The notes beneath the pieces are model-generated. The model was not told the origin of the DNA. It worked only from the letters and a program-made list of their open reading frames with translations, and made no database searches. From Aequorivita sublithincola DSM 14238 (GTDB taxonomy: Bacteria > Bacteroidota > Bacteroidia > Flavobacteriales > Flavobacteriaceae): a stretch of DNA of 64,000 nt. A program made the position numbers and the translations under genes. This document shows, in pieces, positions 1 through 64,000 of this stretch (the stretch's first letter is position 1; each line of letters opens with the position of its first letter). The stretch lies in NCBI RefSeq assembly GCF_000265385.1, contig NC_018013.1, positions 1,763,001 through 1,827,000 of the forward strand. The letters run 5' to 3'.

Positions 1-2529
1 AATAGAGAAACCAAGATTCCAGATATTGTAATGCTTATAAACGGTATTCCCGTTGTAATAGGAGAGGCCAAAACGCCTATTCGTCTATCGGTGAGTTGGT
101 TGGATGGAGCACACGAAATTCACGAAGTATATGAAAATGCGGTGCCACAGTTATTTGTACCAAACATTCTCTCCTTTGCCACCGAAGGGAAGGAACTTTA
201 TTATGGAGGCGTTCGAACTCCTCTAGAGTTTTGGGCTCCGTGGCGCTTGGAATCGGATAAAATGGATTTGGCGCAACAATTAGGGTTAGAAGGAATCGGC
301 AAACAGCTTTCAGATTTAATGAGTCCTAAAAGACTCTTGGATATACTGCAAAATTTTTCTCTTTTCTCCACGAATAACAAGAAACAACGAATCAAGATTA
401 TCTGTCGTTTCCAACAATATGAAGGCGCGAATATGATTGTGGAACGCGTAAAGGAAGGAAAGATTAAGAAAGGATTGTTATGGCATTTTCAAGGTTCGGG
501 TAAGTCTTTGCTTATGGTATTCGCTGCACAAAAATTACGGAGAGAACCCTCGCTTAAAAGTCCTACTGTGATAATCTTGGTAGACCGCACCGATCTAGAC
601 ACTCAAATTTCTGGTACTTTTAATGCCGCTGACGTGCCTAATGTAGAAACCACCGATAACATTAAAGATCTTCAGAGACTACTGGAAAGAGATACCCGAA
701 AAATAATTATTTCAATGATTTTCAAGTTCCGAGACGCAAAACCAAATATGAACACTAGGGAAAATATTATCGTCTTGGTGGATGAGGCCCACAGAACGCA
801 AGAAGGCGATTTGGGAAGACAAATGCGTGCAGCCTTACCTAATGCTTTCTTATTTGGTTTAACAGGAACCCCAGTTAACAAAGCCGATAAAAATACGTTC
901 TGGGCTTTTGGTGCGGAGGAAGATAAGGGAGGCTATATGTCTCGCTATACTTTTCAAGAGTCTATTAGAGATAACGCAACCCTGCCTTTGCATTTTGAAC
1001 CGAGGATGGTGGATGTTCATGTTGATAAGGAAACAATTGACGAAGCCTTCAAGCTCTTTGTAGAAAGTGCAGCTCTTACAGATGAGGAGGCAGATGCTTT
1101 GAATAAAAAAGCAGCCCGTATGGCGGCATTCTTAAAAGCCCCCGAACGTGTAGACCGCATTGCAAAGGATATAGCCACTCACTTTAAGGAAAAAGTTGCA
1201 CCACAAGGATTTAAAGCCATGGTTGTAACACCAGACAGGTATGCCTGTGTCCTATATAAGGAAGAACTTGATAAATATTTTATTCCCGAGGCGAGTCGAG
1301 TAGTTATTTCAACCTCTGCCAATGACCCTTTTGAATTTAAACAGAAGTGGGGAATAGATAAAAGTCAGCAGGAAAAAATAATTGATGAGTTTAATGATCC
1401 GCAATCAGATTTAAAATTCTTGATTGTGACCGCAAAACTACTTACAGGTTTTGATGCACCTATCTTGCAAACAATGTATCTTGATAAGTCTATAAAAGAT
1501 CATACTCTTTTACAAGCTATCTGTAGAACCAATAGACTATTTCCAAACAAAACTTTTGGGCGTATTGTGGATTATTTTGGAGTTTTTGATGATGCTGCGA
1601 AGGCTTTGCAGTTTGATGAAGAATCAGTGCAAAATATAATAACCAATCTATCATCGTTACGCGAAAAACTTCCTCAAGCAATGGAAGATGCCCTGGCACA
1701 TTTTGAAGGAGTGGACCGAACTCTTATTGGTTTTGAAGGACTTGAAAAAGCTCAAAATGCTATTAAGGATGACAAAAAGAAAGATGAGTTTGCGAGAGAT
1801 TATAAATATCTATCTCGTTTATGGGAATCTTTATCTCCTGATCGAGTACTCGATGTCTATCAAGAAGACTATAAATGGGTGTCGCAAGTCTTTGAATCAG
1901 TCAGGCCTCCAGGAGATAATTTGGGTAAATTATTATGGATTACATTAGGTGCGCAGACAACAAAACTTATGCACGAAGGAATGCAAGTAGGAGAGGTGCA
2001 TGCGCTGGAGGAATATAGATTGGATGCAGATGTAATTGAAAGTATTTTTAATAATCCAGATCCCTCAAATGCTAAGAAACTCGAAAAGATTCTAGCAAAG
2101 CGATTTAAAAAGCATGATGGCAATCCTAAATTTAAATCCCTCAGTGAGCGTTTAGAGGCTCTAAGAGACCAGGCGGAACAAGGCCTGATTACTTCCATCG
2201 AATTTATAAAAGAATTGTGTAAGCTAGCTAAGGAAACAGTTCAGGCAGAAAAGGAACTGGAAGAACTGATCCAAGAGAAGACACCGCAGGCCGCTTTAAC
2301 TGAGCTATTTATTGAACTAAAAACTAAACAAACTCCCGCTGTTGTGGAACGAATAGTAAATGATATAGATGGAATAGTAAGGATGGTACGCTTTCCCGGC
2401 TGGCAAACTACAAGTTCTGGAGAGCGAGAAGTTCAACAGTCGCTTAGAAAGGCACTTTTAAAATATAAGCTTCATAAAGACCAAGTACTTTTTGAGCGGG
2501 CTTATGGGTATATTAAGGAGTATTATTAA
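1..2529 (+). CDS. hsdR: Type I restriction endonuclease subunit R (5' truncated by window edge)
   Basis: Motor and nuclease subunit of a type I restriction-modification complex: ATP-driven translocation followed by cleavage of unmodified DNA. The frame is open from base 1, so the start lies upstream. The first codons plus the first Met at 31 give a PD...GEAK nuclease motif (PD-(D/E)xK type). Counting from that Met, Walker A GSGKS is at about 155-159 (in WHFQGSGKS), the DEAH box is in LVDEAHRTQEG, motif III is LTGTP, and LLTGFDAP and QAICRTNR are late SF2 motifs. The C-terminus ends in YGYIKEYY, a usual HsdR ending, so the 3' end looks natural. 833 codons are visible against roughly 1000 in the family. 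No hsdM or hsdS is in the window; they may lie upstream. An in-frame open stretch continues for 28 codons past the stop. Confidence 0.93.
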   Translation, partial: NRETKIPDIVMLINGIPVVIGEAKTPIRLSVSWLDGAHEIHEVYENAVPQLFVPNILSFATEGKELYYGGVRTPLEFWAPWRLESDKMDLAQQLGLEGIGKQLSDLMSPKRLLDILQNFSLFSTNNKKQRIKIICRFQQYEGANMIVERVKEGKIKKGLLWHFQGSGKSLLMVFAAQKLRREPSLKSPTVIILVDRTDLDTQISGTFNAADVPNVETTDNIKDLQRLLERDTRKIIISMIFKFRDAKPNMNTRENIIVLVDEAHRTQEGDLGRQMRAALPNAFLFGLTGTPVNKADKNTFWAFGAEEDKGGYMSRYTFQESIRDNATLPLHFEPRMVDVHVDKETIDEAFKLFVESAALTDEEADALNKKAARMAAFLKAPERVDRIAKDIATHFKEKVAPQGFKAMVVTPDRYACVLYKEELDKYFIPEASRVVISTSANDPFEFKQKWGIDKSQQEKIIDEFNDPQSDLKFLIVTAKLLTGFDAPILQTMYLDKSIKDHTLLQAICRTNRLFPNKTFGRIVDYFGVFDDAAKALQFDEESVQNIITNLSSLREKLPQAMEDALAHFEGVDRTLIGFEGLEKAQNAIKDDKKKDEFARDYKYLSRLWESLSPDRVLDVYQEDYKWVSQVFESVRPPGDNLGKLLWITLGAQTTKLMHEGMQVGEVHALEEYRLDADVIESIFNNPDPSNAKKLEKILAKRFKKHDGNPKFKSLSERLEALRDQAEQGLITSIEFIKELCKLAKETVQAEKELEELIQEKTPQAALTELFIELKTKQTPAVVERIVNDIDGIVRMVRFPGWQTTSSGEREVQQSLRKALLKYKLHKDQVLFERAYGYIKEYY

Positions 2530-2738
2530 ACCGCCAAACAAGATGCCAATTATCTCGAGCGCGACGAGGAGAAATTAGTAAAATTCAAAAACGAATGCCC
2601 CATCCATTCTCTCTGAAAGGTTGGGAGTCTCTTTTTTTTGAGCAATACATACAAAAGGAGCTTAATTAAAACCCAATACATAGAAACAACTTTCATCCCA
2701 TTCTCTTTGGTAAATTTATACAAATCACCTCTAAACCA

Positions 2739-3020
2739 TCAATCACAAGCAATCCGTTCTCTAATAGTTCCATCCTCCCTATGAATTATGACATCGGCTT
2801 TGTGTTTTTTGGCTAGACGTTTCGCTTTAATAATGGCGGTGCTTTGTTTACGGTGTTTGGAAGTGATGCGTTTATTACCCTCACGCCTTACTGCCCAATC
2901 CCCCTCATAAGGTACCACGTGTTGGTGCCAGGTACTGGGTGTAGTGTTGCTTCGCGAACTTTCAAAAATAACTTTAATTATTTCTAGCAGTGCTTTTAAC
3001 CAAGATTTACCATTTGCCAT
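2739..3020 (-). CDS. DUF2188 domain protein
   Basis: 93 aa. The second half matches the DUF2188 pattern: HVVPYEGDWAVRREGNKR, then a helix rich in Lys and Ala, then VIIHREDGTIRER near the C-terminus. The family is small, widespread and of unknown biochemical role. The first 30 residues are an amphipathic extension (KALLEIIKVIFESS) without a clear signal peptide. It lies downstream of two other minus-strand small genes with a gap of about 114 bp, so a common transcript is possible but not shown. Confidence 0.8.
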   Translation of the reverse strand: MANGKSWLKALLEIIKVIFESSRSNTTPSTWHQHVVPYEGDWAVRREGNKRITSKHRKQSTAIIKAKRLAKKHKADVIIHREDGTIRERIACD

Positions 3021-3124
3021 AAAACCATAAATTACTAGCCCCGAAGATACTGTTTTTAATAAATAGCGATATCTGGGTGCGCATTAACAAACCAAACTTG
3101 GGGCTTTCTAGTAGAGGTGTGTTC

Positions 3125-3193
3125 TTCGACAGGCTCAGGGTGACAGTAGGATGTTGTACTTCAAATGCACTTCGACTGCGCTCAGTGTGACAT
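3125..3193. repeat. Dispersed REP-like repeat
   Basis: Contains TTCGACAGGCTCAGGGTGAC followed by CACTTCGACTGCGCTCAGTG. Related words recur at 4214-4411 and 6118-6218. The two halves are partly complementary and could fold. Repeats of this wording are common between genes in Bacteroidota. Confidence 0.7.
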
Positions 3194-3332
3194 TACGTTT
3201 GCGGGTGGCCCACCAAACTGCAACAGATAAACATCCAAATATGATCCCAGCTAGAGTGGCTATATCACCAACATATAGACTACCAACATAAAAACCGCCA
3301 AGAACAATTATAATAACATTACCAATTAGCAA
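3135..3332 (-). CDS. Small membrane protein whose 3' end runs into a REP-like repeat
   Basis: 65 aa with two hydrophobic segments (about residues 3-20 and 24-41) followed by a basic ATRKR. No family recognised. The last ~18 residues are encoded by a dispersed repeat (the CACTTCGACTGCGCTCAGTG type, 3125-3193), so the original C-terminus was probably replaced when the repeat inserted. It begins 26 bp after the DUF4403-like gene on the same strand and may be co-transcribed with it. It could also be a decayed gene. Confidence 0.45.
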   Translation of the reverse strand: MLIGNVIIIVLGGFYVGSLYVGDIATLAGIIFGCLSVAVWWATRKRNVTLSAVEVHLKYNILLSP

Positions 3333-3358
3333 AAAGGTAATAGAGATGGTAAAACAAC

Positions 3359-3985
3359 CTAAAACTCTAAATCCTCAACACCAATAACACACCAGCCCTG
3401 GGTATGGATAAGCACCCAAACTTCATCTTTTTTCATCTTAAAATGGTCAATGGTAAAATTTTCTACGTTTCCCATAATTGAAATGCCTTTGGTGGCTTGC
3501 AGCTTCGATGCTAGCTTGGTATTGACGAGATCGATTTTTTCTTTTATTATTGGCATTAAATCAACGCTTAAGGCTTTCAATATTTTTTTATAAATAAAGC
3601 TGTTAATCACAGATTTTAGGAGGGTATTTGCAATCCAATTTTCTCCGCTGCTATTAATTTTATAGCCTTCAACATATAATTTTTGAGTTTCAACATCCAG
3701 CTTTACAAGTGCTTGAACCGACACTTCAATTTCTTTATCGTGGAATATACGCGTAAGGGTTTGTAGCTTGAGCCTTAATGCTAGATTATATGGTGCACTA
3801 TTACTTTCAGCTAGATTAAGATCCAATATCTTAAAATAGTTAGATACTTTCCCCTTAGCATCGGTTTTACTGATTGTGGTAGCAATAAATTTTTTCTTTA
3901 GAAAAGTTTCAATAGCGGCAAAGCCTATTCGCGCCGGCAATTTTATTGAAATATCTTGATCTGGTGTTGTTGAATTAGAATTCAT
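3359..3985 (-). CDS. DUF4403-like protein
   Basis: 208 aa, no signal peptide or membrane segment. The N-terminal region (SIKLPARIGFAAIETFLKKK) and the alternating strand pattern resemble part of the DUF4403 family (lipid-binding-like fold, function unknown), but the protein is about half the usual length. A hydrophobic central helix (LLKSVINSFIYKKILKAL) is followed by an amphipathic helix and a short C-terminal strand. It may be a single-domain member or an unrelated protein. Likely first gene of a small minus-strand unit with the membrane protein 26 bp downstream. Confidence 0.5.
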   Translation of the reverse strand: MNSNSTTPDQDISIKLPARIGFAAIETFLKKKFIATTISKTDAKGKVSNYFKILDLNLAESNSAPYNLALRLKLQTLTRIFHDKEIEVSVQALVKLDVETQKLYVEGYKINSSGENWIANTLLKSVINSFIYKKILKALSVDLMPIIKEKIDLVNTKLASKLQATKGISIMGNVENFTIDHFKMKKDEVWVLIHTQGWCVIGVEDLEF

Positions 3986-4615
3986 ATAAAGTAAATTGAG
4001 AGCTTACTCGTAATTTAAGATAAATTTCAAAATTAAAACCTTTTAATTTGGTCTTTTACTATTTGCTAAAAGCTAATTAGCCATTGTTGGATATTTCCAA
4101 AAGAATATCCAAGCTCCTAAAAGGTTGTATGGTGTGGTCTCAAATCAGCATTCCCCTATTGGAATAATATTCTATAAATCATAATTTTGGTAAAAGACAA
4201 TAAACTTCCAATTGTCAGGGTGAGCCCTTCGGCTACGCTCAGGACAGGCTAAAGTCGAACCCCTTAGTTATAACGAAATAGTAATTTAAATGGCGAGCAC
4301 TTGGACTGCGCTCAGGACAGGCTACGCGGTGCGACATTGGGATGCTTCTTTAAACTTTGGTATGTCAGGATGAGCGCATCCGATACCTATCAGATCGAAC
4401 CCGTTTAGTTAGAATGAGGTTTATTATTAGCTACAAAACCCTTACACTACTACTTTTACGATTTCAAAGGCAAACGTCAAACTCTTGACTAAATACCCTA
4501 ATTAATTCATATTCAGTTTAGAATACGTAAAAATGTTCATAATCATTTTGAAAATTCCCCCTATCCGAATACCTTTAATATGATATTTAAAACACTCACT
4601 TCAAAAATTTATAAA
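3986..4615. other. Intergenic region between divergent genes, repeat-rich
   Basis: About 630 bp. The middle holds REP-like repeats (4214-4411). The flanks are AT-rich and I see no ORF or RNA gene. The promoters of the DUF4403-like gene (leftward) and of the T9SS gene at 4616 (rightward) should lie here, but no clear TAnnTTTG box was found next to either start. Confidence 0.6.
4214..4411. repeat. Cluster of REP-like repeats
   Basis: Three partial units in a row. The first, 4214-4282, is a 69-bp segment repeated almost exactly at 6150-6218 (two differences seen by eye). The second (about 4293-4345) and third (about 4364-4411) share the words CTCAGGACAGGCTA and GTCAGGATGAGC but are degenerate. 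The 69-bp copies flank the T9SS gene at 4616-6097 as direct repeats. Confidence 0.75.
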
Positions 4616-6097
4616 ATGACAAAAATTACCATTACTCTAAGGATTGTTATGATAGCCAGCTTATTTGGTATAACAACCGCCTCGGCCCAATACAGTCAAG
4701 AGGCAAAAATAGTAAGTGAAAATAGGGAGTCGCGCGCAGAATATGGCACTTCTGTAGCTATTCGAAATTCGTATGCCTTAGCAGGGGCAGCGCGGGAGAA
4801 TAATGCTTCGGGTGCCGCTTATATCTATCATAAAGATTCGGGTGGCAATTGGACTTTTCAACAAAGTATTACCGCCCCAGACCCCAATGAAGGTGCTGAA
4901 TATGGCGGTGGGGCAAAAATGGTTGATAGTCTAATGGTTATTGCTGCTGGTAGGGCTGATGTTTCTGGCTTGCAGCGTACTGGCGCTTTATATGTTTATC
5001 AACTGAACGAGACTACATGGGAATACCAAACCAAACTGATAGCAAATGATTTTAGCGCTGATGCCAAGATGGGAATGAATCCTACCTCCCTCGCGATGGA
5101 AAACGCTACCATAGTAGCAGGTGCCCCTGGTGAAAATGGCTGGGTGGGTAGTGTGTATGTCTTTGAGAAGTCTGGCGGTACATGGTCGCAGGAGCAAAAA
5201 ATAATGAGTCCAAACCCACAACCCAATGATACTTTCGGAATAGGAGTAGCCATTGCGGGTGATTTTATGGTGGTTGGCGCCAATGAGGAAGACAATACAA
5301 AAGGTGCCGCGCACATATATAGAAAAAGTAATGTTGGAGTTTGGGACCATATTCAAAAAATAACCGCCTCTGATGCTATGGCGCAAGGTTATTTTGGCAC
5401 TTCGGTAGCTATAACAGATTCCTATATCGCCATTGGTGCTTACGGCCATGCAGGTGGGGAGGGTTCAACTTATATCTTTGAGAATGATGGTACAAACAAC
5501 TGGACGGAAACCCAAAAAATCACGGCTTCCTCCCCTTCCATTGAAGCAAATTTCGGGTGGAACTGCATACTCCAAAACGAATATCTAATTGTGAGTGCTC
5601 CCCATCCATACGGCTCAGAAAAGGGAGAGGTTTACGTTTATAAAAATAGTGCTGGTGTGTTTAATGAAATTCAAAAAGTAGAAAGCCTTGATCTTGCACC
5701 AGAGGATTTTTATGGATGGAATATTGAAATGGATGGCAACCAACTTATTGTTGGGGCGCCTTGGGAAGATGAGGATGCCACGGGAGGAAATACGGTGGAC
5801 AGAGCGGGTTCTGCCTATATTTTTAAGGATCCAGCTCTGGCAATTAATGATTTTCACGATACTACATCTTTGCTTGTCTATCCCATTCCCACAAAGAAAA
5901 ACATTACCATAACTTCAAATAATAGCATTAATAAAATAACGCTCTTAAACGAGTTAGGGGCGTTGCTTTTAGAAAGCAATCCTAAAGCAATCCAAGAATA
6001 TAATCTCGATCTTTCTCAATATGCAAAGGGACTTTATTTTCTTAATGTAGAAACCACGAACGGACAAACAACGATAAAGAAGGTTATTGTGGAATGA
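4616..6097 (+). CDS. T9SS-exported FG-GAP-like repeat protein
   Basis: Secreted, probably surface-bound protein. The Met at 4616 is chosen because a clean signal peptide begins there (MTKITITLRIVMIASL, cleaved after ASA); an in-frame ATG at 4580 would add 12 residues. The body has about seven repeats of some 55 residues of the form 'fG.svai...yaivGA....n...GaayIy....g.W...qkI', an integrin-like or FG-GAP-type propeller. The last ~75 residues (LLVYPIPTKKNITI ... GLYFLNVETTNGQTTIKKVIVE) form a T9SS type A sorting domain. Gene and surroundings are bracketed by direct 69-bp repeats. It is separate from the large T9SS array at 9-23 kb and lacks that array's upstream element. Confidence 0.85.
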   Translation: MTKITITLRIVMIASLFGITTASAQYSQEAKIVSENRESRAEYGTSVAIRNSYALAGAARENNASGAAYIYHKDSGGNWTFQQSITAPDPNEGAEYGGGAKMVDSLMVIAAGRADVSGLQRTGALYVYQLNETTWEYQTKLIANDFSADAKMGMNPTSLAMENATIVAGAPGENGWVGSVYVFEKSGGTWSQEQKIMSPNPQPNDTFGIGVAIAGDFMVVGANEEDNTKGAAHIYRKSNVGVWDHIQKITASDAMAQGYFGTSVAITDSYIAIGAYGHAGGEGSTYIFENDGTNNWTETQKITASSPSIEANFGWNCILQNEYLIVSAPHPYGSEKGEVYVYKNSAGVFNEIQKVESLDLAPEDFYGWNIEMDGNQLIVGAPWEDEDATGGNTVDRAGSAYIFKDPALAINDFHDTTSLLVYPIPTKKNITITSNNSINKITLLNELGALLLESNPKAIQEYNLDLSQYAKGLYFLNVETTNGQTTIKKVIVE

Positions 6098-6117
6098 GAT
6101 GGTTTTGGATCTCAAAG

Positions 6118-6218
6118 CACTTCGACTACCCTCAGTGTGACAGACGGATGTCAGGGTGAGCCTTTCGGCTGCGCTCAGGACAGGCTAAAGTCGAACCCCT
6201 TAGTTATAACGAAATAGT
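6118..6218. repeat. REP-like repeat, second copy of the 69-bp unit
   Basis: Begins with CACTTCGACTACCCTCAGTG; 6150-6218 is then nearly identical to 4214-4282. Lies 20 bp after the stop of the T9SS gene. Confidence 0.75.
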
Positions 6219-6384
6219 GTTTTTAATGACAAACACTTCAAAAGCTTTCAATATAAGGCCCCACGCTATCCCAATCGCAATTCCCACCAAAAACCCCACC
6301 AAAAACCCACAATCTTTTCTTAAACTCCCCATCAAAAAGCACATCCCTTTGTAAATTAGTACTAACAATAAAAAAACAAAACCT

Positions 6385-6840
6385 ATGAAAACGCTAAGAA
6401 CACTTTCCGCAGTTGGCCTTTTGGCCTTACTTACCGCTTGCGGGAGTACCCAGACCAGTACTACAGATACCCAGACAATAACGCCAAATAGAGGCAAGTC
6501 CAATACCGAAATAACTTCTGCTGGCAAAGCACCCACTCGCCAAAGTTCTACGGTAAGTGCGAACAGCGATACCACTAGAAACAACGCGGCAGCAACCAAA
6601 GCAGAAATGGAGAAGATGTACACCGCTTTAGATATGAATGACGATCAAATAAGTCAGTTTAATACTAAATGGCAAACAGAAATGAATTCTTGGAGCCGCA
6701 GCAACCGCAATAATACAATGAACAGCTTTGAGCGTACAGAAACCCAAGACAAAATTATGAAAGGAATTTTAAACGATACCCAGTTTGTAAAATATCAGCA
6801 ATGGGCAAGAGACAATGCGGATAAAAACGCAAGAAATTAA
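6385..6840 (+). CDS. Small lipoprotein with Spy/DUF4890-like C-terminal region
   Basis: 151 aa. A signal peptide with lipobox LLTAC gives lipidation at Cys19. A Ser/Thr-rich linker (about 20-70) is followed by a helical region: MEKMYTALDMNDDQISQF, then MKGILNDTQFVKYQQW near the end. The 'L..dQ..ky..W' ending resembles that of the two small periplasmic proteins at 43.1 and 43.6 kb, and of Spy/CpxP-like or DUF4890 proteins generally. Function unknown; a periplasmic chaperone or sensor-like role is inference. Confidence 0.7.
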   Translation: MKTLRTLSAVGLLALLTACGSTQTSTTDTQTITPNRGKSNTEITSAGKAPTRQSSTVSANSDTTRNNAAATKAEMEKMYTALDMNDDQISQFNTKWQTEMNSWSRSNRNNTMNSFERTETQDKIMKGILNDTQFVKYQQWARDNADKNARN

Positions 6841-7011
6841 CTATTGAAATTAATAGGATACTGAAGAAATAAATCTTGAATGCTTATTTAAAAGCAATTC
6901 ATTGAACTTCAAATTGAATACATAACCGAAGAGCTCAGCCAGACAATTCAATGTCCAGCGGAGCCCTTTGCCAATTTTGGTACTGAAGGAAACTGAAATC
7001 TTTTTATCTTT

Positions 7012-7139
7012 GACATAAGACGAAAGGAGGTAAGACATAGAACTATTAAAAGAACAGTTATTTTGGTCTTACGTCCTATGTCCTAAAGTCTTATGTCAGT
7101 TTTTTTAAACATTAATATCAAATTATCTCCTCAACATTC
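7012..7139. repeat. Dispersed palindromic repeat, copy 1
   Basis: About 128 bp resembling 33320-33449. The ends are complementary (ACATAAGAC near the left, GTCTTATGT at 7088-7096) with inner complementary words (GTAAGACATAG and CCTATGTC-like), so it can form a long imperfect stem. Both copies continue into ATTAATATCAAATTATCTCC. Confidence 0.65.
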
Positions 7140-7269
7140 GTAGTAGAACCCAAATCAAAATACTAGCTTATCAATACTACAATCATCTATTAGTAAGTTG
7201 AGAAATAATTTGTAATTTGCATTCGGTATTCAATTACCTTTAATTAATTGATTGTCAATAATAGTACTG

Positions 7270-7362
7270 TTGTAGAATAGTTTGAAATTTATTTATTTTT
7301 TGATTTCAACCTATTTCCCTTTAGGGATAGGGTAAAAAATAGGTTGAAATCAAAATTCTACA
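7270..7362. repeat. MITE-like foldback element
   Basis: A 19-bp perfect inverted repeat (7298-7316 with 7337-7355) encloses a 20-nt loop that itself contains CCCTTTAGGG. Outside it, TGTAGAAT (7271-7278 region) and ATTCTACA (7355-7362) are also complementary. The whole 93-bp unit folds back on itself. No gene is inside. Confidence 0.6.
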
Positions 7363-7450
7363 TTATTCTAAATCATCCCTTAAATAATTTATATTTTTAA
7401 AAAGCTATTTAGTTCTTTACACATAGCTTTCAATGCAATAAAACTCCACT

Positions 7451-9070
7451 ATGCGTACTAATTTTTATATTTTTTCAACGCTTTCATTGTTGATCACATT
7501 TGGTTTAGCCTTTTTTTTAAGCGCTAACTGGTATGTGCTGTTTGCAATAGTATTAGCCCTAACTATTTTGGGATATTACGATACCTTTCAAAAACGACAC
7601 ACCATTATGCGGAATTATCCCGTATTGGGCAGACTGCGTTATGTGCTGGAAGAACTACGCCCAAAAATGTATCAGTATTTTATTGAATCTGATATTGATG
7701 GCCGTCCGTTTAATAGGATAGATCGCTCCACGGTTTACCAAAGAGCAAAGGCAGTACGCGACACCATTCCCTTTGGAACCCAACTGGATGTTTATGCCGA
7801 AGGTTACGAATGGATCTGCCATTCCATAGCACCAAAGGCTTTTAATACATTAAATCACGACCCTCGGATTATGATAGGAAATAAGGGATGTTCACAACCT
7901 TATTCCTCCAGTATATTGAATATTTCAGCAATGAGTTTTGGATCTCTTAGCGCAGCAGCGGTAGAGGCCTTAAATGGAGGCGCAAAAATTGGAAATTTTG
8001 CTCAAAATACAGGTGAAGGAGGTTTGAGTGACTATCACTTAAAACATGGGGGCGATGTAATTTGGCAAATTGGTACAGGGTATTTTGGATGTCGTGATGA
8101 AGCAGGAGACTTCAGTCCAGAACTATTTTCTGAAAAGGCGAAACATCCTCACGTAAAAATGATTGAGCTTAAAATTTCCCAAGGCGCAAAACCCGGCCAT
8201 GGTGGAATCCTACCAGCCGAAAAAAACTCCGTGGAAATTGCGAAAATAAGAAATATTCAACCACATACTAAAGTGGAGTCACCGCCTTATCACTCCGCTT
8301 TTAGCACTCCTATGGAGATGGTACAGTTCATTCAGAAACTTCGAGACCTATCTGGAGGAAAACCGGTTGGCTTTAAATTGTGTATCGGTTATAAAAGTGA
8401 ATTTATTTCTATCTGCCAAGCAATGGTAGAACTAGATATTTATCCAGACTATATTGCTGTAGATGGTGGTGAAGGAGGAACAGGAGCCGCTCCACCAGAA
8501 TTCAGTAATTATGTAGGTGCCCCGTTGATTGACGGTCTTGATTTTGTGCATAATATTCTTAGAGGAATGGGCATCCGCCATCATATTAAAATTATTGCGG
8601 CTGGTAAAATCACTTCTGCTTTTCACGTAGCTCGTGCTATAGCTTTGGGTGCTGATGGTTGTAATCAAGCCCGCGCTATGATGCTCGCCTTGGGATGTAT
8701 TCAAGCATTATTATGCAACACAAATAAATGCCCTACAGGAATCACAACCCAAGATCCTAAACTAACTGTAGGTCTTGTTCCCGAAGATAAAAAGGTTCGT
8801 GTTGCGCAATATCACGAAAAAACAATTAAAAATTTCGTAGAAATTCTAGGAGCTAGTGGTTTGGATGAAATGAAAAATTTAACGCGCTCTCATATTTATC
8901 GCCGAACTTCCCTAAATGAAATGATTACTTATGAAGAACTTTTTCCATCCATAAAACCAGGATCAATGTTGGAGGGGGTAATACCAGAAAAGTATAAAAT
9001 GGATTTTGCTTATGCAAATAAAACACGTTGGGGAGTCCATCCATTGGAAGCAAATAGTTGTACTTATTAA
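7451..9070 (+). CDS. FMN-binding glutamate synthase family protein (membrane-anchored)
   Basis: 539 aa. Two N-terminal hydrophobic segments (about 5-24 and 27-43) anchor a GltS-like FMN-binding (beta/alpha)8 domain. Typical motifs are MSFGSLS (161-167), NTGEGG (186-191), KPGHGG (247-252), DGGEGGTGAAP (338-348) and the three cysteines C416, C422 and C427 in GCIQALLCNTNKCPTG, as in the 3Fe-4S site of glutamate synthase. Members of this family lack the glutaminase domain and their substrate is usually unknown; electron transfer with an unidentified substrate is the safest statement. Monocistronic; it converges on the T9SS array with a shared terminator between them. Confidence 0.88.
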   Translation: MRTNFYIFSTLSLLITFGLAFFLSANWYVLFAIVLALTILGYYDTFQKRHTIMRNYPVLGRLRYVLEELRPKMYQYFIESDIDGRPFNRIDRSTVYQRAKAVRDTIPFGTQLDVYAEGYEWICHSIAPKAFNTLNHDPRIMIGNKGCSQPYSSSILNISAMSFGSLSAAAVEALNGGAKIGNFAQNTGEGGLSDYHLKHGGDVIWQIGTGYFGCRDEAGDFSPELFSEKAKHPHVKMIELKISQGAKPGHGGILPAEKNSVEIAKIRNIQPHTKVESPPYHSAFSTPMEMVQFIQKLRDLSGGKPVGFKLCIGYKSEFISICQAMVELDIYPDYIAVDGGEGGTGAAPPEFSNYVGAPLIDGLDFVHNILRGMGIRHHIKIIAAGKITSAFHVARAIALGADGCNQARAMMLALGCIQALLCNTNKCPTGITTQDPKLTVGLVPEDKKVRVAQYHEKTIKNFVEILGASGLDEMKNLTRSHIYRRTSLNEMITYEELFPSIKPGSMLEGVIPEKYKMDFAYANKTRWGVHPLEANSCTY

Positions 9071-9148
9071 AAAGAATCGCTAATCATTTTAATAAGGCAT
9101 TAATAAAAATTGCCTCACTATTTTGTCTTACAACAAGTAATAAATTAT

Positions 9149-9179
9149 AAAGAAAGCTCCTTTGAAAGGAGCTTTCTTT
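9149..9179. terminator. Bidirectional terminator hairpin
   Basis: AAAGAAAGCTCC, loop TTTGAAA, GGAGCTTTCTTT: a perfect 12-bp stem flanked by A- and T-rich sequence. It sits between convergent genes (stops at 9070 and 9187) and can serve both. Confidence 0.85.
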
Positions 9180-9186
9180 ATAAAAA

Positions 9187-10776
9187 TTAATATTTGGTTA
9201 TTTTAATTGTTGCTTTTTTTCCATCCATAGTTGTTACTGTAGCTAAATAAAGTCCTGCTGCCCCAATAATTTCAACATCTAGATTTTGTGTGTTTTTATA
9301 AGTTGAAATTGAAACAACTTGCCCCAACATATTTAGAATGGTAACTTTGCTTTCAGAAAAGCTTTCTCCAAGATTTATAGTGAATCTACCGTTGTTTGGA
9401 TTTGGATATGCGGTAATTGATGTGCCAAAATTATTTTTTGAAACTCCTAGAATTGCTGAGGTGGTTTTGAACACCCAATAATCATCCAAGCCTCTGCTGT
9501 TCTCGCTTTTATCACCAGAGATATTTGAATCTGAAGAACAAAACATTATGAAATTACCATCAGCGGTTGGAAGGATGTATGGACCGCTTTCATCGGCAGA
9601 ACCTCCTATGGAATTTTGAGAAAGAATATCTCCAGCTGCATTTAGTTTTACCAGCCAATAATCGTAACCGCCATTGCTGTTTTCGGTTTTGTCGCCAGAA
9701 ATGTTACTGTTGCTATAGCCGGCGATCATATAGGTGCCATCTGCGAGTTGTTTTACATCGCGCGCATAGTCTATGCCGCTACCGCCAATGGTGTTTTGCC
9801 ATACCAAGTTGCCACTACCGTCCAGTTTCAATATCCAGTAGTCGTAATCGCCCTGAGAATTTTCGGTTTTATCGCCAGAGATATTTGATTTTGAATAGCC
9901 ACCCAAAAGATATCCGCCATCTGCGGTTTGTGCCATATTACGGAACGCGTCTTTATCGCTGCCGCCAAAGGTTTTGTTCCATTGTATATTACCGTTGGAA
10001 TCCAGTCTTACTATCCAGTTGTCGCTTTCGCCTCTGCTTATTTCCGTTTTATCTCCAGAAATCCCTGAAGTTGAAGAACCACCAATAATAAACCCGCCAT
10101 CTGCAGTTTGGAATCCTACTTGAGGACGGTCTACTAAGCTTCCACCAATACTTTTTTGCCAAACGATAGCACCCGAACTGTCTAATTTCATGGGCCAATA
10201 ATCACGCTGTCCTTTTGTGGGGACTGTTTTATCGCCGCTTATATCGCTATCTGAATATCCACTTACAAAATAACCGCCATCTGTGGTTGGGACCACGTAG
10301 GTGTCAAATTCAGGTTGGGCGCCGCCGTAGGTTTTTTGCCAAACGATAGCTCCAGAACTATTTAATTTCAATATCCAGTAATCGAAATCGCCGCGAGAGT
10401 TTTCGGTTTTATCCCCAGAAATGTTGGAATCTGAACTTGAGCCCACAATGTATCCACCATCGGAAGTTTGTTTTACAGAGATTAAAAAGTCTTCCCCGCT
10501 GCCGCCAATGGTATTTTGCCACATAATATTGCCAGAATCGTCAATTTTCACGATCCATATGTCTGTACCGCCGTTGCTATTTTCAGTTTTTTCGCCGGAA
10601 ATATTGCTTGTTGAATAGCCTCCGATGATGAAGCCTCCATCTGAGGTAGGTTCTAAGACTGTGGAGAAATCGGTACCGCTACCACCAATGGTTTTTTGCC
10701 AAAGAATGGCGGGGTCTTGTGAAAAGGCGCGTATGGCGCATAGTAATAATACGAATAAGATAATTTGAGTTTTCAT
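9187..10776 (-). CDS. T9SS-exported seven-repeat protein, paralogue 1
   Basis: 529 aa. Signal peptide MKTQIILFVLLLCAIRAFSQ. Seven repeats of about 55 residues, each with 'DGGyiigGySdSnISGDKTEnS.G..DyWivKLd.sGnivWq.tiGGsg.D', probably forming a seven-bladed propeller; the conserved SGDKTE loop could bind metal (inference). The last ~75 residues (AYPNPNNGRFTINLGESF ... KATIKITKY) are a T9SS type A sorting domain. It is one of three consecutive 529-aa copies, with a fourth more distant member at 19.9 kb. Own upstream ECF-like promoter (10805-10843) and terminator (9149-9179). Ligand or role unknown; cell-surface display is inferred from the sorting domain. Confidence 0.88.
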   Translation of the reverse strand: MKTQIILFVLLLCAIRAFSQDPAILWQKTIGGSGTDFSTVLEPTSDGGFIIGGYSTSNISGEKTENSNGGTDIWIVKIDDSGNIMWQNTIGGSGEDFLISVKQTSDGGYIVGSSSDSNISGDKTENSRGDFDYWILKLNSSGAIVWQKTYGGAQPEFDTYVVPTTDGGYFVSGYSDSDISGDKTVPTKGQRDYWPMKLDSSGAIVWQKSIGGSLVDRPQVGFQTADGGFIIGGSSTSGISGDKTEISRGESDNWIVRLDSNGNIQWNKTFGGSDKDAFRNMAQTADGGYLLGGYSKSNISGDKTENSQGDYDYWILKLDGSGNLVWQNTIGGSGIDYARDVKQLADGTYMIAGYSNSNISGDKTENSNGGYDYWLVKLNAAGDILSQNSIGGSADESGPYILPTADGNFIMFCSSDSNISGDKSENSRGLDDYWVFKTTSAILGVSKNNFGTSITAYPNPNNGRFTINLGESFSESKVTILNMLGQVVSISTYKNTQNLDVEIIGAAGLYLATVTTMDGKKATIKITKY

Positions 10777-10804
10777 TTTAATTTGGTTTAAGGATTATAA
10801 GTGT

Positions 10805-10843
10805 ATATCGAAATTGCTGTGGAAATGTCATCAATTTTTTTAG
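10805..10843 (-). promoter_or_regulatory. Shared ECF-like promoter element, copy a
   Basis: Minus strand: A-rich tract, GATGACA (-35, complement of 10826-10832), 15 bp, CGATAT (-10, complement of 10805-10810). It lies 28 bp upstream of paralogue 1's ATG. The spacing is 1 bp longer than in other copies. Confidence 0.55.
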
Positions 10844-10903
10844 CGGGAATAGAAAAGGTAGAATTGAAGCGCGAATAGCGTAGAAAAAATATTTTTATAA
10901 AAC

Positions 10904-10931
10904 AAAATGCTCCATATCTCAGGAGCATTTT
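10904..10931 (-). terminator. Terminator of paralogue 2
   Basis: Perfect 10-bp stem AAAATGCTCC / GGAGCATTTT with an 8-nt loop, followed on the minus strand by a T-rich tract. 33 bp after the stop of the gene at 10965. Confidence 0.85.
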
Positions 10932-10964
10932 CACATTAATAACCTAAAATGAAATAGAAAGAAA

Positions 10965-12554
10965 TTACTGTTTCGTTATTTTAATGGTCGCTTGTTTTCC
11001 GTCATTAGTTTTAACGGTTGCAAGATAAATACCTGCGGCACCGTTAATTTCCACATCAAGCGTGTTTGTGTTTTGGTAGTTTGTAGATGAAACAACTTGA
11101 CCAAGCATATTATTGATGATGACATTTATTGCTGAAAAACTTTCGCCCAGCTTTATGGTGATTCTACCATTAGTCGGATTTGGATAAGCACTTAGTGATG
11201 GCCCAAAAGTATTTTTAGCAACTCCAAGAATTGCTGGAGTAGTTTTAAACACCCAGTAATCATCCAAGCCTCTACTATTTTCACTTTTATCGCCTGAAAT
11301 ATTGGAATCTGAGGAACAGAACATAATATAATTGCCGTCATTCGTTGGAAGAATATATGTGCCGCTTTCATCGGCAGAACCGCCAATGGAATTTTGGGAA
11401 ATAATACCGCCAGAAGTATTTAAGCTTACCAACCAATAATCATAACCACCATTGCTGTTTTCGGTTTTGTCGCCAGAAATGTTGCTGTTGCTCCAACTGG
11501 CAATAACATATGTACCATCAGAAATTTGCATCACATCCCGGGGATAGTCTATACCGCTACCGCCAATGGTATTTTGCCACACGATGTTTCCACTGCCGTT
11601 CAATTTTAATATCCATTGATCATAATCACCCTGTGAGTTTTCAGTTTTGTCGCCAGAGATGTTTGATTTTGAATAGCCGCCCACTAAGTAGCCACCGTCT
11701 GCTGTTTGTACCATATTACGAAGTACATCACTATCATTGCCGCCATAGGTTTTGTCCCATTGCACATTTCCGCTACTGTCAAGTTTTACGATCCAGTAAT
11801 CGTTGCCACCACGGGTATTTTCAGTTTTGTCTCCCGAGGCTGGCGAATTTGAAAATCCTCCTATTATAAACCCACCATCATTGGTTTGAAAAGCCGCTGA
11901 CGGACGGTCTACCAAACTACCGCCGATACTGTTTTGCCATACAATGGCACCGCTGCTGTCCAGTTTAAGCGCCCAAAAATCGCGCTGACCGTTTGTTGGG
12001 TCGGTTTTGTCTCCACTAACTTCACTGTCGGAATAGCCACCTACAAAGTAGCCTCCATCTGGGGTTTGAACCACGTAATTGTCAAATTCGGGTTGATTGC
12101 CACCGTAGGTTTTTTGCCAGACAATGTTACCAGAAGCATTCAGTTTTAATATCCAGTAATCTAAGCCGCCACGAGAATTTTCGGTTTTGTCGCCCGAAAT
12201 ATCTGAGTCTGATCCTGCACCTACTATATAACCACCATCTGAAGTTTGTTTTATAGAGATTAGATAATCGTCCCCGCTCCCGCCAATGGTGTTTTGCCAC
12301 ATAATGTTGCCGGAAGCGTCAAGCTTAACGATCCAAATGTCGATGGCACCGTTGCTGTTTTCGGTCTTCTCGCCAGAAATGTTGCTGGTGGAATAGCCCC
12401 CGATGATGTATCCTCCGTCTGAAGTAGTTTCAAAAGCAGTGGAAAAATCGGTATCGCTGCCACCGATGGTTTTTTGCCAAATAATGGCGGGGTCTTGTGA
12501 AAAGGCGCGTATGGCGCATAGTAATAATACGAATAAGATAATTTGAGTTTTCAT
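10965..12554 (-). CDS. T9SS-exported seven-repeat protein, paralogue 2
   Basis: 529 aa with the same design as paralogue 1: an identical 20-residue signal peptide, seven SGDKTE-type repeats and a T9SS sorting domain (AYPNPTNGRITIKLGESF ... KQATIKITKQ). Its first ~75 bp and upstream spacer are almost identical to those of paralogue 1. Its last ~110 bp and downstream spacer are almost identical to those of paralogue 3. The central repeats differ more, which points to gene conversion centred on the spacers. Separate promoter (12583-12621) and terminator (10904-10931). Confidence 0.88.
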   Translation of the reverse strand: MKTQIILFVLLLCAIRAFSQDPAIIWQKTIGGSDTDFSTAFETTSDGGYIIGGYSTSNISGEKTENSNGAIDIWIVKLDASGNIMWQNTIGGSGDDYLISIKQTSDGGYIVGAGSDSDISGDKTENSRGGLDYWILKLNASGNIVWQKTYGGNQPEFDNYVVQTPDGGYFVGGYSDSEVSGDKTDPTNGQRDFWALKLDSSGAIVWQNSIGGSLVDRPSAAFQTNDGGFIIGGFSNSPASGDKTENTRGGNDYWIVKLDSSGNVQWDKTYGGNDSDVLRNMVQTADGGYLVGGYSKSNISGDKTENSQGDYDQWILKLNGSGNIVWQNTIGGSGIDYPRDVMQISDGTYVIASWSNSNISGDKTENSNGGYDYWLVSLNTSGGIISQNSIGGSADESGTYILPTNDGNYIMFCSSDSNISGDKSENSRGLDDYWVFKTTPAILGVAKNTFGPSLSAYPNPTNGRITIKLGESFSAINVIINNMLGQVVSSTNYQNTNTLDVEINGAAGIYLATVKTNDGKQATIKITKQ

Positions 12555-12582
12555 TTTAATTTGGTTTAAGGATTATAAGTGT

Positions 12583-12621
12583 ATATCGAAATTGCTGTGG
12601 AAATGTCATCAATTTTTTTAG
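12583..12621 (-). promoter_or_regulatory. Shared ECF-like promoter element, copy b
   Basis: Minus strand: A-rich tract, GATGACA (complement of 12604-12610), 15 bp, CGATAT (complement of 12583-12588). Same arrangement as copy a, within an almost identical 188-bp spacer. Confidence 0.55.
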
Positions 12622-12681
12622 CGGGAATAGAAAAGGTAGAATTGAAGCGCGAATAGCGTAGAAAAAATATTCTTATAAAAC

Positions 12682-12709
12682 AAAATGCTCCATATCTCAG
12701 GAGCATTTT
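12682..12709 (-). terminator. Terminator of paralogue 3
   Basis: Same 10-bp AAAATGCTCC / GGAGCATTTT hairpin as at 10904-10931, within the duplicated spacer, 33 bp after the stop at 12743. Confidence 0.85.
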
Positions 12710-12742
12710 CACATTAATAACCTAAAATGAAATAGAAAGAAA

Positions 12743-14332
12743 TTACTGTTTCGTTATTTTAATGGTCGCTTGTTTTCCGTCATTAGTTTTAACGGTTGCA
12801 AGATAGATACCTGCGGCACCGTTAATTTCCACATCAAGCGTGTTTGTGTTTTTATAGTTTGTAGACGAAACAACTTGGCCGAGCATATTATTGATGGTGA
12901 CATTTGTTTCTGATAAACTTTCGCCTAGTTTTATTGTGAATCTGCCATTTGTCGGGTTTGGAAAAGCGCTAATTGAAGTTGCAAATGTATTTTTTGAAAT
13001 GCCCAGAATTGCAGGTGTTGTTTTGAATACCCAATAGTCATCCATTCCTTTACTATTTTCGCTTTTATCGCCTGAAATATTACTATCTGAAGAACACGCC
13101 ATAATAAAATTACCATCTGCAGTTGGAAGGAGATAGGGAGTAGATTCGTCTGCAGAACCTCCAATGGAGTTTTGTGATAGTATGTTTCCGGAAGCATCCA
13201 GTTTAACCAACCAATAGTCATAGCCGCCGTTGCTATTTTCAGTCTTGTCGCCACTTAAGTTGGAGTCAGAATAACCGGAAATCATATAAGTGCCATCGGC
13301 AAGTTGTTTTATATCGCGCGGATAATCTATTCCGCTGCCGCCAATAGTGTTTTGCCAAACAATGTTTCCGCTTACGTCCAATTTTAAAATCCAGTAATCA
13401 TAATCTCCCTGTGAGTTTTCTGTTTTTTCACCAGAAATGTTAGATTTAGAATAACTGGCTATCAAAAAACCTCCGTCTGCTGTTTGTATCATATCGCGCA
13501 GAACATCGCTATCGCTGCCGCCATAAGCTTTGTCCCATTGAACGTTACCTCCGCTGTCTAGTTTTACGATCCAATTGTCGGAATCGCCTCTGCTAGGTTC
13601 TGTTCTGTCGCCAGAAATACCAGAAGTAGAAAGTCCACCAATCATATAGCCACCATCTGATGTCTGAAATGCAGCTTGTGGTCTATCTACCAAACTGCCT
13701 CCAATACCGTTTTGCCAAACTATATTCCCGTCACTGTCCAGTTTTAGTGCCCAATAATCGCGTTGGCCGTTACTGGCTTCGGTTTTATCCCCAGAAATAC
13801 CAGAGTCGGAATAGCCGCCCACAAAATAACCTCCATCTGGAGTTTGTGAAACGCGATCGTCAAATTCAGGTTGAGCGCCGCCATAGGTTTTTTGCCAAAT
13901 AATATTGCCCGAAGCATCGAGTTTCAGAATCCAATAATCAAGTCCGCCACGAGAATTTTCGGTTTTGTCGCCAGAGATATTGGAATCTGAGCTTGCGCCA
14001 ACAATATAACCACCATCATCCGTTGTTTTTATGGTAAGAAGAAAATCGTCGCCGCTACCACCAATGGTATTCTGCCACATAATATTACCGGAATTGTCAA
14101 TTTTAACGAACCAGAGATCTATCTGTCCGTTTGAATTTTCGGTCTTGTCACCAGAAATGTTGCTAGTGGAGAAACCTCCAATAATATAGCCACCATCTGG
14201 AGTAGCCTCGAAAGCATTTACGAAATCAGCATCGCTGCCACCGATGGTTTTTTGCCAGATGATAGAGGGATCTTGGGAAAAGGCTGTAAAAATGCCTAAT
14301 AATAATGCGAAAAGGGTAATTAGAGTTTTCAT
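12743..14332 (-). CDS. T9SS-exported seven-repeat protein, paralogue 3
   Basis: 529 aa. Signal peptide MKTLITLFALLLGIFTAFSQ, related to but distinct from that of paralogues 1 and 2. Seven repeats of the SGDKTEnS / DyWivKLd type, then a T9SS type A sorting domain (AFPNPTNGRFTIKLGES ... ATIKITKQ) nearly the same as in paralogue 2. Promoter element at 14361-14398 has the standard 14-bp spacing; terminator at 12682-12709. It is the upstream-most of the tandem trio and may be the source of the others. Confidence 0.88.
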   Translation of the reverse strand: MKTLITLFALLLGIFTAFSQDPSIIWQKTIGGSDADFVNAFEATPDGGYIIGGFSTSNISGDKTENSNGQIDLWFVKIDNSGNIMWQNTIGGSGDDFLLTIKTTDDGGYIVGASSDSNISGDKTENSRGGLDYWILKLDASGNIIWQKTYGGAQPEFDDRVSQTPDGGYFVGGYSDSGISGDKTEASNGQRDYWALKLDSDGNIVWQNGIGGSLVDRPQAAFQTSDGGYMIGGLSTSGISGDRTEPSRGDSDNWIVKLDSGGNVQWDKAYGGSDSDVLRDMIQTADGGFLIASYSKSNISGEKTENSQGDYDYWILKLDVSGNIVWQNTIGGSGIDYPRDIKQLADGTYMISGYSDSNLSGDKTENSNGGYDYWLVKLDASGNILSQNSIGGSADESTPYLLPTADGNFIMACSSDSNISGDKSENSKGMDDYWVFKTTPAILGISKNTFATSISAFPNPTNGRFTIKLGESLSETNVTINNMLGQVVSSTNYKNTNTLDVEINGAAGIYLATVKTNDGKQATIKITKQ

Positions 14333-14360
14333 ATTTTGATTGTTTAAGGATTATATAGGT

Positions 14361-14398
14361 ATATCGAAATTGTGTTTAAAGGTCATCACTTTTTTTAG
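14361..14398 (-). promoter_or_regulatory. Shared ECF-like promoter element, copy c
   Basis: Minus strand: CTAAAAAAAGT then GATGACC (complement of 14381-14387), 14 bp, CGATAT (complement of 14361-14366), 28 bp before the ATG of paralogue 3. Confidence 0.6.
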
Positions 14399-14545
14399 TG
14401 AAATGTGAGTAGTAGGAAGTCAGAAGAAATGGAACAGGGGGAATGTACTCTAGTCAATATAATAAAAAATGCCCCATATTTCAGGGGCATTCTGGTTGGT
14501 AGATCAACCCCACAAGCTATTGAAAGATCATTGTTTTATAATCCT
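14378..14545. repeat. Duplicated intergenic cassette, copy 1
   Basis: About 168 bp nearly identical to 17845-18012, with only a few base differences by eye. It spans the -35 part of the downstream gene's promoter, a spacer, the terminator, and the last codons of the upstream T9SS gene. A diverged third copy lies at about 28437-28560. Confidence 0.8.
14468..14491 (-). terminator. Terminator of the adhesin-like gene
   Basis: 8-bp stem AATGCCCC / GGGGCATT with loop ATATTTCA, followed on the minus strand by TTTTTTATTATA. A second small stem (GGTTG / CAACC, 14494-14509) lies between it and the stop codon. Confidence 0.85.
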
Positions 14546-16357
14546 AAAAGTATTAGACCCTTCTTTAGCAGTGTTTACTTTTACGAAATATATTCCTGTG
14601 GAAGCATCTATTTCTTGTGTTATTGTTTTTGCCGAAGCGTATTTTTCCGAAGAAATAAGTTGACCGAGCATATTGTAAATCTGAACAGTAACATCTGTAT
14701 ATTCCCTACCCATTTCTAACGTGAAATTGCCGTTTGTTGGATTTGGAAATAGCTTTACATTGCTCAAGCTATTTTCTTCCGTGCCCAAAACGATGTTGCT
14801 TACTTTTAGCGTAACACTATTCCCTCCACAAATTACGTCGAAAGTATAAACGTGGGAATCATAATACGCAGTAACAGTTGCTGGTAAATTGCAAACTACA
14901 GCACGGTTGACAGAATATAACACTGTAAATTCATCTTCCAAGACTGGTGCGAAGCCAAGATCTACCACTATGGTGCCATTCATATCAAATGAACCTCCAT
15001 TGTCTGCCTGTATTATATCATATTCGGTTTCAGGAGTATTTCCGTTTATATCCACTACAAGTCTCGCGTCTCCGTCTTGCCTGTAACCATTGTAAATAAA
15101 CATTTTGTTTGCTCCAGGGCCGGACTTAAATATCCCGTTGTTGATTAGAGGCTGAACAATGTTTAAATTTAGCGTTCCAGTCCCCAAAAAAGTTCCATCG
15201 ATGGTATTGTTGACTAGAACGCTACCAATGGCAAAACTAAAATTATGAGATCCGTAATTAAACAGACCACTATTTATGAAATTCACTCCCAAGCCTACAT
15301 TATTTGTGGTCACTACAGTGCCATAGTTTTCTAGTGTTTCTGCACCCGTATTCCCATTAAAACCTAAGCCGAGATTGAGAACACCAGCGGCTTCGTTTAT
15401 AATGTGAGAACCGTTCCATAAATTCCAAGATGTATTATTTGCGGATAATACGCTATTGAATTCTCCATTGTTAATGATCTCTAAATTTTCAATCGTTTTG
15501 CCCAGGCCGCCGCCATCATTGGTAACGTTGAATTTGGAGTTGTTTATAAGCGTTCCACCTCCGGAAATGTTTCCGAAATAAAAAGTTAATCCATTTCCGC
15601 CTATTTCATTTATTAAAGTACCGTCAATAATAAAATTGTATCCTTGCAAACCAAAAGCTCCATCTACTTGGCCACTAAAAGTGCCTCCCAAGGTAAAATT
15701 ACCTAGAGTCAGTTTTGATCCTGCAACCACATTATAGGTGCCGCCATTAAGGGTATTTGCCGAAGGGCTAAGACCAGTATGAAAATCTAAGTTACCATTT
15801 TCTACACTTATGGTTCCGTTGTTGTTTTCTATGATTGTAAGTACAGAAAGACTGAAGGAAGTTATACTTCTTATAACTCCACCATTGTTTATTATTTTGT
15901 CATCAATAGAGTCTGAGTTCATTCCCAAACCATCAAATGTAATTGTGCCCGTGGCAGTATTTGTAATGGTAGTTCCACCAGATATTACTGTAGGGTTATT
16001 AGGCACCTCGCTTAACAATGTGGCATTGTTAATTATAGAAATATTGGACGTTCCTCTACTAAGAGCCGCAACACCAGAAAAGGAAAATACTGAATTGTTA
16101 ATAAGTGTTCCTCCACCATTGATAGTACCGTTAATAAAAATGACAGTTCCTTCATTTGTTACTGTCATTCCTGTGGGAATTGTAGCATTAAAGTAATTAT
16201 TCGGCACTTGAGGTGGGTTCCAATTATTCGGGTCATGCCAAGTTGTTCCATCGCCATTACCGGTAAATACAATAAATGATAAAGTAGTTCTTTCTTGTGC
16301 TGAAATAGTTAAGCAAAGAATGCTCAAAATCGAAAAAAATAGTAATTGTTTCATCAT
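14528..16357 (-). CDS. T9SS-exported beta-helix adhesin-like protein
   Basis: 609 aa. Signal peptide MMKQLLFFSILSILCLTISA. It starts with a TWHDPNNWNPPQVPN motif, common at the N-terminus of secreted Bacteroidota proteins with sheet-like repeats. A long Gly/Asn-rich region follows with repeated 'GGGTLINNS', 'TIENLEIINNG' and 'GTLNLNI', typical of a right-handed parallel beta-helix. The T9SS type A sorting domain (LFPNPTNGNFTLEMGREY ... STGIYFVKVNTAKEGSN) is of the same subtype as in the genes at 17.9-23.0 kb. Adhesion or matrix binding is inferred from the fold; no catalytic motif was seen. Promoter at 16423-16460, terminator at 14468-14491. Confidence 0.82.
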   Translation of the reverse strand: MMKQLLFFSILSILCLTISAQERTTLSFIVFTGNGDGTTWHDPNNWNPPQVPNNYFNATIPTGMTVTNEGTVIFINGTINGGGTLINNSVFSFSGVAALSRGTSNISIINNATLLSEVPNNPTVISGGTTITNTATGTITFDGLGMNSDSIDDKIINNGGVIRSITSFSLSVLTIIENNNGTISVENGNLDFHTGLSPSANTLNGGTYNVVAGSKLTLGNFTLGGTFSGQVDGAFGLQGYNFIIDGTLINEIGGNGLTFYFGNISGGGTLINNSKFNVTNDGGGLGKTIENLEIINNGEFNSVLSANNTSWNLWNGSHIINEAAGVLNLGLGFNGNTGAETLENYGTVVTTNNVGLGVNFINSGLFNYGSHNFSFAIGSVLVNNTIDGTFLGTGTLNLNIVQPLINNGIFKSGPGANKMFIYNGYRQDGDARLVVDINGNTPETEYDIIQADNGGSFDMNGTIVVDLGFAPVLEDEFTVLYSVNRAVVCNLPATVTAYYDSHVYTFDVICGGNSVTLKVSNIVLGTEENSLSNVKLFPNPTNGNFTLEMGREYTDVTVQIYNMLGQLISSEKYASAKTITQEIDASTGIYFVKVNTAKEGSNTFRIIKQ

Positions 16358-16422
16358 ATTTGGTTTTAAGGATTAATTGAAAAAGTTTTTATGCAGTCCA
16401 TTTAAGGCTGGTTGCTGTAATC

Positions 16423-16460
16423 CTAACGGAACTTTTGAAAAAGGTCATCACTTTTTTTAG
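16423..16460 (-). promoter_or_regulatory. Shared ECF-like promoter element, copy d
   Basis: Minus strand: CTAAAAAAAGT, GATGACC (complement of 16443-16449), 14 bp, CGTTAG (complement of 16423-16428). It is 65 bp from the ATG at 16357, giving a longer leader than copies a-c. Confidence 0.65.
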
Positions 16461-16643
16461 AGAAAAGAAAAAAGGTAAAAGATAGGAGAGGCAGGGCTAA
16501 AAGGAATCAGGAAAATAGGTTTAAAGAGAAAACTACTTGAGAAGAATGAAGAAAGGAAAAGGCTTATGTTCCGAATCTTTCGAAATTTGGTCAAAGGGAG
16601 AATATATTGTGGACGAGGTTGAATTGTGAGCTTTGGAAATGCC
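16461..16643. other. Spacer without recognisable feature
   Basis: Purine-rich AT spacer between promoter copy d and the end of the next gene. No ORF, hairpin or repeat that I can support. Confidence 0.5.
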
Positions 16644-16686
16644 GAATACCGAATTATTATACCGAAATTTTTATATTCCGGTATTC
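16644..16686 (-). terminator. Possible terminator of the six-repeat propeller gene
   Basis: GAATACCG (16644-16651) is complementary to CGGTATTC (16679-16686), with an AT-rich loop of 27 nt that contains another ATACCG. It lies 30 bp after the stop at 16717. Weaker than the other terminators. Confidence 0.35.
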
Positions 16687-16716
16687 AACATTTATTCTGT
16701 GGCAACCTAAAGCTCC

Positions 16717-17766
16717 TTAATTTTTAGTGAATTTTATTGCATTTCCCTTTTCAAATTTCAGAAAGTATAATCCATTGGCTAAATTTTCCACAGAAATATT
16801 TTCAGTTTTAGAGACATTTCCATTACTTATTTCAGCACCCAAAACATTATAAATTTTATAATTCTCTGCCTTATCCAGACCGGAAATCTGGATAAAATTA
16901 GTAGCCGGATTTGGATAAACTTTTATAGAATTCGTGTTGAAATCATTTATGCTTAATGGGGGAATTGCAATTTTGGAAATCTTTCCTGCAAGAAATTCAG
17001 AAATAAACAATTCGTTTCCATTTATTGCCAATCCATAAGGAGAAGAAAGGCCAGCAACCACCTCTGTAGCTACGGGATTGGTGGCAGTTATATCAATTTG
17101 GGAGATCTTGCTGCCATTTAGCTCTGCGAAATACATTGTGTTTCCATGTAGGGCCATTTGATAAGGCCCCTGTAGATTGCTTACAACAATTGTAGCTACA
17201 GGATTGGTGTCCGTGATATCTATTTTAGCAATTAAACCGGAATCAACTGCAGTGAAGTACAAATCGTTTCCATTTAGTACTAAATCAAGAAATCTTAAGA
17301 AACCCGTGAAAACAGGAGTAACTATGGGGTTTGTATCGGTTATATCTATTTTAGAAATCAAATTGCCATTAGATTCAGCGATGTATAAAATATTTCCATT
17401 TAAAGCTAATCCACTGGGTTGGTTAAGCCCTGAAACAATCTCTATGGCTACTGGATTAGTATCGGTAATGTCTATTTTAGAAATTTTTCCATCAGAATAT
17501 TCCGCAATATAAAGGTCATTTCCATTTAAGATGAATTCAGAAGGATTGCCAAGTCCATTAATAACTTCTATAGGCACTGGATTGCTATCAGTTACATCTA
17601 TTTTTAAAATTCGTTCGGCATTATCACAAATGTACAGGTCGTTTCCATTAAAGTTTATACCAGATGGGTAGGTAAGTCCCGTAATTACATCCGTGGTTTG
17701 AGCATTTGTTATGTTCCCATTCACAACTAAAAGGGTTAGCGAAAATAAAATGTAAATCTTTTTCAT
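16717..17766 (-). CDS. T9SS-exported six-repeat beta-propeller protein
   Basis: 349 aa. Signal peptide MKKIYILFSLTLLVVNGNITNA. Six repeats of about 43 residues of the form 'GL..PsglalnGNdLYiae...gkIsKIDITDTNPva.eVv', resembling NHL/SMP-30-type propeller blades. The C-terminal ~75 residues (VYPNPATNFIQI ... LANGLYFLKFEKGNAIKFTKN) are a T9SS type A sorting domain of a subtype different from its neighbours. Own promoter element (17828-17865). No catalytic residues could be assigned; a binding or structural surface role is inference. Confidence 0.83.
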   Translation of the reverse strand: MKKIYILFSLTLLVVNGNITNAQTTDVITGLTYPSGINFNGNDLYICDNAERILKIDVTDSNPVPIEVINGLGNPSEFILNGNDLYIAEYSDGKISKIDITDTNPVAIEIVSGLNQPSGLALNGNILYIAESNGNLISKIDITDTNPIVTPVFTGFLRFLDLVLNGNDLYFTAVDSGLIAKIDITDTNPVATIVVSNLQGPYQMALHGNTMYFAELNGSKISQIDITATNPVATEVVAGLSSPYGLAINGNELFISEFLAGKISKIAIPPLSINDFNTNSIKVYPNPATNFIQISGLDKAENYKIYNVLGAEISNGNVSKTENISVENLANGLYFLKFEKGNAIKFTKN

Positions 17767-17827
17767 GGTGTTTAATTTAGATTAATGGTCAGTTATAAGA
17801 GCTGTTAAATGCAAGCTCTTTAATCTT

Positions 17828-17865
17828 AAGACGTAATAAAATGAAAAGGTCATCACTTTTTTTAG
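17828..17865 (-). promoter_or_regulatory. Shared ECF-like promoter element, copy e
   Basis: Minus strand: CTAAAAAAAGT, GATGACC (complement of 17848-17854), 14 bp, CGTCTT (complement of 17828-17833). 61 bp upstream of the ATG at 17766. Confidence 0.65.
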
Positions 17866-18012
17866 TGAAATGTGAGTAGTAGGAAGTTAGAAGAAATGGA
17901 ACAGGGGGAATGTACTCTAGTCAATATAATAAAAAATGCCCCATATTTCAGGGGCATTCTGGTTGGTAGACCAACCTCACAAGCTATTGAGGGATCATTG
18001 TTTTATAATCCT
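17845..18012. repeat. Duplicated intergenic cassette, copy 2
   Basis: Nearly identical to 14378-14545: promoter -35 half, spacer, terminator, and the last codons of the upstream gene. Confidence 0.8.
17935..17958 (-). terminator. Terminator of the three-gene T9SS unit
   Basis: AATGCCCC / GGGGCATT stem with 8-nt loop, then TTTTTTATTATA on the minus strand. 36 bp after the subtilase stop; the only terminator seen between 17.9 and 23.0 kb. Confidence 0.85.
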
Positions 18013-19863
18013 TAAAGTGTTCGATCCTTCTTTAGCAGTGCTCACTTTTACAAAATACATTCCTGTGGAAACATTTATTTCTTGTTGTATCATTTTTGCG
18101 GAATTATATTTTTCCGAAGAAATTAGCTGGCCCATAATATTGTAAATCTTTACGCTTACATCTGAATATTCCTTACCCAAATCAATGGTGAACCATCCGT
18201 TGGTAGGGCTTGGGTACAATACAATGCTTTTACCTTTTAAAGGATCGGTGCCTAAACTAATGGTATTTTGAATAGCAAGTAGTGCATTTATTTTTCCATA
18301 ACCCCAAGTATTATTTGGAACAGATCCCGTAAAGGCATCCTGATTGCAAGAATTGCGCAATATATTTTTTATCTGGGAGGGAGTAAGGTTAGGTTTTACC
18401 TCTAGCATCAATGCAATAATCCCTGTTACTAAAGGTGACGCGGCACTTACCGCATTTTGGATTCCATATAGGCCGTTACCGCCCTGTACAAGTGAGGTGA
18501 CGTAATGGCTATACCACGTATTGGGACTGTATGCGCCAAAAGCAATTTCGCCCGGAGCCGCAATATCTGGGGCTAATCTCTCATCCTGTGTAGGCCCCTT
18601 ACTGGCGCCGATCCATAATTCTCCAGGATCGCCTTGTCCCGTAAATTGTTGAAAGTTTCCATTAATATCATACCATCCTTCGCTTATTACATAATCTGTG
18701 GGCACTATATTTAATGCGGCACTCGCATAATCATTGATACTGTAGCCAGGCACTACATAGGATAGAAATTTATTGTTACTGGTAAAGTTAGAGGGATTTA
18801 AAGTACTGTGGAATTCGCCACCATTAGGTGTCGATGCACCTTGGAGGCGTACTTTATAGGTGCCTGTTGTTCCAGAAAAATCAATAAGTAATTCTCTCCG
18901 TTCAGCGTCAGAACCCCAAAATTCAACATTCTTTCCGCGATGGGCCATGAAAATATCTCCTAAGTTCTCATCCACAGAGTCATTAGGCCCATTGGGAGCA
19001 GTGAAAGGTCCTTCGACAATTCCGTTAGGTCTTTCAATACTAACCGTAAATCGGTCGCTTTCACTATACCAAAGATCAAATCTTAAATTTCCAGAATTTG
19101 CCTTATCTACCAAAAGGTCAATTGTCTGGCCTTGTGAAACCGTGCCTGAGGCATGATTTTCGCGTCCGCCATCATCACCTATTCCGCAAACGAAAGTATG
19201 ACCACTTTGTACATATTGGTCAATAGCTCTGCTATACATACTCGTTCCATCCGTAGGGCCACCTATGGAACCAATATTCATTAAGGTTATAGACGGCAGT
19301 CCGAGTTCAGCAATTTTATCTGAAGCAAATTGCAACGCAATAGCTATGTAAGAGGGATCAAAAAAAGCATCTTGCCCGGGCTGGCCGTTAAAAGGAGGGA
19401 AATAGTCGTGAGTTATTTTTATACTAATAATGGTAGCTTTTGGTGCTACTCCGTGAAATTGGCCGTCTGTTGTGCCACTGCCATTGCCACAAATAATTCC
19501 GGTGGTTGCGGTGCCATGACCAAACCTATCGGTTGAAAGTGGAGGATCGTTATTTGCCAAAGCAGTATTTAAGGCCTCATGGTCATGAATGGTTCCTACA
19601 CCATAGGGATTATTAGGATCGTTCGCTCCCGTTGGATCGACCATATCGTATATATAGGCAAGCCTCGTATTGCCATTTTCATCAATAAAATCTGGATGTG
19701 TATAGTCAATACCCCGATCGATCATAACAATTAGAACACCTTCCCCGCTTAAACCATATTGCGTATAAACATCATCTAAGTTAACTTCAGCCCTTATTAC
19801 AGGACCCTGAGCAAGTAATTGCATTGAAAATAAGAAAAAAAGAATTTTAATTGTGTTTTTCAT
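17995..19863 (-). CDS. T9SS-exported S8 family serine peptidase (subtilase)
   Basis: 622 aa. Signal peptide of about 18 residues (MKNTIKILFFLFSMQLLA), no long propeptide visible. The catalytic triad is inferred as Asp49 (IDRGIDYTHPDF), His116 (GHGTAT) and Ser473 (AVSAASPLVTG), with oxyanion Asn196. The Ser motif has Ala-Val where most subtilases have Gly-Thr, and SAASP in place of SMAAP. An insert of about 200 residues (240-440) lies between oxyanion Asn and Ser. The T9SS sorting domain is LYPSPTNGWFTIDLGKEY ... STAKEGSNTLRIIKQ. Start is 58 bp after the stop of paralogue 4. Its own promoter is vestigial (a CAATAT -10-like part remains, the -35 is missing), so it is likely co-transcribed. Confidence 0.85.
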   Translation of the reverse strand: MKNTIKILFFLFSMQLLAQGPVIRAEVNLDDVYTQYGLSGEGVLIVMIDRGIDYTHPDFIDENGNTRLAYIYDMVDPTGANDPNNPYGVGTIHDHEALNTALANNDPPLSTDRFGHGTATTGIICGNGSGTTDGQFHGVAPKATIISIKITHDYFPPFNGQPGQDAFFDPSYIAIALQFASDKIAELGLPSITLMNIGSIGGPTDGTSMYSRAIDQYVQSGHTFVCGIGDDGGRENHASGTVSQGQTIDLLVDKANSGNLRFDLWYSESDRFTVSIERPNGIVEGPFTAPNGPNDSVDENLGDIFMAHRGKNVEFWGSDAERRELLIDFSGTTGTYKVRLQGASTPNGGEFHSTLNPSNFTSNNKFLSYVVPGYSINDYASAALNIVPTDYVISEGWYDINGNFQQFTGQGDPGELWIGASKGPTQDERLAPDIAAPGEIAFGAYSPNTWYSHYVTSLVQGGNGLYGIQNAVSAASPLVTGIIALMLEVKPNLTPSQIKNILRNSCNQDAFTGSVPNNTWGYGKINALLAIQNTISLGTDPLKGKSIVLYPSPTNGWFTIDLGKEYSDVSVKIYNIMGQLISSEKYNSAKMIQQEINVSTGMYFVKVSTAKEGSNTLRIIKQ

Positions 19864-19921
19864 GACTTTAAAAATTTTAAGATTATACGTTTATATTGAA
19901 ATCGTTTTGAAATTAGAAAAT

Positions 19922-21508
19922 CTATTGTTTTATAATCCTTAACGTGTTCGATCCTTCTTTAACAGTATTCACATTTACAAAATAAATCCCTACAGGGGCG
20001 ATAATCTTTTGTTCTATCGTTTTGGCAGCAACATATTTTTCCGAAGAAATAAGTTGGCCGAGCATATTGTAAATCTGAATGGATACATCTGTGTATTCCC
20101 TGCCCATTTCTATCGTGAAATTGCCGTTTGTTGGATTGGGGTAGAGTGATATGCTGTTCAAATCATTATCTGAAACATCCAGCATAACCGATTGCATTTT
20201 ATAAACCCAATAATCCAGAAAACCTTGAGAGTTTTCAGTTTTATCTCCTGAAATATCTGAACTGGAGGAATTTGCTACAACAAATCCCCCTTCTTGCGTA
20301 AGAATAATATTTATGGGATCGTCTCTAAAAGTACCTCCAATGGTTTTCTGTCCCGTTATAGCACCAGAACTATTGACATTGAGAAACCAATTGTCGGAAT
20401 CACCTTTTGAAGGATCAGTTTTATCACCACCTATTCCAGAATATGAAATACCGGTAACCAAAAAACTTCCGTCCGTCAGTTCTTTAAAATCTGTAAAAAA
20501 ATCATCTAGGCCGCCACCTATTGTGTTTTCCCAGACTATCGTGCCACTACTATCCAATTTCATAATCCAATAATCAGATAGTCCGAGAGAATTTTCAGAT
20601 TTATCCCCCGAAGCTGGGGAATTCGATTGCCCACCTGCAAGATAGCCACCATCCATAGTAGGGATTACTCCAAATCCAGCGTCATCATTTATACCTCCAA
20701 TGGTATTTTCCCATTGTACGGTTCCATCGGGGTTTAACTTTACTACCCAATAATCAAGACCACCAATAGAATTTTCCGACTTATCCCCTGATATATTTGA
20801 AATGGACGAAGTATTTATGATATAACCGCCATCATTGGCTAATGAAATTGCATTTGTATAATCACCACTGCTTCCTCCTATGCTGTTTTGCCAAAGAATG
20901 GTTCCGTTAGAATCGAGTTTAAGTATCCAAATATCGGCATCTCCGTTTGATGGATCTGTTTTTTCCCCCGAAACTCCTGAAGTTGAAGTGCCCGCTACTA
21001 TATAACTACCATCTGAAGTTTGATGACCTCTGGGAAAATAATCTGCATCGATGCCCCCATAGGTATGTTGCCACATTATGGTGCCCGTAGCGTCTAATTT
21101 TAAGATCCAGTAATCAAACCCACCCCTTGAATTTTCGGTTTTGTCTCCAGAAATATCAGAATTTGAGTCCGCTAAAATCAAGTATCCACCATCCACAGTT
21201 TGGAAAATACTCCATAATCTATCTTCACCGCTGCCGCCAATAGTATTTTGCCAAACTATAGCACCTGTGGCGTTTATTTTCACGATCCAGAGATCACGAC
21301 CGCCATTGGAATTTTCGGTTTTGTCCCCCGAAATATTGGAAAAGGAATCCCCTCCAATAATATAACCGCCATCACTGGTGGGGCTTATTTCTCTAGCATC
21401 TTCCCTTTCGCTCCCACCTATAGTGTTTTGCCAAAGTATGGCTGGGTCTTGGGCGAAAGCTGAAGTAATACTATTTAGAAATACGAGCAATATAATTGAA
21501 GTTCTCAT
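19922..21508 (-). CDS. T9SS-exported seven-repeat protein, paralogue 4 (chimeric sorting domain)
   Basis: 528 aa. The passenger belongs with paralogues 1-3: signal peptide, DPAILWQNTIGGS opening and seven 'SGDK(T/S)E.S.G..DyWi.KLd' repeats. Its sorting domain (LYPNPTNGNFTIEMGREYTD ... NTVKEGSNTLRIIKQ) instead matches the adhesin-like, subtilase and 21.5-kb proteins. The gene thus joins a family-A passenger to a family-B C-terminal domain. It starts 12 bp after the stop of the gene at 21521 and is therefore in one operon with it. Confidence 0.87.
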   Translation of the reverse strand: MRTSIILLVFLNSITSAFAQDPAILWQNTIGGSEREDAREISPTSDGGYIIGGDSFSNISGDKTENSNGGRDLWIVKINATGAIVWQNTIGGSGEDRLWSIFQTVDGGYLILADSNSDISGDKTENSRGGFDYWILKLDATGTIMWQHTYGGIDADYFPRGHQTSDGSYIVAGTSTSGVSGEKTDPSNGDADIWILKLDSNGTILWQNSIGGSSGDYTNAISLANDGGYIINTSSISNISGDKSENSIGGLDYWVVKLNPDGTVQWENTIGGINDDAGFGVIPTMDGGYLAGGQSNSPASGDKSENSLGLSDYWIMKLDSSGTIVWENTIGGGLDDFFTDFKELTDGSFLVTGISYSGIGGDKTDPSKGDSDNWFLNVNSSGAITGQKTIGGTFRDDPINIILTQEGGFVVANSSSSDISGDKTENSQGFLDYWVYKMQSVMLDVSDNDLNSISLYPNPTNGNFTIEMGREYTDVSIQIYNMLGQLISSEKYVAAKTIEQKIIAPVGIYFVNVNTVKEGSNTLRIIKQ

Positions 21509-21520
21509 AATTACATCTCT

Positions 21521-23017
21521 TTAATTTTTAATGACTTTTAAGGTTTTATTTGCCCCTTGGGCGGTACTAATCTTTACGAAATACATACCTGCTACGCTTG
21601 TGATCTTCTTTTCTATTGTTTTTGCCGAAGCGTATTTTTCCGAAGAAATAACTTGGCCTAGCATATTATAAATCTGTACGGCTACTTCTGTATATTCCTT
21701 ACCTAAATCTATAGTGAAATTGCTGTTTGATGGGTTGGGATAGAGGGTTGCGAATTTCAAATTATTGCCGGCAACACTTAAAGGGCCATCAAATTTATAT
21801 ACCCTCATCTGTCCAGAATCTTGTCCGTTGTCATCACGCTGTGGGAATCCAATGCTTATGGTATTTCCTGTACCGCTGAATTCTAGGCCAAAGCCTCCAT
21901 TGTCTCCTGCCTGGCCATAAATTGTTTGTCCCAATTGCACCCAATCAGTTCCATTAAACCGAAACATTCTTGTATTACCACTTAGGTCATTGGCATTTCC
22001 CTGACCCAGCAAGCCTTTTATGGCAATTATATTTCCTTGCTTGGTTATGGAAACTCTAATCCCAATCCTATCGCCATCTGCCATTCCATCTATACTTGAA
22101 CCTTTTTGCACCCACTGGGTTCCGTTCCAGGAAAAAATTCTTGCTCTTCCTATACGATCACCATTGCCATTTTTAAATTCACTTTCAGCTGAAATAATTG
22201 TATTGCCATCTGCACTAATGTCAACGGATAGTCCAAAATTGCCATTGGTTTGTTCGCCTGGAATATCATCTCCCTTCGCAACCCAATCGGTCCCATTAAA
22301 TTCGTAGATACTTACTTCACCATTGCCATTGCTTATAGGATCTGCATAAAGCGCGCCTGCAACAAAAGTATTTCCATCTGCGCTTAATTTTACGGAATAC
22401 CCAAATTGATCATCCATTGCCTCACCATTTATATTTGAACCCAATTTGGCCCACGCACTCCCATTCCAACCAAAAACCCGTACCTGCCCTGTGTTGAGAC
22501 CTTGCGTGCGTGAATCTATGGAACCAATGGCTACCCGATTGCCATCTGCACTCATACTAACCGCGCCGCCACTTTGATCATTTGGGGTTTCACTGGGTAT
22601 GTTTACTCCGCGCTGAACCCAGTTTGTACCATCAAATACAAATACTCTTACATTCCCAGAACCGTTTCCCGTATCATCATTTAATGGTGCGCCGATAGCC
22701 ATTGTATTGCCATCCGCACTAAGACTTACTCTGCTGCTGTGGTCTTCTGCAGCTTCACCATTAATGTCCAATCCTTTTTGGGACCAAGATGTTCCATTGT
22801 AGGTAAACACCCGAACCTGGCCCGCATTGCTTCCTGCATCGTCATTATATTGCGCTCCCACAGCAACAGTATTGCCATCTGCACTAAGGGAGGCCCAGCG
22901 ACCGAAATCGTCTTGAGCGGCTTTACCATTTATATCATTGCCAAGCTGTACCCAATTTTGGGCTGAAACGGTCAAACATAAAAGGCTCATTATTGCAAAA
23001 AATAAAAATCGTTTCAT
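21521..23017 (-). CDS. T9SS-exported repeat protein (WxxxGxxIxGexxxDxxG type)
   Basis: 498 aa. Signal peptide MKRFLFFAIMSLLCLTVSA. About seven repeats of the form 'W.q.G.dI.GeaadD.fG.svslSadGntvaiGa..nDd.gn..GqvRvf.ynGt.W', a common FG-GAP/propeller-like repeat in Bacteroidota surface proteins. T9SS sorting domain LYPNPSNSNFTIDLGKEY ... MYFVKISTAQGANKTLKVIKN. First gene of a three-gene unit, with the promoter at 23091-23128 and the only terminator after the subtilase. Confidence 0.85.
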   Translation of the reverse strand: MKRFLFFAIMSLLCLTVSAQNWVQLGNDINGKAAQDDFGRWASLSADGNTVAVGAQYNDDAGSNAGQVRVFTYNGTSWSQKGLDINGEAAEDHSSRVSLSADGNTMAIGAPLNDDTGNGSGNVRVFVFDGTNWVQRGVNIPSETPNDQSGGAVSMSADGNRVAIGSIDSRTQGLNTGQVRVFGWNGSAWAKLGSNINGEAMDDQFGYSVKLSADGNTFVAGALYADPISNGNGEVSIYEFNGTDWVAKGDDIPGEQTNGNFGLSVDISADGNTIISAESEFKNGNGDRIGRARIFSWNGTQWVQKGSSIDGMADGDRIGIRVSITKQGNIIAIKGLLGQGNANDLSGNTRMFRFNGTDWVQLGQTIYGQAGDNGGFGLEFSGTGNTISIGFPQRDDNGQDSGQMRVYKFDGPLSVAGNNLKFATLYPNPSNSNFTIDLGKEYTEVAVQIYNMLGQVISSEKYASAKTIEKKITSVAGMYFVKISTAQGANKTLKVIKN

Positions 23018-23090
23018 AATATTTGGTTTTAAGGGTTATTGAATTTTTTTTTGAACTTTTTACAGCATGGCTGAAGCTAGTTTCTATTAA

Positions 23091-23128
23091 CTAACGAGGG
23101 TAGTGAAAAAGGTCATCACTGCTTTTAG
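23091..23128 (-). promoter_or_regulatory. Shared ECF-like promoter element, copy f
   Basis: Minus strand: CTAAAAGCAGT, GATGACC (complement of 23111-23117), 14 bp, CGTTAG (complement of 23091-23096). 73 bp upstream of the ATG at 23017. Confidence 0.65.
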
Positions 23129-23259
23129 AGAAAAGATGAAAGAATAAAGAAAAAAGAGGGATGCTGGATTCTGGTAATTGGAAGTTGGAGGTTGGATGCT
23201 GGGTGACAGACTAAAGGGTTTGAATTCTAAAGAAACTTGATGCAGCTATAACGGCTTCG

Positions 23260-26200
23260 TTACGTATTCTTGGCGTTCTTTTTTTTCAGACGAAAGATAA
23301 TAAATAACGCAACCAGTACTAACCCGACAACCCACCACCAAATTGGATTTAATGAATGCTGTAATTGAATGGGAGCAGTATCGCCAATCAATACCAAGCC
23401 TGCCCAATATTGAGGTGATGCAGCACGACCATCAGCAGTGGATAGGTATTTTAATTTGGCTTTTTTAAGAGCTTCATCCTTTGGGAGTCCTTCGGCAAGA
23501 AAATCATAGAAATAGCCAACTATCTGTGAGCTCGAAATTTCATCGATTGCCCAAAGGCTTGTCAAGATACTTTCACTGCCGGCATAATTAAAAGCGTGGG
23601 CAAGAGAAATCATTCCTTCGCCGGGCTGATAGGTTGGTTTTCCAGTTTCGCAAGCCGTTAGAATGGCGAGGTTAGAGGATAGGTCTGTATTGTAAATCTC
23701 ATAACTGTACAAGGAGTTTTCATCATAACTCTTTGGTCCTTCAAGAGTTTTTGCAAAAATAAGCCGAGAGAATTCAGGACTTATATTGTTGCTTTCGCCA
23801 TGGGTGCCAATGTGGATTATTTTGTGCTCTCCGGCCTTATTCTGAAAGACGGTTTTGGAAGCATTTTCATTTAAAAAAGAAGTGCCATCAAAAATTTTAG
23901 AATATTCCTCAGCCAGTTTTACACTGCTGGGTTGCGATAACAGCGTAAGGTAGGTAGCATCCTTATCTAGGGAATCGGTTATACTGATTTTATAATCATC
24001 CTTCATCTCTTTGCTAAAACCTGGGGCGAATGCCACAAAATTGTTTGAGAACATTTTGGGCTTTTTATCTTCATTCAAGAGCAACAGGCTAAAATTATAC
24101 GAAATGGTATATCTTGCCAAAAGGCTGTTTGTGGCAAGTTCATTATAACTTTTTATTTTGGAGGGTGTAAGGGTCTCGAAACTTAAATTGAAAAGCGCGC
24201 CGTCTGGTAGGATGATTATCTTTTTAGTATGGATTAAGTTTTCCAAAGGTTTCCAAAGATTTCCATATAACTCGTAAAGCAGAGCTGATTCTTCTTCTAA
24301 AGAAGGCTGTGGTTTATTTAGGTATTCAATGTGATTTTTGACTGACTCGAAATCCAATTTTATGAGGTTCCGATTTTCCTTGTCCAAAACCATGGCGTAC
24401 AATATTTCGTCAATAAAGAAATAGCGGATAACCGTAGTGTTTTCGGGAATGTATTTTTGAAGATCTTGGAGTGAAACGTCCAAAGTGGCAAACTTCATTT
24501 TATAATATTTTGGATATGCAATTTTTAGGGAATCCAAAAAAGAGTTATAAATGTCGTTCGCCCCAAGATAGCTTTGAAATGATGAAGTGGAATCTTCAAT
24601 GCTGGCTGCAATGCTTACAGCATCTTTTTTTAGCTTGCTTTCACGCTTTACTATCCTTTCGGGTACATCAGCAAAGTTGATTTCATCCTGTACCATCAAT
24701 TTTGATCGAATACCGTAATAGACACTGTTTTCTTGAGTTTCAATAAGTTTGGTTAGGTATTCTTTATTTTTCGTTTGAATGTAAAGGTTGCTATAAAGCT
24801 CTTTTGTGAAACTGTACAATTCCAAAAAGTTAGAATATAATACATTAACATTATCATCTTTTGAAATTAACGCTTTTTGGTCTTCAAGAATTTTAAAAGC
24901 ATGCTCCATATTCTTCAGTAGCTCTTTTAAAAAGATGGAGTCCTTAACGGTTTGTTGTTTATAGCGCGCTTTTGAATTTTCCAGAATTAACAGCGGCTTT
25001 AGGTACGTGAGCTTTACGGCATTAAGGCTCGTGGTCTTGTTTTGGGCTAGTTTGTCAATAAAGGAAATTCCCTTTTCACTCCACTCCAAGGATTTTGGAT
25101 ACTCGCTGACGGTGTAATAAACTTTAGCCAAATTCAGCATATGCGAAATTAGGTCGTTATTGTTCTCACCTCCGTTAGCTTTTAAGTAATTATACGCATT
25201 TAACGCAGTGCTAATTGCAGCTTCCGGCTTATTGTTTTTTGCTAGAAACATTGCTTTATCGATGGCAAAATCCAAATAGGTATCATCTAAGTTTTCGCCC
25301 AAGGCACTTTTGTATAATTTATCAGCATCATTATAGGTTTTTTCCGCTAGCGCTATTTCCCCTTTTTGTTCATAGCAGGTTGCAAGGCTTCCTGTGGCGA
25401 TTGCCTGCCAGAAGATATCTTGGCCAGAATCTGTCTCATATATTTTTAACACCTTTTGGAAGGACGCGATAGCTTTATCAAATTCCTTTAAAGACATTTG
25501 AGTCTGCCCCAACAAAACAATGGAATGCGATTTTTCAGGATCACTATCTTGATACAATTGGTCCCTTTTATGATAGATATAATTTACAAGTTCATAAGCA
25601 CGATTTACGTTGCCAATGTTATTGTAAAGTGTTGACAGGTTTGAAATACCTATCCATAGAAGGCGTTTACTATCTTCAACCGTAGCAGCATCCTTAGACT
25701 CCTTGATTACAAAAGAACAGTCCTTTATTATTTTTTCGAGCGTTTGTTTCGCTTCGGAAATATTTCCCCGGGCTTCCATTATCTGTGAAATGTTCAACTG
25801 GATACCAGCCGCGGAATATATTTTGTAAATGGAATCTTTATCTGCTTTTTGAAGACTGCTTATTGACTTTTCAAAATAATATTGGGCACTGTCCAATTTT
25901 TGGGAGCGCCACATCAAAACACCAAAAAAATTATTTACATCTGATAATCTGTTATAGTCCTTTTCTTTGGATTTCAAGAAGTGGTATTGTGATTTTTTAC
26001 ACTGATGAGTGGCATCTACATATTTTCCAGCGAAATAATAACTACGCGTTAAGACGTAATATGCCTCACCAATTTCATTTTGGGTTGCATCGTTTACAGA
26101 AAGAATAGTTTGCAATGATTCTTGGGATGCCTCAAATGCTTTTTGAGTTTCACCCAAATCTTGATATAGGTAGGATAGATCGTGTAATGCTATATATTGA

Positions 26201-26520
26201 GCACGTTTGCTAGCGCCTAACTTCTTTAGATTTTCAAAAAAAGTTTCCGCTTGTTTAACAGCATTATACTGATTGCTTTTTAAAAGTGAAATCTGTCCCA
26301 CATACTCGATGTACTGGGCGAGGGAATCTATTTGTTTCGCTTTTTTAAAAGTTTCAATTTGGGATTGAAGTTCGGAATCTGCCTGCTTAACCTGATCGTT
26401 TAAAAGGTAAGAGTCAATTAATGCTGTTCCTGTACTTAGTTTTTCTTGGGCACTTAATTTTGTTGGGGAGAGCAAAACGAAAAAAGCCATGAAAAAGCAA
26501 ATTTTGTATTGTTGCCCCAT
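23260..26520 (-). CDS. Membrane-anchored TPR-CHAT domain protein, copy 1
   Basis: 1086 aa. Signal peptide (MGQQYKICFFMAFFVLL...LSA), then about 600 residues of helical TPR repeats, a helical linker, and a C-terminal CHAT domain, a caspase/separase-like cysteine peptidase fold. The probable His-Cys dyad is His907 in HIGTHGES and Cys957 in LTACETG. A transmembrane segment (about 1059-1077, WWWVVGLVLVALFIIF) and a basic tail KKKNAKNT end the protein, so TPR and CHAT should face the periplasm. Third gene of the sigma factor / TPR membrane protein / CHAT unit, 191 bp after the second gene. The substrate is unknown. A 1099-codon relative lies at 29.9 kb. Confidence 0.87.
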   Translation of the reverse strand: MGQQYKICFFMAFFVLLSPTKLSAQEKLSTGTALIDSYLLNDQVKQADSELQSQIETFKKAKQIDSLAQYIEYVGQISLLKSNQYNAVKQAETFFENLKKLGASKRAQYIALHDLSYLYQDLGETQKAFEASQESLQTILSVNDATQNEIGEAYYVLTRSYYFAGKYVDATHQCKKSQYHFLKSKEKDYNRLSDVNNFFGVLMWRSQKLDSAQYYFEKSISSLQKADKDSIYKIYSAAGIQLNISQIMEARGNISEAKQTLEKIIKDCSFVIKESKDAATVEDSKRLLWIGISNLSTLYNNIGNVNRAYELVNYIYHKRDQLYQDSDPEKSHSIVLLGQTQMSLKEFDKAIASFQKVLKIYETDSGQDIFWQAIATGSLATCYEQKGEIALAEKTYNDADKLYKSALGENLDDTYLDFAIDKAMFLAKNNKPEAAISTALNAYNYLKANGGENNNDLISHMLNLAKVYYTVSEYPKSLEWSEKGISFIDKLAQNKTTSLNAVKLTYLKPLLILENSKARYKQQTVKDSIFLKELLKNMEHAFKILEDQKALISKDDNVNVLYSNFLELYSFTKELYSNLYIQTKNKEYLTKLIETQENSVYYGIRSKLMVQDEINFADVPERIVKRESKLKKDAVSIAASIEDSTSSFQSYLGANDIYNSFLDSLKIAYPKYYKMKFATLDVSLQDLQKYIPENTTVIRYFFIDEILYAMVLDKENRNLIKLDFESVKNHIEYLNKPQPSLEEESALLYELYGNLWKPLENLIHTKKIIILPDGALFNLSFETLTPSKIKSYNELATNSLLARYTISYNFSLLLLNEDKKPKMFSNNFVAFAPGFSKEMKDDYKISITDSLDKDATYLTLLSQPSSVKLAEEYSKIFDGTSFLNENASKTVFQNKAGEHKIIHIGTHGESNNISPEFSRLIFAKTLEGPKSYDENSLYSYEIYNTDLSSNLAILTACETGKPTYQPGEGMISLAHAFNYAGSESILTSLWAIDEISSSQIVGYFYDFLAEGLPKDEALKKAKLKYLSTADGRAASPQYWAGLVLIGDTAPIQLQHSLNPIWWWVVGLVLVALFIIFRLKKKNAKNT

Positions 26521-26711
26521 TTTGGATTTTTTCTTAAATATAGCAATAAAATTTTATTCATTAACATTTCTTTAAGAATAATAGCATTTTCTTTCCGCTT
26601 CAAGATTTATACTTAAAGAATATCTATAGTAGAAATTCTTTTTAAGAACGAAAAACGGTTAGCGACACTATGCAAACTGGAATCGCGTAACCTAATTTTC
26701 TAAAGCGGCAT

Positions 26712-27464
26712 TTATTCTTCTTGAAGTAATTTTAGGAGCTTGGTATTTCGATCTGAAGGGTATTTATTCAACAATATTTTGGCTTCCTCGAATTCCCCTT
26801 TCTTTATTTTTGCCAATGCGGTATAATAAGCAGCATCTTCTTTAAAGATACCTTGTTGGAAACGTGTTTCATTTTGAAGAAATTTTAATGATTTGTCCGC
26901 ATTGCCCAATGCCAAATTTGCTACTCCCAAAAAGTAATTTACAGTGTCGTTTTCTGGGTTATCCTTTATTAAAACTTCCCATTTCGCAATGGCTTCATTG
27001 TAATTTTCTTGTTTATAATCCAGCATTCCTTCATAAAATTCTAAGTTGTTTGTAGCACCCATTTTCAAGGGCAACCCAATGTCTGGCTTAAAGTTTTCAG
27101 CAAAGATTTTTTCTGAGGTGGAGTTGCTTTGCATCATCCAAAAAATACCTATTAATCCAACCATTACTGCGGCAATAGAATACCATAAAATCTTGGAATT
27201 TAAGTTGCGGGCAGGGAGCTTTCTTACATCCGTACCTCTTTCTGCAACTCGCACTTGACTGTGAAATTCTTTAATTTTTGATTGCCGAATGCTGTCCTCA
27301 ATTTCTTCCTTTACTTTTTTAATGTGTTCTATTTTTTTCTTTACGTCTGGGATTTGAGTAAGTTTTTCATTCAACATTGTTGCATTATCTGAAGCCTCGT
27401 TTTGGTCCAGATAAGTTTCAATTATATCCCATTCTAATGGGTTTATGTCAATTTGGGATTTCAT
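26712..27464 (-). CDS. Single-TM TPR protein, putative anti-sigma factor
   Basis: 250 aa. N-terminal ~100 residues are cytoplasmic, charged and helical, opening with a segment like those of Bacteroidota anti-sigma partners (LEWDIIETYLDQNEAS). One transmembrane segment (about 92-111, LWYSIAAVMVGLIGIFWMM) is followed by an extracytoplasmic TPR-like region (about 140-250). The position directly after an ECF sigma gene and the single-TM topology suggest it holds the sigma factor at the membrane; this is inference, and no zinc-binding HxxxCxxC anti-sigma motif is seen. The gap to the sigma gene is 169 bp and is mostly filled by a 7-bp tandem array. Confidence 0.65.
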   Translation of the reverse strand: MKSQIDINPLEWDIIETYLDQNEASDNATMLNEKLTQIPDVKKKIEHIKKVKEEIEDSIRQSKIKEFHSQVRVAERGTDVRKLPARNLNSKILWYSIAAVMVGLIGIFWMMQSNSTSEKIFAENFKPDIGLPLKMGATNNLEFYEGMLDYKQENYNEAIAKWEVLIKDNPENDTVNYFLGVANLALGNADKSLKFLQNETRFQQGIFKEDAAYYTALAKIKKGEFEEAKILLNKYPSDRNTKLLKLLQEE

Positions 27465-27498
27465 TCTTTAAGTTTACTTTTTTTATTTTATTTTTACT

Positions 27499-27645
27499 GA
27501 CTACTGACTACTGACTACTGACTACTGACTACTGACTACTGACTACTGACTACTGACTACTGACTACTGACTACTGACTACTGACTACTGACTACTGACT
27601 ACTGACTACTGACTACTGACTACTGAATACTGACTACTGACTACT
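27499..27645. repeat. Tandem array, 21 copies of GACTACT
   Basis: 147 bp = 21 x 7 bp; only unit 19 (27625-27631) differs (GAATACT). On the transcribed strand the unit reads AGTAGTC. The array begins inside the sigma gene: its last three codons and stop lie in it. It fills most of the gap to the next gene. Since 7 is not a multiple of 3, TAG occurs in every frame once per 21 nt. Copy-number change would alter only the intergenic distance. Confidence 0.95.
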
Positions 27646-28212
27646 TTTTTCTAAGGCCAATTCCTTTAACTTTTGAATGCACCTATATTTCTTATTCTTT
27701 GCAGAGGCTTCTTCTATTTTTAGACTTTCCGCAATGATCCGCAGCGACAGTTTATCAAAATAAAACTGCGTAAGCAAATCCTTGCAGGCTTGTCCAAGAT
27801 TTTCAAAAGCGGTCAAGGTTATGGATAGTTGTTCGTCTTCTTTTTCTAACTCGCCTATTTGTGTTGTTTCGTCTGCTTCAAGTTTATACATATTTTCATC
27901 TATAGAAACTGTTTTCTTTTTGTTCACATTTCTAGTTAAGTCTATCCATTTATTTTTAGCGATTGTAAATAGATATGCCTCTATTTCTTTTTTATTTTTT
28001 GGTCTGAATTTTCCCGTGCTCAATTTTTTCCAACAAGCAAAATATGCTTCCTGAAAAACATCGTTGGCATTATCTAAAGTGCCTCCATTTTTAAGAATGT
28101 AATATTTGGTTTTAGGATATTCAGTAATATAAAACGCTCTAATGGGTGCTTCTTTATTATTTAAAAAAGCGTCCAGCAATGCAAATTGATCTTGAGTAAG
28201 TGTATCTTCCAT
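27634..28212 (-). CDS. ECF-type RNA polymerase sigma factor
   Basis: 192 aa. Region 2 (about 30-100) includes NDVFQEAYFACWKK and AYLFTIAKNKWID, the core-binding and -10 recognition helices. Region 4 (about 128-185) is a helix-turn-helix: ACKDLLTQFYFDKLSLRIIAESL then SAKNKKYRCIQKLKEL. It is first in an operon with a TPR membrane protein and a CHAT protein. Its upstream region carries the same promoter-like element (28324-28359) as the neighbouring T9SS genes, consistent with autoregulation. Its last three codons and stop fall in the 7-bp tandem array. Confidence 0.9.
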   Translation of the reverse strand: MEDTLTQDQFALLDAFLNNKEAPIRAFYITEYPKTKYYILKNGGTLDNANDVFQEAYFACWKKLSTGKFRPKNKKEIEAYLFTIAKNKWIDLTRNVNKKKTVSIDENMYKLEADETTQIGELEKEDEQLSITLTAFENLGQACKDLLTQFYFDKLSLRIIAESLKIEEASAKNKKYRCIQKLKELALEKSSQ

Positions 28213-28323
28213 AGAATAGGTACGGAAATATACAATTTTTTTTAGTCAATGTTGCGACTCAATTTAATTACGATTTATGATCTATCTTCAAATTAAACTT
28301 CATGATTTACCTCGTTTAATTGG

Positions 28324-28359
28324 ATAACGAAGGAATGAAAAAAGGTCATCAATTTTTAG
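28324..28359 (-). promoter_or_regulatory. Shared ECF-like promoter element, copy g (sigma gene)
   Basis: Minus strand: CTAAAAATT, GATGACC (complement of 28344-28350), 14 bp, CGTTAT (complement of 28324-28329). About 111 bp upstream of the sigma ATG. Identical in arrangement to the T9SS gene promoters. Confidence 0.6.
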
Positions 28360-28447
28360 AGGAAAGAGGAAAGAATAGAGAAAAAAGACGGATGACCGAG
28401 GCCAGATGACAGAAAAGATGAGTTCGTTAATCTTTACTGTAATAAAA

Positions 28448-28471
28448 AATGCCTCATATTTCAGGGGCATT
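28448..28471 (-). terminator. Degenerate terminator of the lost T9SS gene
   Basis: AATGCCTC / GGGGCATT hairpin with the same loop ATATTTCA as at 14468 and 17935 but one G-T pair. It sits 37 bp after the remnant's stop codon. Confidence 0.6.
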
Positions 28472-28508
28472 TCCGGTTGGTTTACAACCTTACAAGCTAT
28501 TGAACGAT

Positions 28509-28560
28509 CTATTGTTTTATAATCCTTAAAGTGTTTGATCCTTCTTTAGCAGTGCTTATT
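28509..28560 (-). pseudogene. 3' remnant of a T9SS-exported protein gene
   Basis: Reading the minus strand to the TAG at 28509-28511 gives ISTAKEGSNTLRIIKQ, the exact ending of the sorting domain of the subtilase at 17.9 kb (one conservative difference). Upstream of that the frame is lost within about 50 bp, and a promoter-like element (28593-28625) follows directly. An internal deletion seems to have removed the signal peptide and body, leaving both ends. Confidence 0.8.
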
Positions 28561-28592
28561 TCTCGTCCCACTGTTTTTAGAACTATATTCCT

Positions 28593-28625
28593 ACATCGAA
28601 ACAGTTTTGAAATGTCATCGCTTTA
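28593..28625 (-). promoter_or_regulatory. Relic ECF-like promoter element, copy h
   Basis: Minus strand: GATGACA (complement of 28613-28619), 14 bp, CGATGT (complement of 28593-28598), with the upstream A tract decayed. It faces the T9SS remnant and probably drives nothing now. Confidence 0.45.
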
Positions 28626-28639
28626 ATTGAAAAGAAGTT

Positions 28640-28647
28640 TATTTTTG
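28640..28647 (+). promoter_or_regulatory. Candidate -7 box for mvaD
   Basis: TATTTTTG fits the Bacteroidota -7 consensus TAnnTTTG, 44 bp before the mvaD ATG. No -33 TTTG at the canonical distance is obvious. Confidence 0.35.
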
Positions 28648-28691
28648 TTTTTTAAAGGAAACGAGATTGAAGGGAAACACGAACCAAGACT

Positions 28692-29804
28692 ATGATTGAA
28701 AAACAATTTATTTCAAAGCTGTCCGCCAATTCATTGGAAGAAAAGTTTAAAACATTGGAAAAAGGTGCTGTTTCCTGGCAATCGCCCAGTAACATTGCCT
28801 TAGTAAAATATTGGGGTAAATATGGTGAACAATTGCCTATGAATGCCTCGGTTAGTTTTACGTTGAAGAATTGCAACACTAAAACTTTGTTGTCTTTTGA
28901 AAAGAAGAATTCTGAAGGTTTTGATTTTGAAGTTTTTCTAGACGGAAAAAGAGAAGTTTCTTTCGAACCGAAGATTCTGAAATTCTTTGAAAGAGTTGAA
29001 GTGTCTTTACCATTTCTAAAAAATTATAAATTTAAAATTAAAACCACTAACAGTTTTCCACATAGTAGCGGTATTGCTTCATCTGCCAGCGGGATGAGTG
29101 CGCTAGCGCTTTGTTTAATGGATATGGAAAGGCAATTTCAGCCAGAAATTTCGGAAGCTTATTTCAATGAAAAAGCATCTTTTCTTTCGCGATTAGGTTC
29201 AGGAAGTGCCTGTAGAAGCATTGAGGGCCCGCTAATTGTTTGGGGCGAACATCCCGAAATTGAAGGTAGTAGCAATCTCTTCGGAAGTAAATATCCATTT
29301 GAAGTTCACGAAAATTTCAAAAATTATCAAGACACAATTCTGCTCGTTGACAAAGGTGAAAAGCAAGTTAGCAGCACAATTGGTCACGATTTAATGCACA
29401 ACCATCCTTTTGCCGAACAACGATTTAAACAAGCAAACGATAATCTTTCAAAACTAATCCCAGTTTTTAAAAATGGCGACCTTCCAGAATTCATAAAAAT
29501 TGTAGAAAGTGAAGCATTATCTCTTCACGCAATGATGCTAACCTCAATGCCTTATTTTATCTTGATGAAACCAAACACTTTGGAAATCATCAATCGCATT
29601 TGGAAGTTTAGAAATGAAACTGGAAGCAACGTTTGTTTTACACTAGATGCTGGAGCCAATGTACACGTGCTTTATCCTGAAATTGAAAAAAAGGCCATTT
29701 CAGAATTCATTAAAAAAGAACTCTCTCAATTCTGTAAAAATGGTGAGTTTATTGAAGATAAGGTTGGTTTGGGGGCTGAAAGAATATCGAACACTAAATT
29801 TTAA
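28692..29804 (+). CDS. mvaD: Diphosphomevalonate decarboxylase
   Basis: 370 aa, a GHMP-fold enzyme that makes isopentenyl diphosphate from mevalonate diphosphate with ATP. Signatures: SPSNIALVKYWGKYGEQLP (about 31-49), PHSSGIASSASGMSALAL (about 120-138, phosphate-binding loop), SRLGSGSACRSIEGP (about 174-188), and the late CFTLDAGANVHVLYP with the catalytic Asp region. Length is a little above the usual ~330 because of an N-terminal extension. Together with the mevalonate kinase gene at 33.6 kb it marks a mevalonate pathway, standard for Flavobacteriaceae. Promoter box at 28640-28647. Confidence 0.92.
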   Translation: MIEKQFISKLSANSLEEKFKTLEKGAVSWQSPSNIALVKYWGKYGEQLPMNASVSFTLKNCNTKTLLSFEKKNSEGFDFEVFLDGKREVSFEPKILKFFERVEVSLPFLKNYKFKIKTTNSFPHSSGIASSASGMSALALCLMDMERQFQPEISEAYFNEKASFLSRLGSGSACRSIEGPLIVWGEHPEIEGSSNLFGSKYPFEVHENFKNYQDTILLVDKGEKQVSSTIGHDLMHNHPFAEQRFKQANDNLSKLIPVFKNGDLPEFIKIVESEALSLHAMMLTSMPYFILMKPNTLEIINRIWKFRNETGSNVCFTLDAGANVHVLYPEIEKKAISEFIKKELSQFCKNGEFIEDKVGLGAERISNTKF

Positions 29805-29875
29805 ATAATGAATAACAAAGTTTTGAACTTGGAATGTACTTCGATATTCATTATTCTACGGTTCAATTTTCAGAG

Positions 29876-32800
29876 TTAATCCTGTTTGTTACGTTTGTAT
29901 TGAAATATTAAAATTAGCAAGGCGAGCGCTACAATTACCGCTAAAACATACCACCACCAAGCCACGCTATTGCTTAAATCTATTGGTGTAGTATCACCAA
30001 TTAAAACCAATCCTGCCCAATACTGTGGCGCTGATGTTCTACCTTCGGCTGTTGCTAGATAGCTAAGTTTCGCTTTTCGTAAGGCTTCATCTTTTGGCAT
30101 TCCTTCAGAAAGGTTATTATAAAAAAACCTAACTATTTTTGCGCTGGATTCTTCATCTATTTCCCAAAGACTGGTCAAGATACTTTCGCTGCCTGCATAA
30201 TTAAAAGCGTGTGCCAAAGAAATCATTCCTTCACCAGCTTGGTAGGTTGGTTTTCCAGTTTCGCAAGCAGTGAGAATGGCAAGATTTGAAGATAAATCTA
30301 TGTTGTAGATTTCGTAGGAATACAGCGAGTTTTCATCATAATTCTCTTTGCCATCCGTCGTTTTTGCAAAAATGAGACGACTCAATTCTGGGCTAATGTT
30401 ATTGCTTTCGGCGTGAGTACCAATGTGAATTATTTTGTGCTCCTTTGCTTTATTTATAAACAGATCCTTACTGGCGTTTTCGTTTATAAAGTAATTACCG
30501 TCAAAAACTTTGGCGTATTGTTTCACCAAATCTTCACTAAATGGCTGCGGTAAAAGCGTTAAATATGTTTTATCCAACGCCATGGAGTCTTCGATTGTAA
30601 GTTTGTACTCCTCTTTCATTTTATTATTAAAACCCGGCGCAAAGGCTATAAATTCTGAAGAATAATCCGCAACCTTCCTTTTGTCTTTATAAAGTAGCAA
30701 ACTAAAATTATAGGAAATATCATACTTAGCCAATAAACTTATAGTTGCCATTTCCTTAAAATTACGCATCGGTTTTGTGGTAAGCGTTTCAAAACTAAGA
30801 TTGAAAAGCTCGCGATCTGGCACAATTACTACTTTCTGGGTTTGTACATACTTTTCCAATGGAAACCATAAGGCGCGGTACAATTCATAAAGAATGGGAC
30901 GCATTTTTTCAACTGAAAACTCATCATTTTGTAGTTTGGGAATATAGTTTTTTACGTTTGAATAGTTCAGTTTTATCATTTTCTTGATGGAAGGCGAAAC
31001 CACATAAACGTAGAGTTCATCTTCAATAAAAATATACCGAACTACAGTTGTGTTATCAGGTATTTTCTGTTGAAGATCATTCATTGGCTCTTCCAAAGTG
31101 GCGTAACGCATTTTGTAATATTTGGGATAATTTTGCTTTAAAGAATCCAGAAATTGCTCCCAATTTTCAGAAGCTTCAAAGAATGGAGCAATGCTACTAT
31201 TTTCAGAATCGTTTAGGGAGGAAACCATTTTGCTTTTCAATTGGTTTTCTCGTAAAACGACTTTTTCTGGAATATGCTTAAAAGCCACGTTCTCCCGAAG
31301 ATTTAATCGGGAACGGATGCGGTTGTAAATGCTGGATTCGTGAAGGGAAATCAATTTATCTAGATATATTTCGTCTTTGGTTATTTGGAAAAGCTCAAGC
31401 CTTAGTTTTTCAGCGAAATTCAAAAGTTCTTCGTTTTCGGTTATCAAAAGCGTAACATCTTCACTATTGCTAACTACTTTTTTTCGCTGGTCCAAAATGG
31501 AAATACCTTCTTCCATTTGCTGTAATAGATCTTTCAGAAAAAATGGATTTTTATTTTCTGTAGCATAATATTTTGATTTAGCATTGATAAGCAATGCCTG
31601 CGGTTTTCTGTATTGACTAAGTATAGAATCTGAAGAAGTGATTTTCTCGCCTTCTTTTAAAATATTAAAACAAAGTGCTTCGTCGCTATATTTTATTGCT
31701 TCTTTATAATCTCTTAAAAGAAAATGAACCTGCGCCAGATTCACAGTGTGATAAAACTCCTGAAGCGTGTTTTTGAAGTCGCCAGTATGTGTGAAATTGT
31801 AAGTTTCCTTGGCGAGAGAAATTGCTTTGTCGCGTTTTTGGTTTTTTGCAGCGAAGATGGAATATTCCAAAAGTGCGTCTAGAAAATCTTTGGTGTACGT
31901 ATTTCCCATAGACTTTCGGTAAATGGCTTCCGCTTTTTCATAAAATAAAGTTGCGTTTTCCACATCGTCCAAAGAATCATAAATCGTGGCGCGGGTTGAC
32001 AGCGCGGCGGCTTCCCAATATAAATCTGCACCAGGACTGGTTTTTAAAAGTTCCAAAGCTTGGTCTGCATTTACTGCGGCACCCTCAAAATCGCGACTTG
32101 CCGTTTTTGCCTCTGCAAGAATAATGTTTGAGATTATCAGGTTAATATCGTTCTTTTCAAAAAGTTTTTTTTTCTGTTCAAAGGAATATTCAATGAGTTC
32201 CTGAGATCTGGAATATTCGCCTAATGTGTTATAAAAAGTAGCCATATTGTCAATGGTCACACATTGATGATTTTTTGCTTTATAGATTCGCGCTTCATCT
32301 GTGGAGCGATTTATATATTCCTGAAATCCTGCAATGGCTTCTTCGGAAATAGCTATGGCTTCACGGTTTTTACCTAAGGCATTCCACAAAACCGCAAGAT
32401 TCAACTTCACTAAGGCTGGGCGATAGTAACGGTTCATAATATCCGTTTCGTCTGTCTTTTCTAATACTTTCACGGCTTCCTGAAAATAGAACTTTGCACT
32501 GTCTAGCTTGGCTTCTTGCCACATCATTCCACCAAGGGCGTTATATACTTGGTTGTAGAAAACATAGTCCTCTTTCCCGCTTTTCTTCAAAAGGCGCAAT
32601 GCTTTTTGGTAGTGCTTGTTTGCTAATTGAAAATCGCCCATTTTGGAAGCGTAATACCCTTGTCTGTATTGAACTCCAGCAACGTCAGTATTCTTTGGCT
32701 CTGTATTTTTAAGGGCGAACGCAGTGGCTGAAGCAAGATTATCATACGCTTTTTGATGCTGCCCGGCGTCATCGTATATCCAGCCTATTTCCGTTATGGC

Positions 32801-33127
32801 TTCAACTACAAAATGCGGGGAAGCGTTATTTCGTATTTCTTCGGTAAGAGCTTCGGCTTTTTTGATTGCTAGTTTTTTGTCGTTGTTGTTCAGCTTAAAA
32901 CTTCCTTCAAATTGGATATAATTGTAGAGACTGTCGTATATTTTTTCAGTGCGATAAAAAGAGATATTTTTTGAAACTTCAGCTCGAGCTTTAGCTAAAG
33001 AATCCTGCTCCACCAAGGTTTGGATGTCTTTTACAGTCGAAATTTTCTGCTGCGAAAAAACCGAATTTATGCAGCATATAAACGCAAGTAAAAATACAAA
33101 AAGGACTCTTTGGTTTTTGAACGCCAT
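29876..33127 (-). CDS. Membrane-anchored TPR-CHAT domain protein, copy 2
   Basis: 1083 aa from the Met at 33127, chosen because the signal peptide MAFKNQRVLFVFLLAFICC begins there; an upstream ATG at 33175 would add 16 residues. TPR repeats fill the N-terminal ~600 residues. The CHAT domain has HIGTHAES (His about 905) and LTACETG (Cys about 955). A transmembrane segment near the end (WWWYVLAVIVALALLILIF) and a basic tail match copy 1. The CHAT halves of the two copies are strongly alike (NSLYSYEIYN, GEGMISLAHAFNYAGSESIL), the TPR halves less so. Unlike copy 1 it has no sigma/anti-sigma genes beside it and no shared promoter element. It is convergent with mvaD. Confidence 0.86.
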   Translation of the reverse strand: MAFKNQRVLFVFLLAFICCINSVFSQQKISTVKDIQTLVEQDSLAKARAEVSKNISFYRTEKIYDSLYNYIQFEGSFKLNNNDKKLAIKKAEALTEEIRNNASPHFVVEAITEIGWIYDDAGQHQKAYDNLASATAFALKNTEPKNTDVAGVQYRQGYYASKMGDFQLANKHYQKALRLLKKSGKEDYVFYNQVYNALGGMMWQEAKLDSAKFYFQEAVKVLEKTDETDIMNRYYRPALVKLNLAVLWNALGKNREAIAISEEAIAGFQEYINRSTDEARIYKAKNHQCVTIDNMATFYNTLGEYSRSQELIEYSFEQKKKLFEKNDINLIISNIILAEAKTASRDFEGAAVNADQALELLKTSPGADLYWEAAALSTRATIYDSLDDVENATLFYEKAEAIYRKSMGNTYTKDFLDALLEYSIFAAKNQKRDKAISLAKETYNFTHTGDFKNTLQEFYHTVNLAQVHFLLRDYKEAIKYSDEALCFNILKEGEKITSSDSILSQYRKPQALLINAKSKYYATENKNPFFLKDLLQQMEEGISILDQRKKVVSNSEDVTLLITENEELLNFAEKLRLELFQITKDEIYLDKLISLHESSIYNRIRSRLNLRENVAFKHIPEKVVLRENQLKSKMVSSLNDSENSSIAPFFEASENWEQFLDSLKQNYPKYYKMRYATLEEPMNDLQQKIPDNTTVVRYIFIEDELYVYVVSPSIKKMIKLNYSNVKNYIPKLQNDEFSVEKMRPILYELYRALWFPLEKYVQTQKVVIVPDRELFNLSFETLTTKPMRNFKEMATISLLAKYDISYNFSLLLYKDKRKVADYSSEFIAFAPGFNNKMKEEYKLTIEDSMALDKTYLTLLPQPFSEDLVKQYAKVFDGNYFINENASKDLFINKAKEHKIIHIGTHAESNNISPELSRLIFAKTTDGKENYDENSLYSYEIYNIDLSSNLAILTACETGKPTYQAGEGMISLAHAFNYAGSESILTSLWEIDEESSAKIVRFFYNNLSEGMPKDEALRKAKLSYLATAEGRTSAPQYWAGLVLIGDTTPIDLSNSVAWWWYVLAVIVALALLILIFQYKRNKQD

Positions 33128-33319
33128 AGTATGGTGGAACTTCAATAGAAAATATGTTCGCGGGGATAAGTTCAAGAAAGATACAAAATATATTTGATTG
33201 ATGTGTTTTAAATCGATGGTGTGCTTCTTAAAACGTTTCCGATGAGACTAGTTATCATTTATAAAGTATATTGATTCTTCCATTATTTGTGTGAAAGGAG
33301 ATGAAAACTTTTTAAACAG

Positions 33320-33449
33320 GACCTAAGACGAAAAGACGTAAGACATAGGACTATTAAAAGAACAGCTGTTTTTGGTCTTACGCCCTAAGTCATATAGTCT
33401 TATGTCAGTTTATAAAAATTAATATCAAATTATCTCCACAACATTCATT
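33320..33449. repeat. Dispersed palindromic repeat, copy 2
   Basis: Matches 7012-7139 over its length with scattered differences: GTAAGACATAGGAC and GGTCTTACGCCC are complementary arms, then GTCTTATGTCAGTTT and ATTAATATCAAATTATCTCC. Confidence 0.65.
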
Positions 33450-33508
33450 GGATAACCAACTTATTATTTCTTAATATAATTTTCTGAATCCATCATTGTT
33501 AAAAACCG

Positions 33509-33516
33509 TATCTTTG
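33509..33516 (+). promoter_or_regulatory. Candidate -7 box for mevalonate kinase
   Basis: TATCTTTG fits TAnnTTTG, 56 bp before the ATG at 33573. The -33 part is not clear. Confidence 0.4.
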
Positions 33517-33572
33517 CGGTAAGTATCGTTTATAAAAACAAAAACTGTACTTTTATAGTTAATTACACGCCT

Positions 33573-34511
33573 ATGCACGGTCCACTTTTTTACTCAAAAA
33601 TTCTTCTTTTCGGTGAATATGGAATCATTAAAGATTCCAAAGGACTTTCCATTCCGTATAATTTCTATAATGGTGCGTTGAAAATTGATAAGCATCATAC
33701 CATTTCTACCCACAAATCCAACGGCAACTTAAAAAGGTTTGTTGATTATTTGGAAACGCTTCAAACAGAAAATCCAAAATTGGTTTCTTTTGATATGGAA
33801 GCGTTAAAAAGTGATGTGGAAAATGGTTTGTATTTTGACAGCAGCATCCCGCAAGGTTATGGTGTGGGCAGTAGTGGTGCTTTAGTAGCCGCTATTTACG
33901 ATAAATACGCAAATGATAAAATCACTGTTCTTGAAAATCTTACGCGCGAAAAACTACTTTCATTAAAAAATATTTTCGCCGAAATGGAATCTTTTTTCCA
34001 CGGAAAATCTTCTGGTTTAGACCCGTTAAATAGTTATTTGAGTCTTCCTATTTTAATCAATTCCAAAGACAATATTGAGCCAGCAGGAATTCCTTCGCAA
34101 ACCGAAAATGGAAAAGGAGCCGTCTTTTTATTAGACAGCGGAAGCACGGGCGAAACCGCGCCAATGGTTCAGATTTTTATGGAAAATATGAAGCAGGAAG
34201 GTTTTCGCAATATGCTTAAGGATCAATTTGTAAAACATACCGACGCCTGTGTGGAAAACTTTCTACAAGGCGATGTTAAAACCTTATTTGGAAATATTAA
34301 AGAGCTTTCAAAAGTAGTTCTCGATAATTTCAAACCGATGATTCCCACACAATTCCACAAACTTTGGAAAAAGGGAATTGATAGCAATGCCTATTACCTA
34401 AAACTTTGTGGTTCTGGCGGTGGTGGCTATATGCTTGGCTTCACAGAAGATATTGATAAGGCACGCAAAGCGTTGAAAGATTATAAACTTGAGGTGGTTT
34501 ATAGTTTTTAA
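33573..34511 (+). CDS. Mevalonate kinase-like GHMP kinase
   Basis: 312 aa. Starts with HGPLFYSKILLFGEYGII, the N-terminal GHMP strand, then IPQGYGVGSSGALVAAIY (about 90-107, the ATP-binding GHMP signature). FHGKSSGLDPLNSYLS contains the Ser/Asp of the active site region, and LCGSGGGGYMLGF is the third motif. This fits the Flavobacteriaceae mevalonate kinase family. With mvaD it supplies isoprenoid precursors. No phosphomevalonate kinase is in the window. It is 47 bp upstream of the UbiA gene, so the two are probably co-transcribed: precursor synthesis next to a prenyl-transfer step. Confidence 0.85.
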   Translation: MHGPLFYSKILLFGEYGIIKDSKGLSIPYNFYNGALKIDKHHTISTHKSNGNLKRFVDYLETLQTENPKLVSFDMEALKSDVENGLYFDSSIPQGYGVGSSGALVAAIYDKYANDKITVLENLTREKLLSLKNIFAEMESFFHGKSSGLDPLNSYLSLPILINSKDNIEPAGIPSQTENGKGAVFLLDSGSTGETAPMVQIFMENMKQEGFRNMLKDQFVKHTDACVENFLQGDVKTLFGNIKELSKVVLDNFKPMIPTQFHKLWKKGIDSNAYYLKLCGSGGGGYMLGFTEDIDKARKALKDYKLEVVYSF

Positions 34512-34558
34512 ATAGCTTTTCTGAGATTTATTTCAGACTCCTTCAACTCTAAAATTGT

Positions 34559-35470
34559 ATGCTGAACCGAAAACAAAAACTCTTCCTCTTAAAGTTTTTT
34601 AGCCTGTTTTCTGTGGTTCGTGGCTACAATATTCTAATTATTGTAATCGCACAATATCTTACCAGTATTTACATTTTGGCGCCAGACTTGCTTGTTCGCC
34701 GTGTTTTGTTTGATGTGAATTTATTGATGTTGGTCTTAGCGTCATCTTCAGCAATTGCGAGTGGTTACATTATAAACAGTTTTTACGACAGCGAAAAAGA
34801 TTTAATAAATCGTCCACGGAAGACAATGTTGGATAGACTTGTAAGCCAGCGTACCAAGCTCTCGGCATATTTTGTACTCAACTTTTTGTCGGTCGTTTTT
34901 GCGAGTTATGTTTCGTTTAAAGCGGTATTGTTTTTCTCTATTTATATTTTTTTTCTATGGTTTTATTCCCACAAACTAAAGAAATATCCTTTCATAGGTA
35001 ACATAACAGCGGCCATTCTTGCTGTAATTCCGTTTTTTGCAATTTTTGTGCATTACGGTAATTTTGACATCGTGATTTTCGTGCACGCCACTTTTCTTTT
35101 TTTATTGATTGCTATGCGCGAATTAGTAAAAGACCTTGAAAATATAAAAGGAGATTTAACCCACGGTTACAATACCATTCCAGTGGTTTATGGCGAGAAA
35201 TATTCAAAAGAAATGCTTACAGTTTTAAGCATTTTAACCCTTGCGCCAATCATTTTACTCATCACAAAGTTTAAGCAAGAAATAGGATATATGGATTATT
35301 ATTTTTACGCAAGTATCGCCGGGTTGGCTGTGTTTCTTACTGTTTTATGGTATTCAAAAAACAAAATTCATTATATGGTTTTACACAATATTTTGAAGTT
35401 TGCCATTGTTATTGGTGTTTTCAGTATTGTACTAATTCACGTAAATTTATTGCTTCACCGATTTTTATAA
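34559..35470 (+). CDS. UbiA-family prenyltransferase (geranylgeranylglycerol-phosphate geranylgeranyltransferase-like)
   Basis: 303 aa with about eight or nine membrane segments. The first Asp-rich motif is N73-SFY-D77-SEK-D81 (NSFYDSEKDLINRP). The second is DLENIKGDLTHGYNTIPV on the next cytoplasmic loop. Both bind Mg-prenyl diphosphate in UbiA enzymes. The closest named group in Bacteroidota is geranylgeranylglycerol-phosphate geranylgeranyltransferase; the true acceptor is not determined. Co-directional with the mevalonate kinase gene, convergent with the TrmH-type gene 27 bp beyond its stop. Confidence 0.83.
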   Translation: MLNRKQKLFLLKFFSLFSVVRGYNILIIVIAQYLTSIYILAPDLLVRRVLFDVNLLMLVLASSSAIASGYIINSFYDSEKDLINRPRKTMLDRLVSQRTKLSAYFVLNFLSVVFASYVSFKAVLFFSIYIFFLWFYSHKLKKYPFIGNITAAILAVIPFFAIFVHYGNFDIVIFVHATFLFLLIAMRELVKDLENIKGDLTHGYNTIPVVYGEKYSKEMLTVLSILTLAPIILLITKFKQEIGYMDYYFYASIAGLAVFLTVLWYSKNKIHYMVLHNILKFAIVIGVFSIVLIHVNLLLHRFL

Positions 35471-35497
35471 AACTTACTTTTTTCTACCAACTACGAG

Positions 35498-36046
35498 CTA
35501 AAGTCTATCAATTTTACTCAGTTTCACAAACAGATCCCAGACAACGACCCCAACACTTACTGAAATATTAAGCGAATGCTTTGTTCCAAACTGCGGAATT
35601 TCTATCACCGCATCACTCTCAGTAACCACTTTTTGTTGAACACCTTTCACTTCATTTCCAAAAATTATTGCGTAAGTCAATTCCTTTTGCACGGAAAAAT
35701 CGTTGAGGTTTACGGCGAGTTCAGCTTGTTCTATTGAAGCTATAAATACACCTTCATTTTGCAGTTTTGAAACCACTTCCATAATATTTTCGGCATATTC
35801 CCAATCCACACTATCCGTTGCGCCTAATGCGGTTTTTTGGATGTCTTTGTGCGGAGGCTGCGCCGTAATACCGCAGAGGTAGATTTTTTTAATTAAAAAA
35901 GCATCCGCCGTTCTGAAAACAGAGCCTATATTATTTAAACTTCTAATGTTGTCAAGAATAATTATTAGTGGCGTTTTCTCCGAAGCCTTATATTCTTTAG
36001 GATTAATGCGGTCTAGTTCGCTGTTTTTTAACTTTCGGTTTTTCAT
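35498..36046 (-). CDS. TrmH/SpoU-family RNA 2'-O-methyltransferase
   Basis: 182 aa, only the SPOUT catalytic domain. Motif 1 is LDNIRSLNNIGSVFRTADAF, with the conserved Asn and Arg. Motif 2 is YAIIFGNEVKGVQQ. Motif 3 is IEIPQFGTKHSLNISVSVGVVVWD, the SAM-binding trefoil knot. It lacks the N-terminal substrate domain of RlmB, so it is likelier a tRNA (TrmH-like) than a 23S enzyme, but the target is not settled. Divergent from mutS. Confidence 0.85.
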   Translation of the reverse strand: MKNRKLKNSELDRINPKEYKASEKTPLIIILDNIRSLNNIGSVFRTADAFLIKKIYLCGITAQPPHKDIQKTALGATDSVDWEYAENIMEVVSKLQNEGVFIASIEQAELAVNLNDFSVQKELTYAIIFGNEVKGVQQKVVTESDAVIEIPQFGTKHSLNISVSVGVVVWDLFVKLSKIDRL

Positions 36047-36249
36047 AAGTGCGTAAAGTTAATTGTTAAAAGTTAAAAGTTATTGTGTTATTGGGTTATT
36101 TCTCTGTGCAACTCTGCGGTTCTCTGCGCAACTCTGTGTAATAATTTTTTTGGCAATTGTTGATAAAACCCAATAATTCACAACCACTTCATTCTAAAGA
36201 AAACAGCAATTTCGTTACTTTTATCAATTGAACTTTTAATGAAAAGATA

Positions 36250-36263
36250 CCCGCCTGCGCGGG
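36250..36263. repeat. REP-like GC hairpin just before mutS
   Basis: CCCGC-CTGC-GCGGG inverted repeat in GATACCCGCCTGCGCGGGCA. It lies between an in-frame upstream ATG (36239) and the likely mutS start (36272). Confidence 0.6.
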
Positions 36264-36271
36264 CATTTATT

Positions 36272-38887
36272 ATGGCGAAGAAGGAAACCCCATTAATGAA
36301 GCAGTATAATACCATTAAAGCAAAGTATCCCGACGCTTTGTTGCTCTTTCGTGTGGGCGATTTTTACGAAACTTTTGGGGAAGATGCCATTCGCGCCGCA
36401 GGAATTTTAAATATTACACTTACCGCCCGCAATAATGGGGGCGACAATGTGGAACTCGCTGGTTTTCCGTATCATTCCTTAAATACATATTTACCAAAAT
36501 TGGTAATGGCCGGTTGTCGCGTTGCTATCTGCGATCAATTGGAAGATCCAAAAATGACCAAAACTATCGTAAAGCGCGGCGTTACAGAATTGGTTACGCC
36601 TGGAGTTGCTTTTAATGATGATATTTTACAATCTAAGTCGAATAATTTTTTAGCTGCTGTTCATTTCGGTTCAAAGAATTTGGGCGTTTCCTTTTTGGAT
36701 GTTTCCACAGGCGAATTCTTGGTTTCTGAAGGTTCTGCGGAATATATAGACAAACTACTTCAGAATTTTAATCCTTCGGAAGTGCTTTTTTCAAAACAAA
36801 AACGAAAGCTTTTTTCTGAAACTTTTGGTAATGAATATCACGTTTTCCACCTCGAAGACTGGATTTTTCAAACAGATTATTCCTTTGGAACACTCACGAA
36901 GCATTTCGACGTAAAAAACCTAAAAGGTTTTGGGGTGGATCATTTGGAAGACGGCATTATTGCTGCAGGTGCTGCGCTTCATTATTTAAGTGAAACGCGA
37001 CATACAAAATTGCAACATATTTCTCGTTTGTCGAGAATTGCCGAAGACGAATACGTCTGGATGGACCGATTTACAATTCGCAATTTGGAATTGTACCATT
37101 CACATCAGCAGAATGCGGTTACGCTTTTAGATGTTATTGACAAAACTATTTCGCCAATGGGCGGACGACTTTTGAAGCGCTGGATGGCGCTTCCGCTTAA
37201 AAATGCGGACAAAATAAACCGTCGGCACGAAGTGGTAAGTTTTCTGTTGGACAATCCTGTTACTTTAGAAAAAACCCAGCAATACACTAAACGCATTGGC
37301 GATTTGGAACGTTTAATTTCAAAAGTTGCTACGGGAAAAGTGAATCCACGCGAGGTTATTCAGCTTAAAAATTCTTTGGAAGCCGTGGTTCCTATAAAAT
37401 TGCTGGCTTTAAATTCGAAAAATGAATCGCTTAAAATTATTGGCGAACAGTTGCACGACTGCGAATTGCTTCGGAATAAAATTAAAGAAACACTTTTTGA
37501 AGACGCTCCTGTTAATATTTTAAAAGGGAATTCCATAGCTGAAGGTTTTTCTGAAACGCTTGATGAACTTCGAAATATTTCAGCAAACGGAAAAGGATAT
37601 TTAGACCAAATGCTGCAGCGCGAAACGAAACTCACAGGAATTTCTTCGCTTAAAATTGCTTCCAACAACGTTTTTGGATATTATATTGAAGTCCGAAACA
37701 CCCATAAAGACAAAGTTCCGCAGGAATGGATTCGTAAACAAACCTTGGTAAATGCAGAAAGATATATAACCGAAGAATTAAAAGAATACGAAACCAAAAT
37801 TCTAGGCGCCGAAGAAAAAATTCTTGCTCTAGAGCAAGAGATTTTTGGAAAATTGGTGGAGTGGATGCTTCAATATATTGCCTCGGTTCAGCAAAATGCA
37901 GCGTTGATTGCACAAATGGATTGTTTGTGTTCCTTCGCCACCCAGGCGAAAGAAGCAAATTATACACGTCCGCTGCTCGATGATACTTTTGATTTAGATA
38001 TAAAAGATGGCCGCCATCCGGTTATTGAAAAGCAGCTTCCGCCAGACGCGCCCTATATTGCAAATGATGTTTTTTTAGATTGCGAAAACCAGCAAATAAT
38101 AATGATTACTGGGCCAAACATGAGTGGTAAATCTGCCATTCTTCGTCAAACGGCTTTAATCGTTTTATTGGCACAGATGGGGAGTTTTGTTCCAGCTTCG
38201 GCAGTGCGAATGGGCTGTGTGGATAAAATATTTACAAGGGTAGGAGCCAGTGATAATATCTCGATGGGCGAATCTACTTTTATGGTCGAGATGAATGAGA
38301 CGGCGAGTATTCTAAACAACCTTTCAGAAAAAAGTTTGATTCTTTTGGATGAAATAGGTCGTGGAACAAGCACTTATGATGGAATCTCGATCGCCTGGGC
38401 TATCAGTGAATATTTGCACGAACACCCTTCCCGAGCAAAAACGCTTTTTGCCACGCATTATCACGAGTTAAACGAAATGACCGAAACTTTTGCACGAATC
38501 AAAAACTATAATGTTTCAGTTAAGGAATTGAAAGACAACGTTCTTTTTCTTCGGAAATTGGTTCCAGGAGGAAGTCACCACAGTTTTGGAATTCACGTAG
38601 CAAAAATGGCGGGAATGCCACAAGCTGTCCTTTTACGAGCAAATAAAATCTTGAAAAGACTAGAAAAGAGCCATGCTTCTGAAGAATTGACCGAAGAAAT
38701 GAAGAAAGTTTCAAAAGAAGAGATGCAATTGAGCTTTTTTAAATTGGATGATCCACTGCTAGAAGAGCTTCGTGAAGAAATTTTAGAGATTGATATTGAC
38801 ACACTTACGCCAGTGGAAGCCTTGATGAAGCTTAATGAAATTAGAAGAATGTTACAGCGGAATGCATCGGTTAAAATGAAAAAGTAA
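36272..38887 (+). CDS. mutS: DNA mismatch repair protein MutS
   Basis: 871 aa from the Met at 36272 ([20 protein letters not shown]). An ATG at 36239 would add 11 residues encoded by a REP-like hairpin and is rejected. Domain I has the mismatch-stacking FYE motif in VGDFYETFG. Connector, lever and clamp domains follow. The ABC-type ATPase has Walker [10 protein letters not shown] (about 613-621), a signature region with [11 protein letters not shown], Walker [17 protein letters not shown], and ATHYHEL. The C-terminus ends in a short helical dimerisation region. Recognises base mismatches and recruits MutL. Monocistronic, followed by tRNA genes. Confidence 0.96.
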
Positions 38888-38985
38888 AATACATCAATAA
38901 TTTATCAAAAAAGACTTTGCTTTTGAAGTAAAATTTTTAAATTTGCTCCCGCTTTCAATAGGAAGCGAAGTTCTTTAATTAATTT

Positions 38986-39058
38986 GCGAAAATAGCTCAG
39001 TTGGTAGAGCGCCACCTTGCCAAGGTGGAGGTCGCGGGTTCGAATCCCGTTTTTCGCT
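38986..39058 (+). tRNA. tRNA-Gly (GCC)
   Basis: 73 nt. Acceptor GCGAAAA / TTTTCGC, D arm TAGCTCAGTTGGTAGAGC, anticodon stem CCACC / GGTGG with loop TTGCCAA (anticodon GCC), T arm GCGGG-TTCGAAT-CCCGT. CCA is not encoded. Confidence 0.97.
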
Positions 39059-39065
39059 CAACCTT

Positions 39066-39093
39066 AAATGCCGAATACAGTTCGGCATTTTTT
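39066..39093 (+). terminator. Hairpin after tRNA-Gly
   Basis: AAATGCCGAA / TTCGGCATTT, 10-bp stem with 5-nt loop followed by a T run. Confidence 0.8.
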
Positions 39094-39127
39094 GTTAAGC
39101 CGCAGTTGTTTTAGACAACTAATTTAA

Positions 39128-39211
39128 GCTCGAGTGGTGGAATTGGTAGACACGCCGGACTTAAAATCCTGTGACCATCTGGTCGTGCGGGTTCAAGTCC
39201 CGCCTCGAGTA
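39128..39211 (+). tRNA. tRNA-Leu (TAA)
   Basis: 84 nt, class II. Acceptor GCTCGAG / CTCGAGT, anticodon loop CTTAAAA (anticodon TAA), a variable arm TGACCATCTGGTCG, T arm GCGGG-TTCAAGT-CCCGC, discriminator A. CCA is not encoded. Confidence 0.96.
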
Positions 39212-39214
39212 CAG

Positions 39215-39248
39215 AATCCCCTTTGTTGAAAGACATCGGGGATTTTTT
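39215..39248 (+). terminator. Terminator after tRNA-Leu
   Basis: AATCCCC (39215-39221) pairs with GGGGATT (39238-39244), then a T run. Confidence 0.85.
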
Positions 39249-39641
39249 GTTTTCAGATTATAACAACAGTATATATGTTGTATTCCAAATCTATTGATAG
39301 TTATTATACAGTTCGCTGTTTAGAATTCTATAAACGTTTTCAACCGCATTTGGATAAAATATTTTACAATTCATAATGAAGAAGGGCATCGCTGAATTTA
39401 ATATTTACAAATGAATGATTTTGAGCATTGGCAAACGAACAAAATAGAAAATCACATAATATCTATGAAAAGAACTAAATAGATAGAGAACCTTAAAAAA
39501 TTCACATAAATTGATTTCTCGTTAATTATATGATTTATTGCGGCTTCATCCCGATAGCTATCGGGACCCGCCTCGAGTAAAAAGGGCTTCTTCTTTATTG
39601 AAGAGACTTTTTTAGCTTATATTTTAAAATTTAACGCAAAA
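39249..39641. other. Gene-free stretch with a tRNA-end copy and palindrome
   Basis: About 390 bp. The first ~290 bp are AT-rich with nothing recognised. At 39549-39566 lies the perfect palindrome TCCCGATAGCTATCGGGA. It abuts CCCGCCTCGAGTA (39567-39579), a 13-nt copy of the 3' end of tRNA-Leu, followed by a hairpin-like GAAGAGACTTTTTT. Confidence 0.65.
39549..39566. repeat. 18-bp perfect palindrome
   Basis: TCCCGATAGCTATCGGGA. A half-related word (ATAGCTATCGGGATAAA) occurs near 59264, so it is probably a dispersed repeat. Confidence 0.75.
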
Positions 39642-39669
39642 AAAGCCTTTCCAAATCTGGAAAGGCTTT
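39642..39669 (-). terminator. Terminator of the small lipoprotein gene
   Basis: AAAGCCTTTCC / GGAAAGGCTTT, 11-bp stem with loop AAATCT, followed on the minus strand by TTTTTTT. 24 bp after the stop at 39694. Confidence 0.88.
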
Positions 39670-39693
39670 CTATTTTTTTAGAAAATTTAATGC

Positions 39694-39930
39694 TTATTGA
39701 CCGTCAGTAGCGTCTTCAACAGCTTCTTGAGTGTCATCAGCAGCATTCTCGATAGCGTCGCCAGTATCTTCAGCAGCATCTTCGATTGCGTCTCCTGCAT
39801 TGTCCATAGCATTTTCTACATCATTAGTAGAAGTTTCAGCTGTATCATCAACTTTAACTGTAGTTTCTCTACAAGAGTAAACAGAAAATACTAAAGCAAG
39901 AGCGGCAAGTGATAAAAATATTTTTTTCAT
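39694..39930 (-). CDS. Small acidic lipoprotein
   Basis: 78 aa. Signal peptide with lipobox VYSC, giving lipidation at Cys20. The mature part is almost only Asp, Glu, Ala, Asn and Thr in an 11-residue helical rhythm (ENAMDNAGDAIEDAAEDTGD), like LEA-type or YtxH-like amphipathic helices. It is highly acidic and probably extended at the membrane surface. Function unknown. Single gene with its own terminator. Confidence 0.75.
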   Translation of the reverse strand: MKKIFLSLAALALVFSVYSCRETTVKVDDTAETSTNDVENAMDNAGDAIEDAAEDTGDAIENAADDTQEAVEDATDGQ

Positions 39931-39982
39931 TGTTGTAATAGATTAGTGATTAATAGTGCGCAAAAGTAAACAAAAATTTGAT

Positions 39983-40750
39983 TCAACAATTTTTTTCTGA
40001 CAAATATTTCCAATACCGCTTTGGAATATGTTTAATGTGCAGCTTCATATTCTTTCGAGTGGCTATATTGCTGCTCTTAAAGTAATTATGCCAAAGTTTT
40101 TGAAAGTGAATTTCTTCTGGAGTGAAGTAAAAACTGGTCTTATTTCTATAATTTAAATCTGTAGATAGCTCTAAAACGACAGTTTCTACTTTCTGAAGGT
40201 CATAATATATTCCATAATTTCTTTTTAAATCATAAATCAACCATTTTTGATCTGCATATCTATTTTTGAAATGAGAAGCATTTAAGGGCAAAACGTCAAA
40301 ATCCGGTTCAACATTTGCAAAATAGATTCCGTCTTGGGTAAGTCTGAATCTTACAAAAGCATCCATTCTATGCTTTTCTCTATTTACTTTCTTAACTATC
40401 TTCTCTAAAAGCAAAATTTTGGGATCAGAAAAATCAGTTTCAATATTTATAGTAGAAGACAGCGATTTTCTTATAATATAAAAAATTAGATTTTCAACAT
40501 TTGGAATCTCACTTAAAAATGCTTTGTAGAGCTTCATTTTTCCTTGAGTAGATGTTTTTTTTGAAAGGCCTTTCCATACCCGTTTTGCTTTTGAAGTATC
40601 TGAGATAATTGCTACAGAATCGTCAAAAAAGTTTGGCTCATGAATTTTTCTTTTTTCGATGGAAATTGAAAATTGTTTACATTCATAAGCATAAAAAATA
40701 CTGGAAAGCAAACCTTCAAAAGTGCCATCATATTTTAGAATTGTTTTCAC
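39983..40750 (-). CDS. TIGR03915/DUF4130 putative DNA metabolism protein
   Basis: 255 aa. The family partner of the radical-SAM protein encoded just upstream, with a 4-bp overlap (40747-40750), so translation is probably coupled. Recognisable parts are the N-terminal YDGTFEGLLSSIFYAYE, the central VNREKHRMDAFVRFRL with FANVEPDFDVLP, and the late WHNYFKSSNIATRKNMKLHIKHIPKRYWKYLSE, which hold the conserved RxxAFxRF and PxxYWxxL patterns. A uracil-DNA-glycosylase-like relation has been suggested for the group; the activity is not established. Confidence 0.88.
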   Translation of the reverse strand: MKTILKYDGTFEGLLSSIFYAYECKQFSISIEKRKIHEPNFFDDSVAIISDTSKAKRVWKGLSKKTSTQGKMKLYKAFLSEIPNVENLIFYIIRKSLSSTINIETDFSDPKILLLEKIVKKVNREKHRMDAFVRFRLTQDGIYFANVEPDFDVLPLNASHFKNRYADQKWLIYDLKRNYGIYYDLQKVETVVLELSTDLNYRNKTSFYFTPEEIHFQKLWHNYFKSSNIATRKNMKLHIKHIPKRYWKYLSEKNC

Positions 40751-42030
40751 GCAGATAGCATGTTATTATCGCCAAACAAATTTAATTGCTGGCTAATTGA
40801 AGCTGAGAATTTAGAAGATGAGTTAGACAATATTAATCCTTTTATCTGTGCGGAAGTCCTGTCTTTACTCTCATAACTTCTAGAATCGCAAACTATAAAA
40901 TATTTTGCCCTATTTAGAGAAGCGCCGATTGCTTTCAAGTTTTCCCAGTTTAGTTTTCGATATTTACGTGCGTGCATAATTTTATAAACAGATTTGGTGC
41001 CCAAACCTGGCACTCGGAGTAGCATTCTCATATCGGCCTTATTAATGTCAATAGGAAATTGATCTAAATTGCGAAGTGCCCAACTTAATTTTGGATCTAT
41101 GTCCGATTCTAGATTTGGAAACTCCTTATTTAATAACTCGCGAACATCAAAACCGTAAAAACGCAACAACCAGTCTGTTTGATAAAGCCTATTTTCTCGC
41201 AATAACGGAACTTCCGTGCCAATTGATGGAAGCCTATTATCATGACTAATGGGTACATATCCAGAATAATAAACCCTCTTTAGGTTGAAAGATTTATAGA
41301 AATAAGCAGAGGTGTACATTATTTCGGCGTCCGATTCTCCACTAGCACCAACTATCATTTGCGTGCTTTGTCCTGCTGGAGCATAGATAGGCACTTTTTT
41401 CAATAGTTTTTTTTCATTTTTATATTGAATGATTTCATTTTTAACCTTCAGCATAGGTTTTATAAAATCTTTTCTATCCTTTTCTGGTGCTAAAAGTTTT
41501 AAACCTTTTTCTGTTGGAATCTCAATATTTACAGACAGTCGGTCTGCGTAGAGTCCTGCCTCCCGCATCAATTCGTCACTGGCCCCAGGAATAGATTTAA
41601 GATGGATATACCCATTAAAATTTTCTTCCAATCGTAACTTTTTGGCAACAGCAATAAGGCGCTCCATCGTATAATCGGCATTTTTAAAGATGCCACTACT
41701 TAAAAACAATCCTTCTATATAATTTCTTCGGTAGAAATTAATAGTTAAATCTACCACTTCTTGTACTTTAAATGCCGCTCTTTTTATATCGTTGCTTTTT
41801 CGAGTTACACAATAGGCGCAGTCAAAAATACAATGATTGGTAAGTAATATTTTTAAGAGTGAAACACATCTTCCATCTTCAGTATAACTGTGGCAAATGC
41901 CCATTCCGCTACTATCGCCCAGTCCTTTATTCGTGTTTTTTCTATTACTGCCGCTAGAAGAACAGGAAACATCATATTTGGCTGCATCTGCGAGGACTTT
42001 CAGTTTTTCGTTTATTCTTTCAAAATTCAT
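40747..42030 (-). CDS. TIGR03916 putative DNA modification/repair radical SAM protein
   Basis: 427 aa from the Met at 42030 (MNFERINEKLKVLADAAKYD), the usual family start; an ATG 39 bp upstream is less likely. The radical-SAM cluster motif is C67-x3-C71-x2-C74 (CIFDCAYC). Further cysteines precede it (VSCSSSG, C46, C55). The C-terminal third carries a helix-hairpin-helix, DINKADMRMLLRVPGLGTK, a non-specific DNA-binding element. Forms an operon with the DUF4130 gene. Divergent from an XRE-S24 repressor across 99 bp that contains palindromes, so damage-linked regulation is likely (inference). Confidence 0.9.
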   Translation of the reverse strand: MNFERINEKLKVLADAAKYDVSCSSSGSNRKNTNKGLGDSSGMGICHSYTEDGRCVSLLKILLTNHCIFDCAYCVTRKSNDIKRAAFKVQEVVDLTINFYRRNYIEGLFLSSGIFKNADYTMERLIAVAKKLRLEENFNGYIHLKSIPGASDELMREAGLYADRLSVNIEIPTEKGLKLLAPEKDRKDFIKPMLKVKNEIIQYKNEKKLLKKVPIYAPAGQSTQMIVGASGESDAEIMYTSAYFYKSFNLKRVYYSGYVPISHDNRLPSIGTEVPLLRENRLYQTDWLLRFYGFDVRELLNKEFPNLESDIDPKLSWALRNLDQFPIDINKADMRMLLRVPGLGTKSVYKIMHARKYRKLNWENLKAIGASLNRAKYFIVCDSRSYESKDRTSAQIKGLILSNSSSKFSASISQQLNLFGDNNMLSA

Positions 42031-42076
42031 ATAATTGGGAATATGACCAAAATTAGGGAAATACTCCAATATAGTA

Positions 42077-42111
42077 GGATATTATCCAAGATTTATTTGG
42101 ATATTTTCCAA
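42077..42111. promoter_or_regulatory. Pair of palindromic operators, XRE-S24 / radical-SAM intergenic region
   Basis: GGATATTATCC (42077-42087, perfect apart from the centre) and TTGGATATTTTCCAA (42097-42111, near-perfect). Their centres are 22 bp apart, about two helical turns. CCAA ... TTGG between them also forms an inverted repeat. A looser TTGGGAATATGACCAA lies at 42032-42047 next to the radical-SAM start. The right site overlaps the -33 TTTG of the repressor's own promoter. They are the likely binding sites of the XRE-S24 repressor. Confidence 0.6.
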
Positions 42112-42126
42112 AATGAATTATATTTG
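42096..42126 (+). promoter_or_regulatory. Promoter of the XRE-S24 repressor gene
   Basis: -33 TTTG (42096-42099), 19 bp, -7 TATATTTG (42119-42126): canonical Bacteroidota spacing. The ATG begins only 3 nt after the box, so the transcript should be leaderless or nearly so. Confidence 0.6.
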
Positions 42127-42129
42127 TTT

Positions 42130-42897
42130 ATGGATTCGAAACTAACTATTGAAGCACAGCGATTTAAAAAGATTCGCGAAGAACTGAGACACACTCAGCA
42201 ATCATTTGCTGAACTTTTGGATATTGGAGCAACTACGGCAGATATTGAAAGAGGAAAGACCAAGATTACTGGAAAAATTGTGATGGAATTAATGTTGCAA
42301 TTCAATATTAATCCGCTTTGGATTTATGGTAAAAGCTTTGAGAAGCATATAGATACTTCAAAAGGAGATGTAAGTCCGAAGATAATCACTCTTGATGCTT
42401 CGGGTAATGACAGTATTTTGCTGGTAAATCAAAAGGCCGCTGCTGGTTATCCAAACAATATTCATGATATGGGTTGGTACCAAACCTTGCCAGCTTTCAA
42501 TATTCCGCTGCCAGAATTTAGAAATGCTTCCTATCGCGGTTTTCAAGTAGAAGGTGATAGCATGTTGCCCAGCATTAAGCCAAACGAATGGGTTTTGGGG
42601 CGCGCGGTGCCAAGCATCAATGAAGCTACAGATAGTAAAATATATATTGTGGTTTTAAGAGATTCGGTTTTGGTGAAAAAACTTCAAAAAGTTCCGAATA
42701 ATCCCCAAGCGATTAGGCTTATTTCCTTAAATGACGAATATTTACCTATAGATGTTAAAGTGAGAGATGTTCAAGAACTTTGGCAAGTGAATAGTAAGTT
42801 GAGTTTTGGGGTTGATGAACCTTCTGAAAGTAATTTATTGCGACAACTTCAGCAATCTATGGATGAATTGAAAGGGCAAATAAGCAGTCTGAAATAA
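42130..42897 (+). CDS. XRE-family / LexA-like repressor with S24 peptidase domain
   Basis: 255 aa from the Met at 42130; upstream open frame is antisense to the radical-SAM gene and rejected. N-terminal helix-turn-helix (about 8-65: RFKKIREELRHTQQSFAELL ... ATTADIERGKTKIT). The C-terminal S24/LexA-like domain has catalytic Ser144 (VEGDSMLPSI) and Lys183 (LVKKLQK), and a possible self-cleavage Ala105-Gly106 (KAAAGYP). A coiled C-terminal tail (LLRQLQQSMDELKGQISSLK) follows. Probably a self-cleaving repressor of the divergent DNA-repair pair and of itself. Promoter and operators overlap. Confidence 0.85.
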   Translation: MDSKLTIEAQRFKKIREELRHTQQSFAELLDIGATTADIERGKTKITGKIVMELMLQFNINPLWIYGKSFEKHIDTSKGDVSPKIITLDASGNDSILLVNQKAAAGYPNNIHDMGWYQTLPAFNIPLPEFRNASYRGFQVEGDSMLPSIKPNEWVLGRAVPSINEATDSKIYIVVLRDSVLVKKLQKVPNNPQAIRLISLNDEYLPIDVKVRDVQELWQVNSKLSFGVDEPSESNLLRQLQQSMDELKGQISSLK

Positions 42898-43122
42898 GCT
42901 GATATTAAAACCTTTCTTTTGACTTTCCTTGTGTTTAAGCTATTTCCTCGAGATTTTTGTGGGTTAACACTTTACTAATTACTGGAAATATTATTTTATT
43001 TCTAGATTTTCTTTCGAAATATTCTTTTCTCAATAGCGCTTCATTTTTTTTTAAATGAATAGTAATTAAACTTAATTACTATTCAAAAGTCATATGGTTG
43101 CTAAACTTTAAAACAACATATT

Positions 43123-43551
43123 ATGAAAAAGGTATTGATAATTTTTATGGCATTAGCCACTTTCGCAGTGAATGCCCAAAACAAGAATTCAGAAAAAAGG
43201 GAAAATCGAAAAGAGTTAAAAGCGAATCTCACTCCTGAACAAAAAGCTGATTTAAAGACGAAAAAAATGACCTTGGCTTTAGACTTGAATACTTCACAAC
43301 AACAAAAATTGAAACAGCTTATATTGAAAACGGAAAACGATAAAACTGAAACGAGGCAAAATAGAAAAGAAATGACAAGTCTTCAAAAATATGAAACAAA
43401 AAGTGCGGGATTGGACCGTCAAATCGCTTTGAAAAAGGAGATGAAAGAAATTCTGACTACAGAACAACTGACAAAATGGGAATTTCATCAAAGTCACATA
43501 CGGAATAGAATGAAAGACAAAAAGGACACTGAAAGAAAAGACCGAAATTAA
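43123..43551 (+). CDS. Periplasmic DUF4890-like / Spy-like protein
   Basis: 142 aa. Signal peptide MKKVLIIFMALATFAVNAQ. The mature part is highly charged and helical: LTPEQKADLKTKKMTLALDL, then QQQKLKQLI, then LKKEMKEILTTEQLTKWEFH. The two LTPEQ / LTTEQ-type repeats resemble Spy/CpxP LTxxQ motifs. Probably binds unfolded protein or metal in the periplasm (inference from family). 88 bp upstream of another small exported protein on the same strand. Confidence 0.72.
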   Translation: MKKVLIIFMALATFAVNAQNKNSEKRENRKELKANLTPEQKADLKTKKMTLALDLNTSQQQKLKQLILKTENDKTETRQNRKEMTSLQKYETKSAGLDRQIALKKEMKEILTTEQLTKWEFHQSHIRNRMKDKKDTERKDRN

Positions 43552-43639
43552 ATTTTTCTTAAAATTTATACTTTTGGTGTGGTTATTGTTTTAGTTACTT
43601 TCAGAATAGTTACATTAGTAACCTTAAATCATTAAAACC

Positions 43640-43987
43640 ATGAAAAACATACTGACAGTATTTGCGTTTATAGCAACAATGTTTATGGGAGTTCAAACGA
43701 GCTCTGCACAACAATTGTCTCAAGATAAAAGCAGACCAGAAGTAATAGCTAAAACCGAATCTGCTAAACTTACAGAAACATTAGGTCTAAGCGGCGACCA
43801 AGGTCGTGCTGTTTTTAGAGCTCTTGTAGCTAAAGAAGTTGGCTATCAAAAAAATGTTGATGGCAAGGACGCCAAAAGTGCTCCTGTTGCTGCTGAAAAG
43901 AAAAAATTGGACGATCAGTTAAAAGATGCAATGAAAAAAACTTTGACTGACCAACAATATGCCAAATGGCTCAAAACGAATAATTAG
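43640..43987 (+). CDS. Small exported helical protein
   Basis: 115 aa. Signal peptide MKNILTVFAFIATMFMGVQTSSA. Helical mature region: SAKLTETLGLSGDQGRAVF, then LDDQLKDAMKKTLTDQQYAKW. The ending LTDQQYAKW resembles that of the 43.1-kb and 6.4-kb proteins. Function unknown. Followed by a strong terminator. Confidence 0.72.
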   Translation: MKNILTVFAFIATMFMGVQTSSAQQLSQDKSRPEVIAKTESAKLTETLGLSGDQGRAVFRALVAKEVGYQKNVDGKDAKSAPVAAEKKKLDDQLKDAMKKTLTDQQYAKWLKTNN

Positions 43988-44008
43988 TGATTAATTATAT
44001 TTAAATGC

Positions 44009-44045
44009 AGACCCTTTCTAAAGTTTTAGAAAGGGTCTTTTTTTT
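44009..44045. terminator. Strong terminator
   Basis: AGACCCTTTCTAAA / TTTAGAAAGGGTCT, perfect 14-bp stem with a 2-nt centre, then a T run. Serves the 43.6-kb gene; it could also act for hemL in the other direction. Confidence 0.9.
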
Positions 44046-44144
44046 ACTCTATTAACCACTGAGGACACAAAGGAGGCGCAAAGAACACTAAGTTTTCTTT
44101 ATGAACTCTGTGAAAAAACTTCGTGCTCTCTGCCGTTTCCTTTC

Positions 44145-45434
44145 CTATTTAAGGGTTTTCGCAACTTTTTTACAAGCTGCAATTGTAGTATCTAAATCTT
44201 CATAACTCAAAGCATCACAAATAAACCAAGTTTCAAAAGCGCTAGGCGCAATGTAAACCCCTTCGTCTAACATTCCGTGGAAGAAGATTTTGAAGTTTTC
44301 ATTGTTTGCTGCTGCCGCGGAAGTAAAATCGAAAACAGGTTCTTCAGAAAAATGTATTGAAATCATCGAACCAATACGGTTGATAGTATATTTCACGTTT
44401 TCAGAAGTTAGCGCTTCATCCAAACCTTTATGAAGGTATTCCGTCTTTTTGTTTATAGAGTTAAAGATTTCTCTGTTTTCATCCAATTCTTTCAACATTG
44501 CTAAGCCAGCAGCCATCGCCAATGGGTTTCCACTTAAAGTTCCAGCTTGATACACTGGGCCAATTGGAGCCAAATAATCCATTGTTTCTGCTTTAGCAGC
44601 AAATGCACCAACCGGTAATCCGCCGCCAATAACCTTTCCGAAAGTTACTATATCGGCCTTAACGTTGAACAATTCCTGCACGCCACCAGCGGCAAGTCTG
44701 AAACCAGTCATTACTTCATCAAAAATCAGAAGGATTTTGTTGTCGTCGCAAAGCTTTCGTAAACCTTCTAAAAAACCTTCGGTTGGCGGAATACAACCCA
44801 TATTTCCTGCAACGGGTTCAAGGATTATACAGGCTATTTCGTTTTTATTTGCAGAGATCACTTCCTCCACATTTTTTAAATCGTTGAAGTTCGCCAACAA
44901 TGTGTCTTTTGCAGTTCCTACTGTAACACCAGGACTGTTTGGGGTTCCAAAAGTTACTGCGCCGCTTCCTGCTTGGATTAGGAAAGAATCGCTATGACCG
45001 TGATAACAACCTGCAAATTTTATAATTTTATCCTTTCCAGTATAACCTCTTGCCAAACGTACCGCGCTCATGCAAGCTTCAGTACCACTATTTACAAAAC
45101 GTATTTTTTCAATATTTGGAACCATAGCAACTGCGAGTGCTGCAATTTCTGTTTCAATTTCCGTTGGCATACCAAAGGAAGTACCTTTTTGTGCTTTCTC
45201 AATAACTGCGTTTACTACAGGTTCGTGGGCATGGCCTAAAATCATTGGTCCCCAGGAATTTATATAGTCTATAAGTTTGTTGCCATCCACATCATATATA
45301 TAAGCTCCTTTTGCTTCTTCAACAAAAATTGGAGTGCCGCCAACGGCTTTAAAAGCGCGAACTGGTGAATTTACACCGCCTGGAATAACTTTTTGGGCTT
45401 CTGCGAATAGGGAACTGCTTCTTTGGTATTTCAT
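44145..45434 (-). CDS. hemL: Glutamate-1-semialdehyde 2,1-aminomutase
   Basis: 429 aa, full length. PLP-dependent class III aminotransferase-fold enzyme forming 5-aminolevulinate in the C5 haem pathway. [20 protein letters not shown] at the N-terminus, [17 protein letters not shown], the GCYHGHSD motif, DEVMTGFR, and the PLP Lys267 in [15 protein letters not shown] are all present. Upstream (minus strand) lies a CGCGATTTATCGCG palindrome at 45465-45481. Monocistronic. Confidence 0.96.
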
Positions 45435-45460
45435 TGTAATTTTTTTGGAATTTTATTTAT

Positions 45461-45481
45461 GAAGCACGCGATAAATCGCGA
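45461..45481. repeat. CGCGATAAATCGCG palindrome upstream of hemL
   Basis: CGCGATAAATCGCG is a perfect 14-bp inverted repeat apart from the central AT-rich step, in context CACGCGATAAATCGCGAGCC. It lies between the hemL start and the end of the glucosaminidase gene. Likely a dispersed intergenic repeat; a hairpin terminator for the upstream gene is an alternative. Confidence 0.5.
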
Positions 45482-45495
45482 GCCTACATAATTTT

Positions 45496-46341
45496 TTACT
45501 GATTTTTCACGGAATGTAGATAAAGCAATTGGCCGATAGCGATTTCATTACTCTTTAAACCGTTATAATCTTTTAAAGTTTCCACAGTAAGATTAAAACG
45601 TCTTGAAATACTGTAGAGCGTATCGCCTGCTTGCACAGAATATGTATTTATTTTAGAGTCATCAGTATTTGAAGAATTCGATTTTTTACCCAGAACTTGC
45701 TCGTCGTATGTCTCTAAATTATACCTTTCTATGATGCCAATAAGTTTTTCTGGATACCTGGGGTCGGTTGCATAACCTGCTTTCCTAAGTCCTTTTGCCC
45801 AACCTCTGTAGTCGTCTTTCTTAAGTTTAAAAAGATCTTGATAGCGACTGCGTTGTGTTAAAAATAAGGAATGATCTCTATAAGAATATTTTGGATCTTT
45901 ATATTTTCTAAAACATTCCCCGCGTTCATCATCATCGTGATAAACGCTTTCACCTTCCCAACCAGTGTGACATTTTATTCCGAAGTGGTTATTCGCTTTT
46001 CTGGTAAGTTCACCCGCGCCAGCGCCACTTTCTAAAATGCCTTGAGCCAAAGTGATGCTTGCAGGAATTCCATATTGAAGCATTTCTTCCTTTGCAATAT
46101 CGCTGTATTCTCTAATATAATTTGCTACGCGTTCACTATAAGAAATGTTTACAGGAACTTCTATTACTTCAGGTTCTTCGGCTTTTGTGTCTTTTTCTTT
46201 TATAGGTTGTTTCACCCTAACAACCCGTTCGGTTTTATGGTTTTTTCTGTGTTTTGTGGCAGTTTTCTTTGATTTGCAACTGCTAAAACAAATAGTACAT
46301 ATAAGAAGAAGGGTAAATATTCTGCCAATCATTTTATTCAA
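45496..46341 (-). CDS. Glucosaminidase-LysM lipoprotein (peptidoglycan hydrolase)
   Basis: 281 aa. Lipobox FSSC with Cys22. A basic linker leads to a FlgJ/LytG-type glucosaminidase domain (about 70-215): IPASITLAQGILESGAGAGE with catalytic Glu104, and NNHFGIKCHTGW. A C-terminal LysM (about 233-277: YSVQAGDTLYSISRRFNL ... IGQLLYL) binds peptidoglycan. Probably cleaves glycan strands at the inner face of the outer membrane. It overlaps the ACC deaminase-family gene by 8 bp, so the two are translationally coupled. Confidence 0.9.
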   Translation of the reverse strand: MNKMIGRIFTLLLICTICFSSCKSKKTATKHRKNHKTERVVRVKQPIKEKDTKAEEPEVIEVPVNISYSERVANYIREYSDIAKEEMLQYGIPASITLAQGILESGAGAGELTRKANNHFGIKCHTGWEGESVYHDDDERGECFRKYKDPKYSYRDHSLFLTQRSRYQDLFKLKKDDYRGWAKGLRKAGYATDPRYPEKLIGIIERYNLETYDEQVLGKKSNSSNTDDSKINTYSVQAGDTLYSISRRFNLTVETLKDYNGLKSNEIAIGQLLYLHSVKNQ

Positions 46342-47257
46342 TTATAGGAAGGTTTTTCTTTATCAATTTCTGGTTCATTCCTGCTATGCCTTGTAAACCG
46401 CCGGTATGAACCGCGAAAATACGGCTATTTTCTTTGAAATGCCCCTTTTTTAAAAGATCCATAATGCCATACATCATTTTGCCAGTGTAAACCGGATCTA
46501 GTGGAATATTGGTCTTTTCTTTAAACTCATTTATGAAACGTATCAAATCCGAATCTATTTTGCCATAGCCGCCAAAACAATAATTATCTGTGATTTCGAA
46601 ATTGGTTTTTGAAGTATATTTTGCTATTTCCGAAGATTGAAAACTTCCTTTTAAAGCTGAAAACCCAAGAACTTGCTGGTTTTCTTTTGAAGCTTTTATC
46701 AGTCCAGCCATAGTGCCGCCTGTGCCTACGGGTACACATATATAATCGAAGGAATTGGTTTCTTCAGTTAAAATTTCTTCGCAGCCTTTTACGGCAAAGT
46801 CATTAGTGCCGCCTTCGGATAAAAGATAGAAATCGCCTAATTGTTGTTTCAAATTATTGATGAATCCAACTTCATCTTTATTTCGATAAGCTTCCCGAGA
46901 AACGAATTGCAACTCCATACCACAATCTCTAGCAAAGGAAAGGGTAGCGTTTTCTGAAACTTTATTTATTAATTCCTCACCTCGAATAATCCCGATGGTT
47001 TTGAAACCGAATTCTTTTCCGGCTGCTGCAACTGCGGCAATATGGTTTGAAAAAGCACCTCCAAAAGTGAGGAGTGTATTTTGTTTCTGCTTTCTTGCTT
47101 CAATAAGATTGTATTTCAGTTTTCTGAATTTATTACCTGAAACAAAAGGATGCAAAAGATCTTCGCGTTGTATAAATAAAGAATAACCGTGACAATAAAA
47201 AAGAGATAAATCAATTTTTACTAGTTGCGATTTTACATTTGCTGAATTGATATTCAT
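46334..47257 (-). CDS. ACC deaminase / D-cysteine desulfhydrase family PLP enzyme
   Basis: 307 aa, fold type II PLP enzyme. The PLP Lys is in FVSGNKFRKLKYN, followed by LLTFGGAFSNHIAA, the phosphate- and substrate-binding region. VPVGTGGTMAGLIKAS is the second phosphate loop. Near the C-terminus DPVYTGKMMYGIMDLLKKG and FAVHTGG are family features. Which reaction (ACC ring opening or D-cysteine breakdown) cannot be decided from sequence; D-cysteine desulfhydrase is commoner in this group. Coupled to the downstream glucosaminidase gene by overlap. Confidence 0.85.
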   Translation of the reverse strand: MNINSANVKSQLVKIDLSLFYCHGYSLFIQREDLLHPFVSGNKFRKLKYNLIEARKQKQNTLLTFGGAFSNHIAAVAAAGKEFGFKTIGIIRGEELINKVSENATLSFARDCGMELQFVSREAYRNKDEVGFINNLKQQLGDFYLLSEGGTNDFAVKGCEEILTEETNSFDYICVPVGTGGTMAGLIKASKENQQVLGFSALKGSFQSSEIAKYTSKTNFEITDNYCFGGYGKIDSDLIRFINEFKEKTNIPLDPVYTGKMMYGIMDLLKKGHFKENSRIFAVHTGGLQGIAGMNQKLIKKNLPIIE

Positions 47258-47326
47258 AAGAACAAAGATATGTCCTTAAAGATTTAATTTCAGAAAAATT
47301 GAGGAAGCACTTTTAGCTTTTTTATA

Positions 47327-47749
47327 TTATCTAAGATCTCGCCATATTACTCTAGTTGTTGCATAATTCAAAATATTACCACAGGTTCTTTTATATTTTC
47401 CATCAATACCCACTCCTTGACTACATACTATTTTGCAATTTTCATCAATTATATAATCATACTGATCACAACAGCCTGGGGGAATCACATAATATTTTTT
47501 TTCATTAACCGAATATTCTGTAACAATCGTTGGCGGATTTCTTTTTTCCCCATTTTTAATTTCTTCTATTCTTTCGGAAATGCATTGAGGAATTTGAGTT
47601 TGAATTACAACATTCTCCTTATTTTCTTCAGCAAAAATTGCGTCGGTTGCAGTTACTTTTTCAATAATCGGATTAGCTGCATCAGATTCCATTTTTTTGG
47701 ACTTACAGCTAATGAGGATGACTAATATAATTAAGACACATATTTTCAT
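47327..47749 (-). CDS. Small lipoprotein, DUF6970-like
   Basis: 140 aa. Lipobox LISC with Cys15. The C-terminal half has KKYYVIPPGCCDQYDYIID and CKIVCSQGVGIDGKYKRTC, the pattern of the DUF6970 group in Bacteroidota (function unknown). Paired cysteines suggest disulfides. Single gene; the family call rests on memory of the motif. Confidence 0.65.
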   Translation of the reverse strand: MKICVLIILVILISCKSKKMESDAANPIIEKVTATDAIFAEENKENVVIQTQIPQCISERIEEIKNGEKRNPPTIVTEYSVNEKKYYVIPPGCCDQYDYIIDENCKIVCSQGVGIDGKYKRTCGNILNYATTRVIWRDLR

Positions 47750-47861
47750 AGTTTTTGTATTTAATTAGAAGAATTTCTCTCAATATTCTAACTTCCGCTT
47801 TCTTCTGTGTTTTTTTTGAAAGGTAGCTTAAAAAATTTGAGGTTATATAATTTATTTCATT

Positions 47862-48569
47862 TTAGCGCATAAACCCAGTAAGTTCGGTATAATGATGCAG
47901 AACTCCATCGCGATATTCCTCAGATCTTACTGTACCTATTCCTTTAGCCACCCAATGTTTACCAGTTGTTGTTTCAGCTGTGCCACCAAAAGCACCTACA
48001 TCCACTATGGTATGGGTTGTAAATTCTAGCACATAACAGTTAAAAGTACCAGCGGGCGTTTCAAGTTGTTCCTCATCAATTACTGATCTTCCATAGGTTT
48101 GTGAGGAAAAGTGTAGTTCAATTCCCTTCACGTTCCCAAAAACCTCAAGAAAATAGTCAGGTAGTTCGTCCCCTACGCTTAAATTGTAAGGGATTTCAAT
48201 AGACTTTTTAATTATCCTTCCATTATACTCCTTATAGAATTGTTGTAACAATGCAGGGTCTATCCATTGTGAAGGGTCTGTAAATGTAACATCTCCATCA
48301 CATACAGTTTCCACTGTGGTATTATAGGTTTCATTATTACCTATAATATGTCCGCGAAGTCCGCATTGAATGGTCTTTTTCCCTCCGATTGTATTTACGC
48401 TGAGAACAGTAAGATCAACAATCGATTCTAGAGTGTTGTCTGCCTTATAACTAGAATGTTGAAATTTAGTTCCTCGTTCGGAAGGGAAAAAGATTGCTGT
48501 ACAGTTTTGACCAAGTGAAACACAGCAACTAAAAAGGCCTACGATAATTGGAATCAGTATACTTTTCAT
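47862..48569 (-). CDS. Exported DUF3108/TapB-like protein
   Basis: 235 aa. An N-terminal hydrophobic segment ends either at a Sec cleavage site (VSLGQ) or at a lipobox-like LFSC, so soluble or lipidated forms are both possible. The mature part begins CTAIFFPSERGTKFQHSSY, followed by long beta strands. ETPAGTFNCYVLEFTT and GKHWVAKGIGTVRSEEYRDG are typical of the TapB/DUF3108-type fold. Role unknown. Possibly transcribed with the lipoprotein 57 bp upstream. Confidence 0.65.
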   Translation of the reverse strand: MKSILIPIIVGLFSCCVSLGQNCTAIFFPSERGTKFQHSSYKADNTLESIVDLTVLSVNTIGGKKTIQCGLRGHIIGNNETYNTTVETVCDGDVTFTDPSQWIDPALLQQFYKEYNGRIIKKSIEIPYNLSVGDELPDYFLEVFGNVKGIELHFSSQTYGRSVIDEEQLETPAGTFNCYVLEFTTHTIVDVGAFGGTAETTTGKHWVAKGIGTVRSEEYRDGVLHHYTELTGFMR

Positions 48570-48626
48570 TTTTATAGTCTTTAAAATTTTTAGAATAACT
48601 TATTACGCTATATTTAAAAGTGCAGT

Positions 48627-49181
48627 TTACAGAGGTACAATTGCGACTGGACCTCCACCAACCCGAACTGTTAGTTTGCCAATTGTGGTATTGCCGGCAT
48701 AATCTGTTGCTGAAAAAACCAATTGAAATTCTTCAGTTCCAGAAGGGGTTCTTGTTTTCGGAGTGAATGTAAATGTTAATGCCCAACCATCTAGGGGGTT
48801 ATTGTTATCACCTCGCCAAACTAAAGTTCTAGTATTTCTGACCGGGATTCCAGTAGTAGCTGGCATAAATGTCCACGATTCTGGTAAAGGTTCTTTAATT
48901 TCAAATATCACACTGCTAGGTATCTCCATGGTAGCCTGTTTAATGCCTCCCATATCATTAAAGCTATAAATGGCAGTGTATTCTCTATTTCTTGCTAGCT
49001 GAAGCGCATGGGTATCAAAAATGGATGGTGAATCTTCAGATTTAATAATAAAATGTGGAAGGTGTCCTACATTTTGTAGTTTAAGGGTTGGCGGTACACT
49101 GTCCCCATCTGGTATTCTTACTCCGCAACTAGAAATTGTAATTAAAAAAAACGACAATAATAAAAAAATTGATTTTTTCAT
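48627..49181 (-). CDS. Hypothetical lipoprotein with Ig-like fold
   Basis: 184 aa. Lipobox ISSC with Cys19. No family recognised. The mature part is beta-rich, and the end (EEFQLVFSATDYAGNTTIGKLTVRV) reads like an Ig/PKD-type domain. It may form a short unit with the DUF3108-like gene downstream. Confidence 0.6.
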   Translation of the reverse strand: MKKSIFLLLSFFLITISSCGVRIPDGDSVPPTLKLQNVGHLPHFIIKSEDSPSIFDTHALQLARNREYTAIYSFNDMGGIKQATMEIPSSVIFEIKEPLPESWTFMPATTGIPVRNTRTLVWRGDNNNPLDGWALTFTFTPKTRTPSGTEEFQLVFSATDYAGNTTIGKLTVRVGGGPVAIVPL

Positions 49182-49372
49182 GATTTCTATTCTTTAGGAT
49201 TAGTAATTATTAAATTTTTATTATGTTAATAGTATTTGAGATGACGAATGTTTTTTTATAACGTTTAGTCTCTAAAATTTTGTCATTTTCGTTTGTTTTT
49301 AAATGTTTAAAAATCCAATCCATCAATTCTGTTTTTTTCGCGATGAAGAATCATTATCTGCTGTTGGTCGAA

Positions 49373-51385
49373 TTAATTCTTTTTTTGAACTAAAATCTTA
49401 GAATTTCTTCCTGCCGCAAAATTGTCGATTTGGGCAATATTATCCTTTTTATCTAAAATCCAGCTTCCACAAAGGGTGCCGTTTGGTTTTATATTTAAAG
49501 CTGAAAATGATGAGCCAGAAATTGTTAATATGCCTATTCCCCAATCACTTGTGATTACAAAATCATCTTTTCCGTCTCCATTAAAATCACCCACCCCTTT
49601 AACTTTGTTATCTACTGTATTAAAATTCCAGTTACCAAAACGGGTTCCATTTGGTTTAGCTACGATGGAGTACAATGAACTATCTCTAAGTTCCAAAACT
49701 CCAATCCCCCAGCTACTCGTTATCAGTATTTCATCCCTATTATCATTATCAAAATCACCAATTCCTTGAATTTTGTCTTTTCCTCTATTTACGCTGGCAT
49801 CATATCTCCATTGATTAAACCAAGTATCTTTAGGTTTTATCATCAAAGTTGATAAAGTGCTTCCGGTTACCGTTAGTATTCCAATACCCCAACCACTTGT
49901 GATTACAAAATCGTCTTTTCCGTCCCCATTAAAATCACCAACTCCTTTAATTTTGTTATCTGCTGAATTAAAATTCCAACTACCAAAACGAGTACCATTT
50001 GGTTTAGCTACGATGGAATACAGTGAATTATCTCTAAGTTCCAATATTCCAATCCCCCAGCTACTCGTTATTAGTATTTCATCCTTATTATCATTGTCAA
50101 AATCACCAATTCCTTGAATTATATCTTTTCCTCTATTTACGCTGGCATCATACCTCCACTGGTTAAACCAATTATCCTTAGGTTTTATCATTAATGCCGA
50201 TAGAGTACTTCCATTTACAGTTAGTATTCCAATACCCCAGTTGCTTGTAATTACAAAATCGTCTTTGCCGTCTCCATTAAAATCACCCACTCCCACAATT
50301 TTATTGTCTCTGGAATTAAAGTTCCAACCGCCAAATCCTGACCCATTCGGTTGTACAACTATAGGTTTCCAAATTATTCCATTATAAGTTAAGATGCCTA
50401 TTCCCCAACCACTTGTAACAATATAGTCATCAATGTTATCACCATTAAAATCACCGCTCGCTACTAAATTATCTTCAATTCCTATTCGCCATCCCCCAAT
50501 CCAATCATTGACTGATTTTACAGATTCGTCTGTTAATTGGTTGTTATCAAGTTTAAGAATCCCAATACCTTTTTTTGCTGGATCATTTACACATTTGCAT
50601 TCGGTCCCATTATAATGGGTTATCGTTTGAAGTTGATTGGATCCGTCGCAATCATTTAAATTACAGGCATTTCCCGATTGACCTATTATATCAGAAATAC
50701 AATTTCCAATAATATAGGGCATTGTATTTACCTGAAAATTCCAAGTAGCATCTCCTGCATATCCACAATTTACTAAGGCATTTATTTGATCGTTGGCGCC
50801 ATGTGTATATCCTTGTTGATGCATTACTTCGTGCCACACAATACCTGCCGCTTGCGAATAGGGCCAGGGATAGTCAGCCCATCGACAATTGTCTGTATCT
50901 GGTCTTTCCCCAGCAGCTAAATCGCAAGTTCTTTTTCCAAGTTGGTCATATACTCCTGAAAACCATCCTCCCCAAGAAAATGATTCATCGGTAAGTCTTC
51001 CATATTCACCTATACTTGAACTCGCATTTCCGCTACCTCCTGTACACTTTATATGTACATTGTTAAGACTTCTGGATATTTCAATAACTTTTTGGATTTG
51101 ATCTTCTATTGAAGAATCATAGAACGGATCTCCATTACACTTACGGTATAGATTTGTAACTTTTTCCCTTACACATTCTTCAAACGCTTGTGTAGATACA
51201 GCAATTCTTCCGAACATCATTATGTCATCATTAAAAGCTTGATGTTCTGCGCTACAGTCATCTGCCGTTGTAACTTCACCTAGCAATGCCGAAGTATTGC
51301 GGCCAATCTGACTAAATACATTTGAGTTAAAAAGTAATATTATGGTGAGGATGAAAATAAACTTAATATGTTTTGTTGTTTTCAT
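49373..51385 (-). CDS. Metzincin-motif metallopeptidase-like protein with FG-GAP/VCBS repeats
   Basis: 670 aa from the Met at 51385, chosen because the signal peptide MKTTKHIKFIFILTIILLF starts there; an ATG at 51439 would add 18 residues. Residues 185-195 are HEVMHQQGYTH, an exact HExxHxxGxxH metzincin zinc site, with a possible Met-turn at NTMPYI about 27 residues later. Many cysteines suggest disulfides. The C-terminal ~380 residues are FG-GAP/VCBS repeats (GDFNGDGKDDFVITS.WGIGIL), with a 115-residue block duplicated almost exactly. No T9SS sorting domain is seen. Last gene of the hybrid-sensor operon. Confidence 0.82.
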   Translation of the reverse strand: MKTTKHIKFIFILTIILLFNSNVFSQIGRNTSALLGEVTTADDCSAEHQAFNDDIMMFGRIAVSTQAFEECVREKVTNLYRKCNGDPFYDSSIEDQIQKVIEISRSLNNVHIKCTGGSGNASSSIGEYGRLTDESFSWGGWFSGVYDQLGKRTCDLAAGERPDTDNCRWADYPWPYSQAAGIVWHEVMHQQGYTHGANDQINALVNCGYAGDATWNFQVNTMPYIIGNCISDIIGQSGNACNLNDCDGSNQLQTITHYNGTECKCVNDPAKKGIGILKLDNNQLTDESVKSVNDWIGGWRIGIEDNLVASGDFNGDNIDDYIVTSGWGIGILTYNGIIWKPIVVQPNGSGFGGWNFNSRDNKIVGVGDFNGDGKDDFVITSNWGIGILTVNGSTLSALMIKPKDNWFNQWRYDASVNRGKDIIQGIGDFDNDNKDEILITSSWGIGILELRDNSLYSIVAKPNGTRFGSWNFNSADNKIKGVGDFNGDGKDDFVITSGWGIGILTVTGSTLSTLMIKPKDTWFNQWRYDASVNRGKDKIQGIGDFDNDNRDEILITSSWGIGVLELRDSSLYSIVAKPNGTRFGNWNFNTVDNKVKGVGDFNGDGKDDFVITSDWGIGILTISGSSFSALNIKPNGTLCGSWILDKKDNIAQIDNFAAGRNSKILVQKKN

Positions 51386-51450
51386 ATTTTTTGATTGAGC
51401 GATTTTAACTCTTCCGTTTTTGTTAAATTTATTTTTCATGATTTTTGATT

Positions 51451-52800
51451 TTAAAGTTTTATAAATTCAACCCTGCGGTTTTGGGACTTTCCATTTTCTG
51501 AAGAATTATCAGCCACGGGATTTGTTTCGCCTTTACCGTCTGTTTGTATTCTTCCTATTGAAATTCCATATTGGCTAACTAAGGCTGCTCTTACAGATTT
51601 TGCGCGCTCGTCTGAAAGTTTTAGGTTGCTGTTAGAATCACCGTCTCCATCAGTATGGCCCACTATCATTATGCGCATATCGGGCACACTCTGCATTACC
51701 TCACCCACTTCTTTTAAAATAGCTTCACTCCCACTTTTGATGTATGCTGATCCTGTGTTGAAAAGAATAGCGTTTGTGGAAAATCTTCCTTTTTCGTTCA
51801 GTTCTTTTAAAACTTGGCTGCGTTCATCTGTAGTGGTTTCTGCTATTGTTACATTTGAGAGATAAAAATAGTTAGCTTGTGTTTCGATTCTTCCACTTGT
51901 TATTGCAGTGAAATATAGCGCATTGCGATATTCATCTTCAAATATCGTTGGTAAATCAACTACTTTTTTTCCTTCTAAATAAATACGTATCCGTCTTCCC
52001 TGCACTTCCATAGCCACTTTTATTGGAGTATTTAGTGGTGCCTCATAATTTGTTGAAATTTTGTTTGCGCCAAGTTTGTTGGCAGCATATCTGAATCGAT
52101 CAGAATTATGAGCATATTGTTTTTCTGATGAGGAATAGATATCGAAATCAAAATTGTTAAAGCCTGAAGTTAGGTAATCTATGTTCTTCGGCTCTCTGCC
52201 AAGTCCAACTCCTGCATGCCTAATTAATGCATCAGACGGAAGAATAATCTCAAACTCGACCGTAAAGTTTTTGGGCAGCTTTTTTTTCAATTGCACGCTT
52301 ACGGTGCTTTTGGCAGGAACTTTTAAATATTTACTGTTAAACCCTTTTAGTTTTTTTACTTCACCTCCCATATTGGTATTCCAATTTGCTGGAAAATCGC
52401 CAAGGGCATCCCTCTCAAAGTTATCGCTGAAAATAATACGGTTACCGCGTTTAAAACCAACTTCATTTTCACCCATTTCTTCCAGGCTAGAAGAATTTTG
52501 ACTGGTAATTGTGGTGGAAGAGGAATTATCGGTATCTGAATTTCCACCAATCACATTACCACCGTTTTTTTGTTTGTTTTTGCTTTCGCGCCGCTGTTCT
52601 TTTTTGGATTTTTTAGGACCATCTATTAAAGTGTCCAATGCCCGGTCTGTGCTTTTGGAAGCTTCTCTGTCAACGCGATTTTCCACTGTACGTTCTGCCG
52701 CGCGCTCGGCTATTTTGCCCAATCTCTTACCGAATTGCGCGTTCATCATAGTTGTGCCCAAAAGGGTGGCACAGATCATAAGGGTTTTTAGTGTTTTCAT
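51451..52800 (-). CDS. OmpA-family outer-membrane protein
   Basis: 449 aa. Signal peptide MKTLKTLMICATLLGTTMMNA. A charged helical region (about 22-80, AERAAERTVENRVDREAS) is followed by a jelly-roll-like LamG-type region (about 110-310: IIFSDNFERDALGDFPANWN ... ANYFYLSNVTIAE). The C-terminal OmpA peptidoglycan-binding domain (about 345-449) has ILFNTGSAYIKSGS, VGHTDGDGDSNSNLKLSDERA and KSQNRRVEFI. Probably attaches the outer membrane to peptidoglycan. It starts 4 bp after the stop of the 88-aa gene. Confidence 0.9.
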   Translation of the reverse strand: MKTLKTLMICATLLGTTMMNAQFGKRLGKIAERAAERTVENRVDREASKSTDRALDTLIDGPKKSKKEQRRESKNKQKNGGNVIGGNSDTDNSSSTTITSQNSSSLEEMGENEVGFKRGNRIIFSDNFERDALGDFPANWNTNMGGEVKKLKGFNSKYLKVPAKSTVSVQLKKKLPKNFTVEFEIILPSDALIRHAGVGLGREPKNIDYLTSGFNNFDFDIYSSSEKQYAHNSDRFRYAANKLGANKISTNYEAPLNTPIKVAMEVQGRRIRIYLEGKKVVDLPTIFEDEYRNALYFTAITSGRIETQANYFYLSNVTIAETTTDERSQVLKELNEKGRFSTNAILFNTGSAYIKSGSEAILKEVGEVMQSVPDMRIMIVGHTDGDGDSNSNLKLSDERAKSVRAALVSQYGISIGRIQTDGKGETNPVADNSSENGKSQNRRVEFIKL

Positions 52801-52804
52801 ACTT

Positions 52805-53071
52805 TTAGGTTTTAAAGGTTACTTCTTTTATTGCTTTATTGTTCAACATTATTTTTAAAGTATATAGTCCGTTTGCCAGATTATTAATGTTTAAATAGAT
52901 CTGTTTTCCCGGGACAATCCCCAGATTGCCTGAATATTGTTTTATTTTTTTCATAATTGGGGAATAGGTAAGGTAAAAGTAAAGTGATGTTGAAAGGAGT
53001 ACTGTGACTATTGTAACCAAAACTATGACAGATGTAACAATCCGATACTTAATGGGGTTTTTATAGCCCAA
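52805..53071 (-). CDS. Small TM protein ending in half a T9SS-like domain
   Basis: 88 aa. One transmembrane segment (about 10-33, VTSVIVLVTIVTVLLSTSLYFYL). After it, LNINNLANGLYTLKIMLNNK followed by AIKEVTFKT looks like the second half of a T9SS type A sorting domain. There is no room for a folded sorting domain, so it may be a relic fused to a membrane segment or a new small protein. It begins 3 bp after the hybrid sensor's stop and ends 4 bp before the OmpA gene, so it is under strong operon packing. Confidence 0.6.
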   Translation of the reverse strand: MGYKNPIKYRIVTSVIVLVTIVTVLLSTSLYFYLTYSPIMKKIKQYSGNLGIVPGKQIYLNINNLANGLYTLKIMLNNKAIKEVTFKT

Positions 53072-53074
53072 AAT

Positions 53075-55867
53075 CTATTTTGAAAGATATTCCGAAGGTG
53101 AAGAACCAAACTCTTGTTTGAAGCATTTGGTGAAATAGGAAGGATCGTTAAAACCTACTGCATAACCAACTTCCGAAATAGATATTTTATCTACTTTCAG
53201 CAATTTTGAAGCGAGTCTTAAACGTTGCGAACGAATAAATTCGGTAGTGGTTTGGCCTGTTAGGGCTTTCAGTTTTCGATGGAGCTGCATGCGGCTAACG
53301 GCCATTTCGGCAGCAAAAGTTTCTGCGGAAAAATCGGGGTTGGTTAAATATTCATCAAGTACTTTTTGTAGTCTTTCCAAAAACTTTTCGTCTTCAGAAG
53401 AAACTGCAATATCCTTTGGCGCTAAAATAACTTCCTGCGCAAAACGCTGTTGTAACTTTCTTCGGTTTTCAATGAGATTATCAACATTTGCACGCAGTAA
53501 TTGTGGATTGAAGGGCTTGGTAACGTAAGCATCTGCGCCAATGCCCATTCCTTCAAGTTTAGCGGTTACTTGGTTTTTTGCGGTGAGTAATACTACAGGA
53601 ATATGTGAGGTAAGTTGGTTTTCCTTTAAATGCTTGGTTAGTTCAAAACCGTCTTCAACTGGCATCATTACATCGCTTATAACAATATCTGGAATATGTT
53701 CCAATGCTTTTTCAAAACCTTCCTTACCGTCTTTGGCAGAAAGCACAATATAAATTGTTTCAAAAATGGAGCTAACATAATCTCGAATATCTTCGTTATC
53801 GTCAACAATGAGAAGTATTGGTGCATCTTCAGGAATTACGATGCTTTTTTCGAGGTTGACTATTTCCTGAGTTGGTGAAAATTCTTCCGTTTTTGAAATC
53901 GCCGCACAAAATATTTCATTGCTTTCAAAAGCATTTTTGTTGATAGGTATTTGTACCGTAAATGTTGTTAGGCCTCCTTTTTCACTATTTACTAAAATGG
54001 TTCCGTGATGCAACTCGGTGAGTTCTTTGGTAAGTGCAAGTCCAATTCCCGCGCCGGGACTCAAAGTGGTGGATTTATAAAAACGCTCAAATATTTTCTC
54101 TCGCTCTTCAGCTTTAATGAAGTTGCCAGAGTTTTCAATTGTTATTTCATACTGGTTGTTACTTCTCGAGCCTTCAATAGTAATGGTTCCTTGTTCTGGG
54201 GTGTACTTAATAGCATTACCGATTAGGTTGTAAAATATTTTTTCTAACACGTCACGATCAAACCAATCCACAACTTCATCTTTTTCAATATGGATAGTGT
54301 AGCTAATATTTTTTTCCGAACAGCTAAACGAAAACGCTTCCGCTTGAGCCACCAAAAATTGCGGTAGATTCGTATTTTGTACTTGAAGGTTCAAGTTTTT
54401 GCTTTCCAGTTTAGAAAGTGCCAATAACTGATCTACCAAATCTTCCAGTCTTTGCGCACTTCTAAGCGCCATATTTAGATTTTTCCGTTCGTTTGGCGAT
54501 AGTTTTTTAGAGGAAAGTTGATCTTCAATAGGCCCGTTAATAAGTGAAAGCGGCGTTCGGAATTCGTGCGAAATATTCGCAAAGAAGGTTGATTTTGCCT
54601 TGTCCAGTTCCTTTAATTTTCCATTCGTTTTTTGGCGCGTTCTATACTGGAAAAAAATAAACAAACTGACTATCCCGAAAAGAAGAATGCTTCCAAGAAA
54701 TATCAACCGATCGTTTTTGTTTTGTTGTTCTATCAATAGTTTTTGAGATGCTAAGAGTGCAATTTGCTGTTCTTTTTTTTCACTTTGGTATTTGGTTTCT
54801 AGCTCTCGAGTGAGATCGTTGTTTTCTTTTTTAACTAAATCTCGCTTTGTTTCATAAGCTTTTTGATAGAAAATATAAGCCTTTTCAAAATTGTTCGTTT
54901 CCGCAAAACACAATGCCATACCTTCCATTAAATACATATAACGGTCGCTCAGTTTTAAATCAATTTCGTCATAAATTGTCTTGGCTTTTTCAAACTGGAT
55001 CAAAGCTTTGCTACAATCATTTCTACGTTTTCTGAAATAAGTGCCATAAGCAGTAAGCATGCTTGCTAATTGCTCTGGATTGTTTTTGTTGGAAAGATAT
55101 TCAATGCCTTCTTCCAGTTTTTTGCCGGCGTTATCATAATCGTCAACGGCGTAATAGTAATTCATATAAGTAAGATAGACACGCGCCATTCTTTCTACGT
55201 TGTCCTCTTTTATATAATAATTGAAGGCTAAATCCACATAACGCTTGGCCTCTGGATAGTTTTCTATTAGCCCATTCATATCTGATAGGCGCAAATAAAG
55301 GTCGTTTATTAGTTCTTCTGAATTTATTTTTTTAGCCAGTTCAAGCGCCTGCAATTGTAAATCGTGACCAATTTCCACTCCGTCGTGAGTAAAAGTGATT
55401 CGCGAAATTTCAGAACGCGCCATAACAGCTTTTACAATTGTTTCATTCAAAAAATCATATTGATTGGCTAGTGAATCGACTTTCAGAAAATACGGCTGTG
55501 CTTCACCCATATCTCTATTTTCAAAGTGAGTGCGGCCTTTCATATAATAAACAGCTGCCAAAAGAGTTGGTTTTTGGACTTTTAATGCGTTTTGTAAGGC
55601 AAGATCAAAATACTGAGATTGTTCTCCGTAATTTATGTTGTTTGTGGTATAAAACAATTCCAGAGCAGCTTTTGCGACTAATGAATCATTTTGAAGATTT
55701 TTGAAAATAGTTAGACTTTCTTTAGCTGAAGTATAAGCGCTATCCCAAACTTTTTCTTTGTTGAAGTTGTCTGCTTTTGCAAGCAATTTTAATCCACGGT
55801 CATAACTTTGAGAGGTTGCTGAAATCCCAAGGAGTAACAATTGAAGAAGAAACAGTGCTCTTTTCAC
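53075..55867 (-). CDS. Hybrid two-component sensor histidine kinase / AraC response regulator
   Basis: 930 aa. Signal peptide MKRALFLLQLLLLGISATS, then periplasmic TPR repeats to about 345 and a coiled coil. A transmembrane segment follows (about 388-407). The HisKA domain has His434 (ANISHEFRTPL), the HATPase has NLIGNAIKYTP and GAGIGLALTKEL. The receiver domain has Asp732 (IVISDVMMPVEDG). An AraC helix-turn-helix ends the protein (about 830-930: SRMQLHRKLKAL ... VGYAVGFNDPSYFTKCFKQEFG). A one-protein signalling path with TPRs instead of the usual propeller sensor. It heads an operon with the 88-aa, OmpA and metzincin genes, which it probably controls. Confidence 0.93.
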   Translation of the reverse strand: MKRALFLLQLLLLGISATSQSYDRGLKLLAKADNFNKEKVWDSAYTSAKESLTIFKNLQNDSLVAKAALELFYTTNNINYGEQSQYFDLALQNALKVQKPTLLAAVYYMKGRTHFENRDMGEAQPYFLKVDSLANQYDFLNETIVKAVMARSEISRITFTHDGVEIGHDLQLQALELAKKINSEELINDLYLRLSDMNGLIENYPEAKRYVDLAFNYYIKEDNVERMARVYLTYMNYYYAVDDYDNAGKKLEEGIEYLSNKNNPEQLASMLTAYGTYFRKRRNDCSKALIQFEKAKTIYDEIDLKLSDRYMYLMEGMALCFAETNNFEKAYIFYQKAYETKRDLVKKENNDLTRELETKYQSEKKEQQIALLASQKLLIEQQNKNDRLIFLGSILLFGIVSLFIFFQYRTRQKTNGKLKELDKAKSTFFANISHEFRTPLSLINGPIEDQLSSKKLSPNERKNLNMALRSAQRLEDLVDQLLALSKLESKNLNLQVQNTNLPQFLVAQAEAFSFSCSEKNISYTIHIEKDEVVDWFDRDVLEKIFYNLIGNAIKYTPEQGTITIEGSRSNNQYEITIENSGNFIKAEEREKIFERFYKSTTLSPGAGIGLALTKELTELHHGTILVNSEKGGLTTFTVQIPINKNAFESNEIFCAAISKTEEFSPTQEIVNLEKSIVIPEDAPILLIVDDNEDIRDYVSSIFETIYIVLSAKDGKEGFEKALEHIPDIVISDVMMPVEDGFELTKHLKENQLTSHIPVVLLTAKNQVTAKLEGMGIGADAYVTKPFNPQLLRANVDNLIENRRKLQQRFAQEVILAPKDIAVSSEDEKFLERLQKVLDEYLTNPDFSAETFAAEMAVSRMQLHRKLKALTGQTTTEFIRSQRLRLASKLLKVDKISISEVGYAVGFNDPSYFTKCFKQEFGSSPSEYLSK

Positions 55868-55975
55868 TTTTTGTAGGGATAGAAAAATTAGAGCAACAAG
55901 TTAGCAAATTTGAAGGAATCAAGCCGTGTTTTTCAGCAACTGTTTTAGTAATCAGATGATTATGTAAGTCTATTT

Positions 55976-58429
55976 TTATAACGAATACATTAAAACATTG
56001 CCTTCGTCACCTTTCACCACAAGGTTTTTAGAGCTGTTTCCATTGCCTTCACCCAAGAAAGCGGCAGAAGTTCCATAAACTGGAAAACCATTTAGAAGAT
56101 CGCCGTTCTTATTAAAGACGTACACTTTCTTTTCTTGCGTTTCTGTAATACTGATATATGTATTTCTATGCACATTGAAAAGTTGCGGTTTTGTGTAAAC
56201 GCCCAAGGGTAGCTCTGCCAATTTTCCGTTGATTCGAAGCAGGTTATCGTCTAGCGTAACCTTCACATTACCGTCAATAGCAAACCAATAGTTAGTGCCG
56301 ATATCTAGTTTTTGGGAAGAAATTTTTCCGTCCTGTGAAATACGTTCTTTGGTGTTTTCCTTCGTAATAACCACAAATGTATTGTCTTCTTCAGCAATTG
56401 GAATTTCAGCAAAATTGAAGTTTTTTGACACTGAAACTCTCGGTTTTCCAACACGGCTTAGAATGTTTAATTTTCCGCTTTCCTCGGCAATCACAATATA
56501 GTCCTTATTGCCCATCCGTATGTGAACTGGAGATTGCACAATTTTGCTTTTCGCTTTTTCAAAACCGAAACCTTTCACAGTTTTTCCAGCTTTGTCATAC
56601 ATCAGCACCTCTTTGCCTTGCACAATGATAAATCGATAGTTACCATTGTTATCATAGTCAAAAACCGAAAGTGGTTGCGTAACATTGTCTTTAAATTTTA
56701 CAGGAAATCCTTTTGCTTCCTTCCCGTTTCGGTCTAAAATATAGAACGCATCCTTGGTCGCAAACGCCAAGTTTTTGTTGCCGGAGATGTTTACCGCTTC
56801 AATAGCTCCTAAAATGGGGGAATCTAGATTTTTAGACCAAAGAGTTTTTCCGCTTTCCGTAATAAAATAGAGTTTGTTGGTAACGTCTTGAACAACCACA
56901 TTACTACCATTATTTTGGTTGTTGAAAATTTGTGGATTGCCCAAAATAGCATTATCCAATTTTAAATTGAATTTTTCTGAAACAGTCCCTGAAACACTCT
57001 TTGCAACCGCACCAGCTTCTTTACAGCTCAATGTTACGTGTGCAAAATTCCGGTCATAACTAAACTGTAAAACTGCCAAAGGAAATTCATCAAAAGAAAT
57101 TTTATCAATCTCTGCGCTACTTTTCACATTAAAAAATCCTGAGATTGCTTCGGAAAATTCGCCTTTCATTTTGAAAATCAATAGGGAAGAAGCAGAGCTT
57201 AAATCTGTTGCGGTATTTTTAAAATAGGAAGTACTTTTTAGCGTATTATTGTTTTGAAAATCACTGATTATTTGCTGTGCGGTGATTTCACTTTCGGTAA
57301 AAACAAAGAAGTTTTCTAATTGAAAAACATAATTTTCATTTTTAGAAGTAATAAAAGGGGAAAAGGTTTTTTGAAATAGTTGTGGTTCGCTAAAGCTCTT
57401 AATATCAATTTCTCGAAAAGAATTTTTCACAGAAACATAGCGCGCCAAAGCGTCCGCGGTTAAAGCGGCATCAATGCTTTTAAGAAATACGGCGGATCCA
57501 ACTTTTAGCTGAATGGAACCAACCTCGCTCACCGAGCCAAAAATTCCTGTGGTTTGAACAGCCTCTTTTTCGCCACGAAATTTTCGAAGGTTTTTTTGAA
57601 ATTTTTCAGCATCGTTGAACGTAAAACTCACAGCGCCCAAAGCATCCGTCGGCACCAAAGCAGAAGCATCATTTTGTTGCGGTACTTGATCTTCAAAAAC
57701 GTTCAGTAATTGCGGAATACTATCAGTGGCAAGAGTGATTCCTGATGCTACGAATGATTCAGGCGTTATTGCAATATCCATCGCACTCCACGAAGTGAAA
57801 GCCGCTTTTGTGGAATCGTTTAATGCAACTTTATTTCCGCGAATTAAGGCCGTAAATTCATTTGAAGATGGCAGATTGAAAACTTTTTTGAAGGTTTCAT
57901 TGCGCTCCGTTTTCCTATTTAAAATATCCAGTAAAATTTGTTGTGAAGACGAGACCACAAACGTACTATCAATAATTGCTGAATATGCTATTTCTTTATC
58001 AATCGTGATTCTTTGGAAGGATTGCTCGTCCAGTGTCAACGTTTCGATCGTTTTGTTTTTGAGAGAATCTAGTTGAAAAAGATTCTTGGTTTGCTTTGAA
58101 ATATAAGTATAAGCCGAAACAGAATCGTTCACTTTATTAATACATAAAAGGCTTTGCGAGGTGGGATGCAGATTTTTTAGCAAGGCCGCTTTTTCAGTAA
58201 AAAAGGAATAAGGCAAGGTTTTTTCAAATTTTGAAAGCAGGGAATTGTTTTGAATATCTGCCTGCAAGTTTTCAAAATTCGAAATCTTAAAAACCACGGA
58301 AGTGTTCTCTGGAACAAAATCCATCAAAGTTCCCGTTTTTGGAGGTGTGTTGTCACAACTTCCAAAAATTCCCAAAAGTATTGGGATGAAAAGTAAAAAC
58401 GCTAGTTGCTTGCCAAAAATTTTTCCCAT
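55976..58429 (-). CDS. Large lipoprotein with C-terminal beta-propeller-like region
   Basis: 817 aa. Lipobox FGSC with Cys25. The N-terminal ~480 residues alternate strands and helices (VPENTSVVFKISNFENLQAD) and resemble DUF3352-type proteins. From about 490, repeats such as 'V.F.tesGKtLWSKnL', 'DYDNNGNYRFIIVQGKEVLMYDK' and 'VYVFNKNGDLLNGFPVYG' suggest a PQQ/WD-like propeller. No enzyme motif seen. It is followed by rnhB at 116 bp on the same strand in reverse order of transcription (rnhB upstream). Confidence 0.68.
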   Translation of the reverse strand: MGKIFGKQLAFLLFIPILLGIFGSCDNTPPKTGTLMDFVPENTSVVFKISNFENLQADIQNNSLLSKFEKTLPYSFFTEKAALLKNLHPTSQSLLCINKVNDSVSAYTYISKQTKNLFQLDSLKNKTIETLTLDEQSFQRITIDKEIAYSAIIDSTFVVSSSQQILLDILNRKTERNETFKKVFNLPSSNEFTALIRGNKVALNDSTKAAFTSWSAMDIAITPESFVASGITLATDSIPQLLNVFEDQVPQQNDASALVPTDALGAVSFTFNDAEKFQKNLRKFRGEKEAVQTTGIFGSVSEVGSIQLKVGSAVFLKSIDAALTADALARYVSVKNSFREIDIKSFSEPQLFQKTFSPFITSKNENYVFQLENFFVFTESEITAQQIISDFQNNNTLKSTSYFKNTATDLSSASSLLIFKMKGEFSEAISGFFNVKSSAEIDKISFDEFPLAVLQFSYDRNFAHVTLSCKEAGAVAKSVSGTVSEKFNLKLDNAILGNPQIFNNQNNGSNVVVQDVTNKLYFITESGKTLWSKNLDSPILGAIEAVNISGNKNLAFATKDAFYILDRNGKEAKGFPVKFKDNVTQPLSVFDYDNNGNYRFIIVQGKEVLMYDKAGKTVKGFGFEKAKSKIVQSPVHIRMGNKDYIVIAEESGKLNILSRVGKPRVSVSKNFNFAEIPIAEEDNTFVVITKENTKERISQDGKISSQKLDIGTNYWFAIDGNVKVTLDDNLLRINGKLAELPLGVYTKPQLFNVHRNTYISITETQEKKVYVFNKNGDLLNGFPVYGTSAAFLGEGNGNSSKNLVVKGDEGNVLMYSL

Positions 58430-58499
58430 AATACAAAAGTAGCAAGGAATAGTGAAGGTTTTGTAGTTAGTTGAAATAGTTTATTGACGGGTTTTCAAC

Positions 58500-58545
58500 A
58501 GTCCCCCTCCGCCTTCGGCACCTTCCCTTGAAAAAGGGGGAGGAA
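58500..58545. repeat. Dispersed C/G-rich repeat before the large lipoprotein
   Basis: CCCCCTCCGCCTTCGGCACC ... CCCTTGAAAAAGGG contains a small hairpin (CCCTT / AAGGG). Between the rnhB stop and the lipoprotein start. Wording of this kind is common in Bacteroidota intergenic repeats. Confidence 0.5.
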
Positions 58546-59148
58546 CTATTTTATAGATTCAATTATATGGTCTGGTAAAAGTTTAAAACTTTTCCTATGA
58601 AAATCGCAAGCTCCGTAATTTCTAATGGCTTCGCGATGCGTCTTGGTAGGATATCCTTTGTTCTGTTTCCAGTTGTACTGCGGATATTTTTCGTGAAGCG
58701 CGGTCATATATTCATCGCGATACGTTTTTGCCAAAATGGAGGCTGCGGCAATGTGCAAGTATTTTCCATCGCCTTTTACCACACATTCAAAAGGTGTTTT
58801 TCCGAAAGGCTTAAAACGGTTACCGTCAACAGCAATAAATTCTGGCGCGCAGGAAAGGCCTTCTATAGCGCGGTGCATTCCTAAAATTGAAGCATTTAGA
58901 ATGTTTATTTTGTCAATTTCTTTCATCATCACATGAACCACTTTATAACAAATAGCTTCTCGTTCGATAATATCTTTCAGTTCCATTCGTTTTTTCTCTG
59001 AAAGTTGTTTGCTGTCCGTTAAAAAAGGATGTTTAAAATCGTTGGGAAGAATTACTGCTGCAGCCGTTACGGGACCAGCCAAGCATCCACGACCAGCTTC
59101 GTCTGTGCCACATTCAAGGAGATGTTTATTGATTTTAAGTTTTAGCAT
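58546..59148 (-). CDS. rnhB: Ribonuclease HII
   Basis: 200 aa, full length. Cleaves RNA in RNA-DNA hybrids and at single ribonucleotides in DNA. Catalytic Asp16 and Glu17 in [14 protein letters not shown], Asp108 in FIAVDGNRF, and the [13 protein letters not shown] region follow the type 2 RNase H pattern. The [12 protein letters not shown] motif is present. Confidence 0.95.
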
Positions 59149-59329
59149 ATTGGTTCAAAATTCCTAAAAATTAAAACATTCGTCAAATAAAGAAGCACCA
59201 AATATTTAAAATTCCAAATGTAAAAAAAGCAAATTCTAAATAAAAAGTAAAATCGAATTCCAATAGCTATCGGGATAAAAAAACGAACCTTTGTCAAAAA
59301 GCTCTCTTTTGAAGTTTTGATTTTTTCAT

Positions 59330-59371
59330 TTGTGAAATTTATTTGGAATGTGGAGCTTGTTATTTGGAATT
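59330..59371. repeat. TATTTGGAATTT-type repeat, copy 1
   Basis: ATTTGGAATGTGGAGCTTGT then TATTTGGAATTT. Nearly the same sequence lies at 62661-62693. A complementary ATTCCAAAT word is about 150 bp to the left, so a long hairpin is possible. Confidence 0.55.
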
Positions 59372-59402
59372 TCTTCCTATTCTCTTTCAACCAAAAAAAA
59401 TA

Positions 59403-59410
59403 TACCTTTG
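59403..59410 (+). promoter_or_regulatory. Candidate -7 box for the porin gene
   Basis: TACCTTTG fits TAnnTTTG, 18 bp before the ATG, implying a short leader of about 10 nt. Confidence 0.45.
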
Positions 59411-59428
59411 CCCGAAAGTTTCCTATAG

Positions 59429-61312
59429 ATGAAAAAAACACTTTTGCTACTTATTATTTTGATCACTTCGGCAACGGTGTTTTCGCAAAGTTCTCCTATA
59501 AAAAAGGAAAAACCGCCAATTGATTATTACAAAATCATTTCCACTGCGCGTGATACTACGTTTGTGGATACTACGCTTTCCATCAAAAAGAAATATAAAT
59601 TCAATTATTTAAGAAGTGATAATTTTGAACTGCTTCAGTTTTCAAATGTAGGGCAGGCGTATAATTCATTGGCATATTCCTTTGATCGGTTGAATTTGAA
59701 ACCGCTTTTTGCAGCGCAAGCGCATCATTTCAATTATAAAGAAATAGAAGATGTAAATTATTTCAACGTCCCGACACCTTTTAGCGATTTGTATTTTAAA
59801 ACGGCTTACAACCAAGGACAGCAATTGGATGCTTTTTTTACGGTGAATACTTCGCCACAATTCAACTTTTCCGTTGGTTATAAAGGCGTTCGCTCGTTGG
59901 GGAAATACCAACATATTTTAACGAGTACAGGAAATTTTCTGTTTACTTCAAATTATCACACAAAAAGCAAACGCTACGTAGCTCGTATGCACGTTGCGGC
60001 GCAGGATGTTTTTAATCAAGAAAATGGTGGATTAACGCCAACTTCATTGCAATTTTTTATCAACGACAACCCTGAGTTTAGCGACCGTGGAAGGTTGGAT
60101 GTAAATTTTGAAAATGCCGAAAATAAGTTAGAAGGATTACGATTCTATGGCGATCATTATTATGAATTGCTCAGCCAGCGCGACAGTACCGGATATTCGG
60201 TGCTTACCATTGGAAATGTTTTGAGTTATGAGGATAAATACTATAAATATTTTCAATCTGCTCCGTATGAACCTTATGGCCCTTCGTATGAATCTTCAAA
60301 CCTAGATACGAAGACGAAACTGGAAGATTTCAACGCAAAAGCGTATGCAGATTTCGACAATTCTCTAATCGGAAAAATTACTGCTTGGACGGGATATACT
60401 AATTTTAATTATGGTTACAATTCAGTTTTAATTCTTGATGACGAGCGAATCGTTAATAGAATCAAAGGAAACATAATTGAAGCTGGAGCGGCCTATGAAA
60501 AGGAATACCGTGGTTTTAAACTTTCAGGAAAAGGCGCAATAAACGTAGCTGGTGATTTTGATGGAAATTATCTACAAGGCGCAGCTTCCTATAATTTGAA
60601 TAAAGATTATAATGCGAAAGCGTCAATAACAGTCCATTCCGTAGCGCCAAATTTCAACTTTTTGTTGAATCAAAGCGATTATCAAAATTACAACTGGGAG
60701 AACGAACTGAACAACGTAAAAACCCAAGAACTGAAGTTTGAAATCAATACCAAAAAGTTCGGAAATGCTTCCGTGAGCTATACAGGAATTGATGATTACA
60801 CTTATTTTGGAATAAAAACGAACGACAGCACACCGTCGCCATTGCAAGCTTCCGAGAGGGTAGATTATCTCAAAATAAAAGCTGAAAAAGAATTTAACTT
60901 CGGCGTTTTCGCTTTGGATAATACCGTAATGTATCAACAGGTTTTGAGCGGTGAAGGCGTTTTCAATGTGCCGCAGATTATCACTCGAAATTCACTTTAT
61001 TATCAAGACCACTTGTTTAAGCGCGCACTTTTCATGCAAACAGGTGTTACTTTTAAGTATTTTACAAAATACAATATGAACGGCTATGATCCTGTTTTAG
61101 CAGAGTTTTATGTTCAGAATGACCAAGAATTGGGTGGTTTTCCGTTAGTAGATATTTTCCTTAATGCGAAAATTAGACAAACGCGTATTTTCTTTGTTTA
61201 TGAAAATTTCACGACGCTCTTCGGAGGAAAGAAAGAACATTTTGCAGCGCCAGGATATCCTTATAAAGATGCTGTTTTGCGCTTTGGATTGGTTTGGAAT
61301 TTCTTCTTATAA
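59429..61312 (+). CDS. Putative beta-barrel porin
   Basis: 627 aa. Signal peptide MKKTLLLLIILITSATVFS. The body is full of alternating amphipathic strands with aromatic girdles (FNYKEIEDVNYFNVPTPFSD, FNFSVGYKGVRSLGKY) and ends in an aromatic residue two before the stop (LVWNFFL), as outer-membrane barrels do. It fits the Bacteroidota putative porin family. Cargo unknown. Promoter box at 59403; shares a hairpin with the convergent acyl-CoA dehydrogenase gene. Confidence 0.8.
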   Translation: MKKTLLLLIILITSATVFSQSSPIKKEKPPIDYYKIISTARDTTFVDTTLSIKKKYKFNYLRSDNFELLQFSNVGQAYNSLAYSFDRLNLKPLFAAQAHHFNYKEIEDVNYFNVPTPFSDLYFKTAYNQGQQLDAFFTVNTSPQFNFSVGYKGVRSLGKYQHILTSTGNFLFTSNYHTKSKRYVARMHVAAQDVFNQENGGLTPTSLQFFINDNPEFSDRGRLDVNFENAENKLEGLRFYGDHYYELLSQRDSTGYSVLTIGNVLSYEDKYYKYFQSAPYEPYGPSYESSNLDTKTKLEDFNAKAYADFDNSLIGKITAWTGYTNFNYGYNSVLILDDERIVNRIKGNIIEAGAAYEKEYRGFKLSGKGAINVAGDFDGNYLQGAASYNLNKDYNAKASITVHSVAPNFNFLLNQSDYQNYNWENELNNVKTQELKFEINTKKFGNASVSYTGIDDYTYFGIKTNDSTPSPLQASERVDYLKIKAEKEFNFGVFALDNTVMYQQVLSGEGVFNVPQIITRNSLYYQDHLFKRALFMQTGVTFKYFTKYNMNGYDPVLAEFYVQNDQELGGFPLVDIFLNAKIRQTRIFFVYENFTTLFGGKKEHFAAPGYPYKDAVLRFGLVWNFFL

Positions 61313-61318
61313 AAAATA

Positions 61319-61349
61319 ACCCTTCCAGCGTTTTGAATGCTGGAAGGGT
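61319..61349. terminator. Hairpin between porin and acyl-CoA dehydrogenase genes
   Basis: ACCCTTCCAGC / GCTGGAAGGGT, perfect 11-bp stem with a 9-nt loop, between convergent stops. The T run is weak on both sides. Confidence 0.7.
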
Positions 61350-61385
61350 GAAATAGTCTTAATTCTTATTGTCTTATCTCTAAAC

Positions 61386-62528
61386 TTAATCTCTCAAAAG
61401 TCCTCTAGAAATCACAATCTTCTGTATTTCTGAAGTGCCTTCATAAATCTGTGTAATCTTCGCGTCGCGCATCATACGTTCCACGTGATATTCTTTTACA
61501 AAACCATTTCCGCCGTGAACTTGAACTGCTTCTACTGAAACATCCATTGCTGTTTGTGAGGCGAAAAGTTTTGCCATAGCGCCGCTCATATCATAATCAT
61601 TGCCTTGGTCTTTGTCCCAAGCAGCTTTCATTACCAAATGACGCGCCGCGGTAATTGAAGTGTGCATATCTGCCAATTTAAAGGCGATAGCTTGATGGTT
61701 GCAAATTTCAGTTCCAAAAGCCTTTCGTACTTTTGAATATTCACGAGCCAAATCATAAGCGCCAGCTGCAATTCCCAAAGCCTGGGCTGCAATCCCGATA
61801 CGTCCTCCAGCTAAAGTTTTCATAGCGAATGAAAATCCAAAACCATCTTCGCCAATACGGTTTTCCTTTGGAACTCTTACGTCGTTAAATATCAAGGAAT
61901 GTGTGTCGCTTCCACGGATACCAAGTTTATCTTCTTTTGGGCCGATTTCAAAACCTTCCCAACCTTTTTCAACTATAAAAGCGTTGATGCCTTTGTGTTT
62001 TTTCTCTTTATGGGTTTGCGCAATTACCAAATAATAATCTGCGGTTCCACCGTTGGTAATCCAGTTTTTGGTACCGTTAATTATATAATGATCGCCGTCT
62101 TCAATTGCGGTAGTTTTTTGTGAAGTAGCGTCACTACCAGCTTCTGGTTCGCTTAAACAGAATGCGCCAAGTTTTTCGCCAGTCGCTAATTTTGTAAGAT
62201 ATTTTTGTTTTTGATCTTCGGAGCCATATTTTTCAAGTCCGTAACACACTAGAGAGTTGTTAACAGAAACGATTACAGAGCACGAAGCATCAATTTTGCT
62301 CAATTCCTCCATCACTAAAACGTAGCTCATCGTATCCATTCCGCCACCGCCGTATTTTGGATCCACCATCATTCCCAGAAAACCGAGCTCCCCCATTTTC
62401 TTTACTTGTTCGGCAGGAAATTTTTGAAGATTGTCACGTTCTATAACGCCCGGAAGCAATTCGGTACGTGCAAAATCGCGAGCGGCGTCGCGAATCATCA
62501 TTTGTTCTTCGGATAGACTGAAATCCAT
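61386..62528 (-). CDS. Acyl-CoA dehydrogenase
   Basis: 380 aa, FAD enzyme of the short/medium-chain group: first oxidation step in fatty-acid or branched-chain amino-acid breakdown. CLSEPEAGSDATSQKT and WITNGGTADYYLV are FAD and substrate loops. GRIGIAAQALGIAAGAYDLA and QVHGGNGFVKEYHVERMMRDAKI are typical. Catalytic base Glu363 in IYEGTSEIQ, the position used by short-chain enzymes. The precise acyl chain is not clear. Divergent from anmK. Confidence 0.92.
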   Translation of the reverse strand: MDFSLSEEQMMIRDAARDFARTELLPGVIERDNLQKFPAEQVKKMGELGFLGMMVDPKYGGGGMDTMSYVLVMEELSKIDASCSVIVSVNNSLVCYGLEKYGSEDQKQKYLTKLATGEKLGAFCLSEPEAGSDATSQKTTAIEDGDHYIINGTKNWITNGGTADYYLVIAQTHKEKKHKGINAFIVEKGWEGFEIGPKEDKLGIRGSDTHSLIFNDVRVPKENRIGEDGFGFSFAMKTLAGGRIGIAAQALGIAAGAYDLAREYSKVRKAFGTEICNHQAIAFKLADMHTSITAARHLVMKAAWDKDQGNDYDMSGAMAKLFASQTAMDVSVEAVQVHGGNGFVKEYHVERMMRDAKITQIYEGTSEIQKIVISRGLLRD

Positions 62529-62603
62529 AGGCTTTATTTTTGAAAAAATTCTTGATTAAAGAATTGCAAATGTACTTTAAAAATAAAGCAAATCCCAAAT
62601 CTC

Positions 62604-62693
62604 AAATTCCAAATAGCAAAAAGTACAGATTTTGGATTTTATCTTTTGAATTTTGAATTTTATTTGGAATTTGGAGTTTGTTATTTGGAATTT
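62604..62693. repeat. Inverted TATTTGGAATTT repeat between divergent genes
   Basis: AAATTCCAAATA (62604-62615) is complementary to TATTTGGAATTT at 62661-62672 and again at 62682-62693. The right half resembles 59336-59371. Confidence 0.6.
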
Positions 62694-62740
62694 ATTTAAA
62701 ATTTGATTGGTATCTTTAAATTTCAAATATTCACTAAACC

Positions 62741-63802
62741 TTGAAAAAAGAAACATATCATATTATTGGTGTAATGAGTGGCACCTCTCTGGATGGAATT
62801 GATTTGGCAGAAATCATTTTCAATTATTCCGAAGAAAAATGGAGTTTTGAAATCCTCGCTGCTGAAACCGTTTCATATTCTTCGTTTTGGAAAGACGAGC
62901 TTCGCGAAGCCGTCAATTGTTCCGAAGAAAAGCTGGAACGACTCGATTTTAAATACACCGAAAAGCTTTCAGAAGAAATTATAAAATTCATTAGAAAACA
63001 CAACATACGAGAAATTGACGCTGTTTGTAGTCACGGGCATACCATTTTGCATCGACCCGAAAAGGGGTTGACCTATCAAATTGGAAATCTTCCACGCATT
63101 TCAAAAATGCTTGGCAAAACTGTAGTTTGCGATTTTAGAGTGCAAGATGTTGAACTTGGCGGACAAGGCGCGCCATTAGTGCCGATAGGAGATAAGCTAC
63201 TTTTCCCTGAATATGATTATTGTTTAAATCTCGGAGGTTTTGCAAATTGTTCATTCGAAAAAAATGATAAACGCATCGCTTTCGATATTTGTCCTGCGAA
63301 TATCGTTTTAAATAAATACGCCGAAAAACTTGGGAATGATTTTGATGAAGGAGGAAAGATTGCAGCTTCAGGAAAAGTTGATAATAATTTGCTTCAGAAG
63401 TTAAACGAGCTTTCATTCTACAATGAAAATTCACCGAAATCCTTAGGTTTAGAATGGGTTAAAGAAAACATTTTTCCACTTTTGGAGACTTCGGAAATTT
63501 CTTCCGAAGATATTTTGAGAACTTTTACGGAGCATATTGCATTTCAACTTGCCAATCAGTTTTCAAAAGATTCTTCAGTTTTAATAACAGGCGGAGGCGC
63601 ATATAATTCTTTTTTGATTGAAAGATTGAAAGATTTGGCTTCAATTGAAGTGGTTATTCCTTTCGCAGAAATTGTTGAATACAAAGAAGCTTTGATTTTT
63701 GGGCTTTTAGGTGTCTTAAAATTGAGAGATGAGGTGAATTGTTTGTCCAGTGTTACTGGAGCTTCAAAGGATCATTCTTCGGGGAAAATATTCTCTCCAT
63801 AA
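62741..63802 (+). CDS. anmK: Anhydro-N-acetylmuramic acid kinase
   Basis: 353 aa. Phosphorylates anhydroMurNAc from recycled peptidoglycan. The N-terminal GVMSGTSLDGID (10-21) binds phosphate. VCSHGHTILHRP, LGGQGAPLVPIGDKLLF, CLNLGGFANCSF and ITGGGAYNSFLIERL are family motifs. The start codon is TTG at 62741; the first in-frame ATG (Met12) lies inside the phosphate loop and would destroy it. Confidence 0.94.
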   Translation: MKKETYHIIGVMSGTSLDGIDLAEIIFNYSEEKWSFEILAAETVSYSSFWKDELREAVNCSEEKLERLDFKYTEKLSEEIIKFIRKHNIREIDAVCSHGHTILHRPEKGLTYQIGNLPRISKMLGKTVVCDFRVQDVELGGQGAPLVPIGDKLLFPEYDYCLNLGGFANCSFEKNDKRIAFDICPANIVLNKYAEKLGNDFDEGGKIAASGKVDNNLLQKLNELSFYNENSPKSLGLEWVKENIFPLLETSEISSEDILRTFTEHIAFQLANQFSKDSSVLITGGGAYNSFLIERLKDLASIEVVIPFAEIVEYKEALIFGLLGVLKLRDEVNCLSSVTGASKDHSSGKIFSP

Positions 63803-63841
63803 TTTTTATTCAAAATAAATATAAAGCCTTGACAAGTTTTT

Positions 63842-63849
63842 TATATTTG
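63842..63849 (+). promoter_or_regulatory. Candidate -7 box for the amino-acid dehydrogenase gene
   Basis: TATATTTG fits TAnnTTTG, 51 bp before the ATG at 63901. Confidence 0.4.
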
Positions 63850-63900
63850 TCATCACGCTCCTTCGCATTAGCTAAGGAAAACTTTAACTCTCCGCATTAA

Positions 63901-64000
63901 ATGAAAGATTTACTAAAAAAGTACGAAGAAAAAGAACCCGAAATAGTTTTTCATTGGAATGACTCTGAAACAGAGGCTGAAGGCTGGACAGTAATAAATT
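63901..64000 (+). CDS. Glu/Leu/Phe/Val dehydrogenase (3' truncated by window edge)
   Basis: Only 33 codons are visible: MKDLLKKYEEKEPEIVFHWN then DSETEAEGWTVIN. This is the characteristic N-terminus of flavobacterial NAD-dependent Glu/Leu/Phe/Val dehydrogenases, which deaminate amino acids to oxo acids. The catalytic part is outside the window. TAnnTTTG box 51 bp upstream. Confidence 0.75.
   Translation, partial: MKDLLKKYEEKEPEIVFHWNDSETEAEGWTVIN

Follow-up and report, generated by a model that had tools for sequence, protein, structure and literature searches.

Two promoter classes in a T9SS cargo array of Aequorivita sublithincola, probably read by a local and a distant ECF sigma factor, beside a conserved sigma/anti-sigma/TPR-CHAT operon

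In a window of 64,000 nucleotides of Aequorivita sublithincola DSM 14238 (NC_018013.1, positions 1,763,001 to 1,827,000), genes for an ECF sigma factor (sigA), a membrane anti-sigma factor and a TPR-CHAT protein adjoin an array of T9SS cargo genes with eight promoter-like sites. These sites fall into two classes, and the local sigma factor probably reads half of the array while a distant one (sigB) reads the rest. We give a probability of about 0.75 to the reading that the array comprises two interleaved regulons, with sigA in an autoregulated operon with a periplasmic CHAT protein that cleaves the anti-sigma factor, and sigB acting from afar. The promoter character of the sites, their two classes and the conservation of the operon are all drawn from sequence comparison.

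A conserved sigma/anti-sigma/TPR-CHAT operon

The genes of the operon, and a further CHAT gene, are:
27634..28212, minus strand: ECF sigma factor sigA, 192 aa (TIGR02937, 69.3 bits against a cut-off of 42.9; Sigma70_r2)
26712..27464, minus strand: anti-sigma factor (putative) with an N-terminal helical domain, TM helix 91-111, a juxtamembrane loop and a TPR domain (Pfam TPR; AlphaFold model)
23260..26520, minus strand: TPR-CHAT protein with a signal-peptide-like N-terminus, a C-terminal hydrophobic helix and a His907/Cys957 dyad (PF12770, 132.5 bits)
29876..33175, minus strand: second TPR-CHAT protein, not part of the module itself (PF12770, 145.9 bits)

The sigma70-ECF model scores above its cut-off on sigA, a small two-region protein as in the ECF family (group IV), and a promoter of its own with fixed -35/-10 spacing (28327-28350 and its relatives) is an ECF trait read from sequence. 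The gene order, for which the original prediction had proposed a comparison of related genomes, is kept as sigma, TPR/TM anti-sigma and TPR-CHAT in 80 of 80 related loci, and the module recurs in named genomes, in 171 related stretches. By this comparison the operon is a real module, conserved among flavobacteria. PADLOC gave no match for the four sigma/anti-sigma/CHAT proteins.

Its position and topology make it highly likely that 26712..27464 encodes an anti-sigma factor: it adjoins the sigma gene and has one membrane helix, with the N-terminal domain placed in the cytosol by the orientation that we infer. In the AlphaFold model (pLDDT 83), helix 91-111 is taken as the TM helix. The best 50 Foldseek matches listed for this model are TPR-type proteins, with nothing among them for the N-terminal part. 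The juxtamembrane loop is conserved in 70 aligned anti-sigma factors, with the family consensus DPGLPTTM (DPGLPTxM) against DIGLPLKM in the window, which is off consensus at 2 of 8 letters plus one variable letter; a constraint from folding or docking might also account for this conservation.

We predict a periplasmic, membrane-anchored and protease-like CHAT protein. It combines TPRs with a CHAT domain bearing the His/Cys dyad of separase/Csx29-like proteins, and the dyad is invariant in 38 sequences. The model resembles Csx29 and separase in a structure search, where these head a Foldseek listing in which many TPR proteins also occur. In a PDB sequence search with the CHAT alignment, the best 60 of 77 matches lie within profile positions 34-555 (the TPR part) only. 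A quick CHAT tree (FastTree) places the CHATs adjoining sigA in three congeneric genomes (G152, G174 and G157) near the clade of the second CHAT, apart from the window's CHAT.

The operon would serve autoregulated envelope signalling, through sigA, a single-pass anti-sigma factor with a periplasmic TPR domain and the periplasmic membrane-anchored TPR-CHAT protein. The CHAT protein would cut the anti-sigma factor in the periplasm, at or near the conserved juxtamembrane loop, and the release of the sigma factor would begin; we hold this cleavage to be possible, at somewhat less than even odds. There is nearly an even chance that the promoters are as proposed here and that the CHAT protein is instead a sensor or scaffold binding the TPR anti-sigma factor, or a protease whose substrates are other envelope proteins. 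No CHAT was found within the sigB neighbourhoods examined, near sigB and its anti-sigma factor, so a neighbouring CHAT is not required by every such sigma/anti-sigma pair; moreover, both the anti-sigma factor and the CHAT protein carry TPRs, suited to docking, and CHAT is a candidate protease. The constant operon order and the invariant dyad nevertheless argue for cleavage of the anti-sigma factor, as does a predicted fold like that of a protease with a demonstrated action on a sigma inhibitor.

Eight sites of two classes in the array

ECF promoters typically have a -35 element ending in AC, a -10 element starting with CG and a fixed spacing. All eight minus-strand sites of the original prediction are present at the conserved spacing it described, the low end of each match lying 3 nt above the coordinate first given. 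The window has 8 matches to the pattern GATGACM-N14/15-CGW, whereas 100 shuffles gave a mean of 0.27 and a maximum of 2. The spacing is N14, with one more base in two near-identical copies. Six sites lie upstream of T9SS units, with eight CTD genes in all, one upstream of the ECF sigma gene and one upstream of a CTD remnant. They had been described as one motif, and the GATGAC -35 is indeed common to all, but the -10 element splits into CGT(T/C), class A, and CGAT, class B. We consider these sites, listed here as putative promoters, very probably to be ECF-sigma promoters:
28596..28619, minus strand: class B, ahead of the CTD remnant and a terminator-like hairpin (sequence match)
28327..28350, minus strand: class A, of sigA, GATGACC-N14-CGTTA (sequence match; counterpart in other sigA genomes)
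23094..23117, minus strand: class A, of the three-gene T9SS unit 23017-17995 (sequence match)
17831..17854, minus strand: class A (CGTC), of the NHL-repeat T9SS gene (homologue in genome G172 with class A CGTT)
16426..16449, minus strand: class A, of T9SS gene 14528-16357 (sequence match)
14364..14387, minus strand: class B, of SBBP T9SS gene 12743-14332 (GATGACC as in class A, with CGATAT at -10)
12586..12610, minus strand: class B, of SBBP T9SS gene 10965-12554 (sequence match)
10808..10832, minus strand: class B, of SBBP T9SS gene 9187-10776 (sequence match)

The T9SS cargo genes behind them are:
21521..23017, minus strand: FG-GAP repeats, first gene of the class A unit (Pfam PF14312, PF18962)
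19922..21508, minus strand: SBBP-type, second gene of that unit (TIGR04183; NF047494 below its cut-off)
17995..19863, minus strand: subtilase, third gene of that unit (PF00082, PF18962)
16717..17766, minus strand: NHL repeats (PF01436, PF18962)
14528..16357, minus strand: no named passenger domain (PF18962 only)
12743..14332, minus strand: SBBP-type (open frame and translation; CTD in genome search)
10965..12554, minus strand: SBBP-type (open frame and translation; CTD in genome search)
9187..10776, minus strand: SBBP-type (TIGR04183; NF047494 below its cut-off)

The unit of class B promoter, CTD remnant and terminator-like hairpin at 28596 is also found in genomes G170 and G172. Over the whole genome, the loose site pattern is at background (27 matches against 23 for the reversed control), and the tighter classes were therefore adopted; the tighter pattern is above its control (10 against 1). 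Site 17831, with CGTC, falls outside the class A search pattern. The hand count for the window's genome excludes two intra-ORF sites, 1243814 (class B) and 638872 (class A), as well as the CTD remnant and a match at 3391737.

Site classes follow sigma content across the genus

A second ECF sigma/anti-sigma pair, that of sigB, lies about 432 kb from the window and has a class B promoter of its own. Among 28 congeneric genomes, sigA is found in 8, which hold 18 class A sites (one of them, 638872 in the window's genome, inside an ORF), whereas the 20 genomes without sigA hold 2. At least two class B sites occur in 22 of 22 genomes with sigB and in 0 of 6 without it; the genomes in these counts are kin, and significance tests on them overstate the support. 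Genome G165, counted as lacking both sigma factors, is only 69% complete and has one class B site, upstream of a gene homologous to a class B target, so its sigB may have been missed. As had been proposed, the sigma gene has its own site (28327, class A), which has a counterpart at an unchanged position in 5 of the 7 other sigA genomes; the remaining 2 have a CATT variant, which occurs only once in each of them. In the sigma tree, sigA and sigB each form one clade (100/100); their sister relationship is not settled by the tree, and duplication within the genus is therefore not claimed.

These patterns suggest two interleaved regulons in the array, in which the -35 element would be held in common and the -10 element would discriminate. 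Free sigA would read the GATGACCTT-N12-CGTT promoters (class A), namely its own and those of three neighbouring T9SS units. The sigB factor, with its own anti-sigma factor, would read the GATGAC-N15/16-CGAT promoters (class B), including its own, those of the array's three SBBP T9SS units and those of other genes, mostly for exported proteins, an M23-type T9SS gene among them. We are confident, if slightly less so than of the anti-sigma function, in this assignment of each sigma factor to its class. It is improbable that sigA, accepting both -10 elements, serves all eight sites by itself, as in the single local circuit first proposed, of which the class A part (sigA and three T9SS units) stands while the three SBBP units (9187-14332) and the remnant have class B sites that track sigB. 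All eight sites do lie in one array near sigA with a common -35, and some cross-talk between ECF sigma factors is common. However, of the genomes with sigA but without sigB, G152 has no class B site, and G174 and G157 have one each with no ORF found downstream, against the two or more in every sigB genome. Furthermore, in 11 genomes without sigA, class B promoters precede SBBP homologues. The 12 SBBP genes in this count all come from genomes other than the window's; it leaves out the window's own sites, whereas sites in other loci of the same genome were included. In G152, homologues of two class B targets have class A promoters.

Promoters and targets in related loci

In the 80 related loci, GATGAC-N15-CGAT occurs 155 times, the N16 form 10 times and other spacings 0-4 times. 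Because 31 of the 165 class B matches lie inside long ORFs, some are due to chance. In 68 of the 80 loci the motif lies upstream of the sigma gene, and any ORFs separating the two run in the same direction. It is very unlikely that GATGAC-N15-CGAT/CGTT is read by another DNA-binding regulator and not by an ECF sigma factor: the link to a sigma factor comes entirely from comparison, but the AC-ended -35, the CG-started -10 and the fixed spacing suit ECF promoters, and those 68 loci also tie the motif to the sigma gene. Least credible of all is that the sites belong to a cassette, made up of an upstream tract and a CTD 3' end, that was duplicated or recombines, and are not promoters, for although the units close with similar 3' sequence and hairpins, the tracts upstream of 14364 and 17831 match at all but one of 36 bases and a CTD remnant persists, the spacing is fixed while the spacer letters differ, the same motif and spacing precede different genes in many other genomes, and the classes track sigma content; the original view had likewise favoured promoters over repeats.

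The targets are mostly exported proteins, by a crude home-made signal-peptide rule, and T9SS cargo is dominant within the genus. In the 80 loci, a T9SS CTD is found in 12 of 90 non-sigma targets (2 of the 90, above 900 aa, were left out of some analyses) against 45 of 883 other ORFs. With this modest enrichment, we gave up the notion that T9SS cargo makes up the regulon throughout the family. Because the CTD is in only 12 of 90 targets, T9SS cargo is, on these sequences, a genus theme and not a family rule.

Relation to known systems

Anti-sigma factors of the RseA and RsiW type are membrane proteins with cytosolic and extracytoplasmic parts. The window's anti-sigma factor would likewise be two-sided, with an extracytoplasmic membrane-anchored protease proposed here; unlike DegS, the candidate protease is caspase/separase-like. 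The RseA/DegS and RsiW types of regulated proteolysis of membrane anti-sigma factors are named in PMC10028731, which describes the type III-E CASP system of the TPR-CHAT protein Csx29, the sigma inhibitor Csx30 and CASP-sigma, with cleavage shown. This CRISPR-linked precedent qualifies the suggestion that a CHAT partner would be new. A literature search, mainly of freely available papers, found no description of this ECF module. In both systems a TPR-CHAT protein is encoded together with an ECF sigma factor and its putative or known inhibitor, and sigma sites lie inside the locus itself; Csx29/Craspase chains are the best matches of the window's CHAT model in a follow-up alignment. In the window, by contrast, the CHAT carries a predicted signal peptide and a membrane anchor, a small membrane protein with TPRs takes the place of the inhibitor, most targets encode exported proteins and the cleavage step is a proposal. 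A Pfam scan of 9187-33175 gave sigma, TPR anti-sigma, CHAT and T9SS cargo, with no Cas7-11 effector beside the CHAT as in type III-E.

In Porphyromonas gingivalis, SigP is described as regulating T9SS component genes via the PorXY two-component cascade (PMC4800418). The likeness is an ECF sigma factor tied to type IX secretion, whereas the window's targets are cargo genes and its input is an anti-sigma/CHAT operon. For Flavobacterium psychrophilum SM6, PMC9723704 gives an ECF-like CGT box in the -10 region of promoters, and T9SS genes and one sigma/anti-sigma pair are among the targets, as here; the T9SS targets it names are components of the system, and CHAT is absent from the text.

The Foldseek results for the CHAT model also include DdvA, presumably from Myxococcus. 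This protein, a transmembrane anti-sigma factor by its entry titles (8rw5, 8rot), ranks 10 and 14, and it matched the window's CHAT model and not the anti-sigma model.

Significance

We tentatively extend the reading, at less than even odds, to a flavobacterial periplasmic separase/Csx29-like TPR-CHAT protein acting as site-1 protease at the DPGLPTxM loop, with Csx29/Csx30/sigma as one branch of a wider theme and, in one genus with two such sigma factors, a -10 code split into CGTT and CGAT, with target promoters bearing the other code where a genome lacks one of the two. If true, the CRISPR-linked system would be a branch of a broader TPR-CHAT/anti-sigma/sigma theme, and a caspase-like protease fold would be tied to envelope signalling outside CRISPR. 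The results provide a defined promoter code and a target list for an ECF module of wide occurrence. Two related sigma factors whose promoters would differ in their -10 letters are a natural case in which, since homologous targets carry the other code in a one-sigma genome, the evolution of promoter specificity is directly testable.

Promoter Sites in the Window and Genome

On the minus strand of the window (genome positions 1763001-1827000), GATGACM-N14/15-CGW matches 8 sites against 0.27 expected, and these fall into two classes that have the -35 element GATGAC in common.

16426, 17831, 23094, 28327; minus strand; class A sites (-10 CGTT or CGTC), with 28327 upstream of sigA, the ECF sigma gene of the window
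10808, 12586, 14364, 28596; minus strand; class B sites (-10 CGAT), with 28596 upstream of a gene remnant

The site at 14364 is mixed, combining the class A form GATGACC with a class B -10. Over the whole genome (a single contig of 3.52 Mb), the tighter pattern TGATGAC-N15/16-CGWTNW has 10 sites and its reversed control 1.

Two Sigma Factors and Two Promoter Classes

A second ECF sigma gene, sigB, lies at 1357744-1358328 of the genome with its own anti-sigma gene and a class B promoter; its product shows 38% identity with that of sigA, and no CHAT gene adjoins it. Of the 28 genomes of the genus examined, 8 have sigA, 22 have sigB (scored present by match to sigA, E ≤ 1e-20), 5 have both and 3 have neither, one of these three being G165, with a completeness of only 69%. 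Six of the 8 sigA genes have a class A promoter, and the other two (in G174 and G157) have GATGACCTTT-N11-CATTAT instead. For sigB, a class B promoter is present in all 13 fetched neighbourhoods, in the window genome and in G162. In counts that are not independent because the genomes share ancestry, the 8 sigA genomes together contain 18 class A sites (one of them inside an ORF of the window genome), against 2 for the other 20 genomes and 6 matches to the reversed pattern over all 28. The 22 sigB genomes contain 94 class B sites, at least 2 in each, against 3 for the 6 genomes without sigB, none of which has two, and 17 reversed matches over all 28. A class-specific position is located after the region 2 segment of the sigma, with Lys63 in 8/8 sigA versus Asn in 13/13 sigB and in 91 of the 99 rows for the family (some rows identical). 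It is through this part that ECF sigmas recognise the -10.

Promoter Classes of Homologous Targets

Genome G152 (single contig) carries sigA but no sigB; its class A sites number five, and the class B pattern searched for has no match in it. For a T9SS gene of ~464 aa (M23 peptidase plus T9SS C-terminal domain, CTD, in the window-genome copy), the class A site of the G152 homologue stands at 41 nt from the start, the place occupied by class B sites (38-43 nt) in 14 homologues from other genomes; likewise, a lipoprotein gene is class A in G152, and six homologues elsewhere are class B, target homology here being defined by blastp clustering and not by synteny. G152 is the telling case for two sigmas that would read two codes.

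The original prediction was of one local circuit, on the condition that the neighbouring sigma factor reads the sites. In 12 other genomes, however, SBBP T9SS genes stand behind class B promoters, and 11 of these 12 lack sigA, which argues that the three SBBP units of the window would instead be controlled by sigB.

At 28400-28620, a class B promoter, a CTD end of ~15 codons and a terminator-like hairpin stand together without any gene; this unit is kept in G000, G170 and G172 and possibly gives a short sigB-dependent RNA. Similar hairpins with T-runs occur at the ends of several T9SS units in 9145-17960, and because each ends in a hairpin and then a T-run, these look like separate transcription units. 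The 3' sequence common to the units could serve recombination between them.

Conservation of the Sigma/Anti-sigma/CHAT Module

The sigA product, an ECF sigma of 192 aa, is followed by a predicted anti-sigma (model mean pLDDT 83) with helices at 8-74, a helix at 91-111 that is taken to span the membrane, then a loop and the TPR domain; next comes a TPR-CHAT protein of 1086 aa. Searching with the anti-sigma alignment alone, we obtained 171 related stretches in named genomes, and all of the best 80 of these have a sigma immediately before the anti-sigma and CHAT sequence after it. In L228 the sigma is in two ORFs and CHAT is only a fragment, and in L235 CHAT is split; contig ends cut some of the 80 loci, which overlap partly (identical records) with a separate set of 20 loci. 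By genus placement we take the record titles to be mostly Flavobacteriaceae, and they include two Parapedobacter and one Chitinophagaceae MAG. Literature searches that paired CHAT with terms for ECF sigmas, anti-sigma factors, Bacteroidetes or Flavobacteria, covering few subscription papers, either came back empty or gave two papers on CRISPR proteases and one on death-like domains; for CHAT with separase, Craspase work and unrelated papers were among the matches listed (10 of 49).

At 27495-27645, sigA and the anti-sigma gene are separated by 21.6 copies of a tandem 7-bp unit (98% matches), which take up the whole gap and might tune anti-sigma expression. By eye, the gap in G170 (143 nt) contains a different 7-bp repeat; in five further genomes the gap measures 23, 23, 20, 9 and 9 nt, and the ORFs overlap in G152. 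Just before sigA, at 28224-28235, is the stretch TTGTATATTTCC, perhaps a housekeeping promoter giving basal sigA expression; similar stretches precede many related sigma genes. A second TPR-CHAT gene (29876-33175), flanked by mevalonate decarboxylase-like and kinase-like genes as judged by eye, has counterparts such that 6 of 8 sigA genomes, the window genome counted, bear one near sigA, and these group together in a quick tree.

The Promoter Pattern across the Family

In the 80 loci (1,531,407 bases), GATGAC-N15-CGAT occurs 155 times, the N16 form 10 times and the remaining spacings from 10 to 22 each 0-4 times, and reversed and scrambled controls at N15 gave none. Because GATGAC-N15-CGTT occurs only twice, class B is the usual form of the family. 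The 165 N15/16 sites comprise 31 within ORFs of 120 aa or more, 114 at most 400 nt from an ORF start and 20 without such an ORF. A site lies upstream of the sigma with all intervening ORFs co-directional in 68 of the 80 loci, and without any intervening ORF in 28. Often found between promoter and sigma gene is a ~380-aa lipoprotein-like protein (L163:8209-9369 and homologues), for which a Pfam search gave no match. Among 149 family genomes, with sigma presence scored at E ≤ 1e-30, the CGATRTA-ended pattern is present in 18 of the 22 that have the sigma (50 matches) versus 16 of the 127 that lack it (18 matches), the reversed control giving 5 and 14 matches, respectively; outside the genus, it is found in 16 of 20 sigma-bearing genomes.

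Target Genes

By hand count, excluding the remnant and in-ORF matches, the intergenic sites of class A or B in the window genome have 10 non-sigma genes as their first genes, and 8 of these encode a T9SS CTD, a domain with 115 matches over the cut-off in this genome. Of the 53 complete proteins encoded downstream of sites in the genus, sigmas not counted, 37 have the CTD. In the 80 loci, it is found in 12 of 90 non-sigma targets versus 45 of 883 other ORFs, and 85 of the 90 look exported by a crude rule versus 344 of the 883. The 88 of these 90 targets that were scanned show few named families: T9SS CTD (11), beta-lactamase fold (7), peptidase S74 (6), and S8, YadA head and fn3 (4 each).

One recurrent class B target is an FHA plus trypsin-like protein, of signalling rather than surface type; in the window genome its gene has a class B promoter and is followed by PP2C and Ser/Thr kinase genes (L072:5619-10143). 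Class B sites upstream of FHA-trypsin homologues in 8 genomes, the window genome counted, hint that the sigB regulon may have a phospho-signalling arm.
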